From: Streptomyces sp. NBC_00659
Lineage (GTDB): Bacteria > Actinomycetota > Actinomycetes > Streptomycetales > Streptomycetaceae
Length of the DNA stretch: 64,000 nucleotides
Assembly: GCF_036226925.1 (NCBI RefSeq)
Contig: NZ_CP109031.1
Coordinates: 7,626,001-7,690,000, forward strand
Direction: 5' to 3'
Made by a program: the position numbers and the translations under genes. Positions 1 through 64,000 of the stretch are shown here, piece after piece. The notes beneath the pieces were generated by a model. That model did no database searches. It was not told the origin of the DNA and saw only the letters and a program-made list of their open reading frames with translations. The number at the start of each line of letters is the position of its first letter. Within the stretch, counting starts at the first letter, position 1.

Positions 1-2
1 GC

Positions 3-824
3 CAGAGCCCCGGCGAGACCTTCCTGACCAGGTACGGCCTCAGCCTCGGCAATCTGGTCCGGGCCGGCTGCGGGCTGCCCGTGCCCCGCAGGGCCCGCGG
101 GACCCACAGCGGTGCCGAGGCCCGCACCGCCGTCCGGGCCGCGCTGCGCAGACCGGTCGAGGAGCGCGAGGAGCGGCGCGGACCGGCGAGGCGCCGCTCC
201 GAGCCGCTGGTCCTGGCCTCGGGCAACCTCGGCCTCGTCTCCTTCCCCGACGTCACGCACCGGATGAGCCGGGAGGAGATCGACCGGCGCCACCCCGCGC
301 TGCTGTCCACGCTCGCCAACCACCCGGGCATCGGCTTCCTCCTGGTGCGCAGCGAGGAGCACGGCGGCCTCGTGCTCGGGGCGCACGGCGCCGAGGTGCC
401 GGTGGGCCGGCTCGACGACGAACACCCGGGCCCACTGGCCGACTTCGGTCCCGGCGCCGCCGACGCGGTGCGGCGCACGCACACGTTCCCGCACACCGCC
501 GACATCATGGTCAACTCCTGGTACGACCCCGTCGAGGGCGAAGTCCTCGCCTTCGAGGAGCAGATCGGCTCGCACGGCGGGCTCGGCGGCGCCCAGGGGC
601 ACCCGTTCCTGCTCTCTCCGCTCACCCTGTCCGCACCGGCCAGCGCGGACAGGGACCCCGCCCGCCCGGACACCGGACTCGTCGGCGCGGCCACGGGACC
701 CACCGGCCCGGACACCGGACTCGTCGGCGCGGAGCGGGTGCACGACGTGCTGCGGCGCTGGCTGCGCGAGTGCGACGGCGCCCAAGTACCGCTGCCGTCC
801 CACCCGGACGAGCAGGCCGCCTGA
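3..824 (+). CDS. C-terminal part of a phosphodiesterase-like protein (phage-holin-family type), 5' end outside window
   Basis: The frame is open from the first bases of the window to TGA at 822-824, so this is the 3' part of a longer gene; the GTG at 81 is internal. The residues MVNSWYDPVEGEVLAFEEQ and the stretch GSHGGLGGAQGHPFLLSP resemble the end of the large actinobacterial proteins annotated as phage holin family, which join membrane segments to an alkaline-phosphatase-superfamily domain. HGG and the nearby acidic residues would fit the metal site of that fold. The tail (about the last 60 residues) is Pro/Gly/Asp-rich and contains two near-identical copies of PDTGLVGA. The family assignment is from memory of the motif, so moderate confidence only. 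Confidence 0.55.
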   Translation, partial: QSPGETFLTRYGLSLGNLVRAGCGLPVPRRARGTHSGAEARTAVRAALRRPVEEREERRGPARRRSEPLVLASGNLGLVSFPDVTHRMSREEIDRRHPALLSTLANHPGIGFLLVRSEEHGGLVLGAHGAEVPVGRLDDEHPGPLADFGPGAADAVRRTHTFPHTADIMVNSWYDPVEGEVLAFEEQIGSHGGLGGAQGHPFLLSPLTLSAPASADRDPARPDTGLVGAATGPTGPDTGLVGAERVHDVLRRWLRECDGAQVPLPSHPDEQAA

Positions 825-1021
825 GCGGCGGCTCCGCCGCGGGGCGGAGAACAGCCGGCCCGTTCACCGGCCGACCCGGTCGCCGGCACCGGAAAAAATG
901 GGAGGCGGCGGACATCGTGCGGCGCCCACACTGTGGGCATCGCACGCCGCGCTTTCGCGCGCGTCCCTCACACATCGCTCGTCTCTCACCCCTCTCTCAA
1001 CACCCTTCAAGGAGCTCGCCT

Positions 1022-2083
1022 GTGCAGGCAGCCGTCACCGTCACGCCCTCCCGTGTCCCGGAGCTGCTTCTCGGTCTCGCCACCGTGCGGCCGGTCTTCC
1101 TCTGGGGTGCCCCCGGCATCGGAAAGTCCTCCCTGGTCAGGGAGTTCGCCGAATCGCTCGGGCTGGAGTGCGTGAGCCTGCTGGGTACGCAGCTCGCGCC
1201 CGAGGACCTGATCGGCGTGCCGCAGATCCGTGACGGGCGTTCCGTCTTCTGCCCGCCGCAGGCCATCGCCCGCGACGAGCCGTACTGCCTGTTCCTGGAC
1301 GAGCTGAACGCGGCGACGCCCGATGTGCAGAAGGCCTTCTACTCGCTGATCCTGGACCGCCGCATCGGTGACTACGAGCTGCCGAAGGGCTCCATCGTGA
1401 TCGGCGCGGGCAACCGGGCGACGGACAACGCGCTCGCCCGCCCGATCGCCTCGGCGCTGATCAACCGGCTCACCCACGTCCATCTGGAGGCCTCTCCGAA
1501 GGACTGGCTCGTCTGGGCCGCCAAGAACGACATCCATCCCTGGGTGCTCGACCACCTCACCGACCGCCCCGACCACCTGTGGTCCAAGCCGCCGAAGACC
1601 GAGGAGCCCTTCTCCACCCCGCGCTCCTGGCACATGCTCTCCGACGCGCTGGGCTCCTTCGGCGACGCGCTCGACGAGGAGACCCTGAAGGTGATCGCCC
1701 ACGGCACGCTGACGCCCGCGCACGCCGTCGCGTTCTGCGGCTACGTCAAGATCGTGCGCAGTCGCTTCGGCATCGAGGCCATCCTCAAGGGTGACGCCCG
1801 CTGGCCCTCCCGTACCGAGGACCGCGATCTCCTCTACTACCTCGCGGAGTCCTTCCGCGGCCGCCTCGTCAAGGAACTCCCGGCCGGCCGGGACCACATC
1901 TCGGCGAACGCCCGGCAGACCGCGTACCGGGCGAAGTCCCTGCTCATCCAGCTCGCCGAGATATCCGTCGAGGTCGCCCAGAGCGTCATCGCCTCGGACG
2001 CCGACGGCAATCCGGTTCTGCCCGCGTGGTTCCTGGTGGAGGCGGCCCGGGACATGCCGCGCCTGGTGGAGGCGCGCCGGTGA
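1022..2083 (+). CDS. MoxR-type AAA+ ATPase
   Basis: 353 aa. The GTG at 1022 is chosen because AAGGAG lies at 1009-1014 with ideal spacing; the reading frame continues upstream but without a ribosome site. Walker A GAPGIGKSS is at residues 29-37 and Walker B CLFLDE at 89-94, followed by a sensor-like NRATDNALARP segment. This matches MoxR-type AAA+ ATPases, which act as chaperones for VWA-domain partners. The stop overlaps the start of the next gene (GTGA, 2080-2083), and that gene encodes exactly such a VWA partner, so the two are translationally coupled and probably form one complex. The substrate is unknown. Confidence 0.85.
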   Translation: MQAAVTVTPSRVPELLLGLATVRPVFLWGAPGIGKSSLVREFAESLGLECVSLLGTQLAPEDLIGVPQIRDGRSVFCPPQAIARDEPYCLFLDELNAATPDVQKAFYSLILDRRIGDYELPKGSIVIGAGNRATDNALARPIASALINRLTHVHLEASPKDWLVWAAKNDIHPWVLDHLTDRPDHLWSKPPKTEEPFSTPRSWHMLSDALGSFGDALDEETLKVIAHGTLTPAHAVAFCGYVKIVRSRFGIEAILKGDARWPSRTEDRDLLYYLAESFRGRLVKELPAGRDHISANARQTAYRAKSLLIQLAEISVEVAQSVIASDADGNPVLPAWFLVEAARDMPRLVEARR

Positions 2084-3891
2084 GCCGTTCCCGCAAGGCC
2101 GGGGCGAAGGCCAAGGCCAAGCCCGATCCCGCCGCCGAGGCGTTCGCCGAGGGGCTGCGGCTGGTCCGGGCCAATCCGGCGCTGGGCGCGGTCGGCTTCC
2201 GCGTCTGCCGGGAGGACACGTGCGCCCGGGCTCCCCGGGACGGGCTGGTGGTCGTCGACTCCAACGGGACCGTGCACGTCAACCCGACCCGTCGCGCCGA
2301 ACCCGTCGCCTGGGCCTGGGCCCTGGCGCACGCCGTCATCCATCTGGGCTTCGGCCATGTCCCGGCCGCGGCCGGGACGCGCGAGCAGCCGGACCGTTTC
2401 GACCTCGCCGCCCGCTGCGTGGTGGTGAACCGCTTCCTGCTCGGCTTCTCGGTGGGGCTGACGCCCGAGGACCTTCCGGACTCCTACCCCGAAGGTGACG
2501 AGGAACGGCTCGCCGCGATCTGGCGCCGCGACGGCATCCCGCCCCGGTACGAGCACTGCGGCACGGCGGGCGGTGACCCGGACCAGGCCCTCGTGTCCTG
2601 GAACGCCTGGCACGGCAGCACTCCGGCCGACTGGCAGGTGTCCTTCGCGCACGCGCTGATCGGCACCATGTCCGCCGCGATGGACGTGGCGGGCGGGAGA
2701 CGCGCCTCCATGAGCGAAGGACCCACTCCGCTCCGGCCCTGGGAGCGGGCGCTGAGCTGGTTCGTCTCCTCCTACCCGCTGCTCGGCGGCCTCGCGGCGG
2801 GCATCACCCTCGTCGCCGACGCCGAACTCGCCCGCGCCCACGACATCTCCGTCGCCGCCGTGGACACCCAGGCGGCCGAGATCTACATCAACCCGCTGTG
2901 CGCGTTCAGCGACGAGGAATGGCGGTTCGTCCTCGCCCACGAGATGCTGCACGCCGCCCTGCGCCACGGCGACCGCTGCGGCACCCGGGACCCGTACCTC
3001 TTCAACGTGGCCGCCGACTATGTGATCAACGGGTGGCTGTGCGAGATGCAGATCGGCACGATGCCCGAGGGGCTGCTGCACGACCCGGATCTGAAGGACC
3101 TGTCGGCCGAGGAGGTGTACGACCGGATCGCCGGCGATCTGCGCCGGATGCGCCGCCTCGCCACGCTGCGCGGCAGGGGAACGGGCGACATCCTGGGCGG
3201 ACCGCTCGGCTCGGCGCGCGACTACGTCGACCTCGACGAGTTCTACCGCCGCGGCCTGGCCCGGGGCCTCGATCTGCACCAGCAGCAGGAGCGCGGTTTC
3301 CTGCCCGGTGGTCTGGTCGAGGAGATCCGCGCGCTCAGCCATCCGCCGCTGCCCTGGGACGCCCGGCTCGCCCGCTGGTTCGACGAGTTCGTGCCCCGGC
3401 CCGAGCCGCTGCGGTCGTACGCGCGTCCCTCCCGCCGGCAGGCGGCCACCCCGGACATCCCCCGTGCGGGCCGCTGGTTCCCGCCCGAGGAGATCGCCCG
3501 CTGCACCTTCGGCGTCGTGCTCGACACCTCCGCCTCCATGGACCGCACCCTGCTCGGCAAGGCGCTGGGCGCCATCGCCTCGTACGCCGGGTCCCGCGAC
3601 GTACCGGCCGCCCGCGTCGTGTTCTGCGACGCCGCCCCGCACGACGCGGGCTATCTGCCCGTCACGGAGATCGCCGGACGCGTACGGGTGCACGGGCGCG
3701 GCGGCACCGTGCTGCAGCCGGGCGTCGATCTGCTGCACCGCGCCGACGACTTCCCGCCGGGCGCTCCCGTCCTGGTGATCACGGACGGATACTGCGACGT
3801 GCTGCGGGTGCGGCGCGAGCACGCCTATCTGGTGCCGCACGCCGCACGGCTCCCCTTCACCGCGCGCGGGCCGGTCTTCCGGGTGACCTGA
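2080..3891 (+). CDS. VWA-like domain protein with putative metallopeptidase domain (DUF2201 type)
   Basis: 603 aa, starting at GTG 2080 inside the stop of the MoxR gene. The N-terminal half carries a zinc-peptidase-like motif HEMLHAALRHG (His at residue 287, pattern HExxHxxxxH). The C-terminal part holds a VWA-like core with a MIDAS motif DTSASM at 482-487. This order, putative metallopeptidase then VWA-like domain, is the DUF2201 architecture that pairs with MoxR ATPases. No signal peptide or membrane helix is seen, so it is probably cytoplasmic. Whether it is an active protease or a metal-ion-dependent adaptor cannot be read from the sequence. Confidence 0.8.
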   Translation: MSRSRKAGAKAKAKPDPAAEAFAEGLRLVRANPALGAVGFRVCREDTCARAPRDGLVVVDSNGTVHVNPTRRAEPVAWAWALAHAVIHLGFGHVPAAAGTREQPDRFDLAARCVVVNRFLLGFSVGLTPEDLPDSYPEGDEERLAAIWRRDGIPPRYEHCGTAGGDPDQALVSWNAWHGSTPADWQVSFAHALIGTMSAAMDVAGGRRASMSEGPTPLRPWERALSWFVSSYPLLGGLAAGITLVADAELARAHDISVAAVDTQAAEIYINPLCAFSDEEWRFVLAHEMLHAALRHGDRCGTRDPYLFNVAADYVINGWLCEMQIGTMPEGLLHDPDLKDLSAEEVYDRIAGDLRRMRRLATLRGRGTGDILGGPLGSARDYVDLDEFYRRGLARGLDLHQQQERGFLPGGLVEEIRALSHPPLPWDARLARWFDEFVPRPEPLRSYARPSRRQAATPDIPRAGRWFPPEEIARCTFGVVLDTSASMDRTLLGKALGAIASYAGSRDVPAARVVFCDAAPHDAGYLPVTEIAGRVRVHGRGGTVLQPGVDLLHRADDFPPGAPVLVITDGYCDVLRVRREHAYLVPHAARLPFTARGPVFRVT

Positions 3892-4031
3892 GCCCCCGCT
3901 GCCCCCGTCCGGCGAAATCCCGGACACGCACCGGCAGGTCGCCGCCCGAACCGCGGGGTGCGCCGGGCCCAGGTGTGATCGGATGGGAGACACGGACCCC
4001 GGCAACGGGACCACACCCGAAAGGAATCATC

Positions 4032-4457
4032 GTGGCAACCACGCGCACCGCACACACCGTGTGGGAAGGCAACCTGCTCGAGGGCAACGGCGTCGTCACC
4101 TTCGACTCCTCCGGCATCGGCCAGCAGCCGGTGACGTGGGCGTCGCGGGCCCAGGACGCGAACGGCAAGACCAGCCCCGAGGAGCTGATCGCGGCCGCCC
4201 ACTCCAGCTGCTTCTCCATGGCGCTGTCGCACGCCCTCGCGGGTGCAGGGACGCCGCCCACCAAGCTCCTCACCAACGCCGACGTCACCTTCCAGCCCGG
4301 CGAGGGCATCACCGGCATCCACCTCACGGTCGAGGGCACGGTGCCGGGCCTGGACAACGACGGCTTCGTCGCGGCGGCCGAGGACGCCAAGAAGAACTGC
4401 CCGGTCAGCCAGGCCCTGACCGGTACGACGATCACGCTGTCGGCGAAGCTCGCCTGA
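4032..4457 (+). CDS. OsmC/Ohr-family peroxiredoxin
   Basis: 141 aa, GTG start at 4032 preceded by GAAAGGAA. The protein has the OsmC fold signature with the two redox cysteines: C60 in AHSSCFSM and C123 in KKNCPVSQ. OsmC/Ohr proteins reduce organic hydroperoxides in the cytoplasm using these two residues. The length and C-terminal strand pattern fit OsmC better than Ohr, but the split is not certain. It stands alone, closed by a strong hairpin at 4465-4507. No OhrR-like regulator is adjacent. Confidence 0.9.
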
Positions 4458-4464
4458 CGCTCGT

Positions 4465-4507
4465 ACGCCGATGCCGCGTCCTCCCCGCGAGGGCGCGGCA
4501 TCGGCGT
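4465..4507 (+). terminator. Hairpin terminator of the OsmC gene
   Basis: Perfect 14-bp inverted repeat (ACGCCGATGCCGCG at 4465-4478, complement at 4494-4507) with a 15-nt loop, starting 7 nt after the stop. No T-run follows, which is normal in Streptomyces. Confidence 0.8.
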
Positions 4508-4599
4508 GTCCGCCCGCGTACGCCGTCCGCGCCATTGACAAGCGAGAACACAGGCTATGCGCTTGGGGGCGGGCAGAGCCGTGGCGGAAGGGGACGGAC

Positions 4600-6534
4600 A
4601 TGGCACGTGCGGTCGGGATCGATCTGGGGACGACGAACTCGGTGGTGGCCGTCCTGGAGGGCGGTGAGGCGACGGTCGTCGCCAACGCCGAGGGAGCACG
4701 CACCACACCCTCGGTGGTGGCCTTCGCCAAGAACGGCGAGGTGCTGGTCGGCGAGGTCGCCAAACGGCAGGCCGTGACGAACGTGGAGCGCACCGCGCGG
4801 TCCGTGAAGCGGTACATGGGCGACGTGAACTGGCGGTTTCCCGGGAAGGGCAGCATCGACGGCACCCGCTACCGCGCCCAGGAGCTGTCCGCGCGGGTGC
4901 TGCAGAAGCTGAAGCGGGACGCCGAGGCCTATCTGGGCCAGGACGTCACGGACGCCGTCATCACCGTACCCGCCTACTTCGACGACGCGCAGCGCCAGGC
5001 CACCAAGGAGGCGGGCGAGATCGCGGGGCTGAAGGTCCTACGGATCATCAACGAGCCGACCGCCGCGGCCCTGGCGTACGGGCTCGACCGCGGGGAGGAG
5101 CAGACCGTCCTCGTCTTCGACCTGGGCGGCGGCACCTTCGACGTCTCGCTCCTGGAGATCGGTGACGGGGTCATCGAGGTCAAGGCGACCAACGGTGACA
5201 CCCGGCTGGGCGGTGACGACTGGGACCAGCGGATCGTCGAGCACCTCGCCCAGCGCTTCAAGGCCGCGCACGGCATCGATCTCGGACACGACAAGATGGC
5301 TCTGCAACGGCTGCGCGAGGGCGCGGAGAAGGCCAAGATCGAGCTGTCCTCGTCCACCGAGACCACCGTCAACCTGCCCTACATCACCGCCACCGCCCAA
5401 GGCCCCCTGCACCTCGACGAGAAACTGACGCGTGCTCAGTTCCAGGAGCTGACGGCCGACTTGCTCGACCGTTGCAAGACCCCCTTCCACCAGGCCGTCA
5501 AGGACGCCGGTGTGAAACTGTCCGCCGTCGACCACGTCATCCTGGTCGGCGGATCCACCCGGATGCCCGCCGTCACCGACCTGGTGAAGGAACTCACCGG
5601 CAGGGACCCGCACAAGGGCGTCAACCCGGACGAGGTCGTGGCTCTCGGCGCCGGACTCCAGGCCGGTGTGATCCGCGGAGACGTGAAGGACGTCCTGCTC
5701 CTCGACGTCACCCCGCTGTCCCTCGGCATCGAGACCAAGGGCGGCATCATGACCACGCTCATCGAGCGCAACACCACGATTCCCACGCGGCGTTCGGAGA
5801 TCTTCACGACGGCCGCCGACAACCAGCCCTCGGTCGGCATCCAGGTCTACCAGGGCGAGCGCGAGATCGCCGCCTACAACAAGAAGCTCGGCGTCTTCGA
5901 CCTCACCGGGCTGCCGCCCGCGCCGCGCGGTGTCCCGCAGATCGAGGTGGCCTTCGACATCGACGCCAACGGGATCACCCACGTCTCCGCGAAGGACCTG
6001 GCCACCGGGCGCGAGCAGAAGATGACCGTGACCGGCGGCTCCGCGCTGCCCAAGGACGACATCGACCGCCTGGTGCGCGAGGCCGAGCAGTACGCCGAGG
6101 AGGACCGGCGCAACCGGGAGGCGGCCGAGACCCGTAACCACGGCGAGCAACTCGTGTACCAGACCGAGAAGTTCGTCCGCGAGAACGACGAACGCATCCC
6201 CGCCGACACCAAGGACGCGGTCGCCTCGTCGGCCGCCGAACTGAAAGAGCTTCTGGAGGACTCCTCCACCGACACCGCCGCTCTGCGCGGCGCCATCGAG
6301 AAACTGGCCACCGTCAGCCAGCAGATGGGCCAGGCCATGTACGCCCAGGCCCAGCAGAGGCCGGCCCCGCAGGACCAGCCGCCCACCGAGCAGGTGCCGA
6401 CCGAGCAGGCGCAGGACGACGAGGACGTGGTGGACGCGGAGATCGTGGACGAGGACCGCGCAAGGGACACAGAGGCCGCAGGGGACGGAGGGGGCGGCCG
6501 GGACAGGTCCCCCGGGCCGGGGCCCGCTCAGTAG
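4600..6534 (+). CDS. dnaK: Hsp70 chaperone DnaK (second, stand-alone copy)
   Basis: 644 aa. ATG 4600 gives the canonical N-terminus [18 protein letters not shown]. Visible Hsp70 signatures are [15 protein letters not shown] and [13 protein letters not shown] in the ATPase domain, then [14 protein letters not shown] opening the substrate-binding domain, an acidic lid and a terminal [14 protein letters not shown] followed by about 25 extra residues. It is not next to grpE, dnaJ or hspR, so it is unlikely to be the main heat-shock operon copy; no HspR-type inverted repeat (CTTGAGT-N7-ACTCAAG) is visible upstream. A TTGACA hexamer lies at 4535-4540, but the best -10 candidate (TATGCG at 4556) gives a short 15-bp spacer. 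The last 7 bases overlap the convergent HTH gene. Confidence 0.93.
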
Positions 6535-7391
6535 CGCTCGCGGAACTCCCGGAGGATCTCCTTGGTGCGTTCGGCGGAGGCGGAGTGGGCCGACATGTGG
6601 TCCAGCACCTCCAGATGCAGGGCCACCTCCTCGCGCGCGTCGAGATAGAGAGCGCCGGTCACGTACTCGCTGTAGACGATGTCCGGCAGCTCTCGCTCGG
6701 CGAAGCGGAACAGCGCGAAGGACGTGTACGTCCCCGGGTGCGGGCCGGCCGCGAACTCCGCGACCTGAAGCGTGACGTGATCGAGCTCGACCCATTCGAG
6801 GAGCCGGTCCATCTGGTCGCGCATGACCTCACCCCGGATGCTCACCGGACGCAGCAACGCCGTCTCGTCCATGATCACCCAGAGGTGGGGAGGGTTCTCG
6901 CGGGTGAGCAGCGCCTGCCGTTTCATGCGCAGCGCCACATGCCGGTCGATGGCCTCGGTACCCGTCTGCCCGACGGTCCCGGCCTCCAGCACGGCCCGCG
7001 CGTACTCCTCGGTCTGCAGCAGCCCTGGCACGAAGTGCGGTTCGTAACTGCGGATCAGCCGGGCCGCGCCCTCCAGGCTGACGTGCATGCTGAACCAGTC
7101 AGGCAGCACGTCGTGGTAGCGCTGCCACCAGCCCGGTTCGTTCGCCTCCTCGGCCAGTGCCACGAAGGTGTCCGTCTCGTCCTCGGAGACACCGTACGTC
7201 GTCAGCAGAACCTGCACGTAAGGGATCTTGAGGGCGACCTCGGCCATCTCCATCCGCCGCACGGTCGCCGGCGCGACCCTCAGGACACGCGCGGCTTCCT
7301 CCCGTTTCAGGCCGGCGGCCTCGCGCAGCTCCTGGAGCCGTCGCCCCAGAACCACCTGCCCCACCGTGGGTGCCGGCCGCCGCTCACTCAC
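6528..7391 (-). CDS. XRE-family HTH regulator with DUF5753 domain
   Basis: 287 aa. The GTG at 7391 is chosen because it is preceded by GGGGAGG and opens directly on the HTH domain ([19 protein letters not shown], residues about 15-60). An upstream extension is open in frame but lacks a ribosome site. The remaining 200 residues match DUF5753, including [11 protein letters not shown] and a [15 protein letters not shown] tail. Such regulators are numerous in Streptomyces and usually sit beside a short DUF397 gene. None is present here, because the 3' end runs into dnaK with a 7-bp convergent overlap. Targets unknown. Confidence 0.85.
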
Positions 7392-7564
7392 GCCACGCCT
7401 CCCCACGCGCCGAAGTATGCGTGCAGTGTGCCATGTCCGTGCGGAACCATCATCGATTGGCCTCAACATGCTTACAGCCAGCGCGATCTGACGCACCGTA
7501 GGCATCATGCCGCTCATGCCTCACCACCGTCACCGGCGCCCTCTCCGCCGTTGTTGACAGAAGA

Positions 7565-8404
7565 TCACGCGTGCAGCGAGTGAAGGTACTTGCCCGTTGC
7601 GGGGTCCGCCGGGAGGAACGTCTCGATGGCCAGCTCGGCGACCGTCACGTCCATCGGGGTGTTGAACGTCGAGATGGACGAGATGAACGACAGCACCCGC
7701 CCCTCGTGCTCGATCCGCATCGGGAGCGCGAAGTGGGGCGCGGGACCGAGCGGCTCGTCGTCGTCCACCTCCGCGTCCCGGTCCGGGACCGGATACGCCG
7801 CCACCTCCTCGTACAGCGCGCGCAGCGGCTCCGAACGGCGCAACGCGATCTGCCGGTCCATCTGGGCGAGCAGATGATCCCGCCACGTGCGCAGATTGCG
7901 GATGCGCGGCGCCAGGCCCTCCGGATGCAGGGTCAGCCGCATCGCGTTCAGTGGCGGCACGAGGAGCCGGTCCGTGACACCGTCCAGCAGCAGGGCGACC
8001 CCGCGGTTCGCGGCCAGGACGTCGTACCTCGCGTCGAGCACCAGCGCCGGATACGGCTCGTAGCCCTGGATCAGCCGTTCCATGCCCTCGCGCAGCGCGT
8101 CCATCGACGGGTCGTCGATCGGGGTCTCCGCGTAGCGCGGCGCGTAACCCGCCGCGAGCAGCAGCGCGTTGCGCTCGCGGACCGGCACATCGAGGTGCTC
8201 GGCGAGCCGCAGCACCATTTCCTCGCTGGGGCGGGAACGGCCCGTCTCGATGAAACTGATGTGCCGGGCCGAGGACTCCGCCCGCAGGGCGAGCTCCAGT
8301 TGGCTCACCCGGCGCTGCTCCCGCCAGGCGCGCAGCAGCGGCCCGACACCGCCGTCGGTGGAGATACGCGGGACGGCGGCGGAACCGGACGGGACAGGGC
8401 TCAT
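7565..8404 (-). CDS. XRE-family HTH regulator with MmyB-like ligand-binding domain
   Basis: 279 aa. The HTH (LLRAWREQRRVSQLELALRA) is followed by RHISFIETGRSRPS, then an MmyB-like PAS-type domain with GYEPYPALVLDARYDVLAAN and a C-terminal PLNAMRLTLHPEGLAPRI segment. MmyB-type regulators bind a fatty-acid-like ligand and often control a neighbouring oxidoreductase, but no obvious target gene flanks it here. The ATG at 8404 gives the N-terminus MSPVPSGS. There is no Shine-Dalgarno sequence on this strand, so a leaderless mRNA or an upstream start in the open frame is possible. Lies 173 bp upstream of the DUF5753 regulator on the same strand. Confidence 0.85.
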   Translation of the reverse strand: MSPVPSGSAAVPRISTDGGVGPLLRAWREQRRVSQLELALRAESSARHISFIETGRSRPSEEMVLRLAEHLDVPVRERNALLLAAGYAPRYAETPIDDPSMDALREGMERLIQGYEPYPALVLDARYDVLAANRGVALLLDGVTDRLLVPPLNAMRLTLHPEGLAPRIRNLRTWRDHLLAQMDRQIALRRSEPLRALYEEVAAYPVPDRDAEVDDDEPLGPAPHFALPMRIEHEGRVLSFISSISTFNTPMDVTVAELAIETFLPADPATGKYLHSLHA

Positions 8405-8640
8405 AGGAGGACGGTAGCCGAGGAGCGGCGCGTGAACGTTCGCCCGGGGCGGTGACCGGCGGGCACCCGTCCGGCCGCCGTGGGGAGCCGCCGCGCCCCG
8501 GGTGCCCTGCCGAGGGGGGACGGCTGTGGCACGCTGGGCGAAGGGCCCGCTCCGCTGCCTCTCGGGGCCGGTCCGCCCCCTGAGCCACCTCGGACTCACC
8601 GCCCCGCACGCCTCACCCGCCGTACGAAGGGATCACGTCC

Positions 8641-8946
8641 ATGGCCGTCGAACCGCTGGAGCCCAAGGAGATCGAGGAGCGGCTGGCGGAGCTGCCCGGC
8701 TGGTCGCTGGACGGCGACCGGCTCGCCCGTACCTACCGGCTCGGCACACACTTCGCGGCGACCGCGATGGTCGTGCACATCGCCCAGGTGCAGGAGGAGC
8801 TCGACCACCACTCCGACCTCACCCTCGGCTACAACACGATCGCCCTCACCGTGAACACGCACAGCGTCGGCGGCGCCGTCACCGTGCTCGACTTCGATCT
8901 CGCCCGCAGGGTGGAGGAACTCGCGCCGGGACACGGGGCGAGCTGA
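8641..8946 (+). CDS. 4a-hydroxytetrahydrobiopterin dehydratase (PCD/DCoH family)
   Basis: 101 aa, ATG start preceded by GAAGGGATC. The fold signature is complete: PGWSLDGDRLARTY near the N-terminus, then AQVQEELDHHSDLTLGYN, where the HH pair and nearby Asp form the dehydratase active site, and VTVLDFDLARRVEEL at the C-terminus. The enzyme regenerates the pterin cofactor after aromatic amino-acid hydroxylation. No hydroxylase gene is nearby, so its partner is elsewhere or it serves another role. It is followed within 6 bp by a truncated methyltransferase stub. Confidence 0.88.
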   Translation: MAVEPLEPKEIEERLAELPGWSLDGDRLARTYRLGTHFAATAMVVHIAQVQEELDHHSDLTLGYNTIALTVNTHSVGGAVTVLDFDLARRVEELAPGHGAS

Positions 8947-8951
8947 CCTCC

Positions 8952-9060
8952 GTGCTGGACCACGACAAGGAAGCGGACCGCTACGACGCGACGCGCGGCG
9001 GCGAACCACGTGCCGCCGCCGCGGCCGCCGTGCTCGCCCTGGTCCCCGACGATGCGCGGG
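8952..9060 (+). pseudogene. N-terminal stub of a class I SAM-dependent methyltransferase
   Basis: From GTG 8952 the translation reads VLDHDKEADRYDATRGGEPR and continues to LALVPDDARG. This looks like the start of an actinobacterial class I methyltransferase, where the next residues should be the SAM-binding LDLACGTG. Instead the sequence switches after about codon 36 to unrelated residues (GPSQELNSCEPNRTGPG) with no motif I, and the frame runs antisense through the next gene. I read it as a deletion remnant. Confidence 0.5.
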
Positions 9061-9122
9061 GCCCTTCGCAGGAACTGAACTCGTGCGAACCGAACCGAAC
9101 CGGACCGGGCCAGGGCCCGGGG

Positions 9123-9614
9123 TCAGAGGGGCTTCCTCCGGGTGAAGTCCATGGTCCAGTTCGTCAGCCAGGTGTTCTCCCCGTCCACGGAGAAGGCCTG
9201 TTCCCAGCGAGCCGTCGTCTCCGAGATCCCCGACCACACGAACCGCACCCGCACGTCCTTCCCGTCATGGGTGTCGTCGCCGTGGAACTCCCCGCGTCCG
9301 TCCGGTCCGAACCGCCCGAGCACCGGCGGGAACAGCCGGCCGCTGCGGCTGGACGACCAGTTCAGCGACCACCGCCCGGTCTCCACGTCGAAGAGCCGCA
9401 GCGTCAGGCCCGTCCATCCCTGGCTCGGCACGTCGATCTCGTCGATGTTCGCGGCGCCGCGGAACAGGTCCCAGCAGCGGCTGACCGCGGAGAACTCCTC
9501 CCAGTCGCTCTCCGGGTCGAGAAAGTCCGTACGACGGCGGTTGACGACGTCCCAGTCGCCGTGGAGGAAGTCGAAGTCGTTCAGGGCCGGCACGTTGTCC
9601 CGGACGTCGTTCAT
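9123..9614 (-). CDS. Conserved hypothetical protein (calycin/DUF1579-like)
   Basis: 163 aa. It starts MNDVRDNVPALNDFDFLHGD and contains DWDVVNRRR, a pattern seen in small lipocalin-like actinobacterial proteins (FLxGxWxVxNRR). The rest is rich in Trp and alternating strand residues (WSLNWSSSRSGRLFPPVLG), which fits a beta-barrel. No signal peptide. Its ATG overlaps the stop of the upstream gene (positions 9611-9614, ATGA), so the two are translationally coupled. Function unknown. Confidence 0.7.
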   Translation of the reverse strand: MNDVRDNVPALNDFDFLHGDWDVVNRRRTDFLDPESDWEEFSAVSRCWDLFRGAANIDEIDVPSQGWTGLTLRLFDVETGRWSLNWSSSRSGRLFPPVLGRFGPDGRGEFHGDDTHDGKDVRVRFVWSGISETTARWEQAFSVDGENTWLTNWTMDFTRRKPL

Positions 9615-10252
9615 GCGCGGTCTCCTGTGGTTCCTTCAGGCAGGGAGTCGGTCAAGTAGGCGGCCAGGTCGGGTACTTCGGAGGCGAGCAGATGCCGTAC
9701 CCAGGCGTCCCGCTCGTGCAGGACCGGCGGCAGCTCCCAGACGCAGCCGATCCAGGGGAGGTCCGTGATGACGAAGTGCGCCGGGTCGCGGTCGGGGCAG
9801 CCCAGCACCTGCTGGCCCGCGGCGGCCCCCCGGAAGTGCAGGACGTTGTCCCACACCCAGCTGTACGCGTTGAGATAGGCGCCGTCGTCTGCGCCCCGGT
9901 GCAGGACGACGAACGTGGCCGGCGGGGTGCCGTCCGGCTCGGGAAGCAGCCGCGGCAGGATCGCGTAGGCCGCCCTTTCGACCTCCGGCTCGATACCGGC
10001 GGGGTCCGCGGTCACGTGATACCGCTTGATCCGCCGCCCCGCCATCTCGATGGGCGGCGGCACGGTCAGGAACTTCTCCCTGAAGGGCGCACGGGCGGGG
10101 GACGCGTCCGAGGCTGTGGAAGCCCCGGAGCCGCCGGAACCGTCGGAAGCCCCGGAAGCCCCGGAAGCCCCGGACGTATCGGATGCCCCGGAGGGCGCTG
10201 AGGCCGACACCACCGCCGGAGCGGTGGACGGCGTGGAGGTAGCTGAAGCCAT
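9611..10252 (-). CDS. Hypothetical protein, first gene of a two-gene operon
   Basis: 213 aa. The first 50 residues are a low-complexity Gly/Ala/Ser/Asp stretch built from repeated GAS units, followed by a compact domain beginning near EKFLTVPPPIEMAGRRIKRY. Later segments FVVLHRGADDGAYLNAYSW, HFVITDLPW and WVRHLLASEVPDL suggest a folded cytoplasmic protein. I do not recognise a named family or catalytic motif. It is divergent from the WYL regulator at 10287, with a perfect operator between them, so that regulator very probably controls it. Confidence 0.65.
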   Translation of the reverse strand: MASATSTPSTAPAVVSASAPSGASDTSGASGASGASDGSGGSGASTASDASPARAPFREKFLTVPPPIEMAGRRIKRYHVTADPAGIEPEVERAAYAILPRLLPEPDGTPPATFVVLHRGADDGAYLNAYSWVWDNVLHFRGAAAGQQVLGCPDRDPAHFVITDLPWIGCVWELPPVLHERDAWVRHLLASEVPDLAAYLTDSLPEGTTGDRA

Positions 10253-10271
10253 GGCAGGGACGCTAGGCCCG

Positions 10272-10298
10272 CTTCACTGACACCATGTGTCAGTGAAG
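10272..10298. promoter_or_regulatory. Perfect 27-bp inverted repeat overlapping the WYL regulator start codon
   Basis: Arms CTTCACTGACAC (10272-10283) and GTGTCAGTGAAG (10287-10298) are exact reverse complements around the 3-nt centre CAT. The right arm contains the GTG start of the regulator at 10287. The divergent gene starts 20 bp beyond the left arm. This placement fits autoregulation plus control of the divergent operon. Confidence 0.75.
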
Positions 10299-11237
10299 TC
10301 CAGCCGTCTCATCTCGATCCTGCTGCTGCTCCAGACCCGGGGCAGACTCACCGCCGCCCAGCTCGCCGCGGAACTGGAGGTGTCGGTACGGACGGTGTAC
10401 CGGGACGTCGAGGCACTGAGCGCGGCGGGCGTCCCGCTCTACGGCGACGCGGGGCACGAAGGCGGCTACCGCCTCCTCGACGGCTACCGCACCCGCCTCA
10501 CCGGCCTCACCACCGAGGAAGCCGAGGCCCTGTTCCTCGCCGGGATACCCGGGCCCGCCGCCGAACTCGGACTCGGCGCGGTGCTCGCCGCGGCCCAGCT
10601 CAAGGTGCGTGCCGCCCTGCCGCACGAACTGCGCGAGCACGCGGACCGGGTGAGCGGCCGCTTCCACCTGGACGCGCCGGGCTGGTACGCGGACGCCGAC
10701 AAGACCCCGTACCTCACCGCGGTCGCCGACGCCGTCTGGAACGGCCGGGTCCTCGACGTCCGCTACCGCCGCTGGCGCGAACCCACCGACGTGGACCGCC
10801 GCCTGGAACCGTACGGTCTCGTCCTGAAGGCGGGGCGCTGGTACGTCGTCGCGGGTCCGGGTCCGCGCACCTACCGGGTGGACCAGATTCTCGAACTGCG
10901 CACCTCGGAAGCGGAGTTCACCCGGCCCGAGGGATTCGATCTGGCGGAGTACTGGACCGCCTACCAACGGGACTTCCACGAGCGGCTGCACCGGGCGGAG
11001 GCGGTCGTGCGGATCGCGCCCGGAACCGTCCTGAGCGGTCTCGCCGGCCGGGCGGTGGCGGTCGACGGGCGTACGGACAAGCAGGGTTGGACGTGCGCCA
11101 CCGTCCCCGTCGAGTCCCTGGAGCAGGCCCACGACGACTTCCTGCGGCTCGGCACGGCCGTCGAGGTCCTGGAGCCGCCCGAGCTGCGCGCCCGCATCGC
11201 CGAGACGGTCGCCGAGCTGGCCCGCAGATACGCGTAG
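10287..11237 (+). CDS. YafY-type WYL-domain transcriptional regulator
   Basis: 316 aa. It starts at GTG 10287 (VSVKSSRLISILLLLQTRG), with a second GTG two codons on. The N-terminal winged HTH contains TAAQLAAELEVSVRTVYRD and is followed by GHEGGYRLLDGYRTRLTGL. The middle WYL domain carries EPYGLVLKAGRWYVVAG and YRVDQILEL, and a WCX-like C-terminal tail follows. There is no Shine-Dalgarno sequence; the start lies inside a perfect 12-bp-arm inverted repeat, so the mRNA may be leaderless and autoregulated. The divergent two-gene operon 9123-10252 is the likely target. Confidence 0.85.
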   Translation: MSVKSSRLISILLLLQTRGRLTAAQLAAELEVSVRTVYRDVEALSAAGVPLYGDAGHEGGYRLLDGYRTRLTGLTTEEAEALFLAGIPGPAAELGLGAVLAAAQLKVRAALPHELREHADRVSGRFHLDAPGWYADADKTPYLTAVADAVWNGRVLDVRYRRWREPTDVDRRLEPYGLVLKAGRWYVVAGPGPRTYRVDQILELRTSEAEFTRPEGFDLAEYWTAYQRDFHERLHRAEAVVRIAPGTVLSGLAGRAVAVDGRTDKQGWTCATVPVESLEQAHDDFLRLGTAVEVLEPPELRARIAETVAELARRYA

Positions 11238-11324
11238 AGAGCGCTTGCTGCGAGGCGGCAACTCCCCTGCGCGCAGCGGCGACTGGGAAGGCAGAAGCAG
11301 TCTGTCCTCCCAGGAGGTATCACC

Positions 11325-13196
11325 GTGCAGCACCCGCAACGGCAGCACCGCAGACGTGCGATCGGCTCGGCCCTGGCGGCCGCGGCGCTCATCACCGCCG
11401 GACTCACCGGTCTCGGCGCCGCTCCGGCCCGGGCGGCCACGGCGCGACAGGTCGAAGCCCTCGACCGAGGCGTCGTCAGCGTCCACACCGACAGCGGCAA
11501 CCTGGTCACCTGGCGCTGGCTCGGCACCGATCCGAACGACGTGTCGTTCAACGTCTACCGCGCCGGGACCCTGGTCAACTCCACCCCGGTCAGCGGATCC
11601 ACGAACTACTTCCACTCGGGCGCGCCCGCGCAGGCCGACTACACGGTCCGCGCGATCGTGAACGGCGTGGAGCAGGCGGACTCCGTCCACGCCGTCCAGT
11701 TCAGGGCGGGCTACAAGGACGTTCCCATCACCCCGCCCGCGGGCGGCACCGCCCCCGACGGTGTCGCGTACACCTACGAGGCCAACGACGTCTCCGTCGG
11801 CGACCTCGACGGCGACGGCGCGCTCGACTTCGTCCTCAAGTGGCAGCCGACCAACGCCAAGGACAACTCCCAGTCCGGTTACACCGGCAACACGATCGTC
11901 GACGGCGTCAAGCTTGATGGCACCCGCCTGTGGCGCGTCGACCTCGGCCGGAACATCCGCTCCGGCGCCCACTACACACAGTTCCAGGTGTACGACTACG
12001 ACGGTGACGGCAAGGCCGAGGTCGCCATGAAGACCGCGGACGGCACGACGGACGGCCGGGGCACGGTGATCGGCAGTTCCTCCGCCGACTACCGCAACTC
12101 CAGCGGATACGTCCTCTCCGGGCCCGAGTACCTGACCATGTTCAACGGTCAGACCGGGGCGGCCATGGGCACCGTCGACTATGTCCCGGCGCGCGGCACG
12201 GTCTCCTCCTGGGGTGACTCCTACGGCAACCGCGTCGACCGATTCCTGGCGGGTACCGCCTACTTGGACGGTTCCCGGCCCTCCCTGATCATGGCGCGCG
12301 GCTACTACACGCGTACGGTCGTCGCGGCCTGGGACTGGCGGGGCGGCGCGTTCACCCGGCGGTGGACCTTCGACACCAACTCCTCGACCAACAGCGGCAA
12401 GGGGTACGACGGGCAGGGCAACCACCAGCTGTCCGTGGCCGATGTCGACGGCGACGGCAAGGACGAGATCGTGTACGGCTCGATGGCCGTCGACGACAAC
12501 GGCGCCGGACTGTGGACCACCGGGAACGGCCACGGCGACGCCCTGCACGTCGGTGATCTCGACCCGTCCCGGGCCGGCCTGGAGGAGTTCAAGGTGGACG
12601 AGGACTCCACCAAGCCGTCCTCGTGGATGGCGGACGCCAGGACCGGCGCGATCCTCTGGTCGACGGCCGCCAACGGCGACAACGGCCGGGGTGTGTCCGG
12701 GGATGTCTGGGCGGGCAGCGCGGGGGCCGAGTCCTGGTCCTCGCGCGCCGACGGGGTCCGGGGTCCGCAGGGCACGGTGGTGGCCACCCGCAAGCCGGGC
12801 AGCATCAACTTCCTGTCCTGGTGGGACGGGGACACCGTCCGCGAACTCCTCGACGACACCCACATCGACAAGTACGGCACATCCGCCGACACCCGCCTGC
12901 TGACCGGCTCGGGTGTCCATTCCGACAACGGCACCAAGGCGACTCCGTCCCTGTCCGGCGACATTCTCGGCGACTGGCGCGAGGAAGTCGTCTGGCCCAC
13001 GACGGACAACACGGCCCTGAGGATCTACTCCACCCCCTACGAGACCACCACGAAGATCACCACCCTGCTCCACGACACCCAGTACCGCACAGCCCTGGCC
13101 TGGCAGAACACCGCGTACAACCAGCCCCCGCACCCGAGCTTCTTCCTCGGCAACGGCATGGCGACGGCTCCGCGACCGTCGGTGTACACGCCGTGA
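11325..13196 (+). CDS. Secreted rhamnogalacturonan lyase, polysaccharide lyase family 11
   Basis: 623 aa, GTG start with AGGAGG at 11312-11317. An Arg-rich signal peptide (HRRRAIGSALAAAALITAGL, cleavage near residue 38 after ARA) indicates export, possibly by Tat. The mature enzyme has the PL11 propeller with several calcium-binding loops of the form D-x-DGDG-x-x-E/D: DLDGDGALDF, DYDGDGKAEV and DVDGDGKDEI. It ends in a conserved ALAWQNTAYNQPPHPSFFLG motif. PL11 enzymes cleave the rhamnogalacturonan-I backbone of pectin. No CBM is attached. It precedes the cellulase block, so pectin and cellulose degradation are physically linked here. Confidence 0.9.
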   Translation: MQHPQRQHRRRAIGSALAAAALITAGLTGLGAAPARAATARQVEALDRGVVSVHTDSGNLVTWRWLGTDPNDVSFNVYRAGTLVNSTPVSGSTNYFHSGAPAQADYTVRAIVNGVEQADSVHAVQFRAGYKDVPITPPAGGTAPDGVAYTYEANDVSVGDLDGDGALDFVLKWQPTNAKDNSQSGYTGNTIVDGVKLDGTRLWRVDLGRNIRSGAHYTQFQVYDYDGDGKAEVAMKTADGTTDGRGTVIGSSSADYRNSSGYVLSGPEYLTMFNGQTGAAMGTVDYVPARGTVSSWGDSYGNRVDRFLAGTAYLDGSRPSLIMARGYYTRTVVAAWDWRGGAFTRRWTFDTNSSTNSGKGYDGQGNHQLSVADVDGDGKDEIVYGSMAVDDNGAGLWTTGNGHGDALHVGDLDPSRAGLEEFKVDEDSTKPSSWMADARTGAILWSTAANGDNGRGVSGDVWAGSAGAESWSSRADGVRGPQGTVVATRKPGSINFLSWWDGDTVRELLDDTHIDKYGTSADTRLLTGSGVHSDNGTKATPSLSGDILGDWREEVVWPTTDNTALRIYSTPYETTTKITTLLHDTQYRTALAWQNTAYNQPPHPSFFLGNGMATAPRPSVYTP

Positions 13197-13220
13197 GCCG
13201 CTGAGTCCCTGTGGCCGAGC

Positions 13221-13269
13221 ACAGGTCGCGGCGGCCCTCCGAACCCGTCGGAGAGCCGCCGCGACCTGT
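13221..13269 (+). terminator. Two-part hairpin terminator of the PL11 gene
   Basis: A 15-bp stem (13221-13235 with 13255-13269) encloses a second 5-bp stem CTCCG/CGGAG (13237-13241, 13249-13253). It starts 24 nt after the stop. Confidence 0.8.
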
Positions 13270-13799
13270 ATCTGTCGGGGGGTCCGTGCCTTCCGGGTCC
13301 AGGCGGCCGGTGCGGGCCCGTCCTCGGCGGCGGCGCCTTGTAGGCTCGTAGGTGCCGGAGCCCGGCCCGACTGTGACGCGGGCCGGTCTCCGGTATCGCG
13401 CCCCGTACCCCCGTACCCCCGTACGCCGGCGCTCGGCCCGGTGTCCGGCTTCGCGACCAGGCTTGGGCCCTGCCTTCGGCCCGCCTTGAGCCGGGCCGCG
13501 TGTCCGGTCGCCGTCGATGGCCCTCGTGCTCGCGGCGGGTCGGCAGCAACTTCCGGCCATGGTCTATCCGGGTGGCCGATTGTGGTGCATCGTTGGGCGT
13601 GCGGGTTCCACAGCTCCCGGGCGTCGGCCTCCGCACGGGTCCTGCCTGAACCGCGGTTCCGACCGGCCCGCCGCTCCTCCCGGCTCCCCACGGGAGGTTT
13701 CGCGGCTGCCCTCGACCAGCCCGGGCCGTCCGTCGCGCCGTCTCGCGCACGACGGGAGCCGGCCTGACGGCCGCCAGGGCGGGCCCTGGTGCCGGGTGT
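13270..13799. other. Gene-free interval
   Basis: About 530 bases between the PL11 terminator and the small gene at 13800. Long open frames exist on both strands, but none has a ribosome site, a recognisable product or the usual Streptomyces codon pattern. The only distinct structure is three perfect copies of CCCCGTAC at 13401-13424. It may be decayed coding sequence. Confidence 0.5.
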
Positions 13800-14018
13800 C
13801 TATTGATCGGCGAGGCGGTACGTGGCGCTGTCCGGGTCGGTCTTCACGAGGAGGCCGGCCGTAGCGAGGTCGCGGAGTGCCTGCCGGGCCCGCTTCTCCT
13901 GCTGGATCCGGTCCCCGTCGCCGACCCCGGCGTCCCGGAGCGCGGTGACCGCCCGCTGGGTGTCCCAGGTGCCCCCGAGTGTGCGAACGGACTGCGCGAG
14001 AACCTGCTGATGCGTCAT
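13800..14018 (-). CDS. Small hypothetical protein, possible winged-helix fold
   Basis: 72 aa: starts MTHQQVLAQSVRTLGGTWDT and ends VKTDPDSATYRLADQ. The ATG at 14018 is preceded by TGGAG. The helix-rich middle (RAVTALRDAGV, RARQALRDLATAGLL) followed by a short beta hairpin with a Tyr resembles a winged-helix DNA-binding module, as in small actinobacterial HTH proteins. No partner gene is evident. Coding is supported by length, start context and codon usage; the function is inferred only from the helix-wing pattern. Confidence 0.6.
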   Translation of the reverse strand: MTHQQVLAQSVRTLGGTWDTQRAVTALRDAGVGDGDRIQQEKRARQALRDLATAGLLVKTDPDSATYRLADQ

Positions 14019-14159
14019 GGGGCTCCATTGCCTCTACTGTTCGGAGGGGTACGTGCGCTGGTGGACGGCGATGCCGGCAGGCGGGCCGGGCTGTTGTCGG
14101 TGCCGCCGGTTACGGTAGTCGCACAGGCATCCGTTCCGAGCAAGTCGGGGATGCTGCTG

Positions 14160-14194
14160 AGGCCCCGCCCGGAGTGATGCCCGGTGCGGGGCCT
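14160..14194 (-). terminator. Hairpin terminator of the lipoprotein gene
   Basis: Stem AGGCCCCGC (14160-14168) plus CCGG pairs with CCGG (14181-14184) and GCGGGGCCT (14186-14194), with one bulged T and an 8-nt loop. It lies downstream of the minus-strand gene ending at 14244. Confidence 0.7.
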
Positions 14195-14243
14195 GCTGCT
14201 GTCCCGGGCCGCCGGTGCTTCGCGCGGTCCGGTCGGGCGGCTG

Positions 14244-14762
14244 TCAGCTATAGGTCCAGCGCCACGCGTTGGAGCGGTACGAGCAGGTGATCCTCGTGCC
14301 GCTCGCGGTGGTCGTGCCGGCGCCGTGGTCGCTGTTGCGGCAGTACTGGCCCGCCGAATAGCAGTTGCCGGCGTTCGACTTGATCGAGCAGGTGCTGACG
14401 CCGGTTCCGCCGCCGCTGCTTCCGCTGCCGCCGGAGCCGCTGCCCGAGGCGGCGCGCGCGGTGACGGTGACCTTCACCTTGACCGTCTTCGTCTCGGTCA
14501 CGGTCGGAGCCGGTTCCGGCTCCGCGGTCACCGTCGCCGTGACAGTGACGGTGGGCTGCACCTTGGCGGCCGCGACCTTCGTGGTGCCGCTCTTGTCCTC
14601 GCCACTGCCACTGCCGCAGGCGCCGACGCCGAGGAGGAGTGCGACGGCGATCACCGGCAGCAGGTGGCGCTTTCGTGCCCTGCGGGCTCTCGCGGGCTCC
14701 GGCGCGGATCCGAGCGCTACGGGCGGCCGCTCGTACTCGTGCGGCGGCTTGCTGTGCGACAT
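14244..14762 (-). CDS. Putative lipoprotein with Cys-rich C-terminal domain
   Basis: 172 aa from ATG 14762, which has GGGGGG a few bases upstream. The N-terminus is basic (ARARRARKRH), then a hydrophobic segment LLPVIAVALLLGVGAC ends in a lipobox-like VGAC, so the mature protein is probably lipid-anchored outside the membrane. A long Thr/Val linker (VTVTATVTAEPEPAPTVTET) and a Gly/Ser spacer lead to a compact end domain with four cysteines (STCSIKSNAGNCYSAGQYC and ITCSYRSNAWRWTYS). The two outer pairs could form disulfides. Family not recognised. Terminators lie on both sides, so it is monocistronic. Confidence 0.7.
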   Translation of the reverse strand: MSHSKPPHEYERPPVALGSAPEPARARRARKRHLLPVIAVALLLGVGACGSGSGEDKSGTTKVAAAKVQPTVTVTATVTAEPEPAPTVTETKTVKVKVTVTARAASGSGSGGSGSSGGGTGVSTCSIKSNAGNCYSAGQYCRNSDHGAGTTTASGTRITCSYRSNAWRWTYS

Positions 14763-14884
14763 GGTCCCCCCAGGGATGGTTCGTGGTGGGGTGACGATAT
14801 CGGGGGATGTGAAGAACATGTGATGCATACGTGAAGGAGGTGACGTAGTTGTGATCATCGCGGGAGTCCGGGCCGCTCGGGGGC

Positions 14885-14917
14885 ACCTGTCCGACCGGGT
14901 GGGTCCGGTGGACAGGT
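14885..14917 (-). terminator. Hairpin terminator of the GH74 gene
   Basis: ACCTGTCC (14885-14892) and ACCGG pair with CCGGT and GGACAGGT (14910-14917) around a 6-nt loop. It lies 26 nt past the GH74 stop on the minus strand. Confidence 0.75.
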
Positions 14918-14943
14918 ACCCCCGACGGAGGCAGGCCGAGGAC

Positions 14944-17604
14944 TCAACTCACCGCACAGGCCTGATCCCCCAGCTTGAACGCCGCCGGTTTCGTGTTCGC
15001 CCCCGTCCAGCTCCCCGTGAAGCCGAAGGCGACGCTCGAACCCGGTGCCACGTTCGCGTTCCAGCCGACGTTCTTCGCCGTCACCGTCACGCCCGACTGG
15101 GTGTAGTCGGCGTTCCACAGCTGCGTGATCTTCTGGCCGTCGGAGAAGGACCAGCCCAGGTTCCAGCCGCTCCATGCGGTGGAGCCGGTGTTGGTGAGGG
15201 ACACGTCGGCCTGGAAGCCGCCCTGCCACTGGTTCGTGATCTTGTACGTCACCGTGCAGGCCCCCGTCGACGGTGGTGTCGGGTCCGTACCGCCGCCCCC
15301 GTCACCACCCCCGGCGTCCGAGGTGTCGCCGTAGACGATCCCGCGCCCGTTCGTCGCGACGTACACGCGTCCGTAGACCCGTGGGTCCCCGGTGACGGCC
15401 GCGCCGGTCCAACCCCACTGGTGGGCGTCGTCGTTGATGCGCGTCCAGCTCGCGCCCTTGTCCGTGGAGCGGAAGATCCCGCGTACGCCCCCGATCTTCG
15501 CGCTGGTGTAGAGCGTCTGGTACGAGGCTCCCGTCGCCGCCTTGCCGAAACCGATCGTGTCGGCCTGCTCGACGCCTGACAGTCTGGTGAAGGCCGCGCC
15601 GCCGTCCGTCGAGTGCCACAGCCCGTACGCCCCGTCGCTCGCGCCGCCCGCCAGCCATACATCGCCCTTGGCGCCGGGCAGCGCCTTGAAGCGCACACTG
15701 TCACCGCTGGGCAGACTGGCGGCCGAAGACGCCGTGAAGGTCGCGCCGCCGTCCGAACTGACGTAGAACTTGCCGGACTTGAAGCCGTAGAACGTCTTCG
15801 GGTCGACCCGGTCCGACTCGACGACCGCGCCCGCGGGGATACCGCTCGACGCGGACCACGACGTACCGAACCCGGTGGTGTACTGCACCCCGGTGCCCGC
15901 CGGACTCCACACGAAGCGGCTGCCGTCCGAGGCCGCGGCGACCGTTCCGCCGCCGGTGACGCCCGAAGGGTCGCTGCCCGCGAACCAGTTGGCGCCGTTG
16001 TCCGTCGAAAAGCCGATGTGCGGCCCGGAGTCGAGGTTGCCGACGCGCACCACCGTGTTCGGGTTCGTCTCGGCGTAGTCGAGGCTGGTCGTGCTGGTGA
16101 GGTTCGGCGAGGTGTACATCATCGAGGGGACCTTGGTGAGATCCGTGTGCCGGAAGCCGCCGATGTCACCGAGCGCGCTGAGCAGCGGAGCGCCCGACGG
16201 GGGAGAGGCGAGGTCGTTGACGGCCGTCTCCTCCAGTCCCTGGACCATGGGTTTGACGGTGAACTGGCTTCCGGTGTCCCAGTTGGTGAGGTTCTCGGTG
16301 CCGTAGATCGTGGCGCCGGTTCCGTACATCATCCGGGCGGAGTCGAACGGGTCGATCTCCAGCCCCTCGGTCATCCAGCCGAGTTTGGGCGTCTGTTCGG
16401 GCGGCGAGGGATTCGCGCCGAAGGTGAGCCAGGGCACGGACGAGACGTCCATCGTGTAGCGGTTGGAGCGGTTCGGGTACGACGTGTAGTCCCACGCCTT
16501 GGTCCACGTCCCGCCGCTGTCGGTGGACCGGAAGATCTGGGTGTCCGGCCACCAGGAGCTGTACGCCGTCGCCATCACGGTGCCCGGGTGCTGCCGGTCG
16601 ACACTCAGCCCGCCGAAGCCGTAGTAGGTGTCGGCCTCCGCCACCGGGCTGATGTTCGTCCACGTTCCGGTCTTGGTCGCGTACCGCCACAACTGGCCCT
16701 TGCCGCCGTCGTACGGGCCGCCCTTGTCGCTGTAGGCGAGATAGAGATAGCCGTTCGCCGCGTCGAGGACACCCTTGTGGGCGAGGTAGCCGGTCGGCTG
16801 GCCGGCGAGCCTGGACCAGGTCGCACCGCCGTCCGTCGAGCGGTAGACCGCGTTGTCCTTGTCGGCGACCCCCACGTAGATCGTCTGCGTGGCGCTGCCC
16901 GCGGTGCCGGTCGACTCGTCGAAGGTGACCCAGACGACGCCCTGGTTGTCGGAGGCGTAGCCGCTGGTGTCCGTCGCGTCCTGGACGTAGTTGCCGGGGT
17001 TGGGGAAGCTGGTGACCTGCGACCAGGTCACTCCGGAGTCCGTGGACCGCCACAGCCCCTTGCCGCTGGGCGCGCCGAGATACAGCACGCTGTTCTTGCG
17101 GGGGTCGACGGCCAGCCGCTCGCCCATGCCACGTCCGGGCATGTTCCCGCCCAGCTTGAAGGGCAGGTCGGTCTTCTGCCAGCTCGCGCCCCGGTCCGCG
17201 GAACGCAGTACGGCCCCGTCGGTCGGGTCCCAGCCGTTGGTGTACGTGCCGACCGCCGCGTACACCTTGTCCGGGGCGACGGAGTCGGAGGCGAGGCTGA
17301 CGACTCCCGAGTGGCCCCACTCGTTCCAGCCGACCGAGTCGAGCAGCGGCGTCCAGCTCTTCGTCGCCTGCACCCACCGGTAGGCGCCGCCGATGTCCGT
17401 ACGGGCGTAGGCGAGGTTCTTCTCGGAGCGGTTGAAGACGATGCCGGGCACGAAACCGCCGCCGTCGACACGGGCGTTCTTCCAGGTGTACGTGTCGGCC
17501 GCGACCGTCGTCGTGGGGGTGCTCGCGGCCAGTGCGGGCGGGGTGCCGGCCAAGAGCCCGGCGGCGAGGGCGAGTACGGCCGTGAGGATGCGTGTTCTTC
17601 GCAC
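14944..17604 (-). CDS. Secreted xyloglucanase, GH74 with C-terminal CBM2
   Basis: 886 aa from GTG 17604. A signal peptide (RRTRILTAVLALAAGLLAG, cleaved near ALA|AS) is followed by a two-propeller GH74 catalytic region. ARTDIGGAYRW near residue 70 and GDIGGFRH in the second half hold the two aspartates expected as catalytic base and acid. Repeated Asp-box-like units (STDGGATW, STDSGGTW, STDKGASW) mark the blades. A Gly/Pro linker leads to a CBM2 of about 100 residues starting ACTVTYKITNQWQGGF and ending DQACAVS. GH74 enzymes cut xyloglucan, so this complements the neighbouring cellulases by removing hemicellulose. It follows the GH48 gene on the same strand but behind that gene's terminator. 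Confidence 0.93.
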   Translation of the reverse strand: MRRTRILTAVLALAAGLLAGTPPALAASTPTTTVAADTYTWKNARVDGGGFVPGIVFNRSEKNLAYARTDIGGAYRWVQATKSWTPLLDSVGWNEWGHSGVVSLASDSVAPDKVYAAVGTYTNGWDPTDGAVLRSADRGASWQKTDLPFKLGGNMPGRGMGERLAVDPRKNSVLYLGAPSGKGLWRSTDSGVTWSQVTSFPNPGNYVQDATDTSGYASDNQGVVWVTFDESTGTAGSATQTIYVGVADKDNAVYRSTDGGATWSRLAGQPTGYLAHKGVLDAANGYLYLAYSDKGGPYDGGKGQLWRYATKTGTWTNISPVAEADTYYGFGGLSVDRQHPGTVMATAYSSWWPDTQIFRSTDSGGTWTKAWDYTSYPNRSNRYTMDVSSVPWLTFGANPSPPEQTPKLGWMTEGLEIDPFDSARMMYGTGATIYGTENLTNWDTGSQFTVKPMVQGLEETAVNDLASPPSGAPLLSALGDIGGFRHTDLTKVPSMMYTSPNLTSTTSLDYAETNPNTVVRVGNLDSGPHIGFSTDNGANWFAGSDPSGVTGGGTVAAASDGSRFVWSPAGTGVQYTTGFGTSWSASSGIPAGAVVESDRVDPKTFYGFKSGKFYVSSDGGATFTASSAASLPSGDSVRFKALPGAKGDVWLAGGASDGAYGLWHSTDGGAAFTRLSGVEQADTIGFGKAATGASYQTLYTSAKIGGVRGIFRSTDKGASWTRINDDAHQWGWTGAAVTGDPRVYGRVYVATNGRGIVYGDTSDAGGGDGGGGTDPTPPSTGACTVTYKITNQWQGGFQADVSLTNTGSTAWSGWNLGWSFSDGQKITQLWNADYTQSGVTVTAKNVGWNANVAPGSSVAFGFTGSWTGANTKPAAFKLGDQACAVS

Positions 17605-17654
17605 GGGGGAGTCCTCTCCGGTGCGCAGGAGGAGTCGGGAAGGGGCAGATGGAT

Positions 17655-17693
17655 GGCCGGGCGGCCCTCAGTGCGGTGAGGGACCGCCCGGCC
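17655..17693 (-). terminator. Hairpin terminator of the GH48 gene
   Basis: GGCCGGGCGG (17655-17664) pairs with CCGCCCGGCC (17684-17693), and an inner CCCTC/GAGGG pair is offset by one bulged A. It separates GH48 from GH74. Confidence 0.75.
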
Positions 17694-17744
17694 GGTGGCC
17701 CTGCCGTCAGGGACAGGACCGCGTACCCGGAGCCACAGCGGGGA

Positions 17745-20669
17745 CTATTCGAGAAGCTCCGCGTACGAACCCATGGCGAGGGCGATGTCCGCCTGCGCCC
17801 AGAACCGGTGGTAGGTGAAGGAGGGCGCGGCGCCGCCCGCCAGATAGCTCTGGATCTTCGACCAGGCCGGGTCGTTCTTGTAGAAGGACCGCAGCGAGGC
17901 GAAGGTCGAGGCGGAGTTGACCGCGTCGCCGTTCGGCATCGTGCCGGTGAAGGTGCTCGGCACGTACACGCTGTCGTCGAAGCGGTTGTAGTCGGCGCGG
18001 GTCTCCGGGACGGCGATGCCCAGTCCGTCCTGATAGTTGTTCCACATGCCGTCCAGGAGCGCCTTGGCCGTCGTCTTCGCCTGGGTGTTGCCGGACTTGG
18101 CGGCGTAGTACGACAGGGTCTTGGCGTACGCGGCGGCCACGCCTACGTCGTTCGTGTAGTCGGCGACGGTGACGTGAAGTCCGCTGTTGGCGCCGGGACT
18201 CGACGCGTTCCAGGTGTCCGGTGCGCCGGACCACTGGAGGGTGGAGGGGATCTGGTAGGTGCCGTCCGGGTTGATCGTGGTCTTGGACAGCGCCCAGGTG
18301 ACCCACTTGTCGAGGACCGCCTTGGCGCTCGCGTTCCCCGTCTGCTGGTAGTACTCGGCGACCCGCTCCATGGACCACGCCTGGAAGCCGAACCACTGGT
18401 TGGACGGCGGGTCGTGGTACACCGGCTGCTGGTCGTAGTACATGCCGTAGAAGGTCGGCGTCCCCGTGGGAGGCGTCGCGTAGCGGCCGGCCCAGCTGTT
18501 GGTCGCGCCGCCCGCGATGGCGCCCTCGCTCGACTGGAGCCAGCGGTAGAACTCCAGTTGCCGGGTCAGCGAGGTGGCCCAGTCCGAGGCGCCGGTCGCC
18601 GACTTGGGCTTCAGGTCGACGTTGCTGCTGAGCGCGTAGGCGGCCAGCGGGTTCTGGTAGCCGCCGTGGGTGTGGCTGGAGCCGATGCGCCAGGCCCAGC
18701 CCGCCGAGGTGTCGTTCGCGCCGCCCCAGGCGTAGTACCAGGAGAGCAGGTAGTGCGAGGCGTCCTTGCCGGTACCCGCGGCGCAGGCCGTCGGGCCGAC
18801 GCAGTTGCCTATTTTCTTGAAGTACTTGTCGTACATGGCGTAGCGCAGATAGTCGCCCATCTTCGCGGCCTTGCCGACGGTCGCCGACACATCGGCGCTC
18901 TTGCCCTGGGCCTTGGCCCACACGTCGGCCCAGTACGCGGCCTGCACCGCACGCGCGTCGGCGTCCGGAGCGTCCGTGTACTTCCACTGCTTCGCGTACG
19001 AGGAGTCCCCGGTGAAGAGGTCCAAATAGCCGTTCGTTCCGCCGTACTTGAAGGCGTCACAGGTCGGCTGCGGCACCGTCTCCCACACCGACTCCTGCGC
19101 GCCGCGCTGGAAGGTGTTGATGTACGACGGACCCGTGGCGGTCGGACCGGCCTCGCACTTGCCGGGCTCGTTGCCGTAGCCGTAGGTGTTGTCCACGTCC
19201 TGCAGCCAGTGCATGCCGTACACGTCGTCCGTGCCGTACGCGCTCTTCAGCTCGCCGGCGATCGGGTCGGAGCCGACCGAGACACCGGTGTCGAGCTTGG
19301 CCGGGTACTCGTTCGGGGTGTCCAGCTCGGGCGCGTAGGTGGCCGGCTTGGAGGCGTTGTAGAAGGAGTTCGTCGGCTGGTCGGCATGCGTGGGGATCAT
19401 GTACGTCTCCATGGTCGTCCACGCGGCGTTGAACTTCGACCAGTCGCCGGTGACCTTCCCGTACATCGCCTGGAGCCAGATCAGATAGCTGTACGCCTCC
19501 GACGTCGTCTCGTGTCCCTGGTCCGGGGCCTCGACGATCAGCGTCTCCACCGAGTGGTACGGGACGCCCTCGGGGGAGAAGTAGCCGTTCGCCGGGTTGG
19601 TGATCTTGCCGTAGAGGTCCAGGAAGCGCGCGTCGTACGCCTTCGACGCGGCCAGTTCCGTCACGGTGACCGTGGCCTTGGCCTGACCGGTCGCCGAGGC
19701 CGTGAAGGTCGCGGCTCCGGTGCCCGAGGCGTCGGCGGTGATCGTCACCGTCTGGGCGGTGCTCCAGTTGGACGGGGTGAACGTCAGACTCGAACCGCCG
19801 GTGACGGACAGTCCGGTGTTCCCGTCCGTGCGGGCCACCGCCACCGTCACGTTGGCGCTCGGCTGGGTGGAGAGCTTGACCGTGAACGTCCCCGACTTGC
19901 CCTGCTGGACGCCGAGTTGGGTCGGTGAGGCGACGATCGCCGGACCCGCGGCGACCGTGATGCCGGCCGGTACGGAATCCGCCGAGGCGCCCAGACTGTC
20001 GTACGCCTTCGCGAGGACGGAATGACTTCCCACGGCCAGTCCGGACGCCGACAGCGTGTACGGCGAGCTGGTGTCGGTGCCGAGCAGGGTCGTGTCGTCG
20101 TAGAACTCGACCTTGGAGATGGTCGCTCCGTCGGCCGCCGCCGCGGTCGCGGCCATCGGGACGGCGTCGCCCTGGGTGTAGACGGCGCCCGCCGCGGGGC
20201 TGGTCAGCACGGTGATCGGCGGTTGGTGCGCGCCGGTGCACGTGGTGCCGTTGACGGCGTAGGACGCGGGGGCGGTGTTGGTGCCGCTGTAGGTGAACTG
20301 AGCGCCGGTGGTCACGGCGGTCCCGGCGCCGATCGTCCCGTTCCAGGAGGCGTTCTTCACGGTGACCGTCTTGCCGGACTGGGACCAGGTGCCGTTCCAG
20401 CCGTTGGTGAGGGTCTGGTTGCCCGTGTAGGCGTAGGTCAGGGTCCAGCCGTTGATGGCGTCGGTGCCCCGGTTGGTGATCGTCAGATCAGCGGTGAAGC
20501 CGGAACCCCAGTCGTTGGTCTTGTAGTCGACACTGCACTGAACCGTGGCCGCGTGTGCGGGAGTCGTACCGGTCGCCAGCGTCGTGAGCGGGAGGGCGAG
20601 TGCCGCCACTACGGCGGTCCAAAGCCGTCGTGACCTGCGACGACGTCTCCATCGAGGGCTCGGATCCAT
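17745..20669 (-). CDS. Secreted GH48 exocellulase with N-terminal CBM2 and two Ig-like modules
   Basis: 974 aa. ATG 20669 is preceded by AAGGAGG; longer open frame upstream has no such site. Order: Arg-rich signal peptide ([20 protein letters not shown]), CBM2 at about 42-140 ([16 protein letters not shown] onward), an Ig-like module ([31 protein letters not shown]), a second beta-sandwich ([20 protein letters not shown]), then GH48 from about residue 340 ([19 protein letters not shown]). [10 protein letters not shown] contains the Glu expected as general acid. GH48 enzymes are processive reducing-end cellobiohydrolases and synergise with the GH6 enzyme encoded nearby. Expression is probably repressed by a CebR-type regulator through the box at 20730-20743. 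Confidence 0.95.
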
Positions 20670-20729
20670 GGTGCTGGTTCCTCCTTGCGGCTCGGAGAAT
20701 GGGGGGAGGAGCAACAAGCCTTGAACCAG

Positions 20730-20743
20730 TGGGAGCGCTCCCA
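20730..20743. promoter_or_regulatory. CebR operator in front of GH48
   Basis: Perfect palindrome TGGGAGCGCTCCCA, the established binding sequence of the LacI-family cellobiose-responsive repressor CebR in Streptomyces. It lies immediately downstream of the GH48 -10 hexamer, covering the expected transcription start. Confidence 0.9.
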
Positions 20744-20771
20744 TACTGGAGAGAGCGGTGTGAGGGGTCAA
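20743..20771 (-). promoter_or_regulatory. GH48 promoter
   Basis: Read on the minus strand: -35 TTGACC (20771-20766), 17-bp spacer, -10 CAGTAT (20748-20743). The CebR box begins at the last base of the -10, so bound repressor would block transcription directly. Confidence 0.6.
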
Positions 20772-20861
20772 GGTGCTTGAAGAGTCGAAATGATTCGACA
20801 GATCAACTGCGCAACCCCTCTGGGCAACGCGGGCACTTGGCGCTAGCTTCATCCGCACCAG

Positions 20862-20875
20862 TGGGAGCGGTTCCA
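20862..20875. promoter_or_regulatory. CebR operator (near-perfect) in front of GH5-GH6
   Basis: TGGGAGCGGTTCCA matches the CebR palindrome at 12 of 14 positions. It lies 50 bp upstream of the GH5 start and 119 bp from the perfect box, so the divergent units share one control region. Confidence 0.8.
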
Positions 20876-20924
20876 TCAGTCGACGCGTCCGTAACGGCGC
20901 GCCAGAGCTGCAAGGAGTCGCTTC

Positions 20925-22409
20925 ATGCGTCACCCCCCGCGTTTGTCTCTCTTAGTGATCGGCGCCGCCGTCGCCCTCGTGGGCACGGCTGTCGCGCCGG
21001 TCGTCACGGCCTCGGGAGCAACTCCCGCGTGCACGGTGGAGTACTCGGTCACCGGCCAGTGGGACACCGGCTTCCAGGGCGCCGTGAAAATCACCAACAA
21101 CATGGCCGCGCTGAGCAGTTGGAGCCTCGGCTTCGACTTCCCCGCCGGTCAGAAGGTCACCCAGGGCTGGAACGCCAAGTGGTCCCAGTCCGCTGCGACG
21201 GTGACCGCGTCCAACGAGAGCTGGAACGGCTCGCTGGCCACCGGCGCGAGCGTCAGCGCCGGGTTCCTCGCCTCCTGGTCGGGAAGCAACGCGGTGCCGA
21301 CGGCCTTCAAGCTCAACGGCACCACCTGCAACGTGGACGCCCAGCCGACGCCCACGCCCACACCGACCCCGACCGACCCGCCGCCGGCCGGCGGTGAGGC
21401 ACCGAAGCTGCACGTCTCGGGCAACAAACTGGTCGACTCCGCGGGAGCCACCCGCAGGATGCTCGGTGTCAACCGCTCCGGCGGCGAGTTCATGTGCGTG
21501 CAGGGCTACGGCTTCTTCGACGGTCCCGTCGACGACGCCGCGGTCAAGGCGATCGCCGACTGGAAGGTCAACACGGTCCGCATCCCCCTCAACGAGGAGT
21601 GCTGGCTGGGCCTGTCCAACATCAAACCGGAGTACGCCGGCGCCAACTACATCGCCGCGGTCAAGGACCTGGTGGCCAAGGTCGAGGCGCACGGCATGAC
21701 CCCGCTCGTCGAACTGCACTGGACGTACGGCCAGTACACCGGTAACTCGGCGGGCTGCTCCGACGTGCACGCCACCTGCCAGAAGCCGATGCCCGACGCG
21801 CAGTACACCCCGTCCTTCTGGGCCTCGGTGGCGAACACCTTCAAGGACGACCCGGCCGTCGCGTTCGACCTGTTCAACGAGCCCTACCCGGACCGCGCGA
21901 CCTCCACGACCACCCAGGCGTGGACCTGCTGGCGCGACGGCGGCACCTGCCCCGGCATCTCCTACGAGGTCGCCGGAATGCAGGACCTGGTCGACGCCGT
22001 TCGCGGCACCGGAGCCAAGAACCTGATCCTGGCCGGCGGGCTCGCGTACTCCAACGACCTGAGCCAGTGGCTGACGTACAAGCCCAGCGATCCGACAGAC
22101 AATCTCGTCGCCGCGTACCACGTCTACAACTTCAACACCTGCGCGAGTGAGACCTGCTGGAACTCGACCCTCGCCCCGGTCGCCGCCCAAGTACCCCTGG
22201 TGGCGGGCGAGATCGGGGAGAACACCTGCTCCCACTCCTTCGTCGACACCGTCATGAAGTGGTTCGACGACCGGGGGCTCTCCTACCTCGGCTGGACCTG
22301 GAACACCTGGGACTGTTCCTCGGGTCCGTCGCTGATCTCGAACTACGACGGAACTCCGACCTCCTACGGCATCGGGCTGCGCGACCACCTGCGCGCCCTC
22401 AACGGATAA
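20925..22409 (+). CDS. Secreted endoglucanase, CBM2-linker-GH5
   Basis: 494 aa, ATG 20925 with AAGGAG upstream. Signal peptide [20 protein letters not shown], then CBM2 ([18 protein letters not shown] to LNGTTCNV, about 35-137), a [12 protein letters not shown] linker and a GH5 catalytic domain from about residue 155. [11 protein letters not shown] carries the acid/base Glu and [10 protein letters not shown] the nucleophile Glu. The family is retaining endo-beta-1,4-glucanase. Codon 10 is TTA (20952-20954), so translation should depend on the bldA tRNA in Streptomyces. GH6 follows after 11 bp without a terminator, so they form an operon under the CebR box at 20862. Confidence 0.94.
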
Positions 22410-22420
22410 GGAACCCGCAC

Positions 22421-24142
22421 ATGAGCCGTGCAAGAACAGCCGTTCTCGGGGCACTCGCCCTGATCGCCGCGGGGTCGGGCGGAGCCGCCGCGGCCGTCCC
22501 CGCCGACGTCGGCACCAACGCCGTCGCCGCCATCCCCTGCACCGTCGACTACAAGGTGCAGAACCAGTGGGACACCGGCTTCACCGCCGCCGTCACCGTC
22601 ACCAACAACGGCGCCGCCAAGTCCTCCTGGGCGGTCAAGTGGTCGTACGCCGGGAACCAGAAGGTCACCTCCGGCTGGAACGCGAAGATCACCCAGAGCG
22701 GGACGGCCGTCACCGCGGCCAATGAGACGTACAACGGGACACTGGCGACCGGGAGTTCGGTGAGCTTCGGCTTCAACGGCTCCTACAGCGGCACCAACGC
22801 CCTGCCCACCGCCTTCACGCTCGACGGCGTCACCTGCAACGTCGATGACGGAGGCGGCGGCGGAGGCGGCGGGGGAGGCGGCGGCACCGGAACCCGCGTC
22901 GACAACCCGTACTCCGGCGCCAAGGTGTACGTGAACCCGGAATGGTCGACGAAGGCCGCCGCCGAGACCGGCGGCAGCCGGATCTCCAACCAGCCCACCG
23001 GCGTCTGGCTCGACCGCATCGCCGCGATCAACGGCTCGTCCACCAGCATGGGCCTGCGCGCCCACCTCGACGCGGCACTCGCCCAGAAGGGCACCGGCGA
23101 AGAGGTCGTCCAGCTCGTCGTCTACGACCTGCCCGGACGTGACTGCGCCGCCCTCGCCTCCAACGGCGAAATCGGCGCCACGGAGATCGACAAGTACAAG
23201 ACACAGTTCATCGACCCGATCGCGGCGATCCTCGCCGACAGCAAGTACGCCTCGCTGCGCATCGTCACGACCATCGAGATCGACTCGCTGCCGAACCTCG
23301 TCACCAACACCGGCAGCCGCGCCACCGCCACGCCCGCGTGCGACACGATGCTCGCCAACGGCAACTACGTGAAGGGCGTCGGCTACGCGCTCGCCAAGCT
23401 CGGCGCGATCCCGAACGTCTACAACTACCTCGACGCCGGCCACCACGGATGGCTCGGCTGGGACGACAACTTCGCCCCCGCCGCCACCATCTTCAAGCAG
23501 GCGGCGACGGCCGAGGGCGCGACGGTCGACGACGTGGCGGGCTTCATCACCAACACGGCGAACTACAGCGCCCTCAAGGAGAACAACTTCACCATCAACG
23601 ACACGGTGAACGGCACCTCGGTGCGCCAGTCCAAGTGGGTGGACTGGAACCGCTATGTCGACGAGCTGTCCTTCGCGCAGGCCTTCCGCACCCAGCTCGT
23701 CTCGGTCGGCTTCAACTCCGGCATCGGCATGCTGATCGACACCTCCAGGAACGGCTGGGGCGGAACCGGGCGCCCCAGCGGCCCCGGCGCGACGACCAGC
23801 GTCGACACGTACGTCGACGGAGGGCGCTACGACCGCCGTATCCACATCGGCAACTGGTGCAACCAGTCGGGCGCGGGCCTCGGCGAGCGGCCGCAGGCGG
23901 CACCGGCGACCGGCATCGACGCCTACGTGTGGATGAAGCCTCCGGGCGAGTCCGACGGCTCCAGCTCGGCGATCGCGAACGACGAGGGCAAGGGCTTCGA
24001 CCGGATGTGCGACCCGACGTACACGGGCAACGCCCGCAACGGGAACAGCCTCTCCGGCGCGCTGCCGAACGCCCCGCTCTCCGGGCACTGGTTCTCCGCG
24101 CAGTTCCAGGAGCTCATGAAGAACGCGTACCCGGCACTGTGA
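22421..24142 (+). CDS. Secreted GH6 cellobiohydrolase with N-terminal CBM2
   Basis: 573 aa, ATG 22421, 11 bp after the GH5 stop. Signal peptide (RTAVLGALALIAAGSGGAAA), CBM2 (IPCTVDYKVQNQWDTGF onward, about 38-140), a 12-residue polyglycine linker, then GH6. VYDLPGRDCAA and TTIEIDSLPNL contain the two catalytic-centre aspartates of the family; YLDAGHHGWLGWDDN and DTSRNGWGG are further substrate-tunnel signatures. GH6 exoenzymes act from the non-reducing end and complement GH48. The long loops near NNFTINDTVNGTS suggest a tunnel-type exo-enzyme rather than an endoglucanase, though this is inference. A strong terminator follows. Confidence 0.94.
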   Translation: MSRARTAVLGALALIAAGSGGAAAAVPADVGTNAVAAIPCTVDYKVQNQWDTGFTAAVTVTNNGAAKSSWAVKWSYAGNQKVTSGWNAKITQSGTAVTAANETYNGTLATGSSVSFGFNGSYSGTNALPTAFTLDGVTCNVDDGGGGGGGGGGGGTGTRVDNPYSGAKVYVNPEWSTKAAAETGGSRISNQPTGVWLDRIAAINGSSTSMGLRAHLDAALAQKGTGEEVVQLVVYDLPGRDCAALASNGEIGATEIDKYKTQFIDPIAAILADSKYASLRIVTTIEIDSLPNLVTNTGSRATATPACDTMLANGNYVKGVGYALAKLGAIPNVYNYLDAGHHGWLGWDDNFAPAATIFKQAATAEGATVDDVAGFITNTANYSALKENNFTINDTVNGTSVRQSKWVDWNRYVDELSFAQAFRTQLVSVGFNSGIGMLIDTSRNGWGGTGRPSGPGATTSVDTYVDGGRYDRRIHIGNWCNQSGAGLGERPQAAPATGIDAYVWMKPPGESDGSSSAIANDEGKGFDRMCDPTYTGNARNGNSLSGALPNAPLSGHWFSAQFQELMKNAYPAL

Positions 24143-24156
24143 CCGGCTGACCGCGT

Positions 24157-24203
24157 GCGGTCCGCCAGGGGCAGTTCCCCTTCCCCGGCCCCTGGCGGAC
24201 CGC
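24157..24203 (+). terminator. Strong hairpin terminator of the GH5-GH6 operon
   Basis: Perfect 16-bp stem GCGGTCCGCCAGGGGC (24157-24172) with its complement at 24188-24203 and a 15-nt loop, beginning 14 nt after the stop. Confidence 0.88.
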
Positions 24204-24308
24204 GAACCCCGCGCTCGCCCCCTCTCTTTTGCTGTTAGAGCAACACGACTGGCCGTTTCCGGGAGTGGCGGAGCAGGCTGTCCCCATCCCGAGAGAGAGG
24301 CTTGTCCC

Positions 24309-25280
24309 ATGGCGCAGGACCACGACCACGACCACGGCAGCGGGCACGGCCCCGCGCACCACCAGGGCGGGGCGCACGATCACGGCCCGCACCACGGCTC
24401 CGCGCAGAGCCACGGGCACGGCGGCTCCCACGACCACACCCACATGGACTTCGGCCAGATGCTGCCCATGCTGGTGCAGGAGGCGGAGCTGTTCACCCCG
24501 GCCTACCTCCAGGCGGCCGAGTGGCTGCGGGAGCAGCGGCCCGATCCCGGGCTGATCGTGGACGCGGGCAGCGGCCCCGGGGTCATCTCCGGCCTGCTCG
24601 CCGAGAAGTTCCCCGGTGCGCGGGTCGTCGCCGTGGACGGTGCCGAGCCCCTGCTGGCGGAGGCCCGCGCCCGCGCGGAGCGGCTGGGCTTCGCCGACCG
24701 GTTCAGCACGATCGAGGCCGAACTCTCCGAGGGCGTCGGTGACCTGGAGTACCCCGCGGACCTGTTGTGGGCCAGCAGGTCGCTGCACCATGTCGGCGAC
24801 CAGCGGGCCGCCCTCACCGGCTTCGTCCGGAGCCTGGCCCCCGGCGGCACCCTCGCCCTGCTGGAGGGCGGTCTGCCGACGCGTTTCCTCCCGCGCGACA
24901 CCGGCATCGGCCGACCCGGCCTGGAGGCCCGCATCGACGCGGTGCACGACGAGTGGTTCACCCGCATGCGGGCCGAGCTGCCCGGATCGGTGGCGGAGAC
25001 GGAGGACTGGCCCGCCCTGCTCAACGCCGTCGGGCTGCGCCACACGGCGACCCGCACCTTCCTGCTCGATCTTCCCGCCCCGGTCTCGGACGAGGCCCGC
25101 GCCTTCGTCGTCACCGCTCTCACCCGCAGGCGGGAGGGTCTCGCCGAGGCGCTCGGCGCCGAGGACCTCGCGGCGCTCGACCGGCTCCTCGACCCGGACG
25201 ACAAGGCGAGCGTGCACCACCGCTCGGACGTGTTCATCCTGACGGCGATGACGGTGTACGTGGGGGTCAAGCCGGAGTAG
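24309..25280 (+). CDS. Class I SAM-dependent methyltransferase with His-rich N-terminus
   Basis: 323 aa, ATG 24309. The first 45 residues hold about 15 histidines in DHDHDHG, AHDHGPHHG and SHDHTH clusters, typical of metal-binding tails. The Rossmann methyltransferase core follows: motif I LIVDAGSGPGVIS, acidic loop VVAVDGAEPLL, and WASRSLHHV with the SLHH motif. The C-terminal part (RTFLLDLPAPVSDEARAFV) resembles small-molecule O/C-methyltransferases. Substrate unknown. The His tail could bind Zn, Ni or Co, but no metal transporter or metalloregulator lies next to it. It stands alone, with terminators before and after. Confidence 0.8.
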   Translation: MAQDHDHDHGSGHGPAHHQGGAHDHGPHHGSAQSHGHGGSHDHTHMDFGQMLPMLVQEAELFTPAYLQAAEWLREQRPDPGLIVDAGSGPGVISGLLAEKFPGARVVAVDGAEPLLAEARARAERLGFADRFSTIEAELSEGVGDLEYPADLLWASRSLHHVGDQRAALTGFVRSLAPGGTLALLEGGLPTRFLPRDTGIGRPGLEARIDAVHDEWFTRMRAELPGSVAETEDWPALLNAVGLRHTATRTFLLDLPAPVSDEARAFVVTALTRRREGLAEALGAEDLAALDRLLDPDDKASVHHRSDVFILTAMTVYVGVKPE

Positions 25281-25324
25281 TCCTCGGCGGTGTCCGTCGG
25301 GGCGGGCCGACGCGGTCCCGGCGA

Positions 25325-25353
25325 CCGTCGGCCGCCGTGAGGGCGGTCGGCGG
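25325..25353 (+). terminator. Hairpin terminator of the methyltransferase gene
   Basis: CCGTCGGCCGCC (25325-25336) pairs with GGCGGTCGGCGG (25342-25353), 12 bp including two G-T pairs, with loop GTGAG. Confidence 0.6.
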
Positions 25354-25444
25354 ACCTTGACATCGAGCGCGCTCCAAGTGATGAACTCCCGGAGTCCGAC
25401 GCACAGTCGGCCCGCGCAGGGCCGGACACTCCTGGGGGTACACC

Positions 25445-26146
25445 ATGACCGATTCGCCTGTCGCGCTCATCACCGGAGGCGGAAGCGGCATCGGAGCCGC
25501 GGTCGCCCGCCGGCTGCTCGACGCCGGGCACCGGGTGGCCGTCACCGGTCGCGGAGAGGAGCGGCTGAACGCCTTCGCCGAGGAACTCGACCGCCCCGAA
25601 GGGCTGTTGACGCTCGTCGGGCACGCGGCGGAGTACGACCAGGTGAGGGCCGCGGTCGAGGCGACGCTCAAGGAGTTCGGGCGGATCGACACCGTCGTCG
25701 CCAACGCCGGTTTCGCCACCCACGACACGGTCGCGGACGGCGACCCCGCCGGCTGGTCCGAGATGGTGCTGACCAATGTGCTGGGGCCCGCGCTGCTCAT
25801 CAGGGCGTCCATCGACGCGCTGAAGGAGTCCCGTGGTCGCATCGTCCTGATCGGCAGTGTCGCCGGGCACGTGAACACGCCCGGCAACATCTACGGCGCG
25901 ACCAAGTGGGCGGTGACCGGGCTCGCCGAGAACACCAGGCGCCAGGTCACCGAGTACGGCGTGGGCGTGACCCTGGTCTCGCCCGGCCGCGTGGAGACCC
26001 CGTTCTGGGACAGCTACGGCAGCCTCCCGCCGGGGCAGCTCCTGACGGCGGACCAGCTCGCCGAGTCGATCGTCTGGGCGGTCGGGCAGCCGGCGGGCGT
26101 CGACGTGAACACGGTCGTCGTCCGCCCGATCGGCCAGCCCGTCTGA
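25445..26146 (+). CDS. Short-chain dehydrogenase/reductase
   Basis: 233 aa. Classical SDR layout: cofactor motif TGGGSGIGAA at residues 10-19, NAG at 87-89, catalytic S138 (IGSVAG) and Y150/K154 (NIYGATKWA). The residue after the second strand is Arg/Gly (TGRGEERLN), which favours NADP over NAD. The C-terminal part (SPGRVETPFWDSYG) is that of the broad YdfG-like oxidoreductases, and substrate cannot be predicted. It is convergent with the GH75 gene and shares a bidirectional terminator. Confidence 0.9.
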   Translation: MTDSPVALITGGGSGIGAAVARRLLDAGHRVAVTGRGEERLNAFAEELDRPEGLLTLVGHAAEYDQVRAAVEATLKEFGRIDTVVANAGFATHDTVADGDPAGWSEMVLTNVLGPALLIRASIDALKESRGRIVLIGSVAGHVNTPGNIYGATKWAVTGLAENTRRQVTEYGVGVTLVSPGRVETPFWDSYGSLPPGQLLTADQLAESIVWAVGQPAGVDVNTVVVRPIGQPV

Positions 26147-26150
26147 GCCG

Positions 26151-26188
26151 TGCCCGGCGGGGGGCGCCGCGCTCCCCCCCGCCGGGCA
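26151..26188. terminator. Bidirectional terminator between SDR and GH75
   Basis: 14-bp perfect stem TGCCCGGCGGGGGG (26151-26164) with its complement at 26175-26188 and a 10-nt loop, between two convergent genes. Confidence 0.85.
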
Positions 26189-26193
26189 GGTCC

Positions 26194-26892
26194 TCAGTTG
26201 TTCTGCAGGAACTGCCTGGCCAGCGAGTCCCCGAGCGACACGGCCGCGCTGTGGCTCTCGATGGGGGACACCTGCGAGTTCTTGAACAGGATGTACGTCA
26301 CGCCCGAGTCGGTCCCGCCCGTCTCCGGGTCGGGGTCGATACCGAGCGCGCTCGCGGTGGCGTACGACGCCTCACCGATGATCTGCGTCGGACCGGTGTC
26401 GCCGACCACCGCGTACTCGACCTTGCCGTTGTAGATCACGGCGACCACGCCGCCACCCTTGATGCCCGAACTCGTGTACTTCCAGATGCTGCTGGTGCTC
26501 GGCACGACGACGTAGGGCAGCGAGTCGGCGCGCAGAGCCTGGCCGTTGGACTGGTGGAACGCGGTGTCGTCCTGGAACCAGGGGTCGGTGGAGCCGTTGC
26601 ACTTGGCGGTGACCTGGCCGTCGCAGTCGATGTCCATGTCGGCCTTCCAGAACACGGCGCCGTTCTTGCCGCAGACGGGGACGGTGGCCGAAGTCTCCTC
26701 GTCGGTCCTGTACTTGCCGCTCGATATCTGCGAGCAGGACGTCACCTTGGCGAGGAGAGCGGCCGCGCTGACCGAACCCTCCTGCGCCGAGCGAGGGTTG
26801 GTGGTACCGGACGCGCCGGCTGCCGGGAGCGCGGCGGTGGCGAGCAGCGCCGCGCAGGCGGCCGCGGACAGGGTCAGTGTTCGAGTGCGCAC
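26194..26892 (-). CDS. Secreted chitosanase, glycoside hydrolase family 75
   Basis: 232 aa from GTG 26892, with AGAAGGG upstream. Signal peptide RTRTLTLSAAACAALLATAA, cleaved near AGA|SG. The mature protein has the GH75 pattern: WKADMDIDCDGQ with clustered acidic residues, DPWFQDDTAFHQSNGQ, YVVVPSTSSIW, then VVAVIYNGKVEYAVVGDTGP and IIGEASYATA. GH75 enzymes hydrolyse chitosan endo-wise using an Asp/Glu pair. Four cysteines (two pairs) fit an exported protein. The promoter region contains a 19-bp palindrome at 26909-26927 that probably serves as operator. Confidence 0.85.
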   Translation of the reverse strand: MRTRTLTLSAAACAALLATAALPAAGASGTTNPRSAQEGSVSAAALLAKVTSCSQISSGKYRTDEETSATVPVCGKNGAVFWKADMDIDCDGQVTAKCNGSTDPWFQDDTAFHQSNGQALRADSLPYVVVPSTSSIWKYTSSGIKGGGVVAVIYNGKVEYAVVGDTGPTQIIGEASYATASALGIDPDPETGGTDSGVTYILFKNSQVSPIESHSAAVSLGDSLARQFLQNN

Positions 26893-26908
26893 TGTGGGGG
26901 ACCCTTCT

Positions 26909-26927
26909 GTTAGGAAACTTTCCTTAC
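26909..26927. promoter_or_regulatory. Palindromic operator upstream of the chitosanase gene
   Basis: On the minus strand: GTAAGGAAA-G-TTTCCTAAC, two 9-bp arms with one mismatch around a single central base, 17 bp before the start codon. It resembles the GGAAA-G-TTTCC palindromes reported upstream of Streptomyces chitosanase genes and bound by the ROK-family repressor CsnR (recalled, not checked). Confidence 0.6.
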
Positions 26928-27004
26928 CGGGTTGCCGTACAAAGTGGCCCCGCTTGCATGACCGCGTCAAGACCTGTTCCCGGATTGGTCCGGTCCAAGG
27001 GCAC

Positions 27005-27049
27005 GAAAAAGCCGCCGGCCCGGATGCGGTGAGCATCCGGGCCGACGGC
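27005..27049 (-). terminator. Rho-independent terminator of the aldo/keto reductase gene
   Basis: Hairpin of two 17-base arms (27011-27027 and 27033-27049, one mismatch) with a 5-nt loop, followed on the minus strand by CTTTTTC. A U-run is unusual in this GC-rich sequence and makes the call firm. Confidence 0.9.
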
Positions 27050-27109
27050 GTGCTGCGGGTCGGACCGGTCGGTCGGGCCGGTCGGCCGGCTCCGAAGCGG
27101 GCGGGCCGG

Positions 27110-27943
27110 TCAGCCGATGTCGAACGTGGCCGGGTCGGGACCCAGCCGGCGGTCCTCGTTCAGTGCCGAGATCGCCGCGATGTCCTCGGTGTCCAGGGAG
27201 AAGTCGAAGACGGCGATGTTCTCCTTGATCCGGGTCGGTGTCACGGACTTCGGAATCACGACGTTGCCGAGCTGGAGGTGCCAGCGCAGGACGATCTGGG
27301 CCGGGGTGCGGCCGTGCTTCTGGGCGATGGCGACGATCGCCGGGACCTCCAGGAGGCCCTTGCCCTGGCCGAGCGGCGACCAGGCCTCGGTCGCGATGCC
27401 CTGCTCGGCGTGGAACTCGCGGGCCGCGCGCTGCTGGAGGTGCGGGTGCAGCTCGATCTGGTTGACGGCCGGGATGACGGACGTCTCCTCGATCAGCTTC
27501 GCCAGGTGCTCCGGCAGGAAGTTCGAGGTGCCGATGGCCTTGGCGCGACCGTCGGCGTAGATCTTCTCGAAGGCCTTGAACGTGTCGACGTACGTGCCCT
27601 TGGACGGCGTCGGCCAGTGGATCAGATACAGGTCGACGTAGTCCAGGCCGAGCTTGTCCAGCGAGGTGTCGAAGGCGCGCAGGGTGGAGTCGTAACCCTG
27701 GTCGCTGTTCCAGAGCTTGGTGGTGACGAAGAGCTCCTCGCGGGCGATGCCGGAGGTGTTGACGGCCTTGCCGGTGCCCTCTTCGTTGCCGTAGATCGCC
27801 GCAGTGTCGATGCTGCGGTACCCGGACTCCAGTGCGGTGGCGACCGCCCGCTCCGCCTCGTCGTCCGGCACCTGCCAGACGCCGAAGCCCAGCTGCGGCA
27901 TCTCGACGCCGTTGTTCAGGATGATCGGGGGGACCTTGCTCAC
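27110..27943 (-). CDS. Aldo/keto reductase
   Basis: 277 aa from GTG 27943, which is preceded by AAGGA; an ATG 17 codons upstream is possible but has weaker context. The AKR catalytic tetrad is complete: D46 (SIDTAAI), Y51 (YGNEEG), K76 (TTKLWNSD) and H109 (LIHWPTP). The NADPH-binding end IPKSVTPTRIKEN is present. It belongs to the 2,5-diketo-gluconate-reductase-like bacterial AKRs that reduce diverse aldehydes and ketones. Monocistronic: terminator behind, divergent distance to the ligase in front. Confidence 0.92.
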   Translation of the reverse strand: MSKVPPIILNNGVEMPQLGFGVWQVPDDEAERAVATALESGYRSIDTAAIYGNEEGTGKAVNTSGIAREELFVTTKLWNSDQGYDSTLRAFDTSLDKLGLDYVDLYLIHWPTPSKGTYVDTFKAFEKIYADGRAKAIGTSNFLPEHLAKLIEETSVIPAVNQIELHPHLQQRAAREFHAEQGIATEAWSPLGQGKGLLEVPAIVAIAQKHGRTPAQIVLRWHLQLGNVVIPKSVTPTRIKENIAVFDFSLDTEDIAAISALNEDRRLGPDPATFDIG

Positions 27944-28082
27944 GAGCTCTCGATCCTTCAGTCGTCGGGTGGTGTTCGTATGGTCAACGATCACGGGCCG
28001 TGATGCATTCCTGACCGGGCTCCGGGCACGGAGAATCGAAGATTGGCTGAAATAGTCCGATCAATCATGCCGACGCTTGCGC

Positions 28083-28104
28083 CGGAGACCGATGCGGGTC
28101 TCCG
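28083..28104 (-). terminator. Hairpin downstream of the acyl-CoA ligase gene
   Basis: CGGAGACC (28083-28090) pairs with GGTCTCCG (28097-28104) around a 6-nt loop, 28 nt beyond the ligase stop on the minus strand. Confidence 0.55.
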
Positions 28105-28131
28105 CGCGCCCGCCCCGCGGTCCACCCGGGG

Positions 28132-29958
28132 TCACGTCCGGTAGAGCGCCTCGACCTCGGCCGAGTACGCCTTCTCGATCGCCTTGCGCTTCAGCTTCAG
28201 GGACGGCGTCAGCAGGCCGTGTTCCTCGGTGAACTGGTTGGCCAGTATCCGGAACGTGCGGATCGACTCGGCCTGTGAGACCAGCGTGTTCGCGGCGACC
28301 ACGGCGCGCCGCACCTCGGTCTCCAGATCCGGGTCGCGCACCAGATCGCCGGCGGACAGCGGAGGCTTGCCGCGCATGTGGAGCCAGTGCTCGACGGCCT
28401 CGGAGTCGAGGGTGACGAGCGCGGCGATGTAGGGCCGGTCGTTGCCGACCACTATGCATTGCGCGACCAGCGGATGGTCCCGCACCCGCTCCTCCAGCAC
28501 GCCCGGCGAGACGCTCTTGCCGCCGGAGGTCACCAGGATCTCCTTCTTGCGACCGGTGATCGTGAGGTAGCCGTCCTCGTCCAGGGACCCGAGATCCCCG
28601 GTGGCCAGCCAGCCGTCGTGCAGGGTGGCGTCGGTGGCCTTGTCGTTGTTCAGGTAGCCCTGGAACACGTTGCCGCCGCTCAGCCAGATCTCGCCGTCGT
28701 CCGCGATGTGCACGGTGGTGCCGGGGATCGCCTGCCCGACGGTGCCGAACCGGGTGAGCTCGGGCGGGTTGGCGGTGGCGGCGGCCGTGGACTCGGTGAG
28801 CCCGTACCCCTCGTAGATGGTGACACCGGCGCCCGCGAAGAACAGCCCGAGCCGCCGGTCCATCGCCGAACCGCCCGACATCGCGTGCCTGACCCGGCCG
28901 CCCATCGCGGCCCGCACCTTGGCGTAGACGAGCTTGTCGAAGACCTGGTGCTGCATGCGCAGGCCCGCCGAGGGGCCCGGACCGGTGCCCCACGCCTTGG
29001 ACTCGACGGCGTCCGCGTAGCGCACGGCAATGTCCACGGCCTTCTCGAAGGGGGCGGACCTGCCCTCCTTCTCGGCCTTGCGGCGCGCGGCGTTGAAGAC
29101 CTTCTCGAAGATGTACGGCACGGCCAGGAAGAAGGTGGGCCGGAAGGCGGCGAGGTCCGGCAGCAGCGCGGACGCGTTGAGCTGGGGCTGGTGCCCGAAC
29201 TTGACCCGCCCGCGGAACGCGGCGATCTGCACCATCCGTCCGAAGACGTGCGCGAGCGGCAGGAACAGCAGGGTGGTCGCCTCGTCGCCGCGCTTGGAGT
29301 GGAACACGGGTTCCCAGCGCTCGATGACGGTGTCCGCCTCGAACATGAAGTTCGCGTGCGAGATGACGCAGCCCTTGGGGCGTCCTGTCGTGCCGGAGGT
29401 GTAGATGATCGTCGCGATGGATTCGGGGGTGACCGCGCGGCGGTGCCGGTGGACGACCTCGTCGTCTATGTGCGCACCCGCCTCGTACAGCTCGTGCACC
29501 GCGCCCACGTCGAGCTGCCACAGCTTGTGCAGCTGGGGCAGCCGGTCGACGACCGTGGCGACGGTCATCGCGTGGTCCTCGTGCTCCACCATGACCGCCG
29601 ACACCTGCGCGTCGTGCAGCATCCAGAAGACCTGCTCGGCCGAGGAGGTGGGGTAGATGGGCACGACCTGGGCGCCGATCGTCCACAGGGCGAAGTCGAA
29701 GAGGGTCCACTCGTAGCGGGTGGGGCACATGATGGCGACCCGGTCGCCGAAGCGGATGCCCTGGGACAGCATGCCCTTGGCCAGCGCCAGGACCTCGTCC
29801 CGGAACTCGGCCGAGGTGACGTCGCGCCACTGTCCCTGCTCGTCCTTGCGGCCGAGGGCGACGTGGAGCGGGTCCACCTGGGCATACTCGAACACGACGT
29901 CGGCCAGGCCGCCCACCGGCGGCGCCGACGCCAACGGGGGGTTGGTGAACTCGCGCAA
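28132..29958 (-). CDS. Long-chain fatty-acid--CoA ligase (AMP-forming)
   Basis: 608 aa. The TTG at 29958 is chosen because GAGGAG lies six bases upstream; no ATG or GTG fits. The AMP-binding P-loop YTSGTTGRPKG is at residues 186-196, then GYGLTESTAA, WLATGDLGSLDEDGYL and the hinge TGRKKEILVTSGGKSVSP. The layout is that of the FAA1-like bacterial FadD15 group, which activates long-chain fatty acids to acyl-CoA in two steps via acyl-adenylate. A 16-bp inverted repeat at 30106-30121 in the promoter region is a candidate regulator site. Confidence 0.92.
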   Translation of the reverse strand: MREFTNPPLASAPPVGGLADVVFEYAQVDPLHVALGRKDEQGQWRDVTSAEFRDEVLALAKGMLSQGIRFGDRVAIMCPTRYEWTLFDFALWTIGAQVVPIYPTSSAEQVFWMLHDAQVSAVMVEHEDHAMTVATVVDRLPQLHKLWQLDVGAVHELYEAGAHIDDEVVHRHRRAVTPESIATIIYTSGTTGRPKGCVISHANFMFEADTVIERWEPVFHSKRGDEATTLLFLPLAHVFGRMVQIAAFRGRVKFGHQPQLNASALLPDLAAFRPTFFLAVPYIFEKVFNAARRKAEKEGRSAPFEKAVDIAVRYADAVESKAWGTGPGPSAGLRMQHQVFDKLVYAKVRAAMGGRVRHAMSGGSAMDRRLGLFFAGAGVTIYEGYGLTESTAAATANPPELTRFGTVGQAIPGTTVHIADDGEIWLSGGNVFQGYLNNDKATDATLHDGWLATGDLGSLDEDGYLTITGRKKEILVTSGGKSVSPGVLEERVRDHPLVAQCIVVGNDRPYIAALVTLDSEAVEHWLHMRGKPPLSAGDLVRDPDLETEVRRAVVAANTLVSQAESIRTFRILANQFTEEHGLLTPSLKLKRKAIEKAYSAEVEALYRT

Positions 29959-30105
29959 TACCGCTCCTCGTGGCCTCCGCACAGCGCCGTGAAAGCTACC
30001 CCACCACGCGAGCGGACGGGAGGGGCCTCGAACCGCCGACGGGTGCGGCGTCCGCACAGGTCAGCCACGGAAATGCCGCACAAGGGGAAGGGTCGGACAG
30101 AATCC

Positions 30106-30121
30106 CTTACGGTTCCGTAGG
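30106..30121. promoter_or_regulatory. Inverted repeat upstream of the acyl-CoA ligase
   Basis: CTTACGG-TT-CCGTAGG, 7-bp arms with one mismatch, in an unusually AT-rich stretch about 150 bp upstream of the ligase start. TetR-family regulators of lipid genes often bind sites of this shape; the regulator is not in the window. Confidence 0.4.
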
Positions 30122-30223
30122 TTTCGAGTCCGTAATCTCCACGGAATCGCTACGTCCGGGAACAGGGATCCGGCGTCACGGAGCATCGATTCGGAATGTC
30201 TGATTCCGGGCTGTCGGGCCGCC

Positions 30224-30340
30224 TGGATCGGGTGATCGGGGCTGCCCGGACCGGGCGATCCGGGCCGTCGGAACGGGGTGATCCGACCTCCGGGACCGGG
30301 CGATCCGCCCGGCTACGCGGGACCGGGCGACCGGTGCTCC
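30224..30340. repeat. Imperfect tandem repeat, about five units of 22-28 bp
   Basis: Units centred on GGACCGGGCGATCCG recur with drift (GATCGGGTGATCGGG, AACGGGGTGATCCGA, GACCGGGCGACCGG). The repeat lies in the intergenic stretch between the ligase promoter and the IS remnant. No gene is seen here. Confidence 0.55.
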
Positions 30341-30357
30341 TGGGGCCTGTGTCGAAT

Positions 30358-30440
30358 GTGCTGGTCACGGCCACTCGTCGATGGCCCTGAAGAGGACGTT
30401 GCCTCGTAGCGGGATCGCAAGCCTGTGCAGATGGCCGGTT
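30358..30440 (-). mobile_element. Remnant of an IS5-type transposase C-terminus
   Basis: Read on the minus strand, the last codons translate as LAIPLRGNVLFRAIDEWP followed by TGA, matching the end of the IS remnant at 32365-32666 (LAVRYEATVPVAAVNEWL). After the stop both copies share GTGCTGGTCAC-GCCACTCG (plus strand) with one difference. Only this terminal scrap survives. Confidence 0.5.
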
Positions 30441-30453
30441 CCCGAGGGCACGG

Positions 30454-31416
30454 TCAGGACTGGTCCGCCACGGCGGCGGTGAAACGCGCCACGACCGCCG
30501 CGACCGCGGCACGCAGTTCCTCCCCGCCTTCGACGCGGAAGGCGAACGGCACCCTCGCCAGCCATTCCTGCGCGTACATGTCCGGGTTGCGGGTGCTGCC
30601 AACCAGCACGCATCCGTCCCCCAAGGGCTCGAGCCGCCCCATGGGCGGCAGGATCCACGGGGCCACCTCGGTCAGGGGAGCGTCGAACACCACGCGGGTG
30701 GCGAACTCCCATCCGATGCCCAGGTTCTCCTCGAGCACCGCGACCGGGTCGAGGCCCTTGGGCGGCTCGAAACCGTGCTCGGTCGGCCGGACCGCGTGGA
30801 CCCGGTCGACCCGGTAGGTGCGGATCGCGTCCACACGATGGGAATGGCACAGCAAGTACCAGCGCCCGTAGCGGACGACGATGGACCAGGGATCCACCTC
30901 CGCCTCCCACTCGTTGCCGGCCTCGCTGCGGTACGTGACCGACACGCGGCGCCGAGTCGCGACGGCGTCGACGAGTTCGCTGGTGATGGCCGGATCGGGG
31001 CGGGCCGAGTACGGGTCCGCTGCGGCCGACGCGTACTCCCGCAGCATTGCCGCCTGTTGGCCGACATTCTCCGGAAGCGCCTTGACGACCTTGCCCAGGG
31101 CGGTGCCGACCAGGTCGTCGGTGTCGGCCGCGGTCGGCTGGCCGCTGAGTACCGCCATCACCAGGCCGAGGGCCTCGGACTGCGTGAAGTGCACAGGGGG
31201 CAGCCTCGTCCCGCGCCCCAGCCGGTACCCGCCATGCGGCCCCCGGGCCGACTCCACGGGGATGCCGGCCTCTCGGAGGATCCCGATGTACCGGCGCGCG
31301 GCTCGCTCCGTGACACCCAGCCGCACGGCGAGTTCGCCGGCTGTCGTACCGGGGCGGGTCTGGAGGATCTCCAGGGCGCGCAGCGCACGCGCGGTGGGGC
31401 TGAGATCGTTCGACAC
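30454..31416 (-). CDS. YafY-type WYL-domain transcriptional regulator
   Basis: 320 aa from GTG 31416. Winged HTH at the N-terminus (TTAGELAVRLGVTERAARRY), GPHGGYRLGRGTRLPP hinge, WYL domain with WSIVVRYGRWYLLCHSH and TYRVDRVHAVRP, then a WCX-like tail. There is no clear Shine-Dalgarno sequence, and TAGCCT ends six bases before the start, so the transcript may be leaderless. Divergent from the alpha/beta hydrolase at 31636 with 219 bp between, a typical arrangement for these regulators and their target. The pair is enclosed by two decayed IS5-type ends. Confidence 0.85.
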   Translation of the reverse strand: MSNDLSPTARALRALEILQTRPGTTAGELAVRLGVTERAARRYIGILREAGIPVESARGPHGGYRLGRGTRLPPVHFTQSEALGLVMAVLSGQPTAADTDDLVGTALGKVVKALPENVGQQAAMLREYASAAADPYSARPDPAITSELVDAVATRRRVSVTYRSEAGNEWEAEVDPWSIVVRYGRWYLLCHSHRVDAIRTYRVDRVHAVRPTEHGFEPPKGLDPVAVLEENLGIGWEFATRVVFDAPLTEVAPWILPPMGRLEPLGDGCVLVGSTRNPDMYAQEWLARVPFAFRVEGGEELRAAVAAVVARFTAAVADQS

Positions 31417-31635
31417 GGGAGCAGGCTAATCCGCTCCGCCGAGCTCCACGGCCAAAAGGAGTCCGAGGCTTCGCCCGTGACCCGTGGGGCGAGGGCGACC
31501 GGGTCTGGTTTCCCTACGTGGACCGCCACCGGACTTCGCCCAGGACGCTCGGGTGATCGCCGGATAAACCGGCAGCAGATTGTCCGGATCTCCTCCTACG
31601 GTGACATCCATGAAGCTGGAGAAGGGGAACTGACC

Positions 31636-32322
31636 ATGGACATCCTGCTCATCGGCGGCCTGTGGCTGAACGGATCCGTGTGGGACCGCGTCGCGTCCGC
31701 GCTGGAGCCGCTCGGCCATCGCCCCGTGCCGCTCACCCTCCCGGGCCAGGGGGACGGCTCCGTATCCGCCACGCTCGACGACCAGGTGGAGGCGGTGCTC
31801 GCCGCTGTGGACGCGGCGTCCGGCAAGCCCATGGTGGTGGGGCATTCCGCCGCCTGCACGCTGGCCTGGCTGGCCGCCGATCTGCGGCCGGAGCGGCTGG
31901 CCAAGGTCGCCCTCATCGGCGGTTTCCCGACCGCCGACGGCCAGCCGTACGCCGACTTTTTCGAGGTGCGAGACGACGTCATGCCCTTCCCTGGCTGGGG
32001 CCCGTTCGAGGGGCCCGACGCCGCCGACCTCGACGAGGGGGCCAGGCGAGAGTTGGCGGCTGCCGCGATCCCCGTGCCCGCAGGCGTGGCCAAAGGAGTG
32101 GTACGGCTGACAGACGAACGGAGGTTCGACATCCCGGTCGTGGTCGTATGTCCGGAGTTCACGCCCGCGCAAGCGCAGGAGTCGATCAATGCCGGCGACG
32201 TCCCGGAGCTCGCCCGGGCCAAGCACGTCGACTTCGCCGACATCGACTCCGGCCACTGGCCCATGATCACCCAGCCTGCCGAGCTGGCCCGGATTCTGGC
32301 TGCGGCAGCCAACGCGGCCTGA
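31636..32322 (+). CDS. Alpha/beta hydrolase
   Basis: 228 aa, ATG 31636 with GAGAAGGGG upstream. Starts MDILLIGGLWLNGSVWD, the first strand and oxyanion region. The nucleophile elbow is VVGHSAACT with S71, and the catalytic His is H207 in DSGHWPM; the acid residue probably lies near VVCPEF. It resembles small esterases or haloperoxidase-like hydrolases of unknown substrate. It is probably regulated by the divergent WYL protein. The gene ends 43 bp before the IS5-type remnant. Confidence 0.85.
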   Translation: MDILLIGGLWLNGSVWDRVASALEPLGHRPVPLTLPGQGDGSVSATLDDQVEAVLAAVDAASGKPMVVGHSAACTLAWLAADLRPERLAKVALIGGFPTADGQPYADFFEVRDDVMPFPGWGPFEGPDAADLDEGARRELAAAAIPVPAGVAKGVVRLTDERRFDIPVVVVCPEFTPAQAQESINAGDVPELARAKHVDFADIDSGHWPMITQPAELARILAAAANAA

Positions 32323-32364
32323 CGGGGGAATTACCGGGCACGAGCAAGACCCTGGGTGTGCTGG

Positions 32365-32666
32365 TCACAGCCACTCGTTGACGGCCGCCACCGGAACCGT
32401 CGCCTCGTAGCGCACCGCGAGCTTGCCGCATCTGGTGGCCACGGCGCGGTGACGCTTGAGGCGATTGATACCGCATTCGACGGCGTGGCGCTCGCGGCAG
32501 TCGGCCTTGTCGAACGTCGGTGGCCGACCGCCGCGGGAGCCGAGCCTGCGGCGGTCGGCCAGTTGGTCGACCTTGTTCGCAATGGTGCAGCGGATCCCGC
32601 GTCTGTGCAGGTAGGCGCGGTTCTTCCGGGACGAGTACGCCCTGTCGGCGCGGACGCGGCAAAGCC
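32365..32666 (-). mobile_element. C-terminal fragment of an IS5-family transposase
   Basis: About 100 codons on the minus strand, from VRADRAYSSRKNRAYL through IRCTIANKVDQ, GSRGGRPPTFDKADCRERH and AVECGINRLKRHRAVATR to VNEWL and TGA at 32365. This is the end of a DDE transposase of the IS5 group, including the E of the catalytic triad (HAVECGINRLK). There is no start: the fragment abuts the stop of the LysR gene at 32667, so the 5' two-thirds has been lost. No intact inverted repeat was found. Confidence 0.75.
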
Positions 32667-33539
32667 CTAGGGCTGCTGTCCCCGATGCAGCCGGTCCCCG
32701 CCCGCGAGGATCGCCGTGGCGAGCGCGTCCGCGGCGTCCTGCGCGGACGGCCGCCGTCGGCCGTGCACCAGTACGAAGTCGACCTCGCCGAGCTCCGGGA
32801 GTCCCGCCCGCTCCGGCACCCGGACCAGGCCGGGCGGCACCAGCCCCCGCGAGTGGGCCATCACGCCGAGGCCCGCGCGGGCCGCCGCGATCAGGCCGTT
32901 CAGGCTGCCGCTGGTGCAGGCGACGCGCCACGGCCGGCCCTGGCGCTCCAGCGCCTCGAGGGCGAGCGCCCGGGTGATGCCCGGGGGCGGGTAGACGATC
33001 AGCGGGACCGGGCGGTCCGGGTCGAGCCGGAGCCGCTGGGCGCCGATCCACACGAGACGGTCGTGCCAGACGAGCTCGCCGCGCGGGTCCTCGGGCCGCC
33101 GCTTCGCCAGCACCAGATCGAGATGCCCGGCGGCGAGCTGTTCGTGGAGGGTGCCGGACAGCTCGACCGTCAGCTCCAGGTCCACCTCGGGGTGGTCGGT
33201 CCTGAACCCCTCCAGAATCTCCGGCAGCCGGGTCAGCACGAAGTCCTCGGACGCGCCGAAGCGCAGCCGGCCCCGCAGCCGGGTCCCGGCGAAGAACGCC
33301 GTCGCCTGTTCCTGCACCTCCAGGATCCGCCGCGCGAACCCGAGCATCGCCTCACCGTCCTCCGTGAGCTCGACGGAGTGGGTGTCGCGGGAGAAGAACT
33401 GCCGTCCGGCGGCGTCCTCCAGCCGGCGCACGTGCTGGCTGACCGTGGACTGGCGCACCCCCAGCCGCCTGGCGGCCTGGGTGAAGCTCAGCGTCTGGGC
33501 CACCGCCAGGAACGTACGCAGCTGGGAAGGGTCGTACAC
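32667..33539 (-). CDS. LysR-family transcriptional regulator
   Basis: 290 aa from GTG 33539, preceded by GTGGGGG. HTH at residues about 18-37 (FTQAARRLGVRQSTVSQHVR), then the periplasmic-binding-like effector domain (RGRLRFGASEDFVLTRLPE). Divergent from a BASS-type transporter gene at 33684 and presumably its regulator. A palindrome TATCGCGATA lies 11 bp upstream of the start. The 3' end is joined to an IS5-type fragment, but the protein is full length for the family. Confidence 0.88.
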   Translation of the reverse strand: MYDPSQLRTFLAVAQTLSFTQAARRLGVRQSTVSQHVRRLEDAAGRQFFSRDTHSVELTEDGEAMLGFARRILEVQEQATAFFAGTRLRGRLRFGASEDFVLTRLPEILEGFRTDHPEVDLELTVELSGTLHEQLAAGHLDLVLAKRRPEDPRGELVWHDRLVWIGAQRLRLDPDRPVPLIVYPPPGITRALALEALERQGRPWRVACTSGSLNGLIAAARAGLGVMAHSRGLVPPGLVRVPERAGLPELGEVDFVLVHGRRRPSAQDAADALATAILAGGDRLHRGQQP

Positions 33540-33544
33540 GCCCC

Positions 33545-33563
33545 CACGTTATCGCGATACGTG
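33545..33563. promoter_or_regulatory. Palindrome between LysR and transporter genes
   Basis: CACG-T-TATCGCGATA-CGTG: a perfect 10-bp core at 33550-33559 flanked by CACG/CGTG with one offset base. It is close to the LysR start and 120 bp upstream of the transporter; candidate LysR box. Confidence 0.5.
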
Positions 33564-33683
33564 ATGACAGTCAGAGCGGTATGACGGATTCCCGATCACG
33601 CCCCGGAAGGGGACGATGGAGAGGGCACGATCCGCCGATGACGATCACCCGCACCGAACCGAGCAACCGAGCAGTGGAGCACC

Positions 33684-34799
33684 GTGAAACGCCTGAAGTG
33701 GCCGAGCTGGATACCGGTCGACCCCTACATCCTGCTGCTGCTCGGGACCGTCGGTCTCGCCGCCCTGTTCCCGGCGAGCGGCGGGGCGGCGGATGTCGCC
33801 TCGGGCGCGTCCACGGCGGCCATCGCCTTCCTCTTCTTCCTGTACGGCGCACGCCTGTCCACCCGTGAGGCGATGGACGGCCTCAAACACTGGCGGCTGC
33901 ACGGTACGGTCCTGATCTGCACCTTCGTGGTGTTCCCACTGCTCGGGCTCGCCGCCCGCGGCCTGGAGCCGGTGTTCCTGACCCACGACCTCTACACCGG
34001 CCTCCTCTTCCTCACGCTCGTCCCCTCGACCATCCAGTCCTCCATCGCCTTCACCTCGATCGCCCGTGGCAACGTGCCCGCCGCCATCTGCGCGGGGTCC
34101 TTCTCGTCGCTCGCGGGCATCGTCATCACCCCGCTGCTCGCCGCCCTCCTCCTCGGCAACAGCGGCGGCGGCTTCTCCACGGACTCGGTCGTCAGGATCG
34201 TGCTGCAACTGCTGGTGCCGTTCCTGGCCGGACAACTGCTGCGCCCCTGGGTCGGCCCCTTCATCACCCGCCACAAGAAGGTCCTCGGCTATGTCGACCG
34301 CGGTTCGATCCTGCTCGTCGTCTACACCGCGTTCAGCGAGGGCATGGTGCAGGGCATCTGGAGCCAGGTCAGCGTCGCCCGGCTGGCGGGGCTCCTCGTC
34401 GTGGAGGCGCTGCTGCTCGGCGTGATGCTCCTGCTGACCTGGTACGGCGCGAAGGCCCTGCGCTTCAACCGGGAGGACCGGATCGCCATCCAGTTCGCCG
34501 GGTCCAAGAAGTCGCTGGCCTCGGGGCTGCCCATGGCCGGGGTCCTGTTCGGCGCCCACGCCTCCCTCGCCGTGCTCCCGTTGATGCTCTTCCACCAGAT
34601 GCAGCTCATGGTGTGCGCGGTGATCGCCAAACGCCGGGCCCGTGATCCCGAGGTGAGCGGCCGGCCCGGCCCGGACGAGCCGTCCGGTACCGGGGGCGCG
34701 ACGGGTACCGGAGGCACGGCCGGAGGAGCGGGCCGAGCCCCCGGCCCGGCCCGCTCCTCCGGGTCCCTGCTCTCCCCGGTCGCGACGACGGGACGTTAG
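33684..34799 (+). CDS. Bile acid:sodium symporter family (BASS/SBF-like) transporter
   Basis: 371 aa, GTG 33684. About nine to ten hydrophobic helices, starting PSWIPVDPYILLLLGTVGLA. Family hallmarks are FLYGARLSTREAMDGLKHW in helix 2-3, TLVPSTIQSSIAFTSIARGN with the crossover helix, and QFAGSKKSLASGLPMAGVLF in the second repeat. This is the SBF_like branch (YfeH/RCH1 type) that imports organic anions with sodium. The last 60 residues are a Gly/Pro/Thr-rich cytoplasmic tail. Divergent LysR is the likely regulator; the substrate is unknown. Confidence 0.88.
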   Translation: MKRLKWPSWIPVDPYILLLLGTVGLAALFPASGGAADVASGASTAAIAFLFFLYGARLSTREAMDGLKHWRLHGTVLICTFVVFPLLGLAARGLEPVFLTHDLYTGLLFLTLVPSTIQSSIAFTSIARGNVPAAICAGSFSSLAGIVITPLLAALLLGNSGGGFSTDSVVRIVLQLLVPFLAGQLLRPWVGPFITRHKKVLGYVDRGSILLVVYTAFSEGMVQGIWSQVSVARLAGLLVVEALLLGVMLLLTWYGAKALRFNREDRIAIQFAGSKKSLASGLPMAGVLFGAHASLAVLPLMLFHQMQLMVCAVIAKRRARDPEVSGRPGPDEPSGTGGATGTGGTAGGAGRAPGPARSSGSLLSPVATTGR

Positions 34800-34841
34800 T
34801 GCCCCGGCAGCGGGTGGGCGGGGGCCGGGTGGGCAGAGGGC

Positions 34842-36881
34842 CTAGTGGTCCCCGCTCACCCGGTCCAGGGGGAGCCACAGGACGGTGTCCCGGGTCACCT
34901 TCCGCGAGGGCGGCGCCGACAGTTCCTCATCGCTCAACGCGCGGTCGTAGACCCGCACCTCGTCGATCGCCCCGGTGAAGTAGGCCCGGCTGTCCATCCG
35001 TTGGCCGATGTGCACGCCGAACGGCGAGTTCCGGCTCACCGATCCGGGCACGTCCGCCGTACCGACGGTCGTCCCGTCGATGAACAGGCTGAGCTGTCCC
35101 CCGCCGCGGCGCAGCGCCAGATGGTGCCACCCGCCGTCGTTGAAGGCGCCCGCGGTGCGGACGAACGCCGTGGCCGGGGGCGACGCGCCGTTCCTGGTCG
35201 TGATGAGTCCGGTGATCCGGCCGGACGCGGGCTCCCCGCGCAGCCAGACCTGGGGCTGGCTCGTACCGATCCCGCCCATCCACAGCAGGGGCTGTTCACC
35301 GCTGGTGGCCGTGTACCGGAACCACAGGGACGCGGTGAAGTCCTTCGTCCCCAGCGGCAGCCGGTCCTGATACGGCAGTCGTACGGCGTCGTCGGTGCCG
35401 TCGAACTCCAGCCCGCCCCCGAGCACGCCCGCGGTCTCGCTCGCGCCGCCGAGGACCGCCGCCCGCCGGGTGAGCGGAGCGAGGTCGGCCGTCGTCGGGT
35501 CGGGGCCCCGGCGCGGCCGGAGCCAGTCCTCGGTGAAGCGGGCGAAGCGGATCTCGTCGCGCGCGTCGACCGCGCCGCCCTCGTACATCAGGCCCACGGT
35601 GTCGCCGTCGATACCCACCAGGTCGGAGTAGCCGGACCAGTCGGTGGTGACGACCGTTCCGCGGTCCACGCTGTCCCAGGTCCGTCCGCCGTCGTAGGAG
35701 GAGCGGATCGCCATGGTGCGGCGGCGGTCCGGGTCGGCGGGGCAGGAGAGCAGGATCCGGTCACCGAAGCGCAGTGTCGAGCCCTGCACCTGGGGCGCGT
35801 AGAGGTCCGGGACGTCACGGAAGGGGGACACGAAGCTGTCGCCGCCGTCCCGGCTGACCGCCTGGGTACGGTGGCCGAGGTCGGTCCCGTCCTGCTCGCG
35901 GCCGCTGATCAGGAGCGATCCGTCGGTGCGCTCGGTGAGGGTCATCTCGGACGGCTTCTGCCGGAAGGTGCCGTCGGCCGCGATCGGCCAGGTGTCGCTC
36001 GCCCCGATGTCCCAGTGGCCGCCGCCGTCGTCGCTGGTGATGAGGGCGGCGTTGTTGGCGGTGACCCGTCCGCCCTCCCAGGTCTCGGTGTTGACGGCGA
36101 ACACGAGCCGTCCCGCGTGCCGGCCGCGGGTGAGCTGGACGCCGTGCACCGGACCGGTGGCGTACCAGGAGTTCCAGTTCGCGGGCAGGATCTCGGAGCT
36201 GAGATCGCGCGGCTGCGACCAGCTCAGACCGTCGTCGTCGCTGTACTGGAGATGCGGGGTGCGGTCGCAGGGCACCGAGCAGCCCGCGCTGTCCGTGCGG
36301 CCCGTGTTGTAGGTCTCCGCCAGCACGATCCGGCCGGTTTCGTGGTCCACGATCGGTGTGGGGTTGCCGTGGGTGTCCCCGTTCCCTTCGTTGACGACCT
36401 GGAGCGGGCTCCAGGTACGGCCGCCGTCGGTGGAGCGCTTCACGACGATGTCGATGTCGGCCGCGTCACCGCAGTTCAGGACGCGTCCCTCGGCGAAGGC
36501 CAGCAGCGTTCCCGCGGTCGTCCGGACGACCGCGGGGATACGGAAGCAGGCGTAGCCCGGATCCTGGGAGGCCTTGAACAGCACCTGCTGCTCGAACTCG
36601 CCCCCTGCCGCGGCTGGTTCGGCCCGCGCCGTGCCCGGGAGCATGACCAGGGCGGCGATGCTGAAGGCGGAGGTCAGGGCGGCTGTGAGGCGGGCCCGGG
36701 AACGGGGTCCGCCCCCGGCGCTCAAGGAGGGTCCGGTGCGGGTGCGGGTGCGGGTGCGGGTGCGGTTACGCGGGCCGGGGCCCGGCCGGGCGGAGGGGGC
36801 GGGGCGTGGACGCGTACGGGAGCGGCGTCCGGGGAGGGCTGCGAGGACGGATCTCAGACGGGTGGCGAGGCGTGACGGCAT
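34842..36881 (-). CDS. Secreted sialidase (GH33) with C-terminal LamG-like domain
   Basis: 679 aa from ATG 36881 (AAGGGCAGG upstream). The N-terminus is odd: about 60 residues very rich in Arg and Pro with an RTRTRTRTRT repeat precede the hydrophobic segment LTAALTSAFSIAALVML and a likely ARA|EP cleavage site. The catalytic domain has FRIP (CFRIPAVV), several Asp boxes (STDGGRTW, SDDDGLSW, SYDGGRTW) and Arg residues of the triad. From about residue 500 a concanavalin/LamG domain follows (GLEFDGTDDAVRLPYQ, FTGAIDEVRVYDRALSDEE). Family members release terminal sialic acids from glycans; a related trans-sialidase activity cannot be excluded. Confidence 0.88.
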   Translation of the reverse strand: MPSRLATRLRSVLAALPGRRSRTRPRPAPSARPGPGPRNRTRTRTRTRTGPSLSAGGGPRSRARLTAALTSAFSIAALVMLPGTARAEPAAAGGEFEQQVLFKASQDPGYACFRIPAVVRTTAGTLLAFAEGRVLNCGDAADIDIVVKRSTDGGRTWSPLQVVNEGNGDTHGNPTPIVDHETGRIVLAETYNTGRTDSAGCSVPCDRTPHLQYSDDDGLSWSQPRDLSSEILPANWNSWYATGPVHGVQLTRGRHAGRLVFAVNTETWEGGRVTANNAALITSDDGGGHWDIGASDTWPIAADGTFRQKPSEMTLTERTDGSLLISGREQDGTDLGHRTQAVSRDGGDSFVSPFRDVPDLYAPQVQGSTLRFGDRILLSCPADPDRRRTMAIRSSYDGGRTWDSVDRGTVVTTDWSGYSDLVGIDGDTVGLMYEGGAVDARDEIRFARFTEDWLRPRRGPDPTTADLAPLTRRAAVLGGASETAGVLGGGLEFDGTDDAVRLPYQDRLPLGTKDFTASLWFRYTATSGEQPLLWMGGIGTSQPQVWLRGEPASGRITGLITTRNGASPPATAFVRTAGAFNDGGWHHLALRRGGGQLSLFIDGTTVGTADVPGSVSRNSPFGVHIGQRMDSRAYFTGAIDEVRVYDRALSDEELSAPPSRKVTRDTVLWLPLDRVSGDH

Positions 36882-37103
36882 GGTGCGACCTGCCCTTCGT
36901 ACGGCGGCTGGGCAATCCGGATTCTCCGGACATCCCACGTCCAACGTTCGCGCCGCAGAGGCTACTTGGGCCCTCACGCACCCCACAAGGAGCAGGTACC
37001 GGTCGTGTTCACGCCAGAATTTGCGTGCCTGTGCGTCAGCTCGGCGAGGAGTAGTTCACGGGCTTGTCGACCCGGATTTCCGGTACGGACGGCTGATGCG
37101 GGC

Positions 37104-37109
37104 TAACGT
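37104..37109 (+). promoter_or_regulatory. -10 element for a leaderless isochorismatase-family transcript
   Basis: TAACGT sits seven bases before the ATG at 37116, the spacing expected when transcription starts at the start codon. There is no Shine-Dalgarno sequence, and no good -35 hexamer is visible. Confidence 0.4.
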
Positions 37110-37115
37110 TCCGTC

Positions 37116-37658
37116 ATGACCGTACCCGAAACCGAACCCCGCCTCGCCCTCGACCCGGCGCGCACCGCACTCGTGCTCGTCGATCTGATGGAGCGCATCG
37201 TGGCGTTGCCCCTGGAGCCGCACAAGGGGACCGAAGTTCTCGCCACCGCCGAGGAGTTGGCGGAAACCTCCCGGAAGGCGGGAGCGCTCGTCGTGCTCAT
37301 CCGGGTCGAGCGGTCCGGAGTCGCGGAGCAGCCGCCCGGGAGCGGACTGGTCGCCGGACTCGTCGCGGAGGGTGACCTGGAGATCGTGAAGCGGACCATC
37401 GGCGGGTTCCAGGGCACCGGCCTCGACGAGCGTCTGCGCGAACACGGCGTCTCCACACTGGTGTTCGGCGGAATCGCCACCAACCTCGGGGTCGAGTCGA
37501 CCGCTCGCGCCGCCGGAGATCTCGGCTACGACCTCGTCTTCGTCGAGGACGCGATGGCCGCGTTCACCGCCGCCGAGCACGACGCCTCCGTCCGTCTGGA
37601 CTTCCCGCGCCTCGGCACGGTCGTGACCGCCGGTGAGGTGCGCTTCTCGGTCCGGTGA
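37116..37658 (+). CDS. Isochorismatase-family hydrolase lacking the catalytic Cys
   Basis: 180 aa. The cysteine-hydrolase fold is clear: D23 in TALVLVDLMERI, K92 in IVKRTIGGFQGT, and GIATNLGVESTARAA. In nicotinamidases and most relatives the motif is TxxCVxxTA; here the Cys position is G125. Isochorismatases such as EntB and PhzD also lack that Cys and use the Asp, so a vinyl-ether hydrolase role is more likely than amidase activity. No siderophore or phenazine genes are next to it. Probably leaderless (see 37104). Confidence 0.85.
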   Translation: MTVPETEPRLALDPARTALVLVDLMERIVALPLEPHKGTEVLATAEELAETSRKAGALVVLIRVERSGVAEQPPGSGLVAGLVAEGDLEIVKRTIGGFQGTGLDERLREHGVSTLVFGGIATNLGVESTARAAGDLGYDLVFVEDAMAAFTAAEHDASVRLDFPRLGTVVTAGEVRFSVR

Positions 37659-37713
37659 ACCCCGGGCGCGGGTGAAACCCGTCGCGTACGGCGGCGGTGG
37701 TGGTCCGGGCCGA

Positions 37714-37764
37714 GGCGGGGCCCCTCCGGCGCAGGGGGCGCTCCCCGCCGTTCGGGGCCCCGCC
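37714..37764. terminator. Bidirectional terminator between isochorismatase-like gene and fdhD
   Basis: Arms GGCGGGGCCCC (37714-37724) and GGGGCCCCGCC (37754-37764) with a 29-nt GC-rich loop, between convergent genes. Confidence 0.7.
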
Positions 37765-37787
37765 GCCGTGCCGCGGGGAGCCGGGGG

Positions 37788-38651
37788 TCAGCCCTGGTCG
37801 GCCGTGGCCCGCAGGGCGACGCGGTGCTCGCCCGCGTACACGTTCATGTTGGCGCCGCGCAGGAAGCCGATCAGCGTCAGGCCGGTCTCCGCCGCCAGGT
37901 CGACGGCCAGGGACGACGGAGCGGAGACGGCCGCCAACACCGGGATACCCGCCATCACCGCCTTCTGCGCCAGCTCGAAGGACGCCCGGCCGGAGACCAG
38001 CAGGACCGTCCGGGCGAGCGGGAGCGTGCCGTTCTGCAGGGCGCGGCCGACCAGCTTGTCGACCGCGTTGTGCCGGCCCACGTCCTCGCGGATGTCGACC
38101 AGCTCGCCGTCCTCGGTGAACAGCGCCGCCGCGTGCAGGCCCCCGGTCCGGTCGAAGACCCGCTGGGCCGCGCGCAGCCGGTCGGGGAGGCTCGCGAGCA
38201 GCTCGGGCTCCAGCCGCACCGGGGGAGTCGTGCCGCCCGCCGTGTCGTCGATGGTCCAGCGGGCTGTCGTACGGACCGCGTCCAGGCTCGCCTTGCCGCA
38301 CAGGCCGCACGACGACGTCGTGTACACATTGCGTTCGAGGGTGATGTCGGGGACGACGACACCGGGTGCCGTCCGCACGTCGACGATGTTGTACGTGTTG
38401 GAGCCGTCCTCCGTGGCTCCCGCGCAGTACACGATGTTCTGGAGCTCGTCGGCCCGGCCGAGCACCCCTTCGCTCACCAGGAAGCCCGCTGCCAGCGCGA
38501 AGTCGTCGCCCGGAGTGCGCATGGTGATCGCCAGAGGCTTTCCGTTGAGCCGGATCTCCAGCGGCTCCTCCGCGACGAGCGTGTCCGGGCGGGAGCTCAC
38601 GGCTCCGTTCCGGACGCGGATCACCTTGCGTCGTTCCGTGACTCGTCCCAT
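37788..38651 (-). CDS. fdhD: Formate dehydrogenase accessory sulfurtransferase FdhD
   Basis: 287 aa from ATG 38651. FdhD passes sulfur from IscS to the molybdenum cofactor of formate dehydrogenase. The essential Cys pair is C115/C118 in TTSSCGLCGK. Other family blocks are TPGDDFALAAGFLVSEG, DVGRHNAVDKLVG and VSGRASFELAQKA, plus FLRGANMNVYAGEHR at the C-terminus. The formate dehydrogenase itself is not in the window, but the neighbours are an OxlT-like transporter and, further on, Frc. Since oxalate breakdown yields formate, this context is meaningful. Confidence 0.93.
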   Translation of the reverse strand: MGRVTERRKVIRVRNGAVSSRPDTLVAEEPLEIRLNGKPLAITMRTPGDDFALAAGFLVSEGVLGRADELQNIVYCAGATEDGSNTYNIVDVRTAPGVVVPDITLERNVYTTSSCGLCGKASLDAVRTTARWTIDDTAGGTTPPVRLEPELLASLPDRLRAAQRVFDRTGGLHAAALFTEDGELVDIREDVGRHNAVDKLVGRALQNGTLPLARTVLLVSGRASFELAQKAVMAGIPVLAAVSAPSSLAVDLAAETGLTLIGFLRGANMNVYAGEHRVALRATADQG

Positions 38652-38777
38652 GTCCTGATCAGTCCCGCTTCCGTACGTGCGGCCGGCCGGATCGGCTGTT
38701 GCGATCGCCGGGTGGCGTTCGGGTCGTCCGGGGGCGTGCCGTGAGGGCGACCTTCACGTTCTCATTGTCCTGCACCC

Positions 38778-38824
38778 GCGGAGCGGGCCGCGGGGTGCCT
38801 TGCCGGGCGGGTGGCCCGCTCCGC
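38778..38824 (-). terminator. Hairpin terminator of the PanE-like gene
   Basis: GCGGAGCGGGCC (38778-38789) pairs with GGCCCGCTCCGC (38813-38824), 12-bp perfect arms with a 23-nt loop, three bases past the stop. Confidence 0.75.
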
Positions 38825-38826
38825 GC

Positions 38827-39798
38827 TCATGCCGCGGTCCGCAGCGCGAGCAGGTCCGAGATGGCGTGCACGGTGCGCAGGGTCGGGACCGGCACCCCGG
38901 TGATCTCCGCCAGTTCCACGACGGCCGCGAGCAGCACGTCGAGTTCCAGCGGCTTTCCGCGCTCCAGGTCCTGGAGTGTGGAGGTGCGGTGGTCGCCGAC
39001 CCGCTCGGCACCCGCGAGGCGCCGCTCGATGGACACCCCCACCTCGCAGCCGAGCGCCCGGGCGACGGTCAGCGTCTCGGTCATCATGATCTCGATGACC
39101 CTGCGTGTCCCGCCGTGCAGGCACATCTGCCGCATCGTGGCGCGGGCCAGCGCGCTGATCGGGTTGAAGGAGATATTGCCGAGCAGTTTGAGCCAGATGT
39201 CGTTGCGCAGGTCCGGTTCGACCGGGCATTTCAGCCCGCCCTCGCGCATGGCGTCGCTGAACGACCGGCAGCGCGCCGAGACGGACCGGTCCGGTTCCCC
39301 GAGGGAGAACCGGGTGCCTTCGAGGTGGCGGACGACGCCCGGTCCCTCCAGTTCGGTCGCGGCGTACACGACGCACCCGACAGCCCGTTCCGGGGCCAGC
39401 ACCGCGCTGACCGCGCCGCCCGGGTCCACGCTCTCCACCCGGTGACCGTCGTAGGGTCCGCCGTGCCGGTGGAAGTACCACCAGGGAATGCCGTTCTGGG
39501 CGGCGACGACCGCCGTGGTGTCGTGCAGCAGGGGCTCGATCAGCGGCCCGCACGCCGCGTACGAGTTGGCCTTCAGGCCGAGGAAGACGTAGTCGACCGG
39601 ACCGATCTCGGCCGGGTCGTCGGTGGCGTGGGCGTGCGCGGTGAAGTCACCGCGTGGACTGAGGACTTGGACGCCGTGCTGCCTCATGGCCGCGAGATGC
39701 GGTCCACGGGCGACGAGATGCACGTCGGCGCCCGCGCGGTGCAGAGCGGCGCCGACGTAGGCGCCGATCGCACCGGCGCCGAGAACTGCGACTCTCAC
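38827..39798 (-). CDS. 2-dehydropantoate 2-reductase family protein (PanE/ApbA-like)
   Basis: 323 aa from GTG 39798 with CGGAG upstream. The N-terminal NADP-binding motif is VRVAVLGAGAIGAYVGAALH. The family Lys is in GLKANSY, and KLLGNISFNPISALARATM and KPLELDVLLAAVVELA are the second-domain signatures. True PanE makes pantoate for CoA synthesis. This copy lies between fdhD and an OxlT-like transporter, and an operator-like site links it to the oxalate genes, so it may reduce another 2-oxo acid or boost CoA supply. Both readings are inference. Confidence 0.85.
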   Translation of the reverse strand: MRVAVLGAGAIGAYVGAALHRAGADVHLVARGPHLAAMRQHGVQVLSPRGDFTAHAHATDDPAEIGPVDYVFLGLKANSYAACGPLIEPLLHDTTAVVAAQNGIPWWYFHRHGGPYDGHRVESVDPGGAVSAVLAPERAVGCVVYAATELEGPGVVRHLEGTRFSLGEPDRSVSARCRSFSDAMREGGLKCPVEPDLRNDIWLKLLGNISFNPISALARATMRQMCLHGGTRRVIEIMMTETLTVARALGCEVGVSIERRLAGAERVGDHRTSTLQDLERGKPLELDVLLAAVVELAEITGVPVPTLRTVHAISDLLALRTAA

Positions 39799-39844
39799 TG
39801 TGTGGCGCTCCGTTCGGTCGAGGGTACCGAGGAACTGCCGAACT

Positions 39845-39869
39845 CTGTCGACGAAATATTGTCTACAGG
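39845..39869. promoter_or_regulatory. Operator-like element upstream of the PanE-like gene
   Basis: CTGTCGACGAAATATTGTCT (39845-39864) followed by ACAG, an imperfect palindrome of about 24 bp in an AT-rich island 47 bp upstream of the gene. It shares GTCGACGAA with the site at 57811. Confidence 0.55.
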
Positions 39870-40165
39870 ATGGAATGAGGGGCGACAAGGGTCCGCACAG
39901 CACCGGACCGGTCCCCGTGGCCGCCGCCGCGGCGGGCGGAACGGCGGGGCCGAGCGAGCGGGCAGCCGGGGCGCGGGCGGTCCGGCAGGGCGGCGCGGGC
40001 GGAACGCCGGGCGATGCGGGCCGGGCGCGCGAGGCGGTACGGGCGGCCGACCGGTGGGGCGGTACGGGCGGACCGACGGGGTGGCCGCTGCCGGACGGGA
40101 CGGGCCGGAGTGGCAGCCGGCGCCCGGTCGAGTGACCGTTCGTCGTGTCAGGGATACCGCTCATC
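39870..40165. other. Gene-free, GC-rich interval between divergent promoters
   Basis: About 300 bases of near-pure G/C with repeated GGCGG and GGTACGGGCGGACCG-like words. No ribosome site or supported reading frame was seen. Confidence 0.5.
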
Positions 40166-40187
40166 GCATACGGTCGACGGGTTTTGG
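40166..40187. promoter_or_regulatory. Operator-like element upstream of the OxlT-like gene
   Basis: GCATACGGTCGACGGGTTTT begins at 40166. It matches the perfect site at 57811 in 11 of the first 12 bases plus part of the second half, and ends nine bases before the -35 of the transporter gene. Confidence 0.55.
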
Positions 40188-40196
40188 TCAGGCCGC

Positions 40197-40225
40197 TTCA
40201 CAGCCGGGCGACCGCTTTCTATCGT
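40197..40225 (+). promoter_or_regulatory. Promoter of the OxlT-like transporter gene
   Basis: -35 TTCACA (40197-40202), 17-bp spacer, -10 TATCGT (40220-40225). The ATG follows at 40234 with no Shine-Dalgarno sequence, so the transcript is leaderless or nearly so. Confidence 0.6.
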
Positions 40226-40233
40226 CCCGGATC

Positions 40234-41565
40234 ATGAGCCCTCCTGTCGCACCCCCGGGTTGGAGCCGCTGGCTCGTCCCGCCGGCCGCCCTGTCGGTCC
40301 ATCTCTCCATAGGCCAGGCCTACGCCTGGAGCGTCTTCAAGCCGCCGCTCGAATCCGCGCTCGGTCTCAGCGGAACCCAGAGCGCCCTGCCCTTCCAGCT
40401 CGCCATCGTGATGCTCGGCCTGTCGGCCGCGTTCGGCGGCACCCTCGTCGAGCGCAACGGTCCGCGCTGGGCCATGACCGTCGCCCTCGTCTGCTTCTCC
40501 TCCGGCTTCCTCATCTCCGCGCTCGGCGCGGCCACCGAGCAGTACTGGCTGATCGTCCTCGGCTACGGCTTCGTCGGCGGCACCGGCCTCGGCATCGGCT
40601 ACATCTCACCCGTCTCCACCCTGATCAAGTGGTTCCCGGACCGGCCCGGAATGGCCACCGGCATCGCGATCATGGGCTTCGGCGGCGGCGCGCTGATCGC
40701 CTCGCCCTGGTCCGCCCAGATGCTGAAGTCGTTCGGCTCCGACTCCTCCGGGATCGCGGTCGCCTTCCTCGTCCACGGGCTGACGTATGCCGTGTTCATG
40801 ACCCTCGGTGTGCTGCTGGTGCGCGTGCCGCGCGGCGAGAAGCCGTCCGAGTCCGGTCCGAGCGCGCTCGACGGAGTCCAGGTCTCAGCCCGCAACGCCG
40901 TCCGCACCCCGCAGTTCTGGTGCCTGTGGGTCGTCCTGTGCATGAACGTCACCGCCGGCATCGGCATCCTGGAGAAGGCCGCCCCGATGATCACGGACTT
41001 CTTCGCGGACACCTCCACCCCGGTCACCGTCTCCGCCGCCGCCGGGTTCGTCGCCCTGCTCTCCGCCGCCAACATGGCCGGCCGGATCGGCTGGTCCTCG
41101 ACCTCCGACCTGATCGGACGCAAGAACATCTACCGGGTCTACCTCGGGGTCGGCGCCCTGATGTACGCGCTCATCGCCTGGTTCGGAGACTCCTCGAAAC
41201 CGCTGTTCATCCTGAGCGCGCTGGTGATCCTCTCCTTCTACGGCGGAGGCTTCGCCACGGTCCCCGCGTATCTGAAGGACCTGTTCGGCACCTACCAGGT
41301 CGGCGCCATCCACGGCAGGCTGCTCACCGCCTGGTCCACCGCCGGGGTCCTCGGACCGCTGATCGTGAACCGGATCGCCGACCACCAGGAGGCGGCGGGC
41401 AGGCACGGATCGTCCCTGTACGGAATGTCGTTCCTGATCATGATCGGGCTGCTCGCCGTCGGCTTCGTCGCCAACGAGCTCGTACGCCCCGTGGACGCCC
41501 GCCATCACATCCCCGCACCGAGGGAGGCCGCCGATGTCGCACGACAGCAGCCCGAGTCCGCCTGA
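40234..41565 (+). CDS. OFA-family MFS transporter (oxalate/formate antiporter type)
   Basis: 443 aa from ATG 40234, about twelve membrane helices. The first helix region SVHLSIGQAYAWSVFKPPLE, then IGYISPVSTLIKWFPDRPGMATG and GFGGGALIASPW, are hallmarks of the OFA branch of the MFS, whose prototype OxlT exchanges oxalate for formate. The loop RIGWSSTSDLIGRKNIYRVY is the MFS loop-8/9 motif. The gene overlaps a 44-aa membrane-protein gene by 32 bp. The fdhD neighbour and the operator shared with the frc locus support a carboxylate substrate. Exact substrate unproven. Confidence 0.88.
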   Translation: MSPPVAPPGWSRWLVPPAALSVHLSIGQAYAWSVFKPPLESALGLSGTQSALPFQLAIVMLGLSAAFGGTLVERNGPRWAMTVALVCFSSGFLISALGAATEQYWLIVLGYGFVGGTGLGIGYISPVSTLIKWFPDRPGMATGIAIMGFGGGALIASPWSAQMLKSFGSDSSGIAVAFLVHGLTYAVFMTLGVLLVRVPRGEKPSESGPSALDGVQVSARNAVRTPQFWCLWVVLCMNVTAGIGILEKAAPMITDFFADTSTPVTVSAAAGFVALLSAANMAGRIGWSSTSDLIGRKNIYRVYLGVGALMYALIAWFGDSSKPLFILSALVILSFYGGGFATVPAYLKDLFGTYQVGAIHGRLLTAWSTAGVLGPLIVNRIADHQEAAGRHGSSLYGMSFLIMIGLLAVGFVANELVRPVDARHHIPAPREAADVARQQPESA

Positions 41566-41668
41566 CCGGCGGGCCCTGACCGCCTTCGCCTGGCTGTGGG
41601 TGGGCGCGCCCCTGTGCTACGGCGTCTACGAGCTCGTACAGAAGGCCACCCAACTGTTCTCGGGGTAG
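41534..41668 (+). CDS. 44-aa single-helix protein, probable MFS transporter small subunit
   Basis: The ATG at 41534 lies inside the 3' end of the OxlT-like gene (32-bp overlap, other frame) after AGGGAGG. Protein: MSHDSSPSPPDRRALTAFAW, then LWVGAPLCYGVYELVQKATQ and LFSG. A short polar N-terminus with a DRR pair precedes one hydrophobic helix. Very short proteins of the form RR-x-AWLWVG-x-PL-x-GV-x-Q next to OFA-type MFS genes are, as I recall, labelled MFS transporter small subunit in automated annotation. The overlap implies coupled translation and a role with the transporter. Confidence 0.75.
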   Translation: MSHDSSPSPPDRRALTAFAWLWVGAPLCYGVYELVQKATQLFSG

Positions 41669-41804
41669 GTGTTCGGACGTCCCAAGGTCTGACAGAAGCC
41701 GACAAGCCTGGCGCCGCAATCCTGTGGCTTCACCTGCCGTCGTACTCGTGAGTCATTGATCAGACTGGTGGATCCCGCTACACGAAGCACGAGGGGGACC
41801 ACTC

Positions 41805-42752
41805 ATGAACGGCTCACGGATCGCCGCCGTCGGTCATTATCAGCCCGCCAAGGTACTCACCAACGAGGATCTGGCGGGCATGGTCGACACCAGTGACGAG
41901 TGGATCCGGAGCCGTGTCGGCATCCGGACCCGCCATGTCGCCGGGCCCGAGGAACCGGTCGACGAGCTGGCCGCGCACGCCGCCGCCAAGGCGCTCGCCT
42001 CCGCCGGTCTGACGCCCGGCGACATCGACCTCGTCCTCGTCGCCACCTCCACGGCCGTCGACCGCTCCCCGAACATGGCCGCGCGCGTCGCCGCCCGCCT
42101 CGGTATCCCCTCGCCGGCCGCGATGGACGTCAACGTGGTCTGCGCCGGGTTCACCCACGCCCTCGCCACCGCCGACCACGCCGTGCGCGCCGGTGCCGCG
42201 ACCCGGGCGCTCGTCATCGGCGCCGACAAGATGACCGACGTGGCGGACTGGACCGACCGCACCACGTGCGTCCTCGTCGGGGACGGCGCGGGGGCCGCCG
42301 TGGTCGAGGCCTGTCCCGCGGGCGAGGAGCCCGGCATCGGGCCGGTGCTCTGGGGTTCGGTGCCCGAGATGGGGCACGCGGTGCGCATCGAGGGCACTCC
42401 CTCGCGGTTCGCGCAGGAGGGGCAGAGCGTCTACCGCTGGGCCACCACACAGCTCCCGCCGCTCGCCCGCAAGGCCTGCGAGCGCGCCGGCCTCGTGCCC
42501 GAGGATCTCGCCGGGGTCGTCCTGCACCAGGCCAACCTGCGCATCATCGAGCCGCTCGCCCTGAAGATCGGCGCGGTCAACGCCGTCGTCGCGCGCGATG
42601 TCGTCGACTCCGGGAACACCTCCGCCGCGAGCATCCCGCTCGCCTTCTCCAAGCTCGTCGAGCGCGGAGAGATCTCCACCGGCGCCCCGGTCCTGCTGTT
42701 CGGCTTCGGCGGCAACCTCTCCTACGCGGGGCAGGTCGTCCGCTGCCCGTGA
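41805..42752 (+). CDS. Beta-ketoacyl-ACP synthase III (FabH-like)
   Basis: 315 aa, ATG 41805 with GAGGGGGA upstream. The Cys-His-Asn triad is intact: C113 (VVCAGFTHAL), H241 (VVLHQANLRI) and N271 (DSGNTSAAS). The FGFGGNLSYAG end is the FabH GxGG loop. FabH-type enzymes condense acyl-CoA with malonyl-ACP. It is not in a fab operon and has no ACP next to it, so it is a paralogue, either for an alternative starter unit or an acyl-transfer reaction. It sits between an OxlT-like transporter pair and a GntR regulator. Confidence 0.9.
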   Translation: MNGSRIAAVGHYQPAKVLTNEDLAGMVDTSDEWIRSRVGIRTRHVAGPEEPVDELAAHAAAKALASAGLTPGDIDLVLVATSTAVDRSPNMAARVAARLGIPSPAAMDVNVVCAGFTHALATADHAVRAGAATRALVIGADKMTDVADWTDRTTCVLVGDGAGAAVVEACPAGEEPGIGPVLWGSVPEMGHAVRIEGTPSRFAQEGQSVYRWATTQLPPLARKACERAGLVPEDLAGVVLHQANLRIIEPLALKIGAVNAVVARDVVDSGNTSAASIPLAFSKLVERGEISTGAPVLLFGFGGNLSYAGQVVRCP

Positions 42753-42881
42753 GGCGGCCCGAGCTGTCCGTGAGGCGGCCCGAGTCGTCCGTGAGGTGGC
42801 CCGAGCTGTCCGTCCGGCCCCCGCTTCCCCGGGTGTGACAAGCCCAACTCCCGTGCCTGTGACGGGTTTGTGCGCCGTAGA

Positions 42882-42905
42882 CTGTAGGCGAAAGACAATT
42901 GATAA
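42882..42905. promoter_or_regulatory. AT-rich operator-like element upstream of the GntR gene
   Basis: CTGTAGGCGAAAGACAATTG starts at 42882 and shares CTGT-x-G-x-CGAAA with the site at 39845. It lies about 50-70 bp upstream of the GntR start and may mediate autoregulation. Confidence 0.4.
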
Positions 42906-42951
42906 TCGACTTTCCTATCGCGGCGACGACGCTGCCCAGGGAGGGACCGTG

Positions 42952-43626
42952 ATGTTGTCGACAGGCCTGCCTCAGGGAGCGGTACCCAGGCTCGAGCGGC
43001 CCGGCCCGCTCCGTGACCGCGTCTACGAGGCGCTGCTCGAACTCATCACCACCCGCGCCCTCCAGCCGGGCCAGCACCTGGTCGAGAGCGAACTCGCCGG
43101 TCATCTCGGAGTCTCCCGGCAGCCGGTGCGGGAGGCTCTGCAGCGGCTGAGCACCGAGGGCTGGGTCGATCTGCGGCCCGCCCAGGGCGCGTTCGTGCAC
43201 GAGCCGACCGAGGCGGAGGCCGACCAGCTCCTCACGGTCCGTACGCTCCTGGAGGCCGAGGCGGCCCGTCTCGCCGCCGCCAACGCGGATCCCGCCGCCA
43301 TCAGCGCGCTCGAAGACCTGTGCACCGAGGGCGAACGGGCGGTCGCCGAGGACGACGTCGACGCCGCGGTCGCGACGAACGCGCGGCTGCACGCCAAGGT
43401 CATGGAACTCGCCGGCAACACCGTCCTCGCCGAGCTCGCCGCGCAGGTCGACCGCAGGGTCCGCTGGTACTACACACCCGTGGCCCGCCAGCGCGGGCGG
43501 CAGTCCTGGATCGAGCACCGCGAACTGATCGCCGCGATGGCGGAGCGCGACGGACAGCGGGCCACCGCGGTCATGCGGGCGCACACGGAGCACACGCGGC
43601 AGATGTACCACGACCGCGAGAAGTAG
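42952..43626 (+). CDS. GntR-family transcriptional regulator, FCD subfamily
   Basis: 224 aa. ATG 42952 follows GGGAGGG by six bases; GTG one codon earlier is equally placed. The winged HTH (LRDRVYEALLELITTRALQ, ESELAGHLGVSRQPVREALQ) is followed by the all-helical FCD domain with the metal/ligand-binding pattern D-x3-R and three His (NARLHAKVMELAGN, EHRELIAAMAERD, MRAHTEHTRQMY). FCD regulators usually sense small carboxylates or related metabolites. This is the best candidate regulator of the oxalate-type genes on both sides, because related operator-like sites occur upstream of it, of the PanE/OxlT pair and of frc/sucCD. Confidence 0.88.
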   Translation: MLSTGLPQGAVPRLERPGPLRDRVYEALLELITTRALQPGQHLVESELAGHLGVSRQPVREALQRLSTEGWVDLRPAQGAFVHEPTEAEADQLLTVRTLLEAEAARLAAANADPAAISALEDLCTEGERAVAEDDVDAAVATNARLHAKVMELAGNTVLAELAAQVDRRVRWYYTPVARQRGRQSWIEHRELIAAMAERDGQRATAVMRAHTEHTRQMYHDREK

Positions 43627-43629
43627 CAG

Positions 43630-43648
43630 GCCGGCGGCCGCCGCCGGC
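43630..43648. terminator. Hairpin between convergent GntR and LtrA genes
   Basis: GCCGGCGG (43630-43637) pairs with CCGCCGGC (43641-43648) around a 3-nt loop, four bases past the GntR stop. Confidence 0.5.
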
Positions 43649-43683
43649 TCCGCCGGTCGGTCGGTGGATGCCGTCTCCCACCG

Positions 43684-44955
43684 TCAGGCGGCGGGCGCCG
43701 TCACCGTGCGGGGGCCGGTGCCCGAGGGCGACCAGCGGGCCTCCGCGCCGAGCATCACCACCAGCACCCCCACCAGCGCCAGCAGTTCGACGACCGCCGA
43801 GAACCGGATGCCGAGCAGCGCCGTGGCCGCCGCGACGGGTACCGCGACCGCGCGGAACGTCACCGGCCACAGCCGCAGCACCGAACGGAACGCCACGTCC
43901 CCGGCGAGGAACAGCGCGACCCCGCCCGCGAGCGTCAGCGCGGGCCCGGTGGCGGACTGTTCGGTGAGATGGCCGAGCGTCTTCTTCACACCGGCCGCGC
44001 AGTAGGCGATGCCGAGCAGCATGGGAAGGAAGGCGTAGTAGTACGCGTTCATCGCCAGGCGCCAGCGACGGTCCGGCGGTGTCGCCGTGAACACGGCCTC
44101 CGCCGCGTGTTCGTCGCGTACGAAGTACGTCCACCACAGGGCACCGGCCAGCGCGAGCGCGAGGAAGGCACCGACGAACAGATCCACGGTGAGCGGCCGG
44201 CTCCCGATCCCGATGCCGATCGCGATGACGGACTCGCCGAACGCGACGATGAGCAGCAGCCCGTGCCGCTCGACGAAGTGGGCCGGGTCGAGCGCCCCCA
44301 ACTGCGTGCGCAGCACCACGGCGTCACGCCCGCCCCGGCGCCTGGCCCCGTGTTCGGCGAGGAACGGTGTGACGAACTGCAGGACCAGAGCCAGCAGCCA
44401 CAGACCGTCGGCGCGCGGGCCGTCGAACAGCCCCGCCGCCGTGACGGCCAGCGCGGCGAGCGCGTTCGGCACCGCGTACCAGACGACATCACGGCCGTGG
44501 CTGCGGGTGTAGAGCGCGCTGTGCACGAGGACGACGGCCAGGAAGCCCAGGCCGAAGACCACACCGCCGTCGTCGAAGGCGCGCGGGATGGCCAGCGCGC
44601 ACACCAGGAACGTACCCATGCCCAGCATCAGCAGGATCCGCCGTGAAGGCCGGTCGGGCGGAACCTGGTTGGTGAGATACGCGTACGCGCCGTACATCCA
44701 GAACAGCACCACGAAGATCAGCGCGACGCGGGCCGCCGTCGCGAACGACAGATCGGCGGCGAGCAGCACGGTGAGCTGGGTGAGGGTGAAGACGAAGACG
44801 AGGTCGAAGAAGAGCTCCAGCGTACTGACGCGCCGCCCCGCCTCGTCGCCCGCCGACTGGGCGGTCCCGCCCGCCGACCGCGTGGTTCCCTGTGCCGCCG
44901 AACGCTCCGCCTCGGCCACCGGTGTGTGCCCCGGACCGTCCCCTGCCCTGTTCAT
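43684..44955 (-). CDS. Low-temperature-requirement protein A (LtrA) family membrane protein
   Basis: 423 aa from ATG 44955 with GGGGGG upstream. A 40-residue Ser/Ala/Gly-rich cytoplasmic start leads into about ten to eleven membrane helices. LtrA signatures are VSTLELFFDLVFVFTLTQLT in the first helix, HFVERHGLLLIVAFGESVIAIG in the middle and YYYAFLPMLLGIAYCAAG near the end. The family was named from a Listeria mutant that fails to grow in the cold; the biochemical role is unknown. No operon partner. Confidence 0.9.
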   Translation of the reverse strand: MNRAGDGPGHTPVAEAERSAAQGTTRSAGGTAQSAGDEAGRRVSTLELFFDLVFVFTLTQLTVLLAADLSFATAARVALIFVVLFWMYGAYAYLTNQVPPDRPSRRILLMLGMGTFLVCALAIPRAFDDGGVVFGLGFLAVVLVHSALYTRSHGRDVVWYAVPNALAALAVTAAGLFDGPRADGLWLLALVLQFVTPFLAEHGARRRGGRDAVVLRTQLGALDPAHFVERHGLLLIVAFGESVIAIGIGIGSRPLTVDLFVGAFLALALAGALWWTYFVRDEHAAEAVFTATPPDRRWRLAMNAYYYAFLPMLLGIAYCAAGVKKTLGHLTEQSATGPALTLAGGVALFLAGDVAFRSVLRLWPVTFRAVAVPVAAATALLGIRFSAVVELLALVGVLVVMLGAEARWSPSGTGPRTVTAPAA

Positions 44956-45188
44956 GTGTCCCCCCGCGACAGATGGTCTGCGGAGATCGTATGCGGCTGT
45001 CTCGCCGCGAGGCGGGGTCCTTCGCCCTCCGATCTCTCTTTGTCCTGCGAGTGGAGAAAGTCTGCTGCAATCCCTGCACTACTTCTTCCCACTCCCGGCA
45101 GCCACTGCTACGTTCCCCTCGAAAGCGCGACCGGTGACGGTGGCCGGAACCTGTCGACGCAGGTGCCGGCCGAGGCGGGGAGGGGTTC

Positions 45189-46379
45189 GTGAGACGTATG
45201 ACGGCGCGACCCGCGAACGCCCATCAGGCCCGGCTGCTGAGGCTGTTGCGTGACGGCGGCCCCAACTCCCGTGCCCAGCTGGGCGATCACATCGACCTCT
45301 CCCGGTCGAAGCTGGCCGTCGAGGTGGACCGGCTGCTGGAGACCGGCCTCGTGGTGGCCGACGGACTCGCCGCCTCGCGGGGCGGCCGCCGCTCCCACAA
45401 CATCCGGCTCGCACCGGCGCTGCGGTTCCTGGGCGTCGACATCGGCGCCACCTCGGTCGACGTGGCCGTCACCAACGCCGAGCTGGAGATCCTCGGACAC
45501 ATCAACCAGCCCATGGACGTACGCGAGGGCCCGGTCGCGGTGTCGGAGCAAGTGCTGTCCATGGCGGCCAAGTTGAGGGCTTCGGGGATCGCGGAGGGAT
45601 TCGACGGGGCGGGGATCGGCGTTCCCGGTCCCGTCCGCTTCCCCGAGGGTGTCCCGGTCGCCCCGCCGATCATGCCGGGCTGGGACGGCTTCCCGGTCCG
45701 CGAGGCGCTCAGCCAGGAACTCGGCTGTCCGGTCATGGTCGACAACGACGTGAACCTGATGGCCATGGGGGAGCAGCACGCGGGCGTCGCCCGCTCCGTG
45801 GGCGACTTCCTCTGCGTCAAGATCGGCACCGGCATCGGCTGCGGCATCGTCGTCGGCGGAGAGGTCCACCGTGGTGCGACGGGCAGCGCCGGCGACATCG
45901 GGCACATCCAGGCCGTGCCCGACGGGCGTCCGTGTGCCTGCGGCAACCGGGGCTGCCTGGAGGCCCACTTCAGCGGTGCCGCGCTCGCGCGCGACGCCGT
46001 CGAGGCGGCCCAGCAGGGCCGCTCGGCCGAACTCGCCACGCGACTGGCGGCGAACGGCGCGCTGAGCGCCGTCGACGTGGCCGCGGCCGCTGCGGCGGGC
46101 GACGCCACCGCGCTCGATCTGATCCGCGAGGGCGGCAACCGCACCGGCCAGGTCATCGCGGCGCTCGTCAGCTTCTTCAATCCCGCCCTGGTGGTGATCG
46201 GCGGCGGGGTGACCGGGCTCGGCCACACCCTGCTCGCCGCGATCCGCACCCAGGTCTACCGCCAGTCGCTCCCGCTCGCGACCGGCAACCTGCCCATCGT
46301 CCTCGGGGAACTGGGCCCGACCGCCGGAGTCATCGGCGGGGCCCGGCTGATCAGCGACCACCTGTTCTCGACCGCGTAG
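45189..46379 (+). CDS. ROK-family transcriptional regulator
   Basis: 396 aa, GTG 45189 after GGGGAGG. N-terminal winged HTH (RLLRLLRDGGPNSRAQLGDH, DLSRSKLAVEVDRLLETGLV), then a ROK sugar-kinase-like domain with FLGVDIGATSVDVAVTNAEL and the zinc motif CACGNRGCLEAH. This combination marks XylR/NagC-type repressors that bind a sugar or sugar phosphate, not glucokinases. It stands 157 bp upstream of a sugar ABC transporter gene on the same strand and probably controls it. An AT-richer patch upstream contains TGCTGCAATCCCTGCA as a possible operator. Confidence 0.9.
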   Translation: MRRMTARPANAHQARLLRLLRDGGPNSRAQLGDHIDLSRSKLAVEVDRLLETGLVVADGLAASRGGRRSHNIRLAPALRFLGVDIGATSVDVAVTNAELEILGHINQPMDVREGPVAVSEQVLSMAAKLRASGIAEGFDGAGIGVPGPVRFPEGVPVAPPIMPGWDGFPVREALSQELGCPVMVDNDVNLMAMGEQHAGVARSVGDFLCVKIGTGIGCGIVVGGEVHRGATGSAGDIGHIQAVPDGRPCACGNRGCLEAHFSGAALARDAVEAAQQGRSAELATRLAANGALSAVDVAAAAAAGDATALDLIREGGNRTGQVIAALVSFFNPALVVIGGGVTGLGHTLLAAIRTQVYRQSLPLATGNLPIVLGELGPTAGVIGGARLISDHLFSTA

Positions 46380-46422
46380 ACCACCTCCAGGAATCGGACC
46401 ACCGGCGCCGGGTCGCGCTCCG

Positions 46423-46484
46423 CCGTACCCGAAATCCCCTGCTCCGCACCCGAAATCCCCGCTCCGTACCCGAAACACCCCGCC
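46423..46484. repeat. Three tandem 20-21-bp repeats between ROK and ABC genes
   Basis: Units begin at 46423, 46444 and 46464 (CCGTACCCGAAATCCCCTGC and two variants). They lie between the ROK stop and the ABC gene start, where they could affect transcription or RNA structure. Confidence 0.6.
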
Positions 46485-46536
46485 CGTACGCGCACCACCC
46501 GGCAACCGGCCCGCACGCCTGTCCGAGGGAACCGTC

Positions 46537-48075
46537 ATGGCACCAGAACCACCGCTGCTCACCATGTCCGGCATCACCAAGTCGTTCCCCGGAGTCCGGG
46601 CCCTCGACGGCGTCGACCTCGGCGTCCAGGCCGGCGAGGTGCACTGTCTGCTCGGCCAGAACGGCGCCGGGAAGTCCACGCTCATCAAGGTCCTCTCCGG
46701 CGCCCACCAGCCCGACACCGGCACCATCGCCTGGCGCGGCGAGCCCGTCACCCTCAGGTCCCCGATCGCCGCCATGCGCCTGGGCATCGCCACCATCTAC
46801 CAGGAACTCGACCTGGTGGAGGGGCTGTCGGTCGCCGAGAACGTCCACCTCGGACACGAACCCACCACCGTGGGGTTCGTCGTCAGGGGCAAAGCCGCCA
46901 GGACGGCGACCGCCCTGCTGCTCAAGCGGCTCGGACACCCCGAGATCGACCCGGCCCGCCTTGTCGGTGAACTCTCCGCCGCCCAGCGGCAGATCGTCTC
47001 CATGGCGCGGGCGCTCTCGCACGACGTACGGCTCATCGTCATGGACGAGCCGTCCGCCGCACTCGACCCCGACGAGGTCGGCAATCTCTTCCGGATCGTC
47101 GGCGATCTCACCGCGGAAGGCGTTGCCGTCGTCTACATCTCGCACCGCCTGGAGGAGATCCGCCGCATCGGCGACCGCGTCACCGTGCTGAAGGACGGGC
47201 GCGCGGTGGCGGGCGGACTGCCCGCCAGGTCGACCCCGACGCGTGACGTGGTGGCGCTCATGACGGGGCGCAGCGTCGAGTACGTCTTCCCGGACCGGCC
47301 CCGCGCACGGCCATCGGGCGCACCGGTGCTCTCGGTCCAAGGACTGTCCCGCCAGGGGGAGTTCGCCCCGCTCGACCTCGACGTGCACCCGGGTGAAATC
47401 GTCGGCCTGGCCGGACTGGTGGGCTCCGGCCGTTCCGAGATCCTGGAGACGATCTACGGGGCCCGGGGACCGACCACCGGCCGGGTCAGCGTGAACGGGA
47501 AGCTGCTGCGCACCGGCAGCGTACGCGCCGCGGTGCGCGCCGGACTCGGACTGGCCCCCGAGGAGCGCAAGGCGCAGGCGCTGCTGATGCTGGAGTCGGT
47601 CACGCGCAACGTCTCCCTCTCCTCCATGTCCCGCTACGCGCACGGGGGCTGGATCGACCGGCGGGCCGAACGCGGGGCGGCCCGGGCGGCCACCCGCGAA
47701 CTCTCCCTGCGCCCCGACGATCCGGACCGCCCGGTCAGGACCCTGTCCGGCGGCAACCAGCAGAAGGCCGTGCTGGCGCGCTGGCTGCTGCGCGGCTGCC
47801 GTGTCCTGCTCCTCGACGAACCGACGCGCGGTGTCGACGTCGGGGCGCGCGCCGAGTTGTACGCGGTGATCCGCCGGCTCGCCGACGAGGGTCTGGCCGT
47901 CCTGCTGGTCTCCAGCGAGGTCCCCGAGGTGCTCGGGCTCGCCGACCGTGTCCTGGTGCTCCGCGAAGGGCGGGTCGTGCACACGGCGTCCGCCCACGAC
48001 CTCGACGAACACCGCGTCCTCGACCTCGTGCTGGAAGGAGGCCCCGTGGCCAGTGAAGGGAGTCCGGCGTCATGA
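46537..48075 (+). CDS. Sugar ABC transporter ATP-binding protein (RbsA/MglA type)
   Basis: 512 aa with two nucleotide-binding domains in one chain, as in ribose/galactose importers. NBD1: Walker A GQNGAGKST, signature region GELSAAQRQIVSMARAL, Walker B LIVMDEPSAALD. NBD2: degenerate Walker A GLVGSGRSE, signature LSGGNQQKAVLARWLLRG, Walker B VLLLDEPTRGVDVGAR. The unequal second Walker A is normal for this family. First gene of a tight operon with permease, binding protein, dehydrogenase and isomerase; the stop overlaps the permease start by 4 bp (ATGA). Confidence 0.93.
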   Translation: MAPEPPLLTMSGITKSFPGVRALDGVDLGVQAGEVHCLLGQNGAGKSTLIKVLSGAHQPDTGTIAWRGEPVTLRSPIAAMRLGIATIYQELDLVEGLSVAENVHLGHEPTTVGFVVRGKAARTATALLLKRLGHPEIDPARLVGELSAAQRQIVSMARALSHDVRLIVMDEPSAALDPDEVGNLFRIVGDLTAEGVAVVYISHRLEEIRRIGDRVTVLKDGRAVAGGLPARSTPTRDVVALMTGRSVEYVFPDRPRARPSGAPVLSVQGLSRQGEFAPLDLDVHPGEIVGLAGLVGSGRSEILETIYGARGPTTGRVSVNGKLLRTGSVRAAVRAGLGLAPEERKAQALLMLESVTRNVSLSSMSRYAHGGWIDRRAERGAARAATRELSLRPDDPDRPVRTLSGGNQQKAVLARWLLRGCRVLLLDEPTRGVDVGARAELYAVIRRLADEGLAVLLVSSEVPEVLGLADRVLVLREGRVVHTASAHDLDEHRVLDLVLEGGPVASEGSPAS

Positions 48076-49091
48076 CGCAGCACGTGTCCCCGCCCCGGGA
48101 CGGCACCGGCAAGGTGCCCGTCACGGGTGAACTCCCCGCGTGGCGAGCCGTGGTGGCCCGCGCCGACGTCCGCACGCTCTCGCTCCTCGGCGTCCTGGCC
48201 GTCCTCGTCGTCATCGGCGGCGTCACCCGGCCCGACGAATTCCTCGACACCCGCAACCTCCAACTCGTCCTCACCCAGGCCTCGGTGATCGGCGTCGTGA
48301 CCGTCGGCATGACGTTCGTCATCACCTCAGGAGGAATCGATCTGTCGGTGGGCGCGATCGTCGCCCTCTCCTCGGTCTGGGCGACCACGGTCGCGACCCA
48401 GGAGTACGGCTTCACCGGCATCCTCGTCACCGCGGTGCTCGTCGGTCTCGGCTGTGGCCTGGTCAACGGACTGCTCGTCGCGTACGGCGGGCTGGTCCCC
48501 TTCATCGCGACGCTCGCCATGCTCGCCTCGGCCCGCGGCCTGGCCCTCCAGATCACCGACGGCCGGACCCAGATCGTCACCGTGGACGGCATCCTGAGGC
48601 TCGGCGAACGCGACTCCTACGTCCTCGGCGTCCCCCCGCTCGTCCTGGTCCTCGCCGTCGTGACCCTCATCGGCTGGCTGGTGCTGAACCGCACCACCTT
48701 CGGCCGGCGCACGGTCGCCGTCGGAGGCAACGCGGAAGCGGCCCGGCTCGCCGGCATCGACGTACGGCGTCAGCGGCTCTACCTCTATCTGCTCTCCGGA
48801 CTGTGCTGCGGCATCGCCGCGTTCCTGCTGGTCATCCTGTCCGGCTCCGGCCAGAACACCAACGGCAACCTCTACGAACTCGACGCCATCGCGGCGGCGA
48901 TCATCGGCGGCACCCTGCTCAGCGGGGGCCGCGGCACCATCACCGGCTCGGTGCTCGGCGTACTGATCTTCACGACGATCACCGACATCTTCGCGCTGAA
49001 CAACCTCCAGAGCGACGTCCAGCAGATCGCCAAGGGCGCGATCATCGTCGCCGCGGTCCTGGTCCAGCGGCGCACAGCCAGTACGACCTGA
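48072..49091 (+). CDS. Sugar ABC transporter permease (RbsC type)
   Basis: 339 aa, eight to ten hydrophobic helices. The family block GMTFVITSGGIDLSVGAIVAL is near residue 80, followed by NTNGNLYELDAIAAAIIGGT and GGRGTITGSVLGVLIF. It forms the membrane channel that the preceding ATPase powers. The start overlaps the ATPase stop (48072-48075), so the two are made in step. The 30-residue N-terminus is cytoplasmic and Pro-rich. Confidence 0.93.
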   Translation: MTQHVSPPRDGTGKVPVTGELPAWRAVVARADVRTLSLLGVLAVLVVIGGVTRPDEFLDTRNLQLVLTQASVIGVVTVGMTFVITSGGIDLSVGAIVALSSVWATTVATQEYGFTGILVTAVLVGLGCGLVNGLLVAYGGLVPFIATLAMLASARGLALQITDGRTQIVTVDGILRLGERDSYVLGVPPLVLVLAVVTLIGWLVLNRTTFGRRTVAVGGNAEAARLAGIDVRRQRLYLYLLSGLCCGIAAFLLVILSGSGQNTNGNLYELDAIAAAIIGGTLLSGGRGTITGSVLGVLIFTTITDIFALNNLQSDVQQIAKGAIIVAAVLVQRRTASTT

Positions 49092-49111
49092 CACGGGAAG
49101 GGTCCACCGCC

Positions 49112-50161
49112 ATGCCAGAACCCATGAGCCTGACCAGTCGCAGAGGACTGCTCCTCGGGACCGCCGCCGTCTCGGCCGGCGCCCTCCTCACCGGCTGCAC
49201 CAGCAACGACACCAAGGACGCGAACCCCGCCGCGAACTCCGGGCCGGCCGCCGACGGCAAGCCCGGCAAGCACGTCACGATCGGCTTCGCCGGCCCCCAG
49301 GCCGACCACGGCTGGCTCAACGCCATCAACGACAACGCCAAGAGCCGGGCCGGGACGTACAAGGACGTCACCCTGGAGATCACCGAGGGCTCCAACGACA
49401 CGGCCGCGCAGATCGGCCAGATCGAGACCCTGATCAACAAGAAGGTCGACGTCCTGGTCGTGCTGCCGGCCGACGGCAAGGCACTGACCCAGGTCGGTCT
49501 CAAGGCGATGCGCGCGGGCATCCCCGTCATCAACCTCGACCGCGTCTTCAACTCGCCCCAGGCGTACCGGTGCTGGATCGGCGGCGACAACTACGGCATG
49601 GGCCTCAGCGCCGGTCACTACATCGGCGAGAAACTCAAGGGCAGGAAGAACGCCAAGGTCATCGAGCTCGCGGGGCTCGACAACCTGGAACTCACCAAAC
49701 AGCGCACCCAGGGCTTCGACGCCGCTCTGAAGAACTACCCGAACATCACGAAGGTCGCCCGCCAGGCGGCCGAGTTCACCGTCGAGACCGGCCAGGCCAA
49801 GATGTCCCAGCTGCTCCAGGCCCAGCCGAGGTTCGACGCGCTGTGGAACCACGACGACGACCAGGGCGTAGGAGCGCTGCGGGCCATCGAGCAGGCCGGC
49901 CGCGACGACTTCCTCATGGTCGGCGGGGCCGGAGCGCTCTCCGCCTTCCAGGCCATCGACGCCGACGACAGCGTCCTGAAAGCCACCGTCCTGTATCCGC
50001 CGACCATGGCCGCGTCCGCGATCGACCTCGCCCGCACCCTCGGCCAGGGCAAGGGAATCAGCGGGCTCGCCGAGTTCGAGATCCCCGCGTCGCTCACCCT
50101 CTACTCGGCCGTCGTCGACAAGGACAACGTCCAGCAGTACATGGCCACCGGCTTCAAGTGA
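49112..50161 (+). CDS. Sugar ABC transporter substrate-binding lipoprotein
   Basis: 349 aa, ATG 49112 with GGGAAGGG upstream. The N-terminus SRRGLLLGTAAVSAGALLTG-C carries both a twin-Arg motif and a lipobox (LTGC), so it is exported, perhaps by Tat, and lipid-anchored. The rest is a periplasmic-binding-protein fold of the RbsB/LacI-like type (VTIGFAGPQADHGWLNAIND, VLVVLPADGKALTQVGLKAM, PVINLDRVF). The ligand is a monosaccharide or polyol, not identifiable by eye. It follows the permease by 20 bp. Confidence 0.92.
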   Translation: MPEPMSLTSRRGLLLGTAAVSAGALLTGCTSNDTKDANPAANSGPAADGKPGKHVTIGFAGPQADHGWLNAINDNAKSRAGTYKDVTLEITEGSNDTAAQIGQIETLINKKVDVLVVLPADGKALTQVGLKAMRAGIPVINLDRVFNSPQAYRCWIGGDNYGMGLSAGHYIGEKLKGRKNAKVIELAGLDNLELTKQRTQGFDAALKNYPNITKVARQAAEFTVETGQAKMSQLLQAQPRFDALWNHDDDQGVGALRAIEQAGRDDFLMVGGAGALSAFQAIDADDSVLKATVLYPPTMAASAIDLARTLGQGKGISGLAEFEIPASLTLYSAVVDKDNVQQYMATGFK

Positions 50162-50243
50162 TGCGCGCCGCCGACACCGGGGCCCGGTCCGGCGGGACCG
50201 GGCCCCACCCCCACCGCGCCACGACGACGAGGAGGACCCCCGT

Positions 50244-51455
50244 ATGGGACAGCCGGACCAGGGCGACGAGGCCGCGAAACCGCCCTTGGGCGTGGGCATG
50301 GTCGGTTACGCGTTCATGGGCGCCGCCCACTCACAGGGCTGGCGCACCGTGGGCCGTGTCTTCGACCTGCCGCGCCGCCCGGTCCTCGCCGCCGTGTGCG
50401 GCCGCGACGAACCGGCCCTGCGCGCGATGGCCGGCCGGCACGGCTGGGAAGCCGCCGAGACCGACTGGCGCGCGCTGATCGCCCGGGACGACGTCGATGT
50501 CGTCGACATCTGCACCCCCGGCGACAGCCACGCCGAGATCGCCGTCGCCGCGCTGGCCGCGGGCAAGCACGTGCTGTGCGAGAAGCCGCTCGCGAACACC
50601 GTCGAGGAGGCCGAGGCGATGGCGGAGGCCGCGTCCGAAGCCGCCGCACGCGGCCAGATCTCCATGGTGGGCTTCAACTACCGCCGCCTCCCCGCCGCGG
50701 CGCTCGCCCGCTCGATGGTGGCCGAGGGCCGCCTCGGAACCCTGCGGCACGTGCGGGTGACGTACCTTCAGGACTGGCTGACCGACCCGGAGTTCCCGCT
50801 CACCTGGAGACTCCGCAAGGAGAAGGCGGGCTCCGGCGCCCTCGGCGATCTCGGGGCCCACATCGTCGACCTCGCGCAGCACCTGGCGGGCGAGCCGCTC
50901 GACGGGGTCTCCGCGCTCACCGAGACGTTCGTCCGCCGACGGCCCCTGCCCGCGCGGGCGTCCGGCGGGCTGTCCGCCTCCGGGCCCGGACCGGGCTCCC
51001 CTTCGGGCGCCGTCACCGTCGACGACGCCGCCCTGTTCACCGCCCGCTTCGCCTCCGGAGCCCTCGCCTCCTTCGAGGCCTCCCGCTTCGCCGCCGGGCG
51101 CAAGAATTCCCTGCGCATCGAACTCAACGGCGAGCGCGGCTCGTTGGCCTTCGACCTGGAGCGGCTCAACGAACTCGCGTACCACGACCACACCGAGCCG
51201 GCCGCCCACGCGGGTTTCCGGCGCATCCTCGTCACCGAACCCGACCACCCCTATCTCGACGCCTGGTGGCCGCCGGGACACGGTCTCGGCTACGAGCACA
51301 CCTTCGTGCACCAGGCCCGCGACCTCGTCCAGGCCATCGCCGAAGGGCGGCCTCCCGCCCCGTCCTTCGCCGACGGACTCCAGATCCAGCGCGTCCTCGC
51401 TGCGGTCGAGGAGAGCGCCGGGAAGAACTCCACGTACACCCCCGTAGCGGTCTGA
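50244..51455 (+). CDS. Gfo/Idh/MocA-family oxidoreductase
   Basis: 403 aa, ATG 50244 with AGGAGG upstream. N-terminal Rossmann fold VGMVGYAFMGAAHSQGW, then VDICTPGDSHAEIAVAAL and the family motif KHVLCEKPLANT. The catalytic region in the second domain contains SGALGDLGAHIVDLAQHL, with Asp and His in the usual positions. A Gly/Ser/Pro insertion (PARASGGLSASGPGPGS) interrupts the sheet domain. Such enzymes oxidise sugars or polyols (inositol, 3-keto-glycosides). It follows the transporter and is paired with an isomerase, so it should act on the imported compound. Confidence 0.9.
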   Translation: MGQPDQGDEAAKPPLGVGMVGYAFMGAAHSQGWRTVGRVFDLPRRPVLAAVCGRDEPALRAMAGRHGWEAAETDWRALIARDDVDVVDICTPGDSHAEIAVAALAAGKHVLCEKPLANTVEEAEAMAEAASEAAARGQISMVGFNYRRLPAAALARSMVAEGRLGTLRHVRVTYLQDWLTDPEFPLTWRLRKEKAGSGALGDLGAHIVDLAQHLAGEPLDGVSALTETFVRRRPLPARASGGLSASGPGPGSPSGAVTVDDAALFTARFASGALASFEASRFAAGRKNSLRIELNGERGSLAFDLERLNELAYHDHTEPAAHAGFRRILVTEPDHPYLDAWWPPGHGLGYEHTFVHQARDLVQAIAEGRPPAPSFADGLQIQRVLAAVEESAGKNSTYTPVAV

Positions 51456-51467
51456 GGAGGCCCGGAA

Positions 51468-52472
<1,005 letters not shown>

Positions 52473-52533
52473 CCGGGGTCGGGGGACGGCGGACGGGGGC
52501 GGGGCCCGGGACGGGGGGCCGGGCCCCGTACAC

Positions 52534-52575
52534 GGAAGCGGCCCTCCTCGCCGTGCCGCGAGGAGGGCCGCTTCC
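52534..52575. terminator. Bidirectional terminator
   Basis: Perfect 18-bp stem (52534-52551 with 52558-52575) and a 6-nt loop, between the convergent isomerase gene and the 85-aa membrane-protein gene. The strongest hairpin in the window. Confidence 0.9.
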
Positions 52576-52593
52576 ACCGGTGCCCGCGGGCGC

Positions 52594-52851
52594 TCAGCCG
52601 ACGGGCTGTGGCCGGGGCGCCGAGCTGTCCGCGGTGCCGCGCCCCGGCTGCCGCAGCAGCAGGGCGACCGCGGCCGCCACCATGGAGATGCCGCCGGCCG
52701 TCGCGTACGCGCCGTCGTAGCCCCAGGCGGCGACCACCATCGAGCCGAGCCCGCCGCCGAACAGACCGCTGATCAGCTTTCCGCCGTACGCGCGCCCCCG
52801 GGCGCCGGGATCGTCCGGCGAGTCCCGCGCCGCGACGGGTTCCGCCGTCAT
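52594..52851 (-). CDS. 85-aa membrane protein, partial duplicate of the OxlT-like transporter C-terminus
   Basis: ATG 52851 overlaps the stop of the transporter gene (ATGA, 52848-52851). After about 20 polar residues (MTAEPVAARDSPDDPGARGR) it reads YGGKLISGLFGGGLGSMVVA, AWGYDGAYATAGGISMVAAA, VALLLRQPG and ends PRPQPVG. This lines up along its whole length with the last two helices of the upstream transporter (YSSKLISGLVGSGMGAVVVG, AWDYQGAFVLAGSIGLASAV, PNPQPLG), roughly half identical by eye. Codon usage is normal and the ORF is intact, so it is probably a functional two-helix accessory protein, not debris. Confidence 0.75.
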   Translation of the reverse strand: MTAEPVAARDSPDDPGARGRAYGGKLISGLFGGGLGSMVVAAWGYDGAYATAGGISMVAAAVALLLRQPGRGTADSSAPRPQPVG

Positions 52852-54236
52852 GACGCCATCTCCTCTCCGAGCGGCTGCGGATTGGGGACGACACGGGACT
52901 TGGGCCGGTCCGGTGACTTGAGGAACAGGGCCAGCACGGCGGACGCCAGACCGATGGACCCAGCGAGCACGAAGGCGCCTTGGTAGTCCCACGCGCCGAC
53001 GACGACCGCGCCCATGCCGGATCCCACGAGGCCCGAGATCAGCTTCGAGCTGTACACCATCCCGTAGTTGGAGGCGTTGTTGTTCTCGCCGAAGTAGTCC
53101 GCCGTCATGGCCGCGAACAGCGGGAAGATCGCGCCGCCGCCGAAGCCGGAGACCATGGAACAGAAGAGGAAGAACGGCATGCTGCCCATCTGGCCGGAGA
53201 CCAGCACACCGAACTGGGCGGAACCCAGCACCAGACACACGATGATCAGCGTGTGGCGCCGTCCGACGCGGTCGGAGATCCAGCCGATGATCCCGCGCCC
53301 GGTGCCGTTGACGATGGCCTTCAGCGACATCGCCGTGGCCACGATCCCGCCCGCGAAGCCCATGTCCTTGCCGAACGGGACCTGGAAGGCGATGCCGAAG
53401 ATGTTGATCCCGGCCGTGCACAGCAGACAGAACCACATCATCCACAGAACAGGGGTACGCGCGGCCTCCCTCGGGGTGTACTGCTTCACGGCCGGCGGGT
53501 TCTTCTCCAGCGCCCGCCGGATCTTCGGGTCGTCCGAGACCTTCAGCGGGTCCACGTCCGGCGGCCACCAGCCCTTCGGCGGGTCCTTGAAGAACCAGCC
53601 GGCCGCCGCGACCACCGCGCAGCAGAGCAGACCGACACCCACCAGGACACCCCGGTAGTTGCCCAGATCCATGTACGAGGTGAACAGGAAGACGAAGGGC
53701 ACGGACCCGTAGGCGAAACCGCCGTTGACGAAGCCCGTCTTGCCGCCCTTGCGCTCCGGGTACCACTTGCCGACCATGTTCACGCAGGTCGCGTAGACGA
53801 GACCCGCTCCGATGCCGCTGCACATGCCGAAGCCGAGATAGGCGACCACCACATGCGGCGCGAAGGCCAGGGCCACGTAGCCGAGCAGGGTGCCCAGCGC
53901 GCCCAGCAGCATCGCCGTACGGGCGGGGAGCCTGCCGCTCTCGCGCAGTTGCCCGGCTGGGAAGGCCACGGCCGCCTGGAAGAAGATCCAGACGCCCATC
54001 AGCCAGAAGATGTGTCCGCTGCTCCACAGATGAGCCTCGTGCAGTGTGTCCTCCGCCGACGTGAACGCGTACTCGGCGGAGCTGATGCCCATCATGCCCG
54101 CCCAGGGCAGGAAGACCATCCAGGCGCGTTTTCGGCCCATGATGTCGATGTCGGTCTCACCGACGCGGTACACGCGTCCGTTCCGGTCCCTCACCTCTTG
54201 ATGTGGCACCGATGTCGAATAGCCGGTGGTTGTCAT
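52848..54236 (-). CDS. OFA-family MFS transporter (OxlT-like), second copy
   Basis: 462 aa from ATG 54236 (AAGGGG twelve bases upstream; an in-frame ATG at 54287 is less likely). About twelve helices. OFA features: PAGQLRESGRLPARTAMLLG, GMCSGIGAGLVYATCVNMVGKWYP in sections, FVNGGFAYGSVPF, GRGIIGWISDRVGRRHTL and GFGGGAIFPLFAAMTADYFGENN. It follows frc and the ADP-forming ligase on the same strand, so oxalate, formate or a related diacid is the likely substrate. It is only distantly similar to the copy at 40234 and has a different type of small partner. Confidence 0.88.
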   Translation of the reverse strand: MTTTGYSTSVPHQEVRDRNGRVYRVGETDIDIMGRKRAWMVFLPWAGMMGISSAEYAFTSAEDTLHEAHLWSSGHIFWLMGVWIFFQAAVAFPAGQLRESGRLPARTAMLLGALGTLLGYVALAFAPHVVVAYLGFGMCSGIGAGLVYATCVNMVGKWYPERKGGKTGFVNGGFAYGSVPFVFLFTSYMDLGNYRGVLVGVGLLCCAVVAAAGWFFKDPPKGWWPPDVDPLKVSDDPKIRRALEKNPPAVKQYTPREAARTPVLWMMWFCLLCTAGINIFGIAFQVPFGKDMGFAGGIVATAMSLKAIVNGTGRGIIGWISDRVGRRHTLIIVCLVLGSAQFGVLVSGQMGSMPFFLFCSMVSGFGGGAIFPLFAAMTADYFGENNNASNYGMVYSSKLISGLVGSGMGAVVVGAWDYQGAFVLAGSIGLASAVLALFLKSPDRPKSRVVPNPQPLGEEMAS

Positions 54237-54359
54237 GTCGATCGAGATCCCCTTGCGTCGAAAGATCTGGTCAGCGCCCCCTGCCACATGCCTTTCGTGC
54301 GCTCACGGGTCCCGGGGGCGGCCGACGCGCACCGTCGGCCGGCCCCCTGCGTCCTCATG

Positions 54360-56507
54360 TCATGAACGACCCCCCAACAGGCCCGCCGCGCGCGCCCAGC
54401 GGTACTTCGCGCCGAGGACGGCCACCGGCATCTCGGTCGTGTACGGGTAGGCCACGACCCCTCGCTCGTACAGGTACCGGCACGCCTCCTCGACCTCGAC
54501 GTCACCCGCGAGCGACGCCACCACGGGCTTCTCGATGCCGCGTTCGCGGAACTCGGCCACCACGCGCGCGGTGAGCTCGGCGAAGACCATGGGAGGGGTC
54601 ACGACGGTGTGCCAGTAGCCGAGGACGAGCGCGTGGACGCGCGGGTCCTCCAGTCCGAGCCGGATCGTCGCCTCGTACGTCGACGGCGGTTCGCCGCCCG
54701 TGATGTCCACCGGGTTGCCCGCGGCCCCGAAGGGCGGGATGAACTCCCGGAAGGAGGCGTCCAGGTCCGGCGGGATCTCCATCAGGGACAGCCCGTTGTC
54801 GGTGACCGCGTCCGACAGCAGGACGCCGCTGCCGCCCGCGCCGGTGATGATCACGACGTTGTCGCCCCGGGGAGCGGGCAGCACCGGCAGGGCCCGCGCG
54901 TACTCCAGCATGTCGATCAGCCCGGGAGCCCGGATGACACCGGCCTGCCTGAGGATGTCGTCGTACACGGCGTCGTCGCCCGCGAGGGCCCCGGTGTGCG
55001 AGCCCGCGGCCCGCGCGCCGGCGGCGGTCCGCCCGGCCTTGAGGACGACGACGGGCTTCTTCGGGACGGTGGCGCGGGCCGCCTCCACGAAGGCGCGCCC
55101 GTCCTTGAGGTCCTCCAGATGCATCGCCACGCACCGGGTGTTCGGGTCCTCGCCGAACCAGGTGAGCAGGTCGTCCTCGTCCAGGTCCGCCTTGTTGCCG
55201 AGCCCCACGATCGCCGAGACCCCTGTCTTCGTGGTCCGGGCGAACCCCAGCACGGCCATGCCGATCCCACCGGACTGCGAGGAGAGCGCGACCCCGCCCT
55301 TCACGTCGTACGGCGTGCAGAACGTGGCGCACACGTCCTGCCAGGTCGAGTAGTAGCCGTAGATGTTCGGGCCGAGCAGCCGGATGCCGTACCGCTCGCC
55401 GATGGCCGTGATCTCGTCCTGGAGCGCCTGTTCGCCGGTCTCCGCGAAGCCGGAGGGGATCAGGACCGCGTTGGGGATGTTCTTGCGTCCGGCCTCCTCC
55501 AGGACCCGGGCCACCGCCCGCGCCGGGACGGCGAAGACCGCGACGTCCACCTCGCCGGGAATGTCCGCGACACTCGCGTAGGCCTTGCGTCCCTGGATGT
55601 CGTCGGCCCGGGGGTTCACCGGATGGATCTCGCCCGCGAAGCCCCCGTCGACGAGGTTCTTCAGCACCGCGTGGCCGATCTTGCCCGGGACGTCCGAGGC
55701 GCCGATCACGGCGATCGACCGCGGCCGCATCAGCCGGTCCATGGAGGCGAGGATCTCGTCCCGGGTGTACCGGCGCCGGCCGGCCGGAGGGCCCGCGCCG
55801 AGAATCACGCGGATGTCCGCCGCGATCGCCCCCCGCGGGCCGGCGATCACCGGGTTGAGGTCCACCTCGGCGATCTCGGGGAAGTCCGTGACGAGTTCGG
55901 AGACGCGGCGGATCTGCTCGGCGAGGGCCGTCCGGTCCACCGCGGGCCCGCCGCGCACCCCGTGCAGGACCTGCGCGCAGCGGATCGATTCGAGCATCGA
56001 CAGCGCCTCGTCGGCGTCCACCGGCGCCAGCCGGAAGGTGACGTCCCCCAGCACCTCGACCAGCACCCCGCCGAGACCGAAGGCGACGACCTTCCCGAAC
56101 GTCGGGTCGGTCACCGCGCCGACGATGACCTCCTGTCCGGGCGGGATCAGCTCCTGCACCTGGACGCCGTCGATCCGGGCGCGGGCGTCGTACGCGCGGG
56201 CGTTCTCGACGATCGCCCGGAAGGCAGCCCGTACCTCGGCTTCTCCCTCGACACCGACCAGCACCCCGCCCGCGTCGGTCTTGTGCAGGATGTCGGGGGA
56301 GACGATCTTCATCACCACGGGGCCGCCGAGGCGTTCCGCGTGCGTGACCGCCTCGTCCTCGTCGCGGGCCAGTTCCTCGCCGGGCACGGTGATCCCGTAG
56401 GCGTCGGCGATCTGCTTGCCCTCCGGTGCCGTCAGCGCGGTACGTCCCTGGCGCCGCACGCCGTCGAGGAGCGCCCGCACCCGGGCCACCCGGTCCTGAT
56501 CCGCCAT
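54360..56507 (-). CDS. Acetate--CoA ligase family protein (ADP-forming, alpha/beta fused)
   Basis: 715 aa, one base after the frc stop. Domain order is ATP-grasp first (about 1-235: GPVVMKIVSPDILHKTDAGG, VVAFGLGGVLVEVLGD, EVDLNPVIA), then CoA-binding (SIAVIGASDVPGKIGHAVLK) and the succinyl-CoA-ligase-like part (SSQSGGIGMAVLG, AGSHTGALAGDDAVYDD with the probable phospho-His). This beta-alpha order is seen in fused bacterial ADP-forming acyl-CoA synthetases. It would make or use an acyl-CoA with ATP/ADP. Tight coupling to frc suggests oxalyl-CoA, formyl-CoA or the acceptor CoA ester, which is inference. Confidence 0.9.
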   Translation of the reverse strand: MADQDRVARVRALLDGVRRQGRTALTAPEGKQIADAYGITVPGEELARDEDEAVTHAERLGGPVVMKIVSPDILHKTDAGGVLVGVEGEAEVRAAFRAIVENARAYDARARIDGVQVQELIPPGQEVIVGAVTDPTFGKVVAFGLGGVLVEVLGDVTFRLAPVDADEALSMLESIRCAQVLHGVRGGPAVDRTALAEQIRRVSELVTDFPEIAEVDLNPVIAGPRGAIAADIRVILGAGPPAGRRRYTRDEILASMDRLMRPRSIAVIGASDVPGKIGHAVLKNLVDGGFAGEIHPVNPRADDIQGRKAYASVADIPGEVDVAVFAVPARAVARVLEEAGRKNIPNAVLIPSGFAETGEQALQDEITAIGERYGIRLLGPNIYGYYSTWQDVCATFCTPYDVKGGVALSSQSGGIGMAVLGFARTTKTGVSAIVGLGNKADLDEDDLLTWFGEDPNTRCVAMHLEDLKDGRAFVEAARATVPKKPVVVLKAGRTAAGARAAGSHTGALAGDDAVYDDILRQAGVIRAPGLIDMLEYARALPVLPAPRGDNVVIITGAGGSGVLLSDAVTDNGLSLMEIPPDLDASFREFIPPFGAAGNPVDITGGEPPSTYEATIRLGLEDPRVHALVLGYWHTVVTPPMVFAELTARVVAEFRERGIEKPVVASLAGDVEVEEACRYLYERGVVAYPYTTEMPVAVLGAKYRWARAAGLLGGRS

Positions 56508-56508
56508 C

Positions 56509-57741
56509 TCAGATCACCCCGCCCGACTTGAGAAGCCGCAATTCCTCGTCGCCGAGGCCGAGTTCGCCGATGTAGATCTCCTCGTTGTGCTCACCGAGCA
56601 GCGGAGAGGCGGTGATGTCGACGGGGGAGTCGGAGAGCTTGAGCGGGCTGCCGACGGTGACGTAGGAGCCGCGCTCGGGGTGCTCGACCTCGACGACCAT
56701 GTCGTTGGCGGCGAGCGAGGAGTCCTCGATGATCTCCTTGGTCGACAGGATCGGCCCGCAGGGGATGCTCTCGGCGTTGAGTTTCTCCAGCACCTGCCAT
56801 TTGGGCAATGTCGTGGTCCATTCCTCGATGAGCTGGAACATCTTGGCGAGCTTCGGCAGCCGGGCCCCCGGGGTGGCCCAGCCGGGGTCCTCGGCCAGCT
56901 CGGGCCGGCCGATCAGCCGGGTGATGGGTTTCCAGCCGGCGGGCTGGACGATGACGTAGACGTAGTCGTTGGGGCCGCCGGGCGCGCACTTGACGGCCCA
57001 GCCGGGCTGGCCGCCCCCGGAGGCGTTGCCCGAGCGGGGGACCTCGTCGCCGAAGTCCTCGTTGGGGTACTCGGCGAGCGGCCCGTGGGCCAGGCGCTGC
57101 TGGTCGCGCAGCTTGACCCGGCAGAGGTTGAGGACGGCGTGCTGCATGGCCACGTTGACGCGCTGCCCGCGTCCGGTGCGGGTGCGCTGGAGGAGGGCAG
57201 CGAGGACGGCGGCGACGGCGTGGACGCCGGTGCCCGAATCGCCGATCTGGGCGCCGGTGGCCATCGGCGGGCCGTCCTCGAATCCGGTGGTGGCCATGGA
57301 ACCGCCCATGGCCTGCGCGACCACCTCGTACGCCTTGAAGTCGGTGTACGGGCCGTCCCCGAAGCCCTTGATGGAGGCGTAGACGATCCGCGGGTTGATC
57401 TCGCGGATGCGGTCCCAGGTGAAGCCCATGCGGTCGATCGCGCCGGGGCCGAAGTTCTCCACCATGACATCGGAGCGGCGGATCAGCTCGGTCAGAAGCT
57501 GTTTGCCGCGCTCGGTCTTGGTGTTGAGGGTGATGCTGCGCTTGTTGCTGTTGAGCATGGTGAAGTAGAGGGAGTCGGCGTCCGGGATGTCCCGCAGCTG
57601 GGCGCGGGTGATGTCACCGGTCGGCGCCTCGAGTTTGACCACGTCGGCGCCGAGCCATGCCATCAACTGGGTCGCCGAGGGACCGGACTGAACGTGCGTC
57701 ATGTCCAGGACCCGGATGCCTTCGAGAGCCTTGGTCGTCAC
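56509..57741 (-). CDS. frc: Formyl-CoA:oxalate CoA-transferase
   Basis: 410 aa from GTG/ATG at 57741 ([20 protein letters not shown]). The similarity to Oxalobacter Frc as I remember it is extensive: [48 protein letters not shown] with catalytic D168, [10 protein letters not shown], the glycine loop SGGGQPGW and [10 protein letters not shown]. It is a class III CoA-transferase that moves CoA from formyl-CoA to oxalate. It heads a minus-strand operon (frc, ligase, transporter, small protein) and is divergent from the SucC-like gene. Oxalyl-CoA decarboxylase, its usual partner, is not in the window. Confidence 0.9.
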
Positions 57742-57810
57742 AGGTCACCTCACTTGTCCGTTGCCTTGAGCCGCCCCGGTGCGGCGGCGGTGGGCCAGGT
57801 TCGGCACATT

Positions 57811-57835
57811 GCATACAGTCGACGAATACTGTATG
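57811..57835. promoter_or_regulatory. Operator between frc and the SucC-like gene
   Basis: Perfect 8-bp arms CATACAGT (57812-57819) and ACTGTATG (57828-57835) around CGACGAAT. It lies inside a plus-strand promoter TTGCAT (57809-57814) -17 bp- TATGAA (57832-57837) and a mirror-image minus-strand one (TTCATA, 16 bp, TATGCA), so a bound protein would block both directions. Confidence 0.7.
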
Positions 57836-57905
57836 AAGATTGTTATCCCGCATCCGATGGGTGATGTCCAGGGGTCGTGCACCACTTTCAGGACGGAGCC
57901 GAAAC

Positions 57906-59036
57906 GTGGACCTGTACGAGCATCAGGCGCGGCAACTCTTCGAAGAACACGGCATCTTGGTGCCGCGCGCCGAGGTCACCGACTCGCCCGGCCGGGCCCG
58001 CGACATCGCCCGACGGCTCGGCGGCCGGGTCGTGGTCAAGGCCCAGGTGAGGACGGGCGGGCGCGGCAAGGCGGGGGGAGTGCGGCTCGCCGAGGACCCG
58101 GAAGCCGCCGAACGCACGGCGCGCGAGATCCTCGGCATGAACATCAAGGGCCACCAGGTCCGCACGGTGATGCTGGCCCAACCCGTCGACATCGAGAGCG
58201 AGTTCTACGTCTCGTACGTCCTCGACCGCGCCGCCGGACGCTTCCTCGCGATCGCCTCCGCCGAGGGCGGCACCGAGATCGAGGAGGTGGCCGCGCTCCG
58301 GCCGGAGGCGGTGGCGCGTGTCCCCGTGGACCCCGCGGAGGGCGTCACCCCTCAGAAGGCCGCCGAGATCGTCCGGGCGGCCGGACTGCCACCGCGCTCC
58401 GCCGACGTCCTCGTCCGGCTCTGGCAGGTGCTCATCCGTGAGGACGCCCTCCTCGTCGAGGTGAACCCCCTCGTCCGCACCGCCCAGGGCCGGCTCATGG
58501 CCCTGGACGGCAAGGTCACGCTCGACGGCAACGCCCGCTACCGCCAGGCGCGTTGGGACGGACAGGAGACCTCGCACGACGACCCGCTGGAGGCCGCGGC
58601 CGCCGCCAAGGGACTCAACTACGTGAAGCTGGAAGGAGAGGTCGGTGTCATCGGCAACGGCGCGGGCCTCGTGATGTCGACGCTCGACGTCGTCGCCGGC
58701 AGTGGCGCCCGCCCCGCCAACTTCCTCGACATCGGCGGCGGGGCCTCCGCGCGGATCATGTCCGACGGACTGTCCGTCGTCCTGTCCGACCCCGCCGTCA
58801 GGTCCGTCCTCGTCAACGTCTTCGGCGGCATCACCGCGTGCGACGCCGTCGCCGACGGCATTGTCCGGGCGCTGGACGCCGTACGGCCGACCAAACCGCT
58901 CGTGGTCCGGCTCGACGGCAACAACGCGGCCCGGGGCCGCGCCGTTCTCGCGGAGCGGGCGCACCCCCTGGTGCACCAGGCCGCCACCATGGACGACGCC
59001 GCCCGCCTCGCCGCCCGACTGGCCCACATCAGCTGA
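57906..59036 (+). CDS. Succinate--CoA ligase beta-subunit-like protein
   Basis: 376 aa from GTG 57906 ([17 protein letters not shown]) after GGACGGAG. ATP-grasp domain [20 protein letters not shown], metal/ATP residues in [22 protein letters not shown], then the ligase domain [18 protein letters not shown] and [20 protein letters not shown]. All core SucC motifs are kept. As a copy divergent from frc and under the same operator it is probably not the TCA-cycle enzyme; it may regenerate succinyl-CoA as CoA donor for Frc-type transfer or ligate another acid. Paired with the next gene (11-bp gap). Confidence 0.88.
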
Positions 59037-59047
59037 AGGAGCGGGAC

Positions 59048-59986
59048 ATGGCCGTCTTTCTCACCGAGGAGTCCAGGATCCTCGTCCAGGGCATGACCGG
59101 CGCCGAGGGCATACGGCACACCCGGCGCATGCTCGCCGCCGGCACGAACGTCGTCGGCGGCGTCAATCCGCGCAAGGCCGGCCTCGCCGTGGCGTTCGAC
59201 ATCCCTGGCACCGAGGGCCGGGGCAGTACCCCGCGGACCGTCCCCGTCTTCGGGTCGGTGCGTGAGGGGATCGAGGCGACGGGAGCCGATGTGAGCGTGG
59301 TGTTCGTGCCGCCGGCCTTCGCCCGTGCGGCCGTGCTGGAGGCCGCCGACGCCGGGATCGGGCTCGCCGTCGTCATCACCGAGGGCATCCCCGTCCACGA
59401 CTCCGTCGCCTTCTGCGCGCACGCCGCCGACCGGGGCACCCGTGTCATCGGCCCGAACTGCCCCGGCCTCATCTCCCCCGGACGGTCGAACGCGGGCATC
59501 GTCCCCGCCGACATCACCGGGCCCGGGAGCATCGGCCTGGTCTCCAAGTCCGGCACCCTCACCTACCAACTCATGCACGAACTGAGGGACATCGGCTTCT
59601 CGACCTGCGTGGGCATCGGCGGGGACCCCGTCGTCGGCACCTCGCACATCGACTGCCTCGCGGCCTTCGAGAAGGACCCCGACACCGAGCTGATCGTGCT
59701 CATCGGGGAGATCGGCGGCGACGCCGAGGAGCGGGCGGCAGCGTACGTACGCGATCACGTCACCAAGCCCGTCGTCGGCTACATCGCCGGATTCACCGCC
59801 CCCGAGGGCCGGACCATGGGACACGCCGGGGCCATCGTCTCCGGCTCCTCGGGTACCGCCCAGGCCAAGAAGAAGGCCCTGGAGGCGGCCGGCGTGCAGG
59901 TCGGCGACACCCCGACCGACACGGCACGGCTGGTCCTGGCGCGGCTGGCGGAGCGAGCGACCCCGAGTGACGTCACTCATAGTTGA
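59048..59986 (+). CDS. Succinate--CoA ligase alpha-subunit-like protein
   Basis: 312 aa, ATG 59048 with AAGGAG. CoA-binding half: [28 protein letters not shown]. Ligase half: [39 protein letters not shown], and the active-site phospho-histidine H259 in [14 protein letters not shown]. It would form a heterotetramer with the SucC-like partner just upstream. An insertion [12 protein letters not shown] after VAFDIP is slightly longer than usual in this loop. Confidence 0.9.
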
Positions 59987-60128
59987 CGTGAGGTGACTGC
60001 CGGAAACCGTCGGACCTCAATACCTTCCCTGACGTACGCGACGACTGTTCGCGCCGGCCCGCGCGGCCTTCCGTTCCGGCCGGACCCGGGCCCCCGCCCC
60101 CGACTGTGCACCGAGAGCGGAGACACCC

Positions 60129-61742
60129 ATGACAACCCACGACCCCACACCTCCCACCCCCACGCCGCCCACCTCCACGCCGAGCCATCGCAGCCCCCTC
60201 GCTCCCGCCCGCCTCGTCCTCAAGTCCGGCACGTCCTGGACCGACGCCTGGCGGCGGTCCCTCGCCATGGCCCCCGAGGCGTTCCGCGACGACCGGGTGC
60301 TCAACCTCTGGAACTCCGGCTGGCAGGCGGACGGCCGTGCGCTGCCCGCCACCAGCCCCGTCGACGGCGGCCCCATCGCGGGACCGCCACGGCTCGACGG
60401 CGCCACCGCCCACGCGGCCGTCCGCGCCTCGCTCGACCAGCACCGCGCCTGGCGCCATGTGCCCCTCGCCGAACGCCGGGCCCGCGTGGCGGCGACCCTC
60501 GACGCCCTCACCGAACACCGTGAACTGCTCGCCCTCCTGCTGGTCTGGGAGATCGGCAAGCCCTGGCGGCTGGCCCAGGCCGACGTGGACCGCGCGATCG
60601 ACGGCGTGCGCTGGTACGTCGACGGCATCGAGCCCATGGTGGAGGGCCGGGCCCCGCTCGACGGGCCCGTCTCCAACATCGCGAGCTGGAACTACCCGAT
60701 GAGCGTTCTCGTCCACGCGATGCTGGTGCAGGCACTGGCGGGCAACGCGGTCATCGCCAAGGCCCCGACCGACGGCGGTGTCGCGTGCCTGACGCTGGCC
60801 TGCGCGCTCGCCGTGCGCGAAGGCATCCCCCTCACCCTGGTCAGCGGCAGCGGGCGTGAGCTGTCGGAGGCGCTCGTGCGCGCGCCCGAGATCGGCTGCG
60901 TCTCCTTCGTCGGCGGCCGGGACACCGGCGCGGCGGTGGCCACCGCCGTCGCCGACCTCGGCAAGCGCCATGTCCTCGAACAGGAGGGGCTCAACACCTG
61001 GGGCGTCTGGAACTTCAGCGACTGGGACGCGCTGACGGCGGTCGTCCCCAAGCTCTTCGACTACGGCAAGCAGCGCTGCACCGCCTACCCGCGCTTCGTC
61101 GTCCAGCGCGCGCTGTTCGACGACTTCCTCGCGGCGTACCTCCCGGCCGTCCACACCCTGCGCACCGGCCACCCGCTCGCCGTCGAGCACCCCGACGACC
61201 CCCACCCCTCGCTGGACTTCGGCCCGCTCATCAACGCGGCCAAGGCCAAGGAACTGAACGACCAGGTCACCGAGGCCATCGACCGGGGTGCCGTCCCGCT
61301 CCACCGCGGCAAGCCGTCCGACGCCCGCTTCCTGCCCGGCCAGGACACGGCGGCGTACGTCCAGCCCGTCACGCTCCTCAACCCGCCGCCCTCCTCACCG
61401 CTGCATCACGCGGAACCCTTCGGACCGGTCGACACCATCGTCCTGGTCGACACCGAGGCCGAACTGCTCGCGGCGATGAACGCGTCGAACGGCGCGCTGG
61501 TCGCCACGCTGTCCACGGACGACGAGGCGACGTACACCCGGCTGGCCCCCCAGGTCCGCGCGTTCAAGGTCGGTCACGGCAGGCCCCGCTCCCGTGGCGA
61601 CCGCGACGAACTCTTCGGCGGCTTCGGCGCCTCGTGGCGCGGCGCGTTCGTGGGCGGGGAACTCCTGGTGCGAGCGGTGACCCGGGGCCCGGCGGGGGAG
61701 CGGCTGCCGGGGAACTTCCCGGAGTACCACTTGATGCCGTGA
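60129..61742 (+). CDS. Aldehyde dehydrogenase family protein
   Basis: 537 aa, ATG 60129 with GCGGAG upstream. A Pro/Thr-rich N-terminal tail (DPTPPTPTPPTSTPSH) precedes the ALDH domain. Cofactor region SNIASWNYPMSVLVHAMLVQ, catalytic E284 (LEQEGLNTW) and nucleophile C317 (GKQRCTAYP), 33 residues apart as in the family. The EQEG variation of the usual ELGG is uncommon and suggests an unusual substrate or cofactor pocket. It is 142 bp downstream of the sucD-like gene on the same strand. A role on glyoxylate, oxalyl-CoA or formaldehyde would fit the neighbourhood but is unproven. Confidence 0.85.
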   Translation: MTTHDPTPPTPTPPTSTPSHRSPLAPARLVLKSGTSWTDAWRRSLAMAPEAFRDDRVLNLWNSGWQADGRALPATSPVDGGPIAGPPRLDGATAHAAVRASLDQHRAWRHVPLAERRARVAATLDALTEHRELLALLLVWEIGKPWRLAQADVDRAIDGVRWYVDGIEPMVEGRAPLDGPVSNIASWNYPMSVLVHAMLVQALAGNAVIAKAPTDGGVACLTLACALAVREGIPLTLVSGSGRELSEALVRAPEIGCVSFVGGRDTGAAVATAVADLGKRHVLEQEGLNTWGVWNFSDWDALTAVVPKLFDYGKQRCTAYPRFVVQRALFDDFLAAYLPAVHTLRTGHPLAVEHPDDPHPSLDFGPLINAAKAKELNDQVTEAIDRGAVPLHRGKPSDARFLPGQDTAAYVQPVTLLNPPPSSPLHHAEPFGPVDTIVLVDTEAELLAAMNASNGALVATLSTDDEATYTRLAPQVRAFKVGHGRPRSRGDRDELFGGFGASWRGAFVGGELLVRAVTRGPAGERLPGNFPEYHLMP

Positions 61743-61749
61743 GCTCGGC

Positions 61750-61808
61750 CGGGTGGCCGGGTGACCGGGGAGTCAGGTGACCGGGTGACCGGGTGACGCG
61801 GTGACCTG
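61750..61808. repeat. Short GGGTGACC tandem repeats
   Basis: Six to seven imperfect copies of an 8-9-bp unit (GGGTGACC, GGTGACC, GGGTGACGC) in the gap between the convergent ALDH and DUF2254 genes. No hairpin of terminator quality was seen here. Confidence 0.55.
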
Positions 61809-61902
61809 GCGTGAGTCCCGTAAGCCGGGCGTGGTCCTGGGGTGAGCGGGGCGGCGTCCGCACCGGGGTGCCGCCCCCGCGCGGTTCGGTGCGCCGGGGC
61901 GG

Positions 61903-63237
61903 CTACCCGATGCCCTGCCGGTCCGGGCGCAGCGCGAAGGCGCGGTCCGAGGGCTCGGCGACCGAGCGCTCCACGGCCTCGACGAGCAGGGCGCGGTGCC
62001 GGAGCAGGGGCTCACGGCGGTCCGCGGGAGCGATCGCGGCGAGATCGTCGAGTCCGGCGACGATGCGCCGGGTGACCTGGGGAGAGCCCACCGCACAGCC
62101 GCGGATCTCCGTGAACCCCAGATCGACCAGCTCCGTCCAGCCCGGCACGGACTGCACCAGCCGTACGTTCCCGTGCCGGTCCCGGTGGAGCGCCGCGTCG
62201 AGGGGCCGGCCGGCGACCGCGGCCAGGAACTGGACGATGCGGTCGATCGCCTGGACGGCCGTGGTCGGGTCGTTCACCGCGGCCGACAGTGCCCGCAGCC
62301 CGATGTCGGCCAGCTGACGCATCCCGAACGCGAAGTCCTGATGGAAGGTGCGCTCCACCCCGACCGACACGGTGTGGCTCAGGGGCCGCCGGCCCGCGGG
62401 GGCGGGACCTCCGTGCACGGCGAACAGCGGGGTGCCCGGTACGACGAAGTCCCCGATCCGGGGGATCAGCCTCAGGACGACACCTTCCCGCCGGGCCGCC
62501 CGCACCAGCCGGGCGATGTTCACGTCCCGAATGACGCCGGCCCGCCCGTGGTGGGCTACCTGGGCGGTCTCGGGCCCGAGCGCGTCCTCTTCGCCGGTCG
62601 AGCGGGCGACGGGCATGTGCGCGACGACCTTGAACGCCTCGTGGGTGATGCGGTCGATGACATGGCTGATGCGCATGAGCCGCAGGGTCTGGTTCACGTA
62701 CAGCACGAAGAGAAGCAGGCTCAGCCCCAGCATCGCCAGCGTCAGAACCGACTGGATCAGCGGGATCGAGGTCACGTACCGCGCGTCGGCCTGCCCCTCG
62801 TACGAGGTCAGCACGAGGAGCGACAGCAGGAACGTGGCCAGGAACACGGCGAAGGTGGCCTTGGTGATCCGGCTCCGTACGAAGATCCGCACCACGCGCG
62901 GACTGAACTGCCCGCTCGCCATCTGCACGGCGACCAGCGAGATGCTGAAGACCACACCGATGAACGTCATCATCGCCGAGCTGACCACGGTCACCACGGC
63001 CTTCGCGTCGTCGGCCAGACGCAGCAGGTCGTCGAGGGTGTCGTAGTCGCGCGCGTCGTGCAGCGAGCCGACGATCGCGGTGTCGGCCGCGGTCGCCGCC
63101 GCCCACACCACGAAGACCAGCAGCATGGCCGCGGTGGGCGCGAACCAGAACGTGTCCCGCAGGTGTTCCCGCAACGGCGACAGCGTTCTCGGCCGCCGCC
63201 CTTCCCGCAGACCCCCGGTAGTCATCCAGTCACCCAT
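61903..63237 (-). CDS. DUF2254 family membrane protein
   Basis: 444 aa from ATG 63237. Four N-terminal membrane helices (FWFAPTAAMLLVFVVWAAAT, the block SSAMMTFIGVVFSISLVAVQ, FAVFLATFLLSLLVL, LIQSVLTLAMLGLSLLLFVL) are followed by a cytoplasmic domain of about 230 residues. The DUF2254 hallmarks MASGQFSPRVVRIFVRSR and ADIGLRALSAAVNDPTTAVQ are present. Function unknown for the family. Not operonic; the tRNA-Leu gene is behind it on the other strand. Confidence 0.9.
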   Translation of the reverse strand: MGDWMTTGGLREGRRPRTLSPLREHLRDTFWFAPTAAMLLVFVVWAAATAADTAIVGSLHDARDYDTLDDLLRLADDAKAVVTVVSSAMMTFIGVVFSISLVAVQMASGQFSPRVVRIFVRSRITKATFAVFLATFLLSLLVLTSYEGQADARYVTSIPLIQSVLTLAMLGLSLLLFVLYVNQTLRLMRISHVIDRITHEAFKVVAHMPVARSTGEEDALGPETAQVAHHGRAGVIRDVNIARLVRAARREGVVLRLIPRIGDFVVPGTPLFAVHGGPAPAGRRPLSHTVSVGVERTFHQDFAFGMRQLADIGLRALSAAVNDPTTAVQAIDRIVQFLAAVAGRPLDAALHRDRHGNVRLVQSVPGWTELVDLGFTEIRGCAVGSPQVTRRIVAGLDDLAAIAPADRREPLLRHRALLVEAVERSVAEPSDRAFALRPDRQGIG

Positions 63238-63378
63238 GGTGCGACTGTAGGCGCACCCTCACCTGGCTCCGTGGACCCGCTCCGGGGCCCGGATATGCAG
63301 GTGAAAGGCGCTCCGAAAGCTTGGTATTGTTATCCATGTCGCCGCGGGGAACACCCCCGCCCAGGCGGCAGACACCTT

Positions 63379-63463
63379 GTCCGGGTGGCGGAATGGCAGA
63401 CGCGCTAGCTTGAGGTGCTAGTGCCCTTTATCGGGCGTGGGGGTTCAAGTCCCCCCTCGGACA
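63379..63463 (+). tRNA. tRNA-Leu (anticodon GAG)
   Basis: 85 nt. Acceptor GTCCGGG pairs with CTCGGAC (63456-63462, one G-T), discriminator A at 63463, and CCA is not encoded. Anticodon stem CTAGC/GCTAG (63405-63409, 63417-63421) with loop TTGAGGT and anticodon GAG at 63412-63414. The long variable arm (TGCCCTTTATCGGGCG region) and T-loop GTTCAAGT are typical of class II leucine tRNA. It reads CUC and CUU codons. A TATTGT at 63325-63330 with GTGAAA 18 bp upstream is a possible promoter. Confidence 0.95.
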
Positions 63464-63485
63464 CTCTTTGTGGCGATACACGAAT

Positions 63486-63525
63486 GAGGACCTCGACCTG
63501 ACGGTCGTGGTCCTCGTTGCGTTTT
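63486..63525 (+). terminator. Rho-independent terminator of tRNA-Leu
   Basis: GAGGACC (63486-63492) and CGACC pair with GGTCG and GGTCCTC (63509-63515) around a 4-nt loop, followed by GTTGCGTTTT. Confidence 0.8.
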
Positions 63526-63659
63526 CCCGGCTCGAGGACTCCCCGGGGTACCCGGGGTGAGGGCCGTCCGGGTGTCCTCGGCACCGCGGGCGGCGGCCGT
63601 GATGTGCCGGCCGCCGCCTGGCGGAAGGATTCAGGTTCGCGTGCGTGAGTGACGCGGCG

Positions 63660-64000
63660 TCAGTTCGACGCGCTGCCCGAGACCCACTCGCTCCACGGCA
63701 TGTTCCAGTCGCTGAGGCCGTTGTCCGGGGACACTGTGGCCTTGTCCGCGGAGTTCTTGACGATCACGACGTCACCGGTCAACGAGTTGTCGAAGAACCA
63801 CGCGGCGGGCTGCTTGCCGTCGCCGGCGTTCCTGACGTCCTTCAGGCCGACGCAGCCGTGGCTGGTGTTGACCTTGCCGAAGACCGAGTCGCCGCCCCAG
63901 TAGTTGCCGTGGATGAACGTGCCCGAGGCGGTCAGGCGCATGGCGTGCGGTACGGCCTTGATGTCGTACGAGGGCTTGCCGTTCTTCTCCGTGAGGCCGA
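63660..64000 (-). CDS. L,D-transpeptidase, C-terminal part (5' end outside window)
   Basis: The frame is open to the last base of the window and ends at 63660, giving the final 113 residues. It contains the YkuD-domain active site: THGNYW-type block FIHGNYWGG and the nucleophile motif KVNTSHGCVGLKDVR (SHGC). The end VIVKNSADKATVSPDNGLSD, DWNMPWSEWVSGSASN is typical of the Streptomyces proteins with N-terminal Ig-like domains that make 3-3 cross-links in peptidoglycan. The N-terminal signal and Ig domains cannot be seen. Confidence 0.88.
   Translation of the reverse strand, partial: GLTEKNGKPSYDIKAVPHAMRLTASGTFIHGNYWGGDSVFGKVNTSHGCVGLKDVRNAGDGKQPAAWFFDNSLTGDVVIVKNSADKATVSPDNGLSDWNMPWSEWVSGSASN

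Follow-up and report, generated by a model that had tools for sequence, protein, structure and literature searches.

A shared operator-like element before the frc, OxlT-like, PanE-like and gntR genes of Streptomyces sp. NBC_00659, and an FCD-type GntR protein as its probable regulator

In a stretch of 64,000 nucleotides from Streptomyces sp. NBC_00659 (contig NZ_CP109031.1, positions 7,626,001 to 7,690,000; hereafter the window), four intergenic regions share an operator-like unit of about 17 bp, CGTMGACTGTAKRCRAT. They lie between the divergent frc and sucC-like genes and before an OxlT-like transporter gene, a PanE-like gene and gntR. What we observed directly is the shared element, how well it is conserved, how rare it is and that it goes with frc and gntR. 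Because the conserved motif stands before the frc operon, the transporter gene, the PanE-like gene and gntR alike, the product of the last, GntR-1, probably controls these genes jointly. From the sequence, we give a probability of roughly three in four to the reading that this FCD-type protein acts through the four operators on its own gene, PanE, OxlT and the frc/sucCD divergon. The genes and predicted operators are as follows.

37788..38651, minus strand: fdhD, formate dehydrogenase sulfurtransferase (NF001943, 399 bits, cut-off 269)
38827..39798, minus strand: PanE/ApbA family reductase (NF005089, 464.8 bits, cut-off 223)
39845..39876, no strand: predicted operator before the PanE-like gene (class-left-out matrix), with GTCGAC at 39847-39852
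39858-39874, minus strand: PanE operator unit TCCATCCTGTAGACAAT (reverse reading 39860-39876)
40163..40179, minus strand: predicted operator half before the OxlT-like gene, CGTCGACCGTATGCGAT (E 0.0014 without OxlT sites)
40234..41565, plus strand: OxlT-like MFS transporter (SfMCT L-lactate transporter model, 307.6 bits, cut-off 320)
41805..42752, plus strand: gene of the beta-ketoacyl-ACP synthase III type, flanked by OxlT and gntR (NF006829, 366.6 bits, cut-off 249)
42876..42892, plus strand: predicted operator before gntR, CGTAGACTGTAGGCGAA, proposed to be autoregulatory (E 0.0014 without gntR sites)
42952..43626, plus strand: GntR-1, proposed regulator (winged helix and FCD domain)
52848..54287, minus strand: oxalate/formate antiporter-type MFS transporter (TIGR00890, 183.4 bits, below the cut-off of 374.85)
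54360..56507, minus strand: ADP-forming acyl-CoA ligase, acetate--CoA ligase type (Pfam ligase domains over cut-offs, NCBIfam below)
56509..57741, minus strand: frc, formyl-CoA transferase (TIGR03253, 677.9 bits, cut-off 504.2)
57808..57839, no strand: predicted double operator in the gap from which frc and sucC diverge (its units score 27.7 and 24.0 by matrix, ranking first and third among the window matches)
57808-57824, minus strand: frc/sucC operator unit CGTCGACTGTATGCAAT
57823-57839, plus strand: frc/sucC operator unit CGAATACTGTATGAAGA
57906..59036, plus strand: SucC-like CoA ligase beta subunit (NF001913, 478.2 bits, cut-off 370; start GTG at 57906 picked by similarity)
58553..59986, plus strand: open frame with a SucD-like second half (from the translation, by eye)

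GntR-1 is probably a repressor; we infer repression rather than activation, as well as its binding at the operators and the identity of its ligand. In the mechanism we propose, GntR dimers would sit on the frc/sucC element and repress sucCD as well as the frc-ligase-transporter operon; GntR would also sit before OxlT, PanE and gntR. A compound of the formyl-CoA pathway, either a carboxylic acid or a CoA ester, would free it from the DNA, with oxalate not required as the ligand. The kind of control is ordinary. The proposal supplies a candidate regulator and an exact predicted operator for the formyl-CoA operon in about half of 150 same-genus genomes, and an operon that one would readily assign to oxalate use may have a different substrate.

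The element in the window and the genome

An earlier note had pointed to GCATAC-N-GTCGACG at 57811 and 40166, and both copies are there (plus strand), with no other in the window. The exact form CATACNGTCGACG occurs three times in the 9.66-Mb genome, twice inside the window and once within a reading frame elsewhere; the control gave one match. The palindrome that the note described as perfect between frc and the SucC-like gene is indeed exact, with its arms CATACAGT at 57812-57819 and ACTGTATG at 57828-57835 contained in the double operator. It has a single place in the genome at up to two mismatches, and at exactly three mismatches there are three other places, compared with one control match per strand. 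The recurrence of GTCGACGAA before PanE stands, though it begins at 39847 and not, as given earlier, at 39845, which is where CTGTCGACGAAA begins. The degenerate CTGT-G-CGAAA element was likewise found at 42882 before the GntR gene, and its type occurs in the window only there and at 39845. We rejected GTCGACGAA alone as a marker because it is non-specific: two of its four window copies lie elsewhere (22239, minus strand; 22945, plus strand). The longer pattern CGTMGACYGTAKRCRAW has three exact places in the genome, every one in the window, a confinement that arises by construction since the pattern was derived from these places; there are none at one mismatch and 11 at two, compared with six in the control.

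The two units at frc/sucC form a symmetrical element midway between the genes, 67 bp from either start codon, and across the window sites the distance to the facing start codon is 55-67 bp. One can read the unit as GYAKAC-N-GTMKRC, an imperfect palindrome, and it holds a GT-M-K-AC core like that of FadR-subfamily operators; by eye this core is GTCGAC at frc, OxlT and PanE, and GTAGAC at gntR and, on the panE strand, at PanE. The half-sites do not follow one simple symmetric sequence, and spacing and orientation vary among the four regions. We rejected the idea that the 24-bp palindrome is a single simple operator, since OxlT has one half and PanE another arrangement.

Matrices were built with the tested class left out and scored against 799,360 positions of the same genome; the matrix scan covered 400 kb plus the window. 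The top five matches in the window are the four regions. In addition to the values listed above, E is 0.0007 for the frc site. The PanE site, the weakest in the window, has E 0.027 when read in reverse and 0.093 in the common register. When the left frc half and PanE were out of register, E was 0.0078 for OxlT, 0.043 for gntR and 0.18 for PanE; the register-corrected matrices thus give stronger values. Among 30 orthologue upstream regions scored for each gene, E fell below 0.01 in 26 for OxlT, 28 for PanE and all 30 for gntR. GTCGAC by itself is frequent (172 matches over both strands of the window), which speaks for a chance resemblance among AT-rich promoter islands of a GC-rich genome. However, the longer unit is rare genome-wide and is kept before orthologous genes, so that chance likeness is very improbable indeed; the earlier claim is borne out on this point, and also in that the rest of the genome has few copies of the motif.

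Conservation and the tie to GntR-1

Among the 80 best frc relatives, 78 have the frc/sucC operator with at most one mismatch, and the remaining two (L060 and L068) have a 25-bp variant. In a profile over 79 sequences, a core of 28 bp is nearly invariant, and the bases past about +36 are not. In L060 and L068, gntR and oxlT are divergent, and their common intergenic region, aligned in register, shares 19 of 28 bases with the operator of the frc operon, a likeness equalled at one of 798,920 genome-sample positions. It should be mentioned that conservation reaches into the sucC leader for about 50 bp, beyond the need of one operator. The block could be mostly promoter and leader of the divergent operons under some other regulator, with the likeness of the OxlT, PanE and gntR regions incidental. 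This explanation is improbable in our judgement, because class-left-out matrices recover the other three regions and the gntR/oxlT region of the two variant loci repeats the frc-operon operator in register. A sigma-70 consensus promoter was searched for at the frc/sucC site and not found, a point against the GntR-1 reading. None of the 12 predicted pairs in the sucC leader shows changes on both sides, which gives no support for an RNA structure there.

Three findings agree with the earlier proposal of GntR-1 as candidate regulator: the conserved site before its gene, its occurrence in every frc genome counted and its linkage to frc. The protein has an N-terminal winged helix (PF00392, 69.2 bits, cut-off 27) and a C-terminal FCD domain (PF07729, 88.8 bits, cut-off 24.3). 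No NCBIfam model is over its cut-off for this protein, those of named GntR regulators (PhnR, NanR, LldR, PdhR and others) included, the best of these being TIGR03338 (110.9 bits, cut-off 271.5). Candidate histidines for a three-histidine metal site can be seen by eye in its translation.

Co-occurrence was counted in 150 drawn genomes of the same genus, 76 of which have frc. GntR-1 is present in all 76 of these, and in 76 of the 77 with the operator (the exception is G008). Both frc and the operator occur in 74 genomes, and in 73 of them the operator is upstream of frc at a distance of 0-2.3 kb; in G092 it is far from the frc match. Two genomes have frc but no operator close by, and both carry the 25-bp variant instead. 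GntR-1 and frc are at most 45 kb apart in 60 of 62 genomes that have them on the same contig; in 14 more they are on separate contigs. The Fisher p for co-occurrence, 1e-21, is overstated because genomes of a single genus are not independent. Of 97 genomes with GntR-1, 21 are without a close operator: two have the variant (G055 and G096) and 19 are without an frc match, which suggests that GntR-1 does other work too. The GntR arm, of which the beta-ketoacyl-ACP synthase III gene is part, also occurs without frc or OxlT in some genomes, and seven of 79 OxlT genomes are without GntR-1. The two arms adjoin in 11 of 80 relative loci, which fits the idea of one regulon split by a sugar operon.

A paralogue, GntR-2 (C1:7702078-7702959, outside the window), is 58% identical to GntR-1, and the operators might mainly be its own or be common to both proteins. 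The helix-turn-helix segment GVSRQPVREALQRL is identical in the two, and GntR-2 is flanked by related, more symmetric sites, for example TGCATACTGTATGCAGT at C1:7701083; in G040 and G124 it is also flanked by similar-looking sites. Among the matches listed (to E ~5e-29), however, the GntR-2 type (56-60% identity) occurs in 11 of the 150 genomes, compared with 77 for the frc operator, and each of these 11 belongs to the 13 genomes that have a true oxc gene. In other words, GntR-2 accompanies oxc and not the frc operator, and gntR-1 itself bears the element. We therefore consider control mainly or jointly by GntR-2 unlikely, and prefer control by GntR-1.

Oxalate or another substrate

The earlier label "oxalate" did not hold up well. 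The OxlT-like gene is below the cut-offs of both OxlT models (TIGR04259, 141.9 of 335 bits; TIGR00890, 179.4 of 374.85 bits). In 76 of 80 relatives, frc is directly preceded by the gene of a thiamine-diphosphate enzyme, 70-100% identical to the protein of locus L002. This one protein, the only one scored, reaches 242.7 bits on the oxalyl-CoA decarboxylase model TIGR03254 (cut-off 739.4), so that we rejected the gene as oxc. It also stays below the cut-off of the 2-hydroxyacyl-CoA lyase model NF058623 (370.1 of 600 bits); the relatives of solved structure that match it best carry the name 2-hydroxyacyl-CoA lyase (293.7 bits). True oxc is found in 13 of the 150 genomes, NBC_00659 among them. Here frc and oxc are both over their cut-offs (oxc 996.5 bits against 739.4) and lie 26 kb apart, and a genome motif search and matrix scan found no such operator at the true oxc. 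Oxalate is thus a plausible substrate in NBC_00659. As the original substrate of the regulon it seems doubtful, given the non-oxc enzyme before frc in most relatives and the small number of genomes with true oxc.

These observations can be joined into a tentative reading, to which, taken as a whole, we give less than even odds: the regulon would not serve classical oxalate use. In most frc-bearing Streptomyces, GntR-1 would control a formyl-CoA pathway that opens with an unnamed lyase, a thiamine-diphosphate enzyme of the 2-hydroxyacyl-CoA lyase or acetolactate synthase kind; its partners would be frc, SucCD, an aldehyde dehydrogenase and a CoA ligase. True oxalate users would be a minority. 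They would have gained oxc, GntR-2 and an operon for formate dehydrogenase, in most cases losing the lyase from the operon, and GntR-1 and GntR-2 would use one operator family across about 48 kb.

Comparison with known systems

A literature search over titles and abstract openings, with most subscription papers outside its reach, found no paper on such a regulator; the comparisons below draw on parts of three papers. FadR/FCD regulators combine, like GntR-1, a GntR winged helix with an FCD domain; their operators have the GT-M-K-AC core with the consensus NyGTM-N0-1-KACNy, and their effectors are small organic acids (PMC4494728). The consensus core can be found by eye in the window operators; the units here differ in being paired or half-degenerate, with ATAC/GTAT arms and a spacing that varies by target. 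The word oxalate does not occur in the main text of that paper. HypR of Streptomyces coelicolor, from the same genus, resembles our proposal as an FCD-type GntR repressor and autorepressor of catabolic genes at dispersed targets, but its substrate is L-hydroxyproline and its motif CTNTGC(A/C)ATGTCAC (PMC6608401). Atu1419 of Agrobacterium fabrum differs as a tetramer with sites 190 bp apart, looping seen by microscopy, a folate effector and hydroxycinnamic acid genes as targets, whereas it shares with the system proposed here an FCD regulator, short palindromes (ATGTATACAT, with a GTATAC core), more than one of them per control region, and autorepression (PMC7797058).

Operator-like strings at frc/sucC and their conservation

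The strings named in the earlier note are all found in the window: GCATAC-N-GTCGACG at 57811 and 40166, CTGTCGACGAAA at 39845, CTGTAGGCGAAA at 42882, and an exact inverted repeat, CATACAGT/ACTGTATG, which spans 57812-57835 between frc and sucC. Upstream of PanE, the nine-letter GTCGACGAA begins at 39847; because further copies lie elsewhere in the window, at 22239 (-) and 22945, this string by itself is not specific. The genome-wide scan that the earlier note had proposed found the longer units to be rare in the organism's own genome (9,661,321 bases). With up to two mismatches the inverted repeat is unique, and three mismatches add three places (control, one per strand). CATACNGTCGACG occurs exactly at three places, two in the window and the third within a reading frame (control, one). 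The combined unit CGTMGACYGTAKRCRAW occurs exactly at three places, every one in the window, at none with one mismatch and at 11 with two (control, six); the exact matches exist by construction, but the absence at one mismatch does not.

Among the best 80 of at least 588 confirmed frc relatives, nearly all from Streptomyces, CATACAGTATTCGTCGACTGTATG is present in 78 (73 exact, five with one mismatch), and the remaining two loci, L060 and L068, have a 25-bp variant with its right half intact. A profile of 79 sequences shows near-invariance over 28 bp, CATACAGT through GCAAT, and good conservation of another 50 bp on the sucC side. The sucC leader (57836-57890, GTTATCCCGCAT...TGTCCAGGGG-CGTGC) is strongly conserved across 26 aligned sequences, which lend no support to an RNA fold in it.

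Related sites, and the distribution of GntR-1

For each of OxlT, GntR, and PanE, which have matches in 102, 150, and 120 of 150 same-genus genomes, respectively, the upstream DNA of 30 orthologue loci was registered. Most OxlT orthologues are preceded by GCATACGGTCGACG, PanE orthologues by CCATACTGTAGACAATATT-GTCGACA, and gntR orthologues by GCCGTAGACTGTAGACGAAAGACAAT. With class-left-out matrices and a background of 799,360 positions from a 400-kb sample of this genome, the window sites have E values of 0.0014 (OxlT), 0.0014 (gntR), 0.0007 (frc), and, for PanE, 0.027 in the reverse reading or 0.093 in the common register, and E < 0.01 is reached in 26/30 OxlT, 30/30 gntR, and 28/30 PanE upstream regions; these values are not fully blind, since the anchors were picked by eye within conserved blocks, and they are conservative, since the background holds 40 kb adjoining the cluster with paralogous sites. 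In L060 and L068, where gntR diverges from oxlT, the region between the two genes agrees in register with the operator of the frc operon at 19 of 28 bases, a level reached by one of 798,920 positions of the genome sample.

GntR-1, the FCD-domain protein of the window, occurs in 97 of the 150 genomes, the operator (up to three mismatches) in 77, and frc in 76; every genome with frc also has GntR-1. G055 and G096, the two frc genomes that lack a close operator, both have the 25-bp variant. The operator occurs without GntR-1 only in G008, and without an frc match in G008, G119, and G122. Where GntR-1 and frc lie on one contig (62 genomes), they are at most 45 kb apart in 60 and farther apart in G090 and G092. 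In 11 of the best 80 frc loci, a flank-limited count, genes for GntR, KAS III, or OxlT lie no more than 9 kb beyond the frc-ligase-transporter set; thus the sugar operon is what splits the two arms in the window, as had been proposed. Beside this operon, at 52597-52839, another oxalate/formate-type transporter has left a remnant that is 71% identical to the C-terminal 87 residues of the second transporter in L001; two transporter calls stand at that place in 27 of these 80 loci. The remnant fits an insertion plus loss.

Twelve genomes have GntR-1 without an frc or OxlT match; one of them, G119, still has the frc operator. In their loci (L230-L241) a KAS III type gene (41805-42752 in the window) adjoins GntR in 12/12 and fdhD is kept in 11/12, and sites scoring above 12 lie before gntR in nine and before KAS III in five. 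GntR-1 is therefore not tied to oxalate. A paralogue, GntR-2, lies beside the window:

L198:12078-18145 (C1:7702078-7708145), just outside the window: GntR-2, formate dehydrogenase operon, LysR, and true oxc, in this order

GntR-2 is 58% identical to GntR-1, with an identical HTH segment, and is divergent from this operon, whose formate dehydrogenase scores 903.3 bits with TIGR01591 (cut-off 666.25). Sites related to the window operators, with ATAC/GTAT palindromes, lie nearby at C1:7701083 and 7703060. Among the matches listed, GntR-2 types occur in 11/150 genomes, all 11 with true oxc. Two further loci, L228 and L229 (G040 and G124), combine a second frc with two genes of GntR-2 type and with several symmetric sites, e.g., TCCATACGGTATGCAAT.

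The enzyme before frc and the true oxc

The operator stands immediately before frc in the window and in L001, L039, L067, and L071. In 76 of the best 80 frc loci, a thiamine-diphosphate enzyme gene separates the two, its product 70-100% identical to the L002 protein:

L002:7307-8989: thiamine-diphosphate enzyme gene, first in the frc operon; not in the window's operon

By the curated oxalyl-CoA decarboxylase model, the L002 protein is not oxc (242.7 bits; cut-off 739.4), and its identity to the true oxc of the window genome is about 28%. It falls under every NCBIfam cut-off shown, including 2-hydroxyacyl-CoA lyase (370.1 bits; 600) and acetolactate synthase (503.6 bits; 587); its best solved relatives carry the name 2-hydroxyacyl-CoA lyase.

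True oxc scores above its cut-off in 13/150 genomes and frc in 76/150. In 73 genomes the operator lies 0-2.3 kb upstream of frc, and less than 300 bp was taken as no room for the enzyme. All nine no-room genomes belong to the 13 with true oxc, as do two of the other 64 (G028 and G111), so oxc and the enzyme are largely mutually exclusive in this operon setting. Two readings fit such exclusion: one enzyme replaced the other within a single pathway, or the substrate changed. The oxalate label is tentative, which is the more interesting part of the result.

Operator placement and proposed mode of regulation

The earlier note had proposed one oxalate/CoA regulon under GntR. Its gene group is well supported as sharing a cis-element; the oxalate part of the proposal is doubtful. 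GntR-1 is, judging from sequence, the likely regulator of this group. The frc/sucC operator is placed symmetrically, 67 bp from either start codon, and the remaining sites lie 55-60 bp ahead of theirs. This placement suggests operators over or beside promoters, where a putative regulator would repress its targets and its own gene; a consensus promoter was looked for at the frc/sucC site and not found, so that we infer this arrangement, and with it repression, from position. Repression with autorepression, as proposed here for GntR-1, is also described for HypR (PMC6608401).
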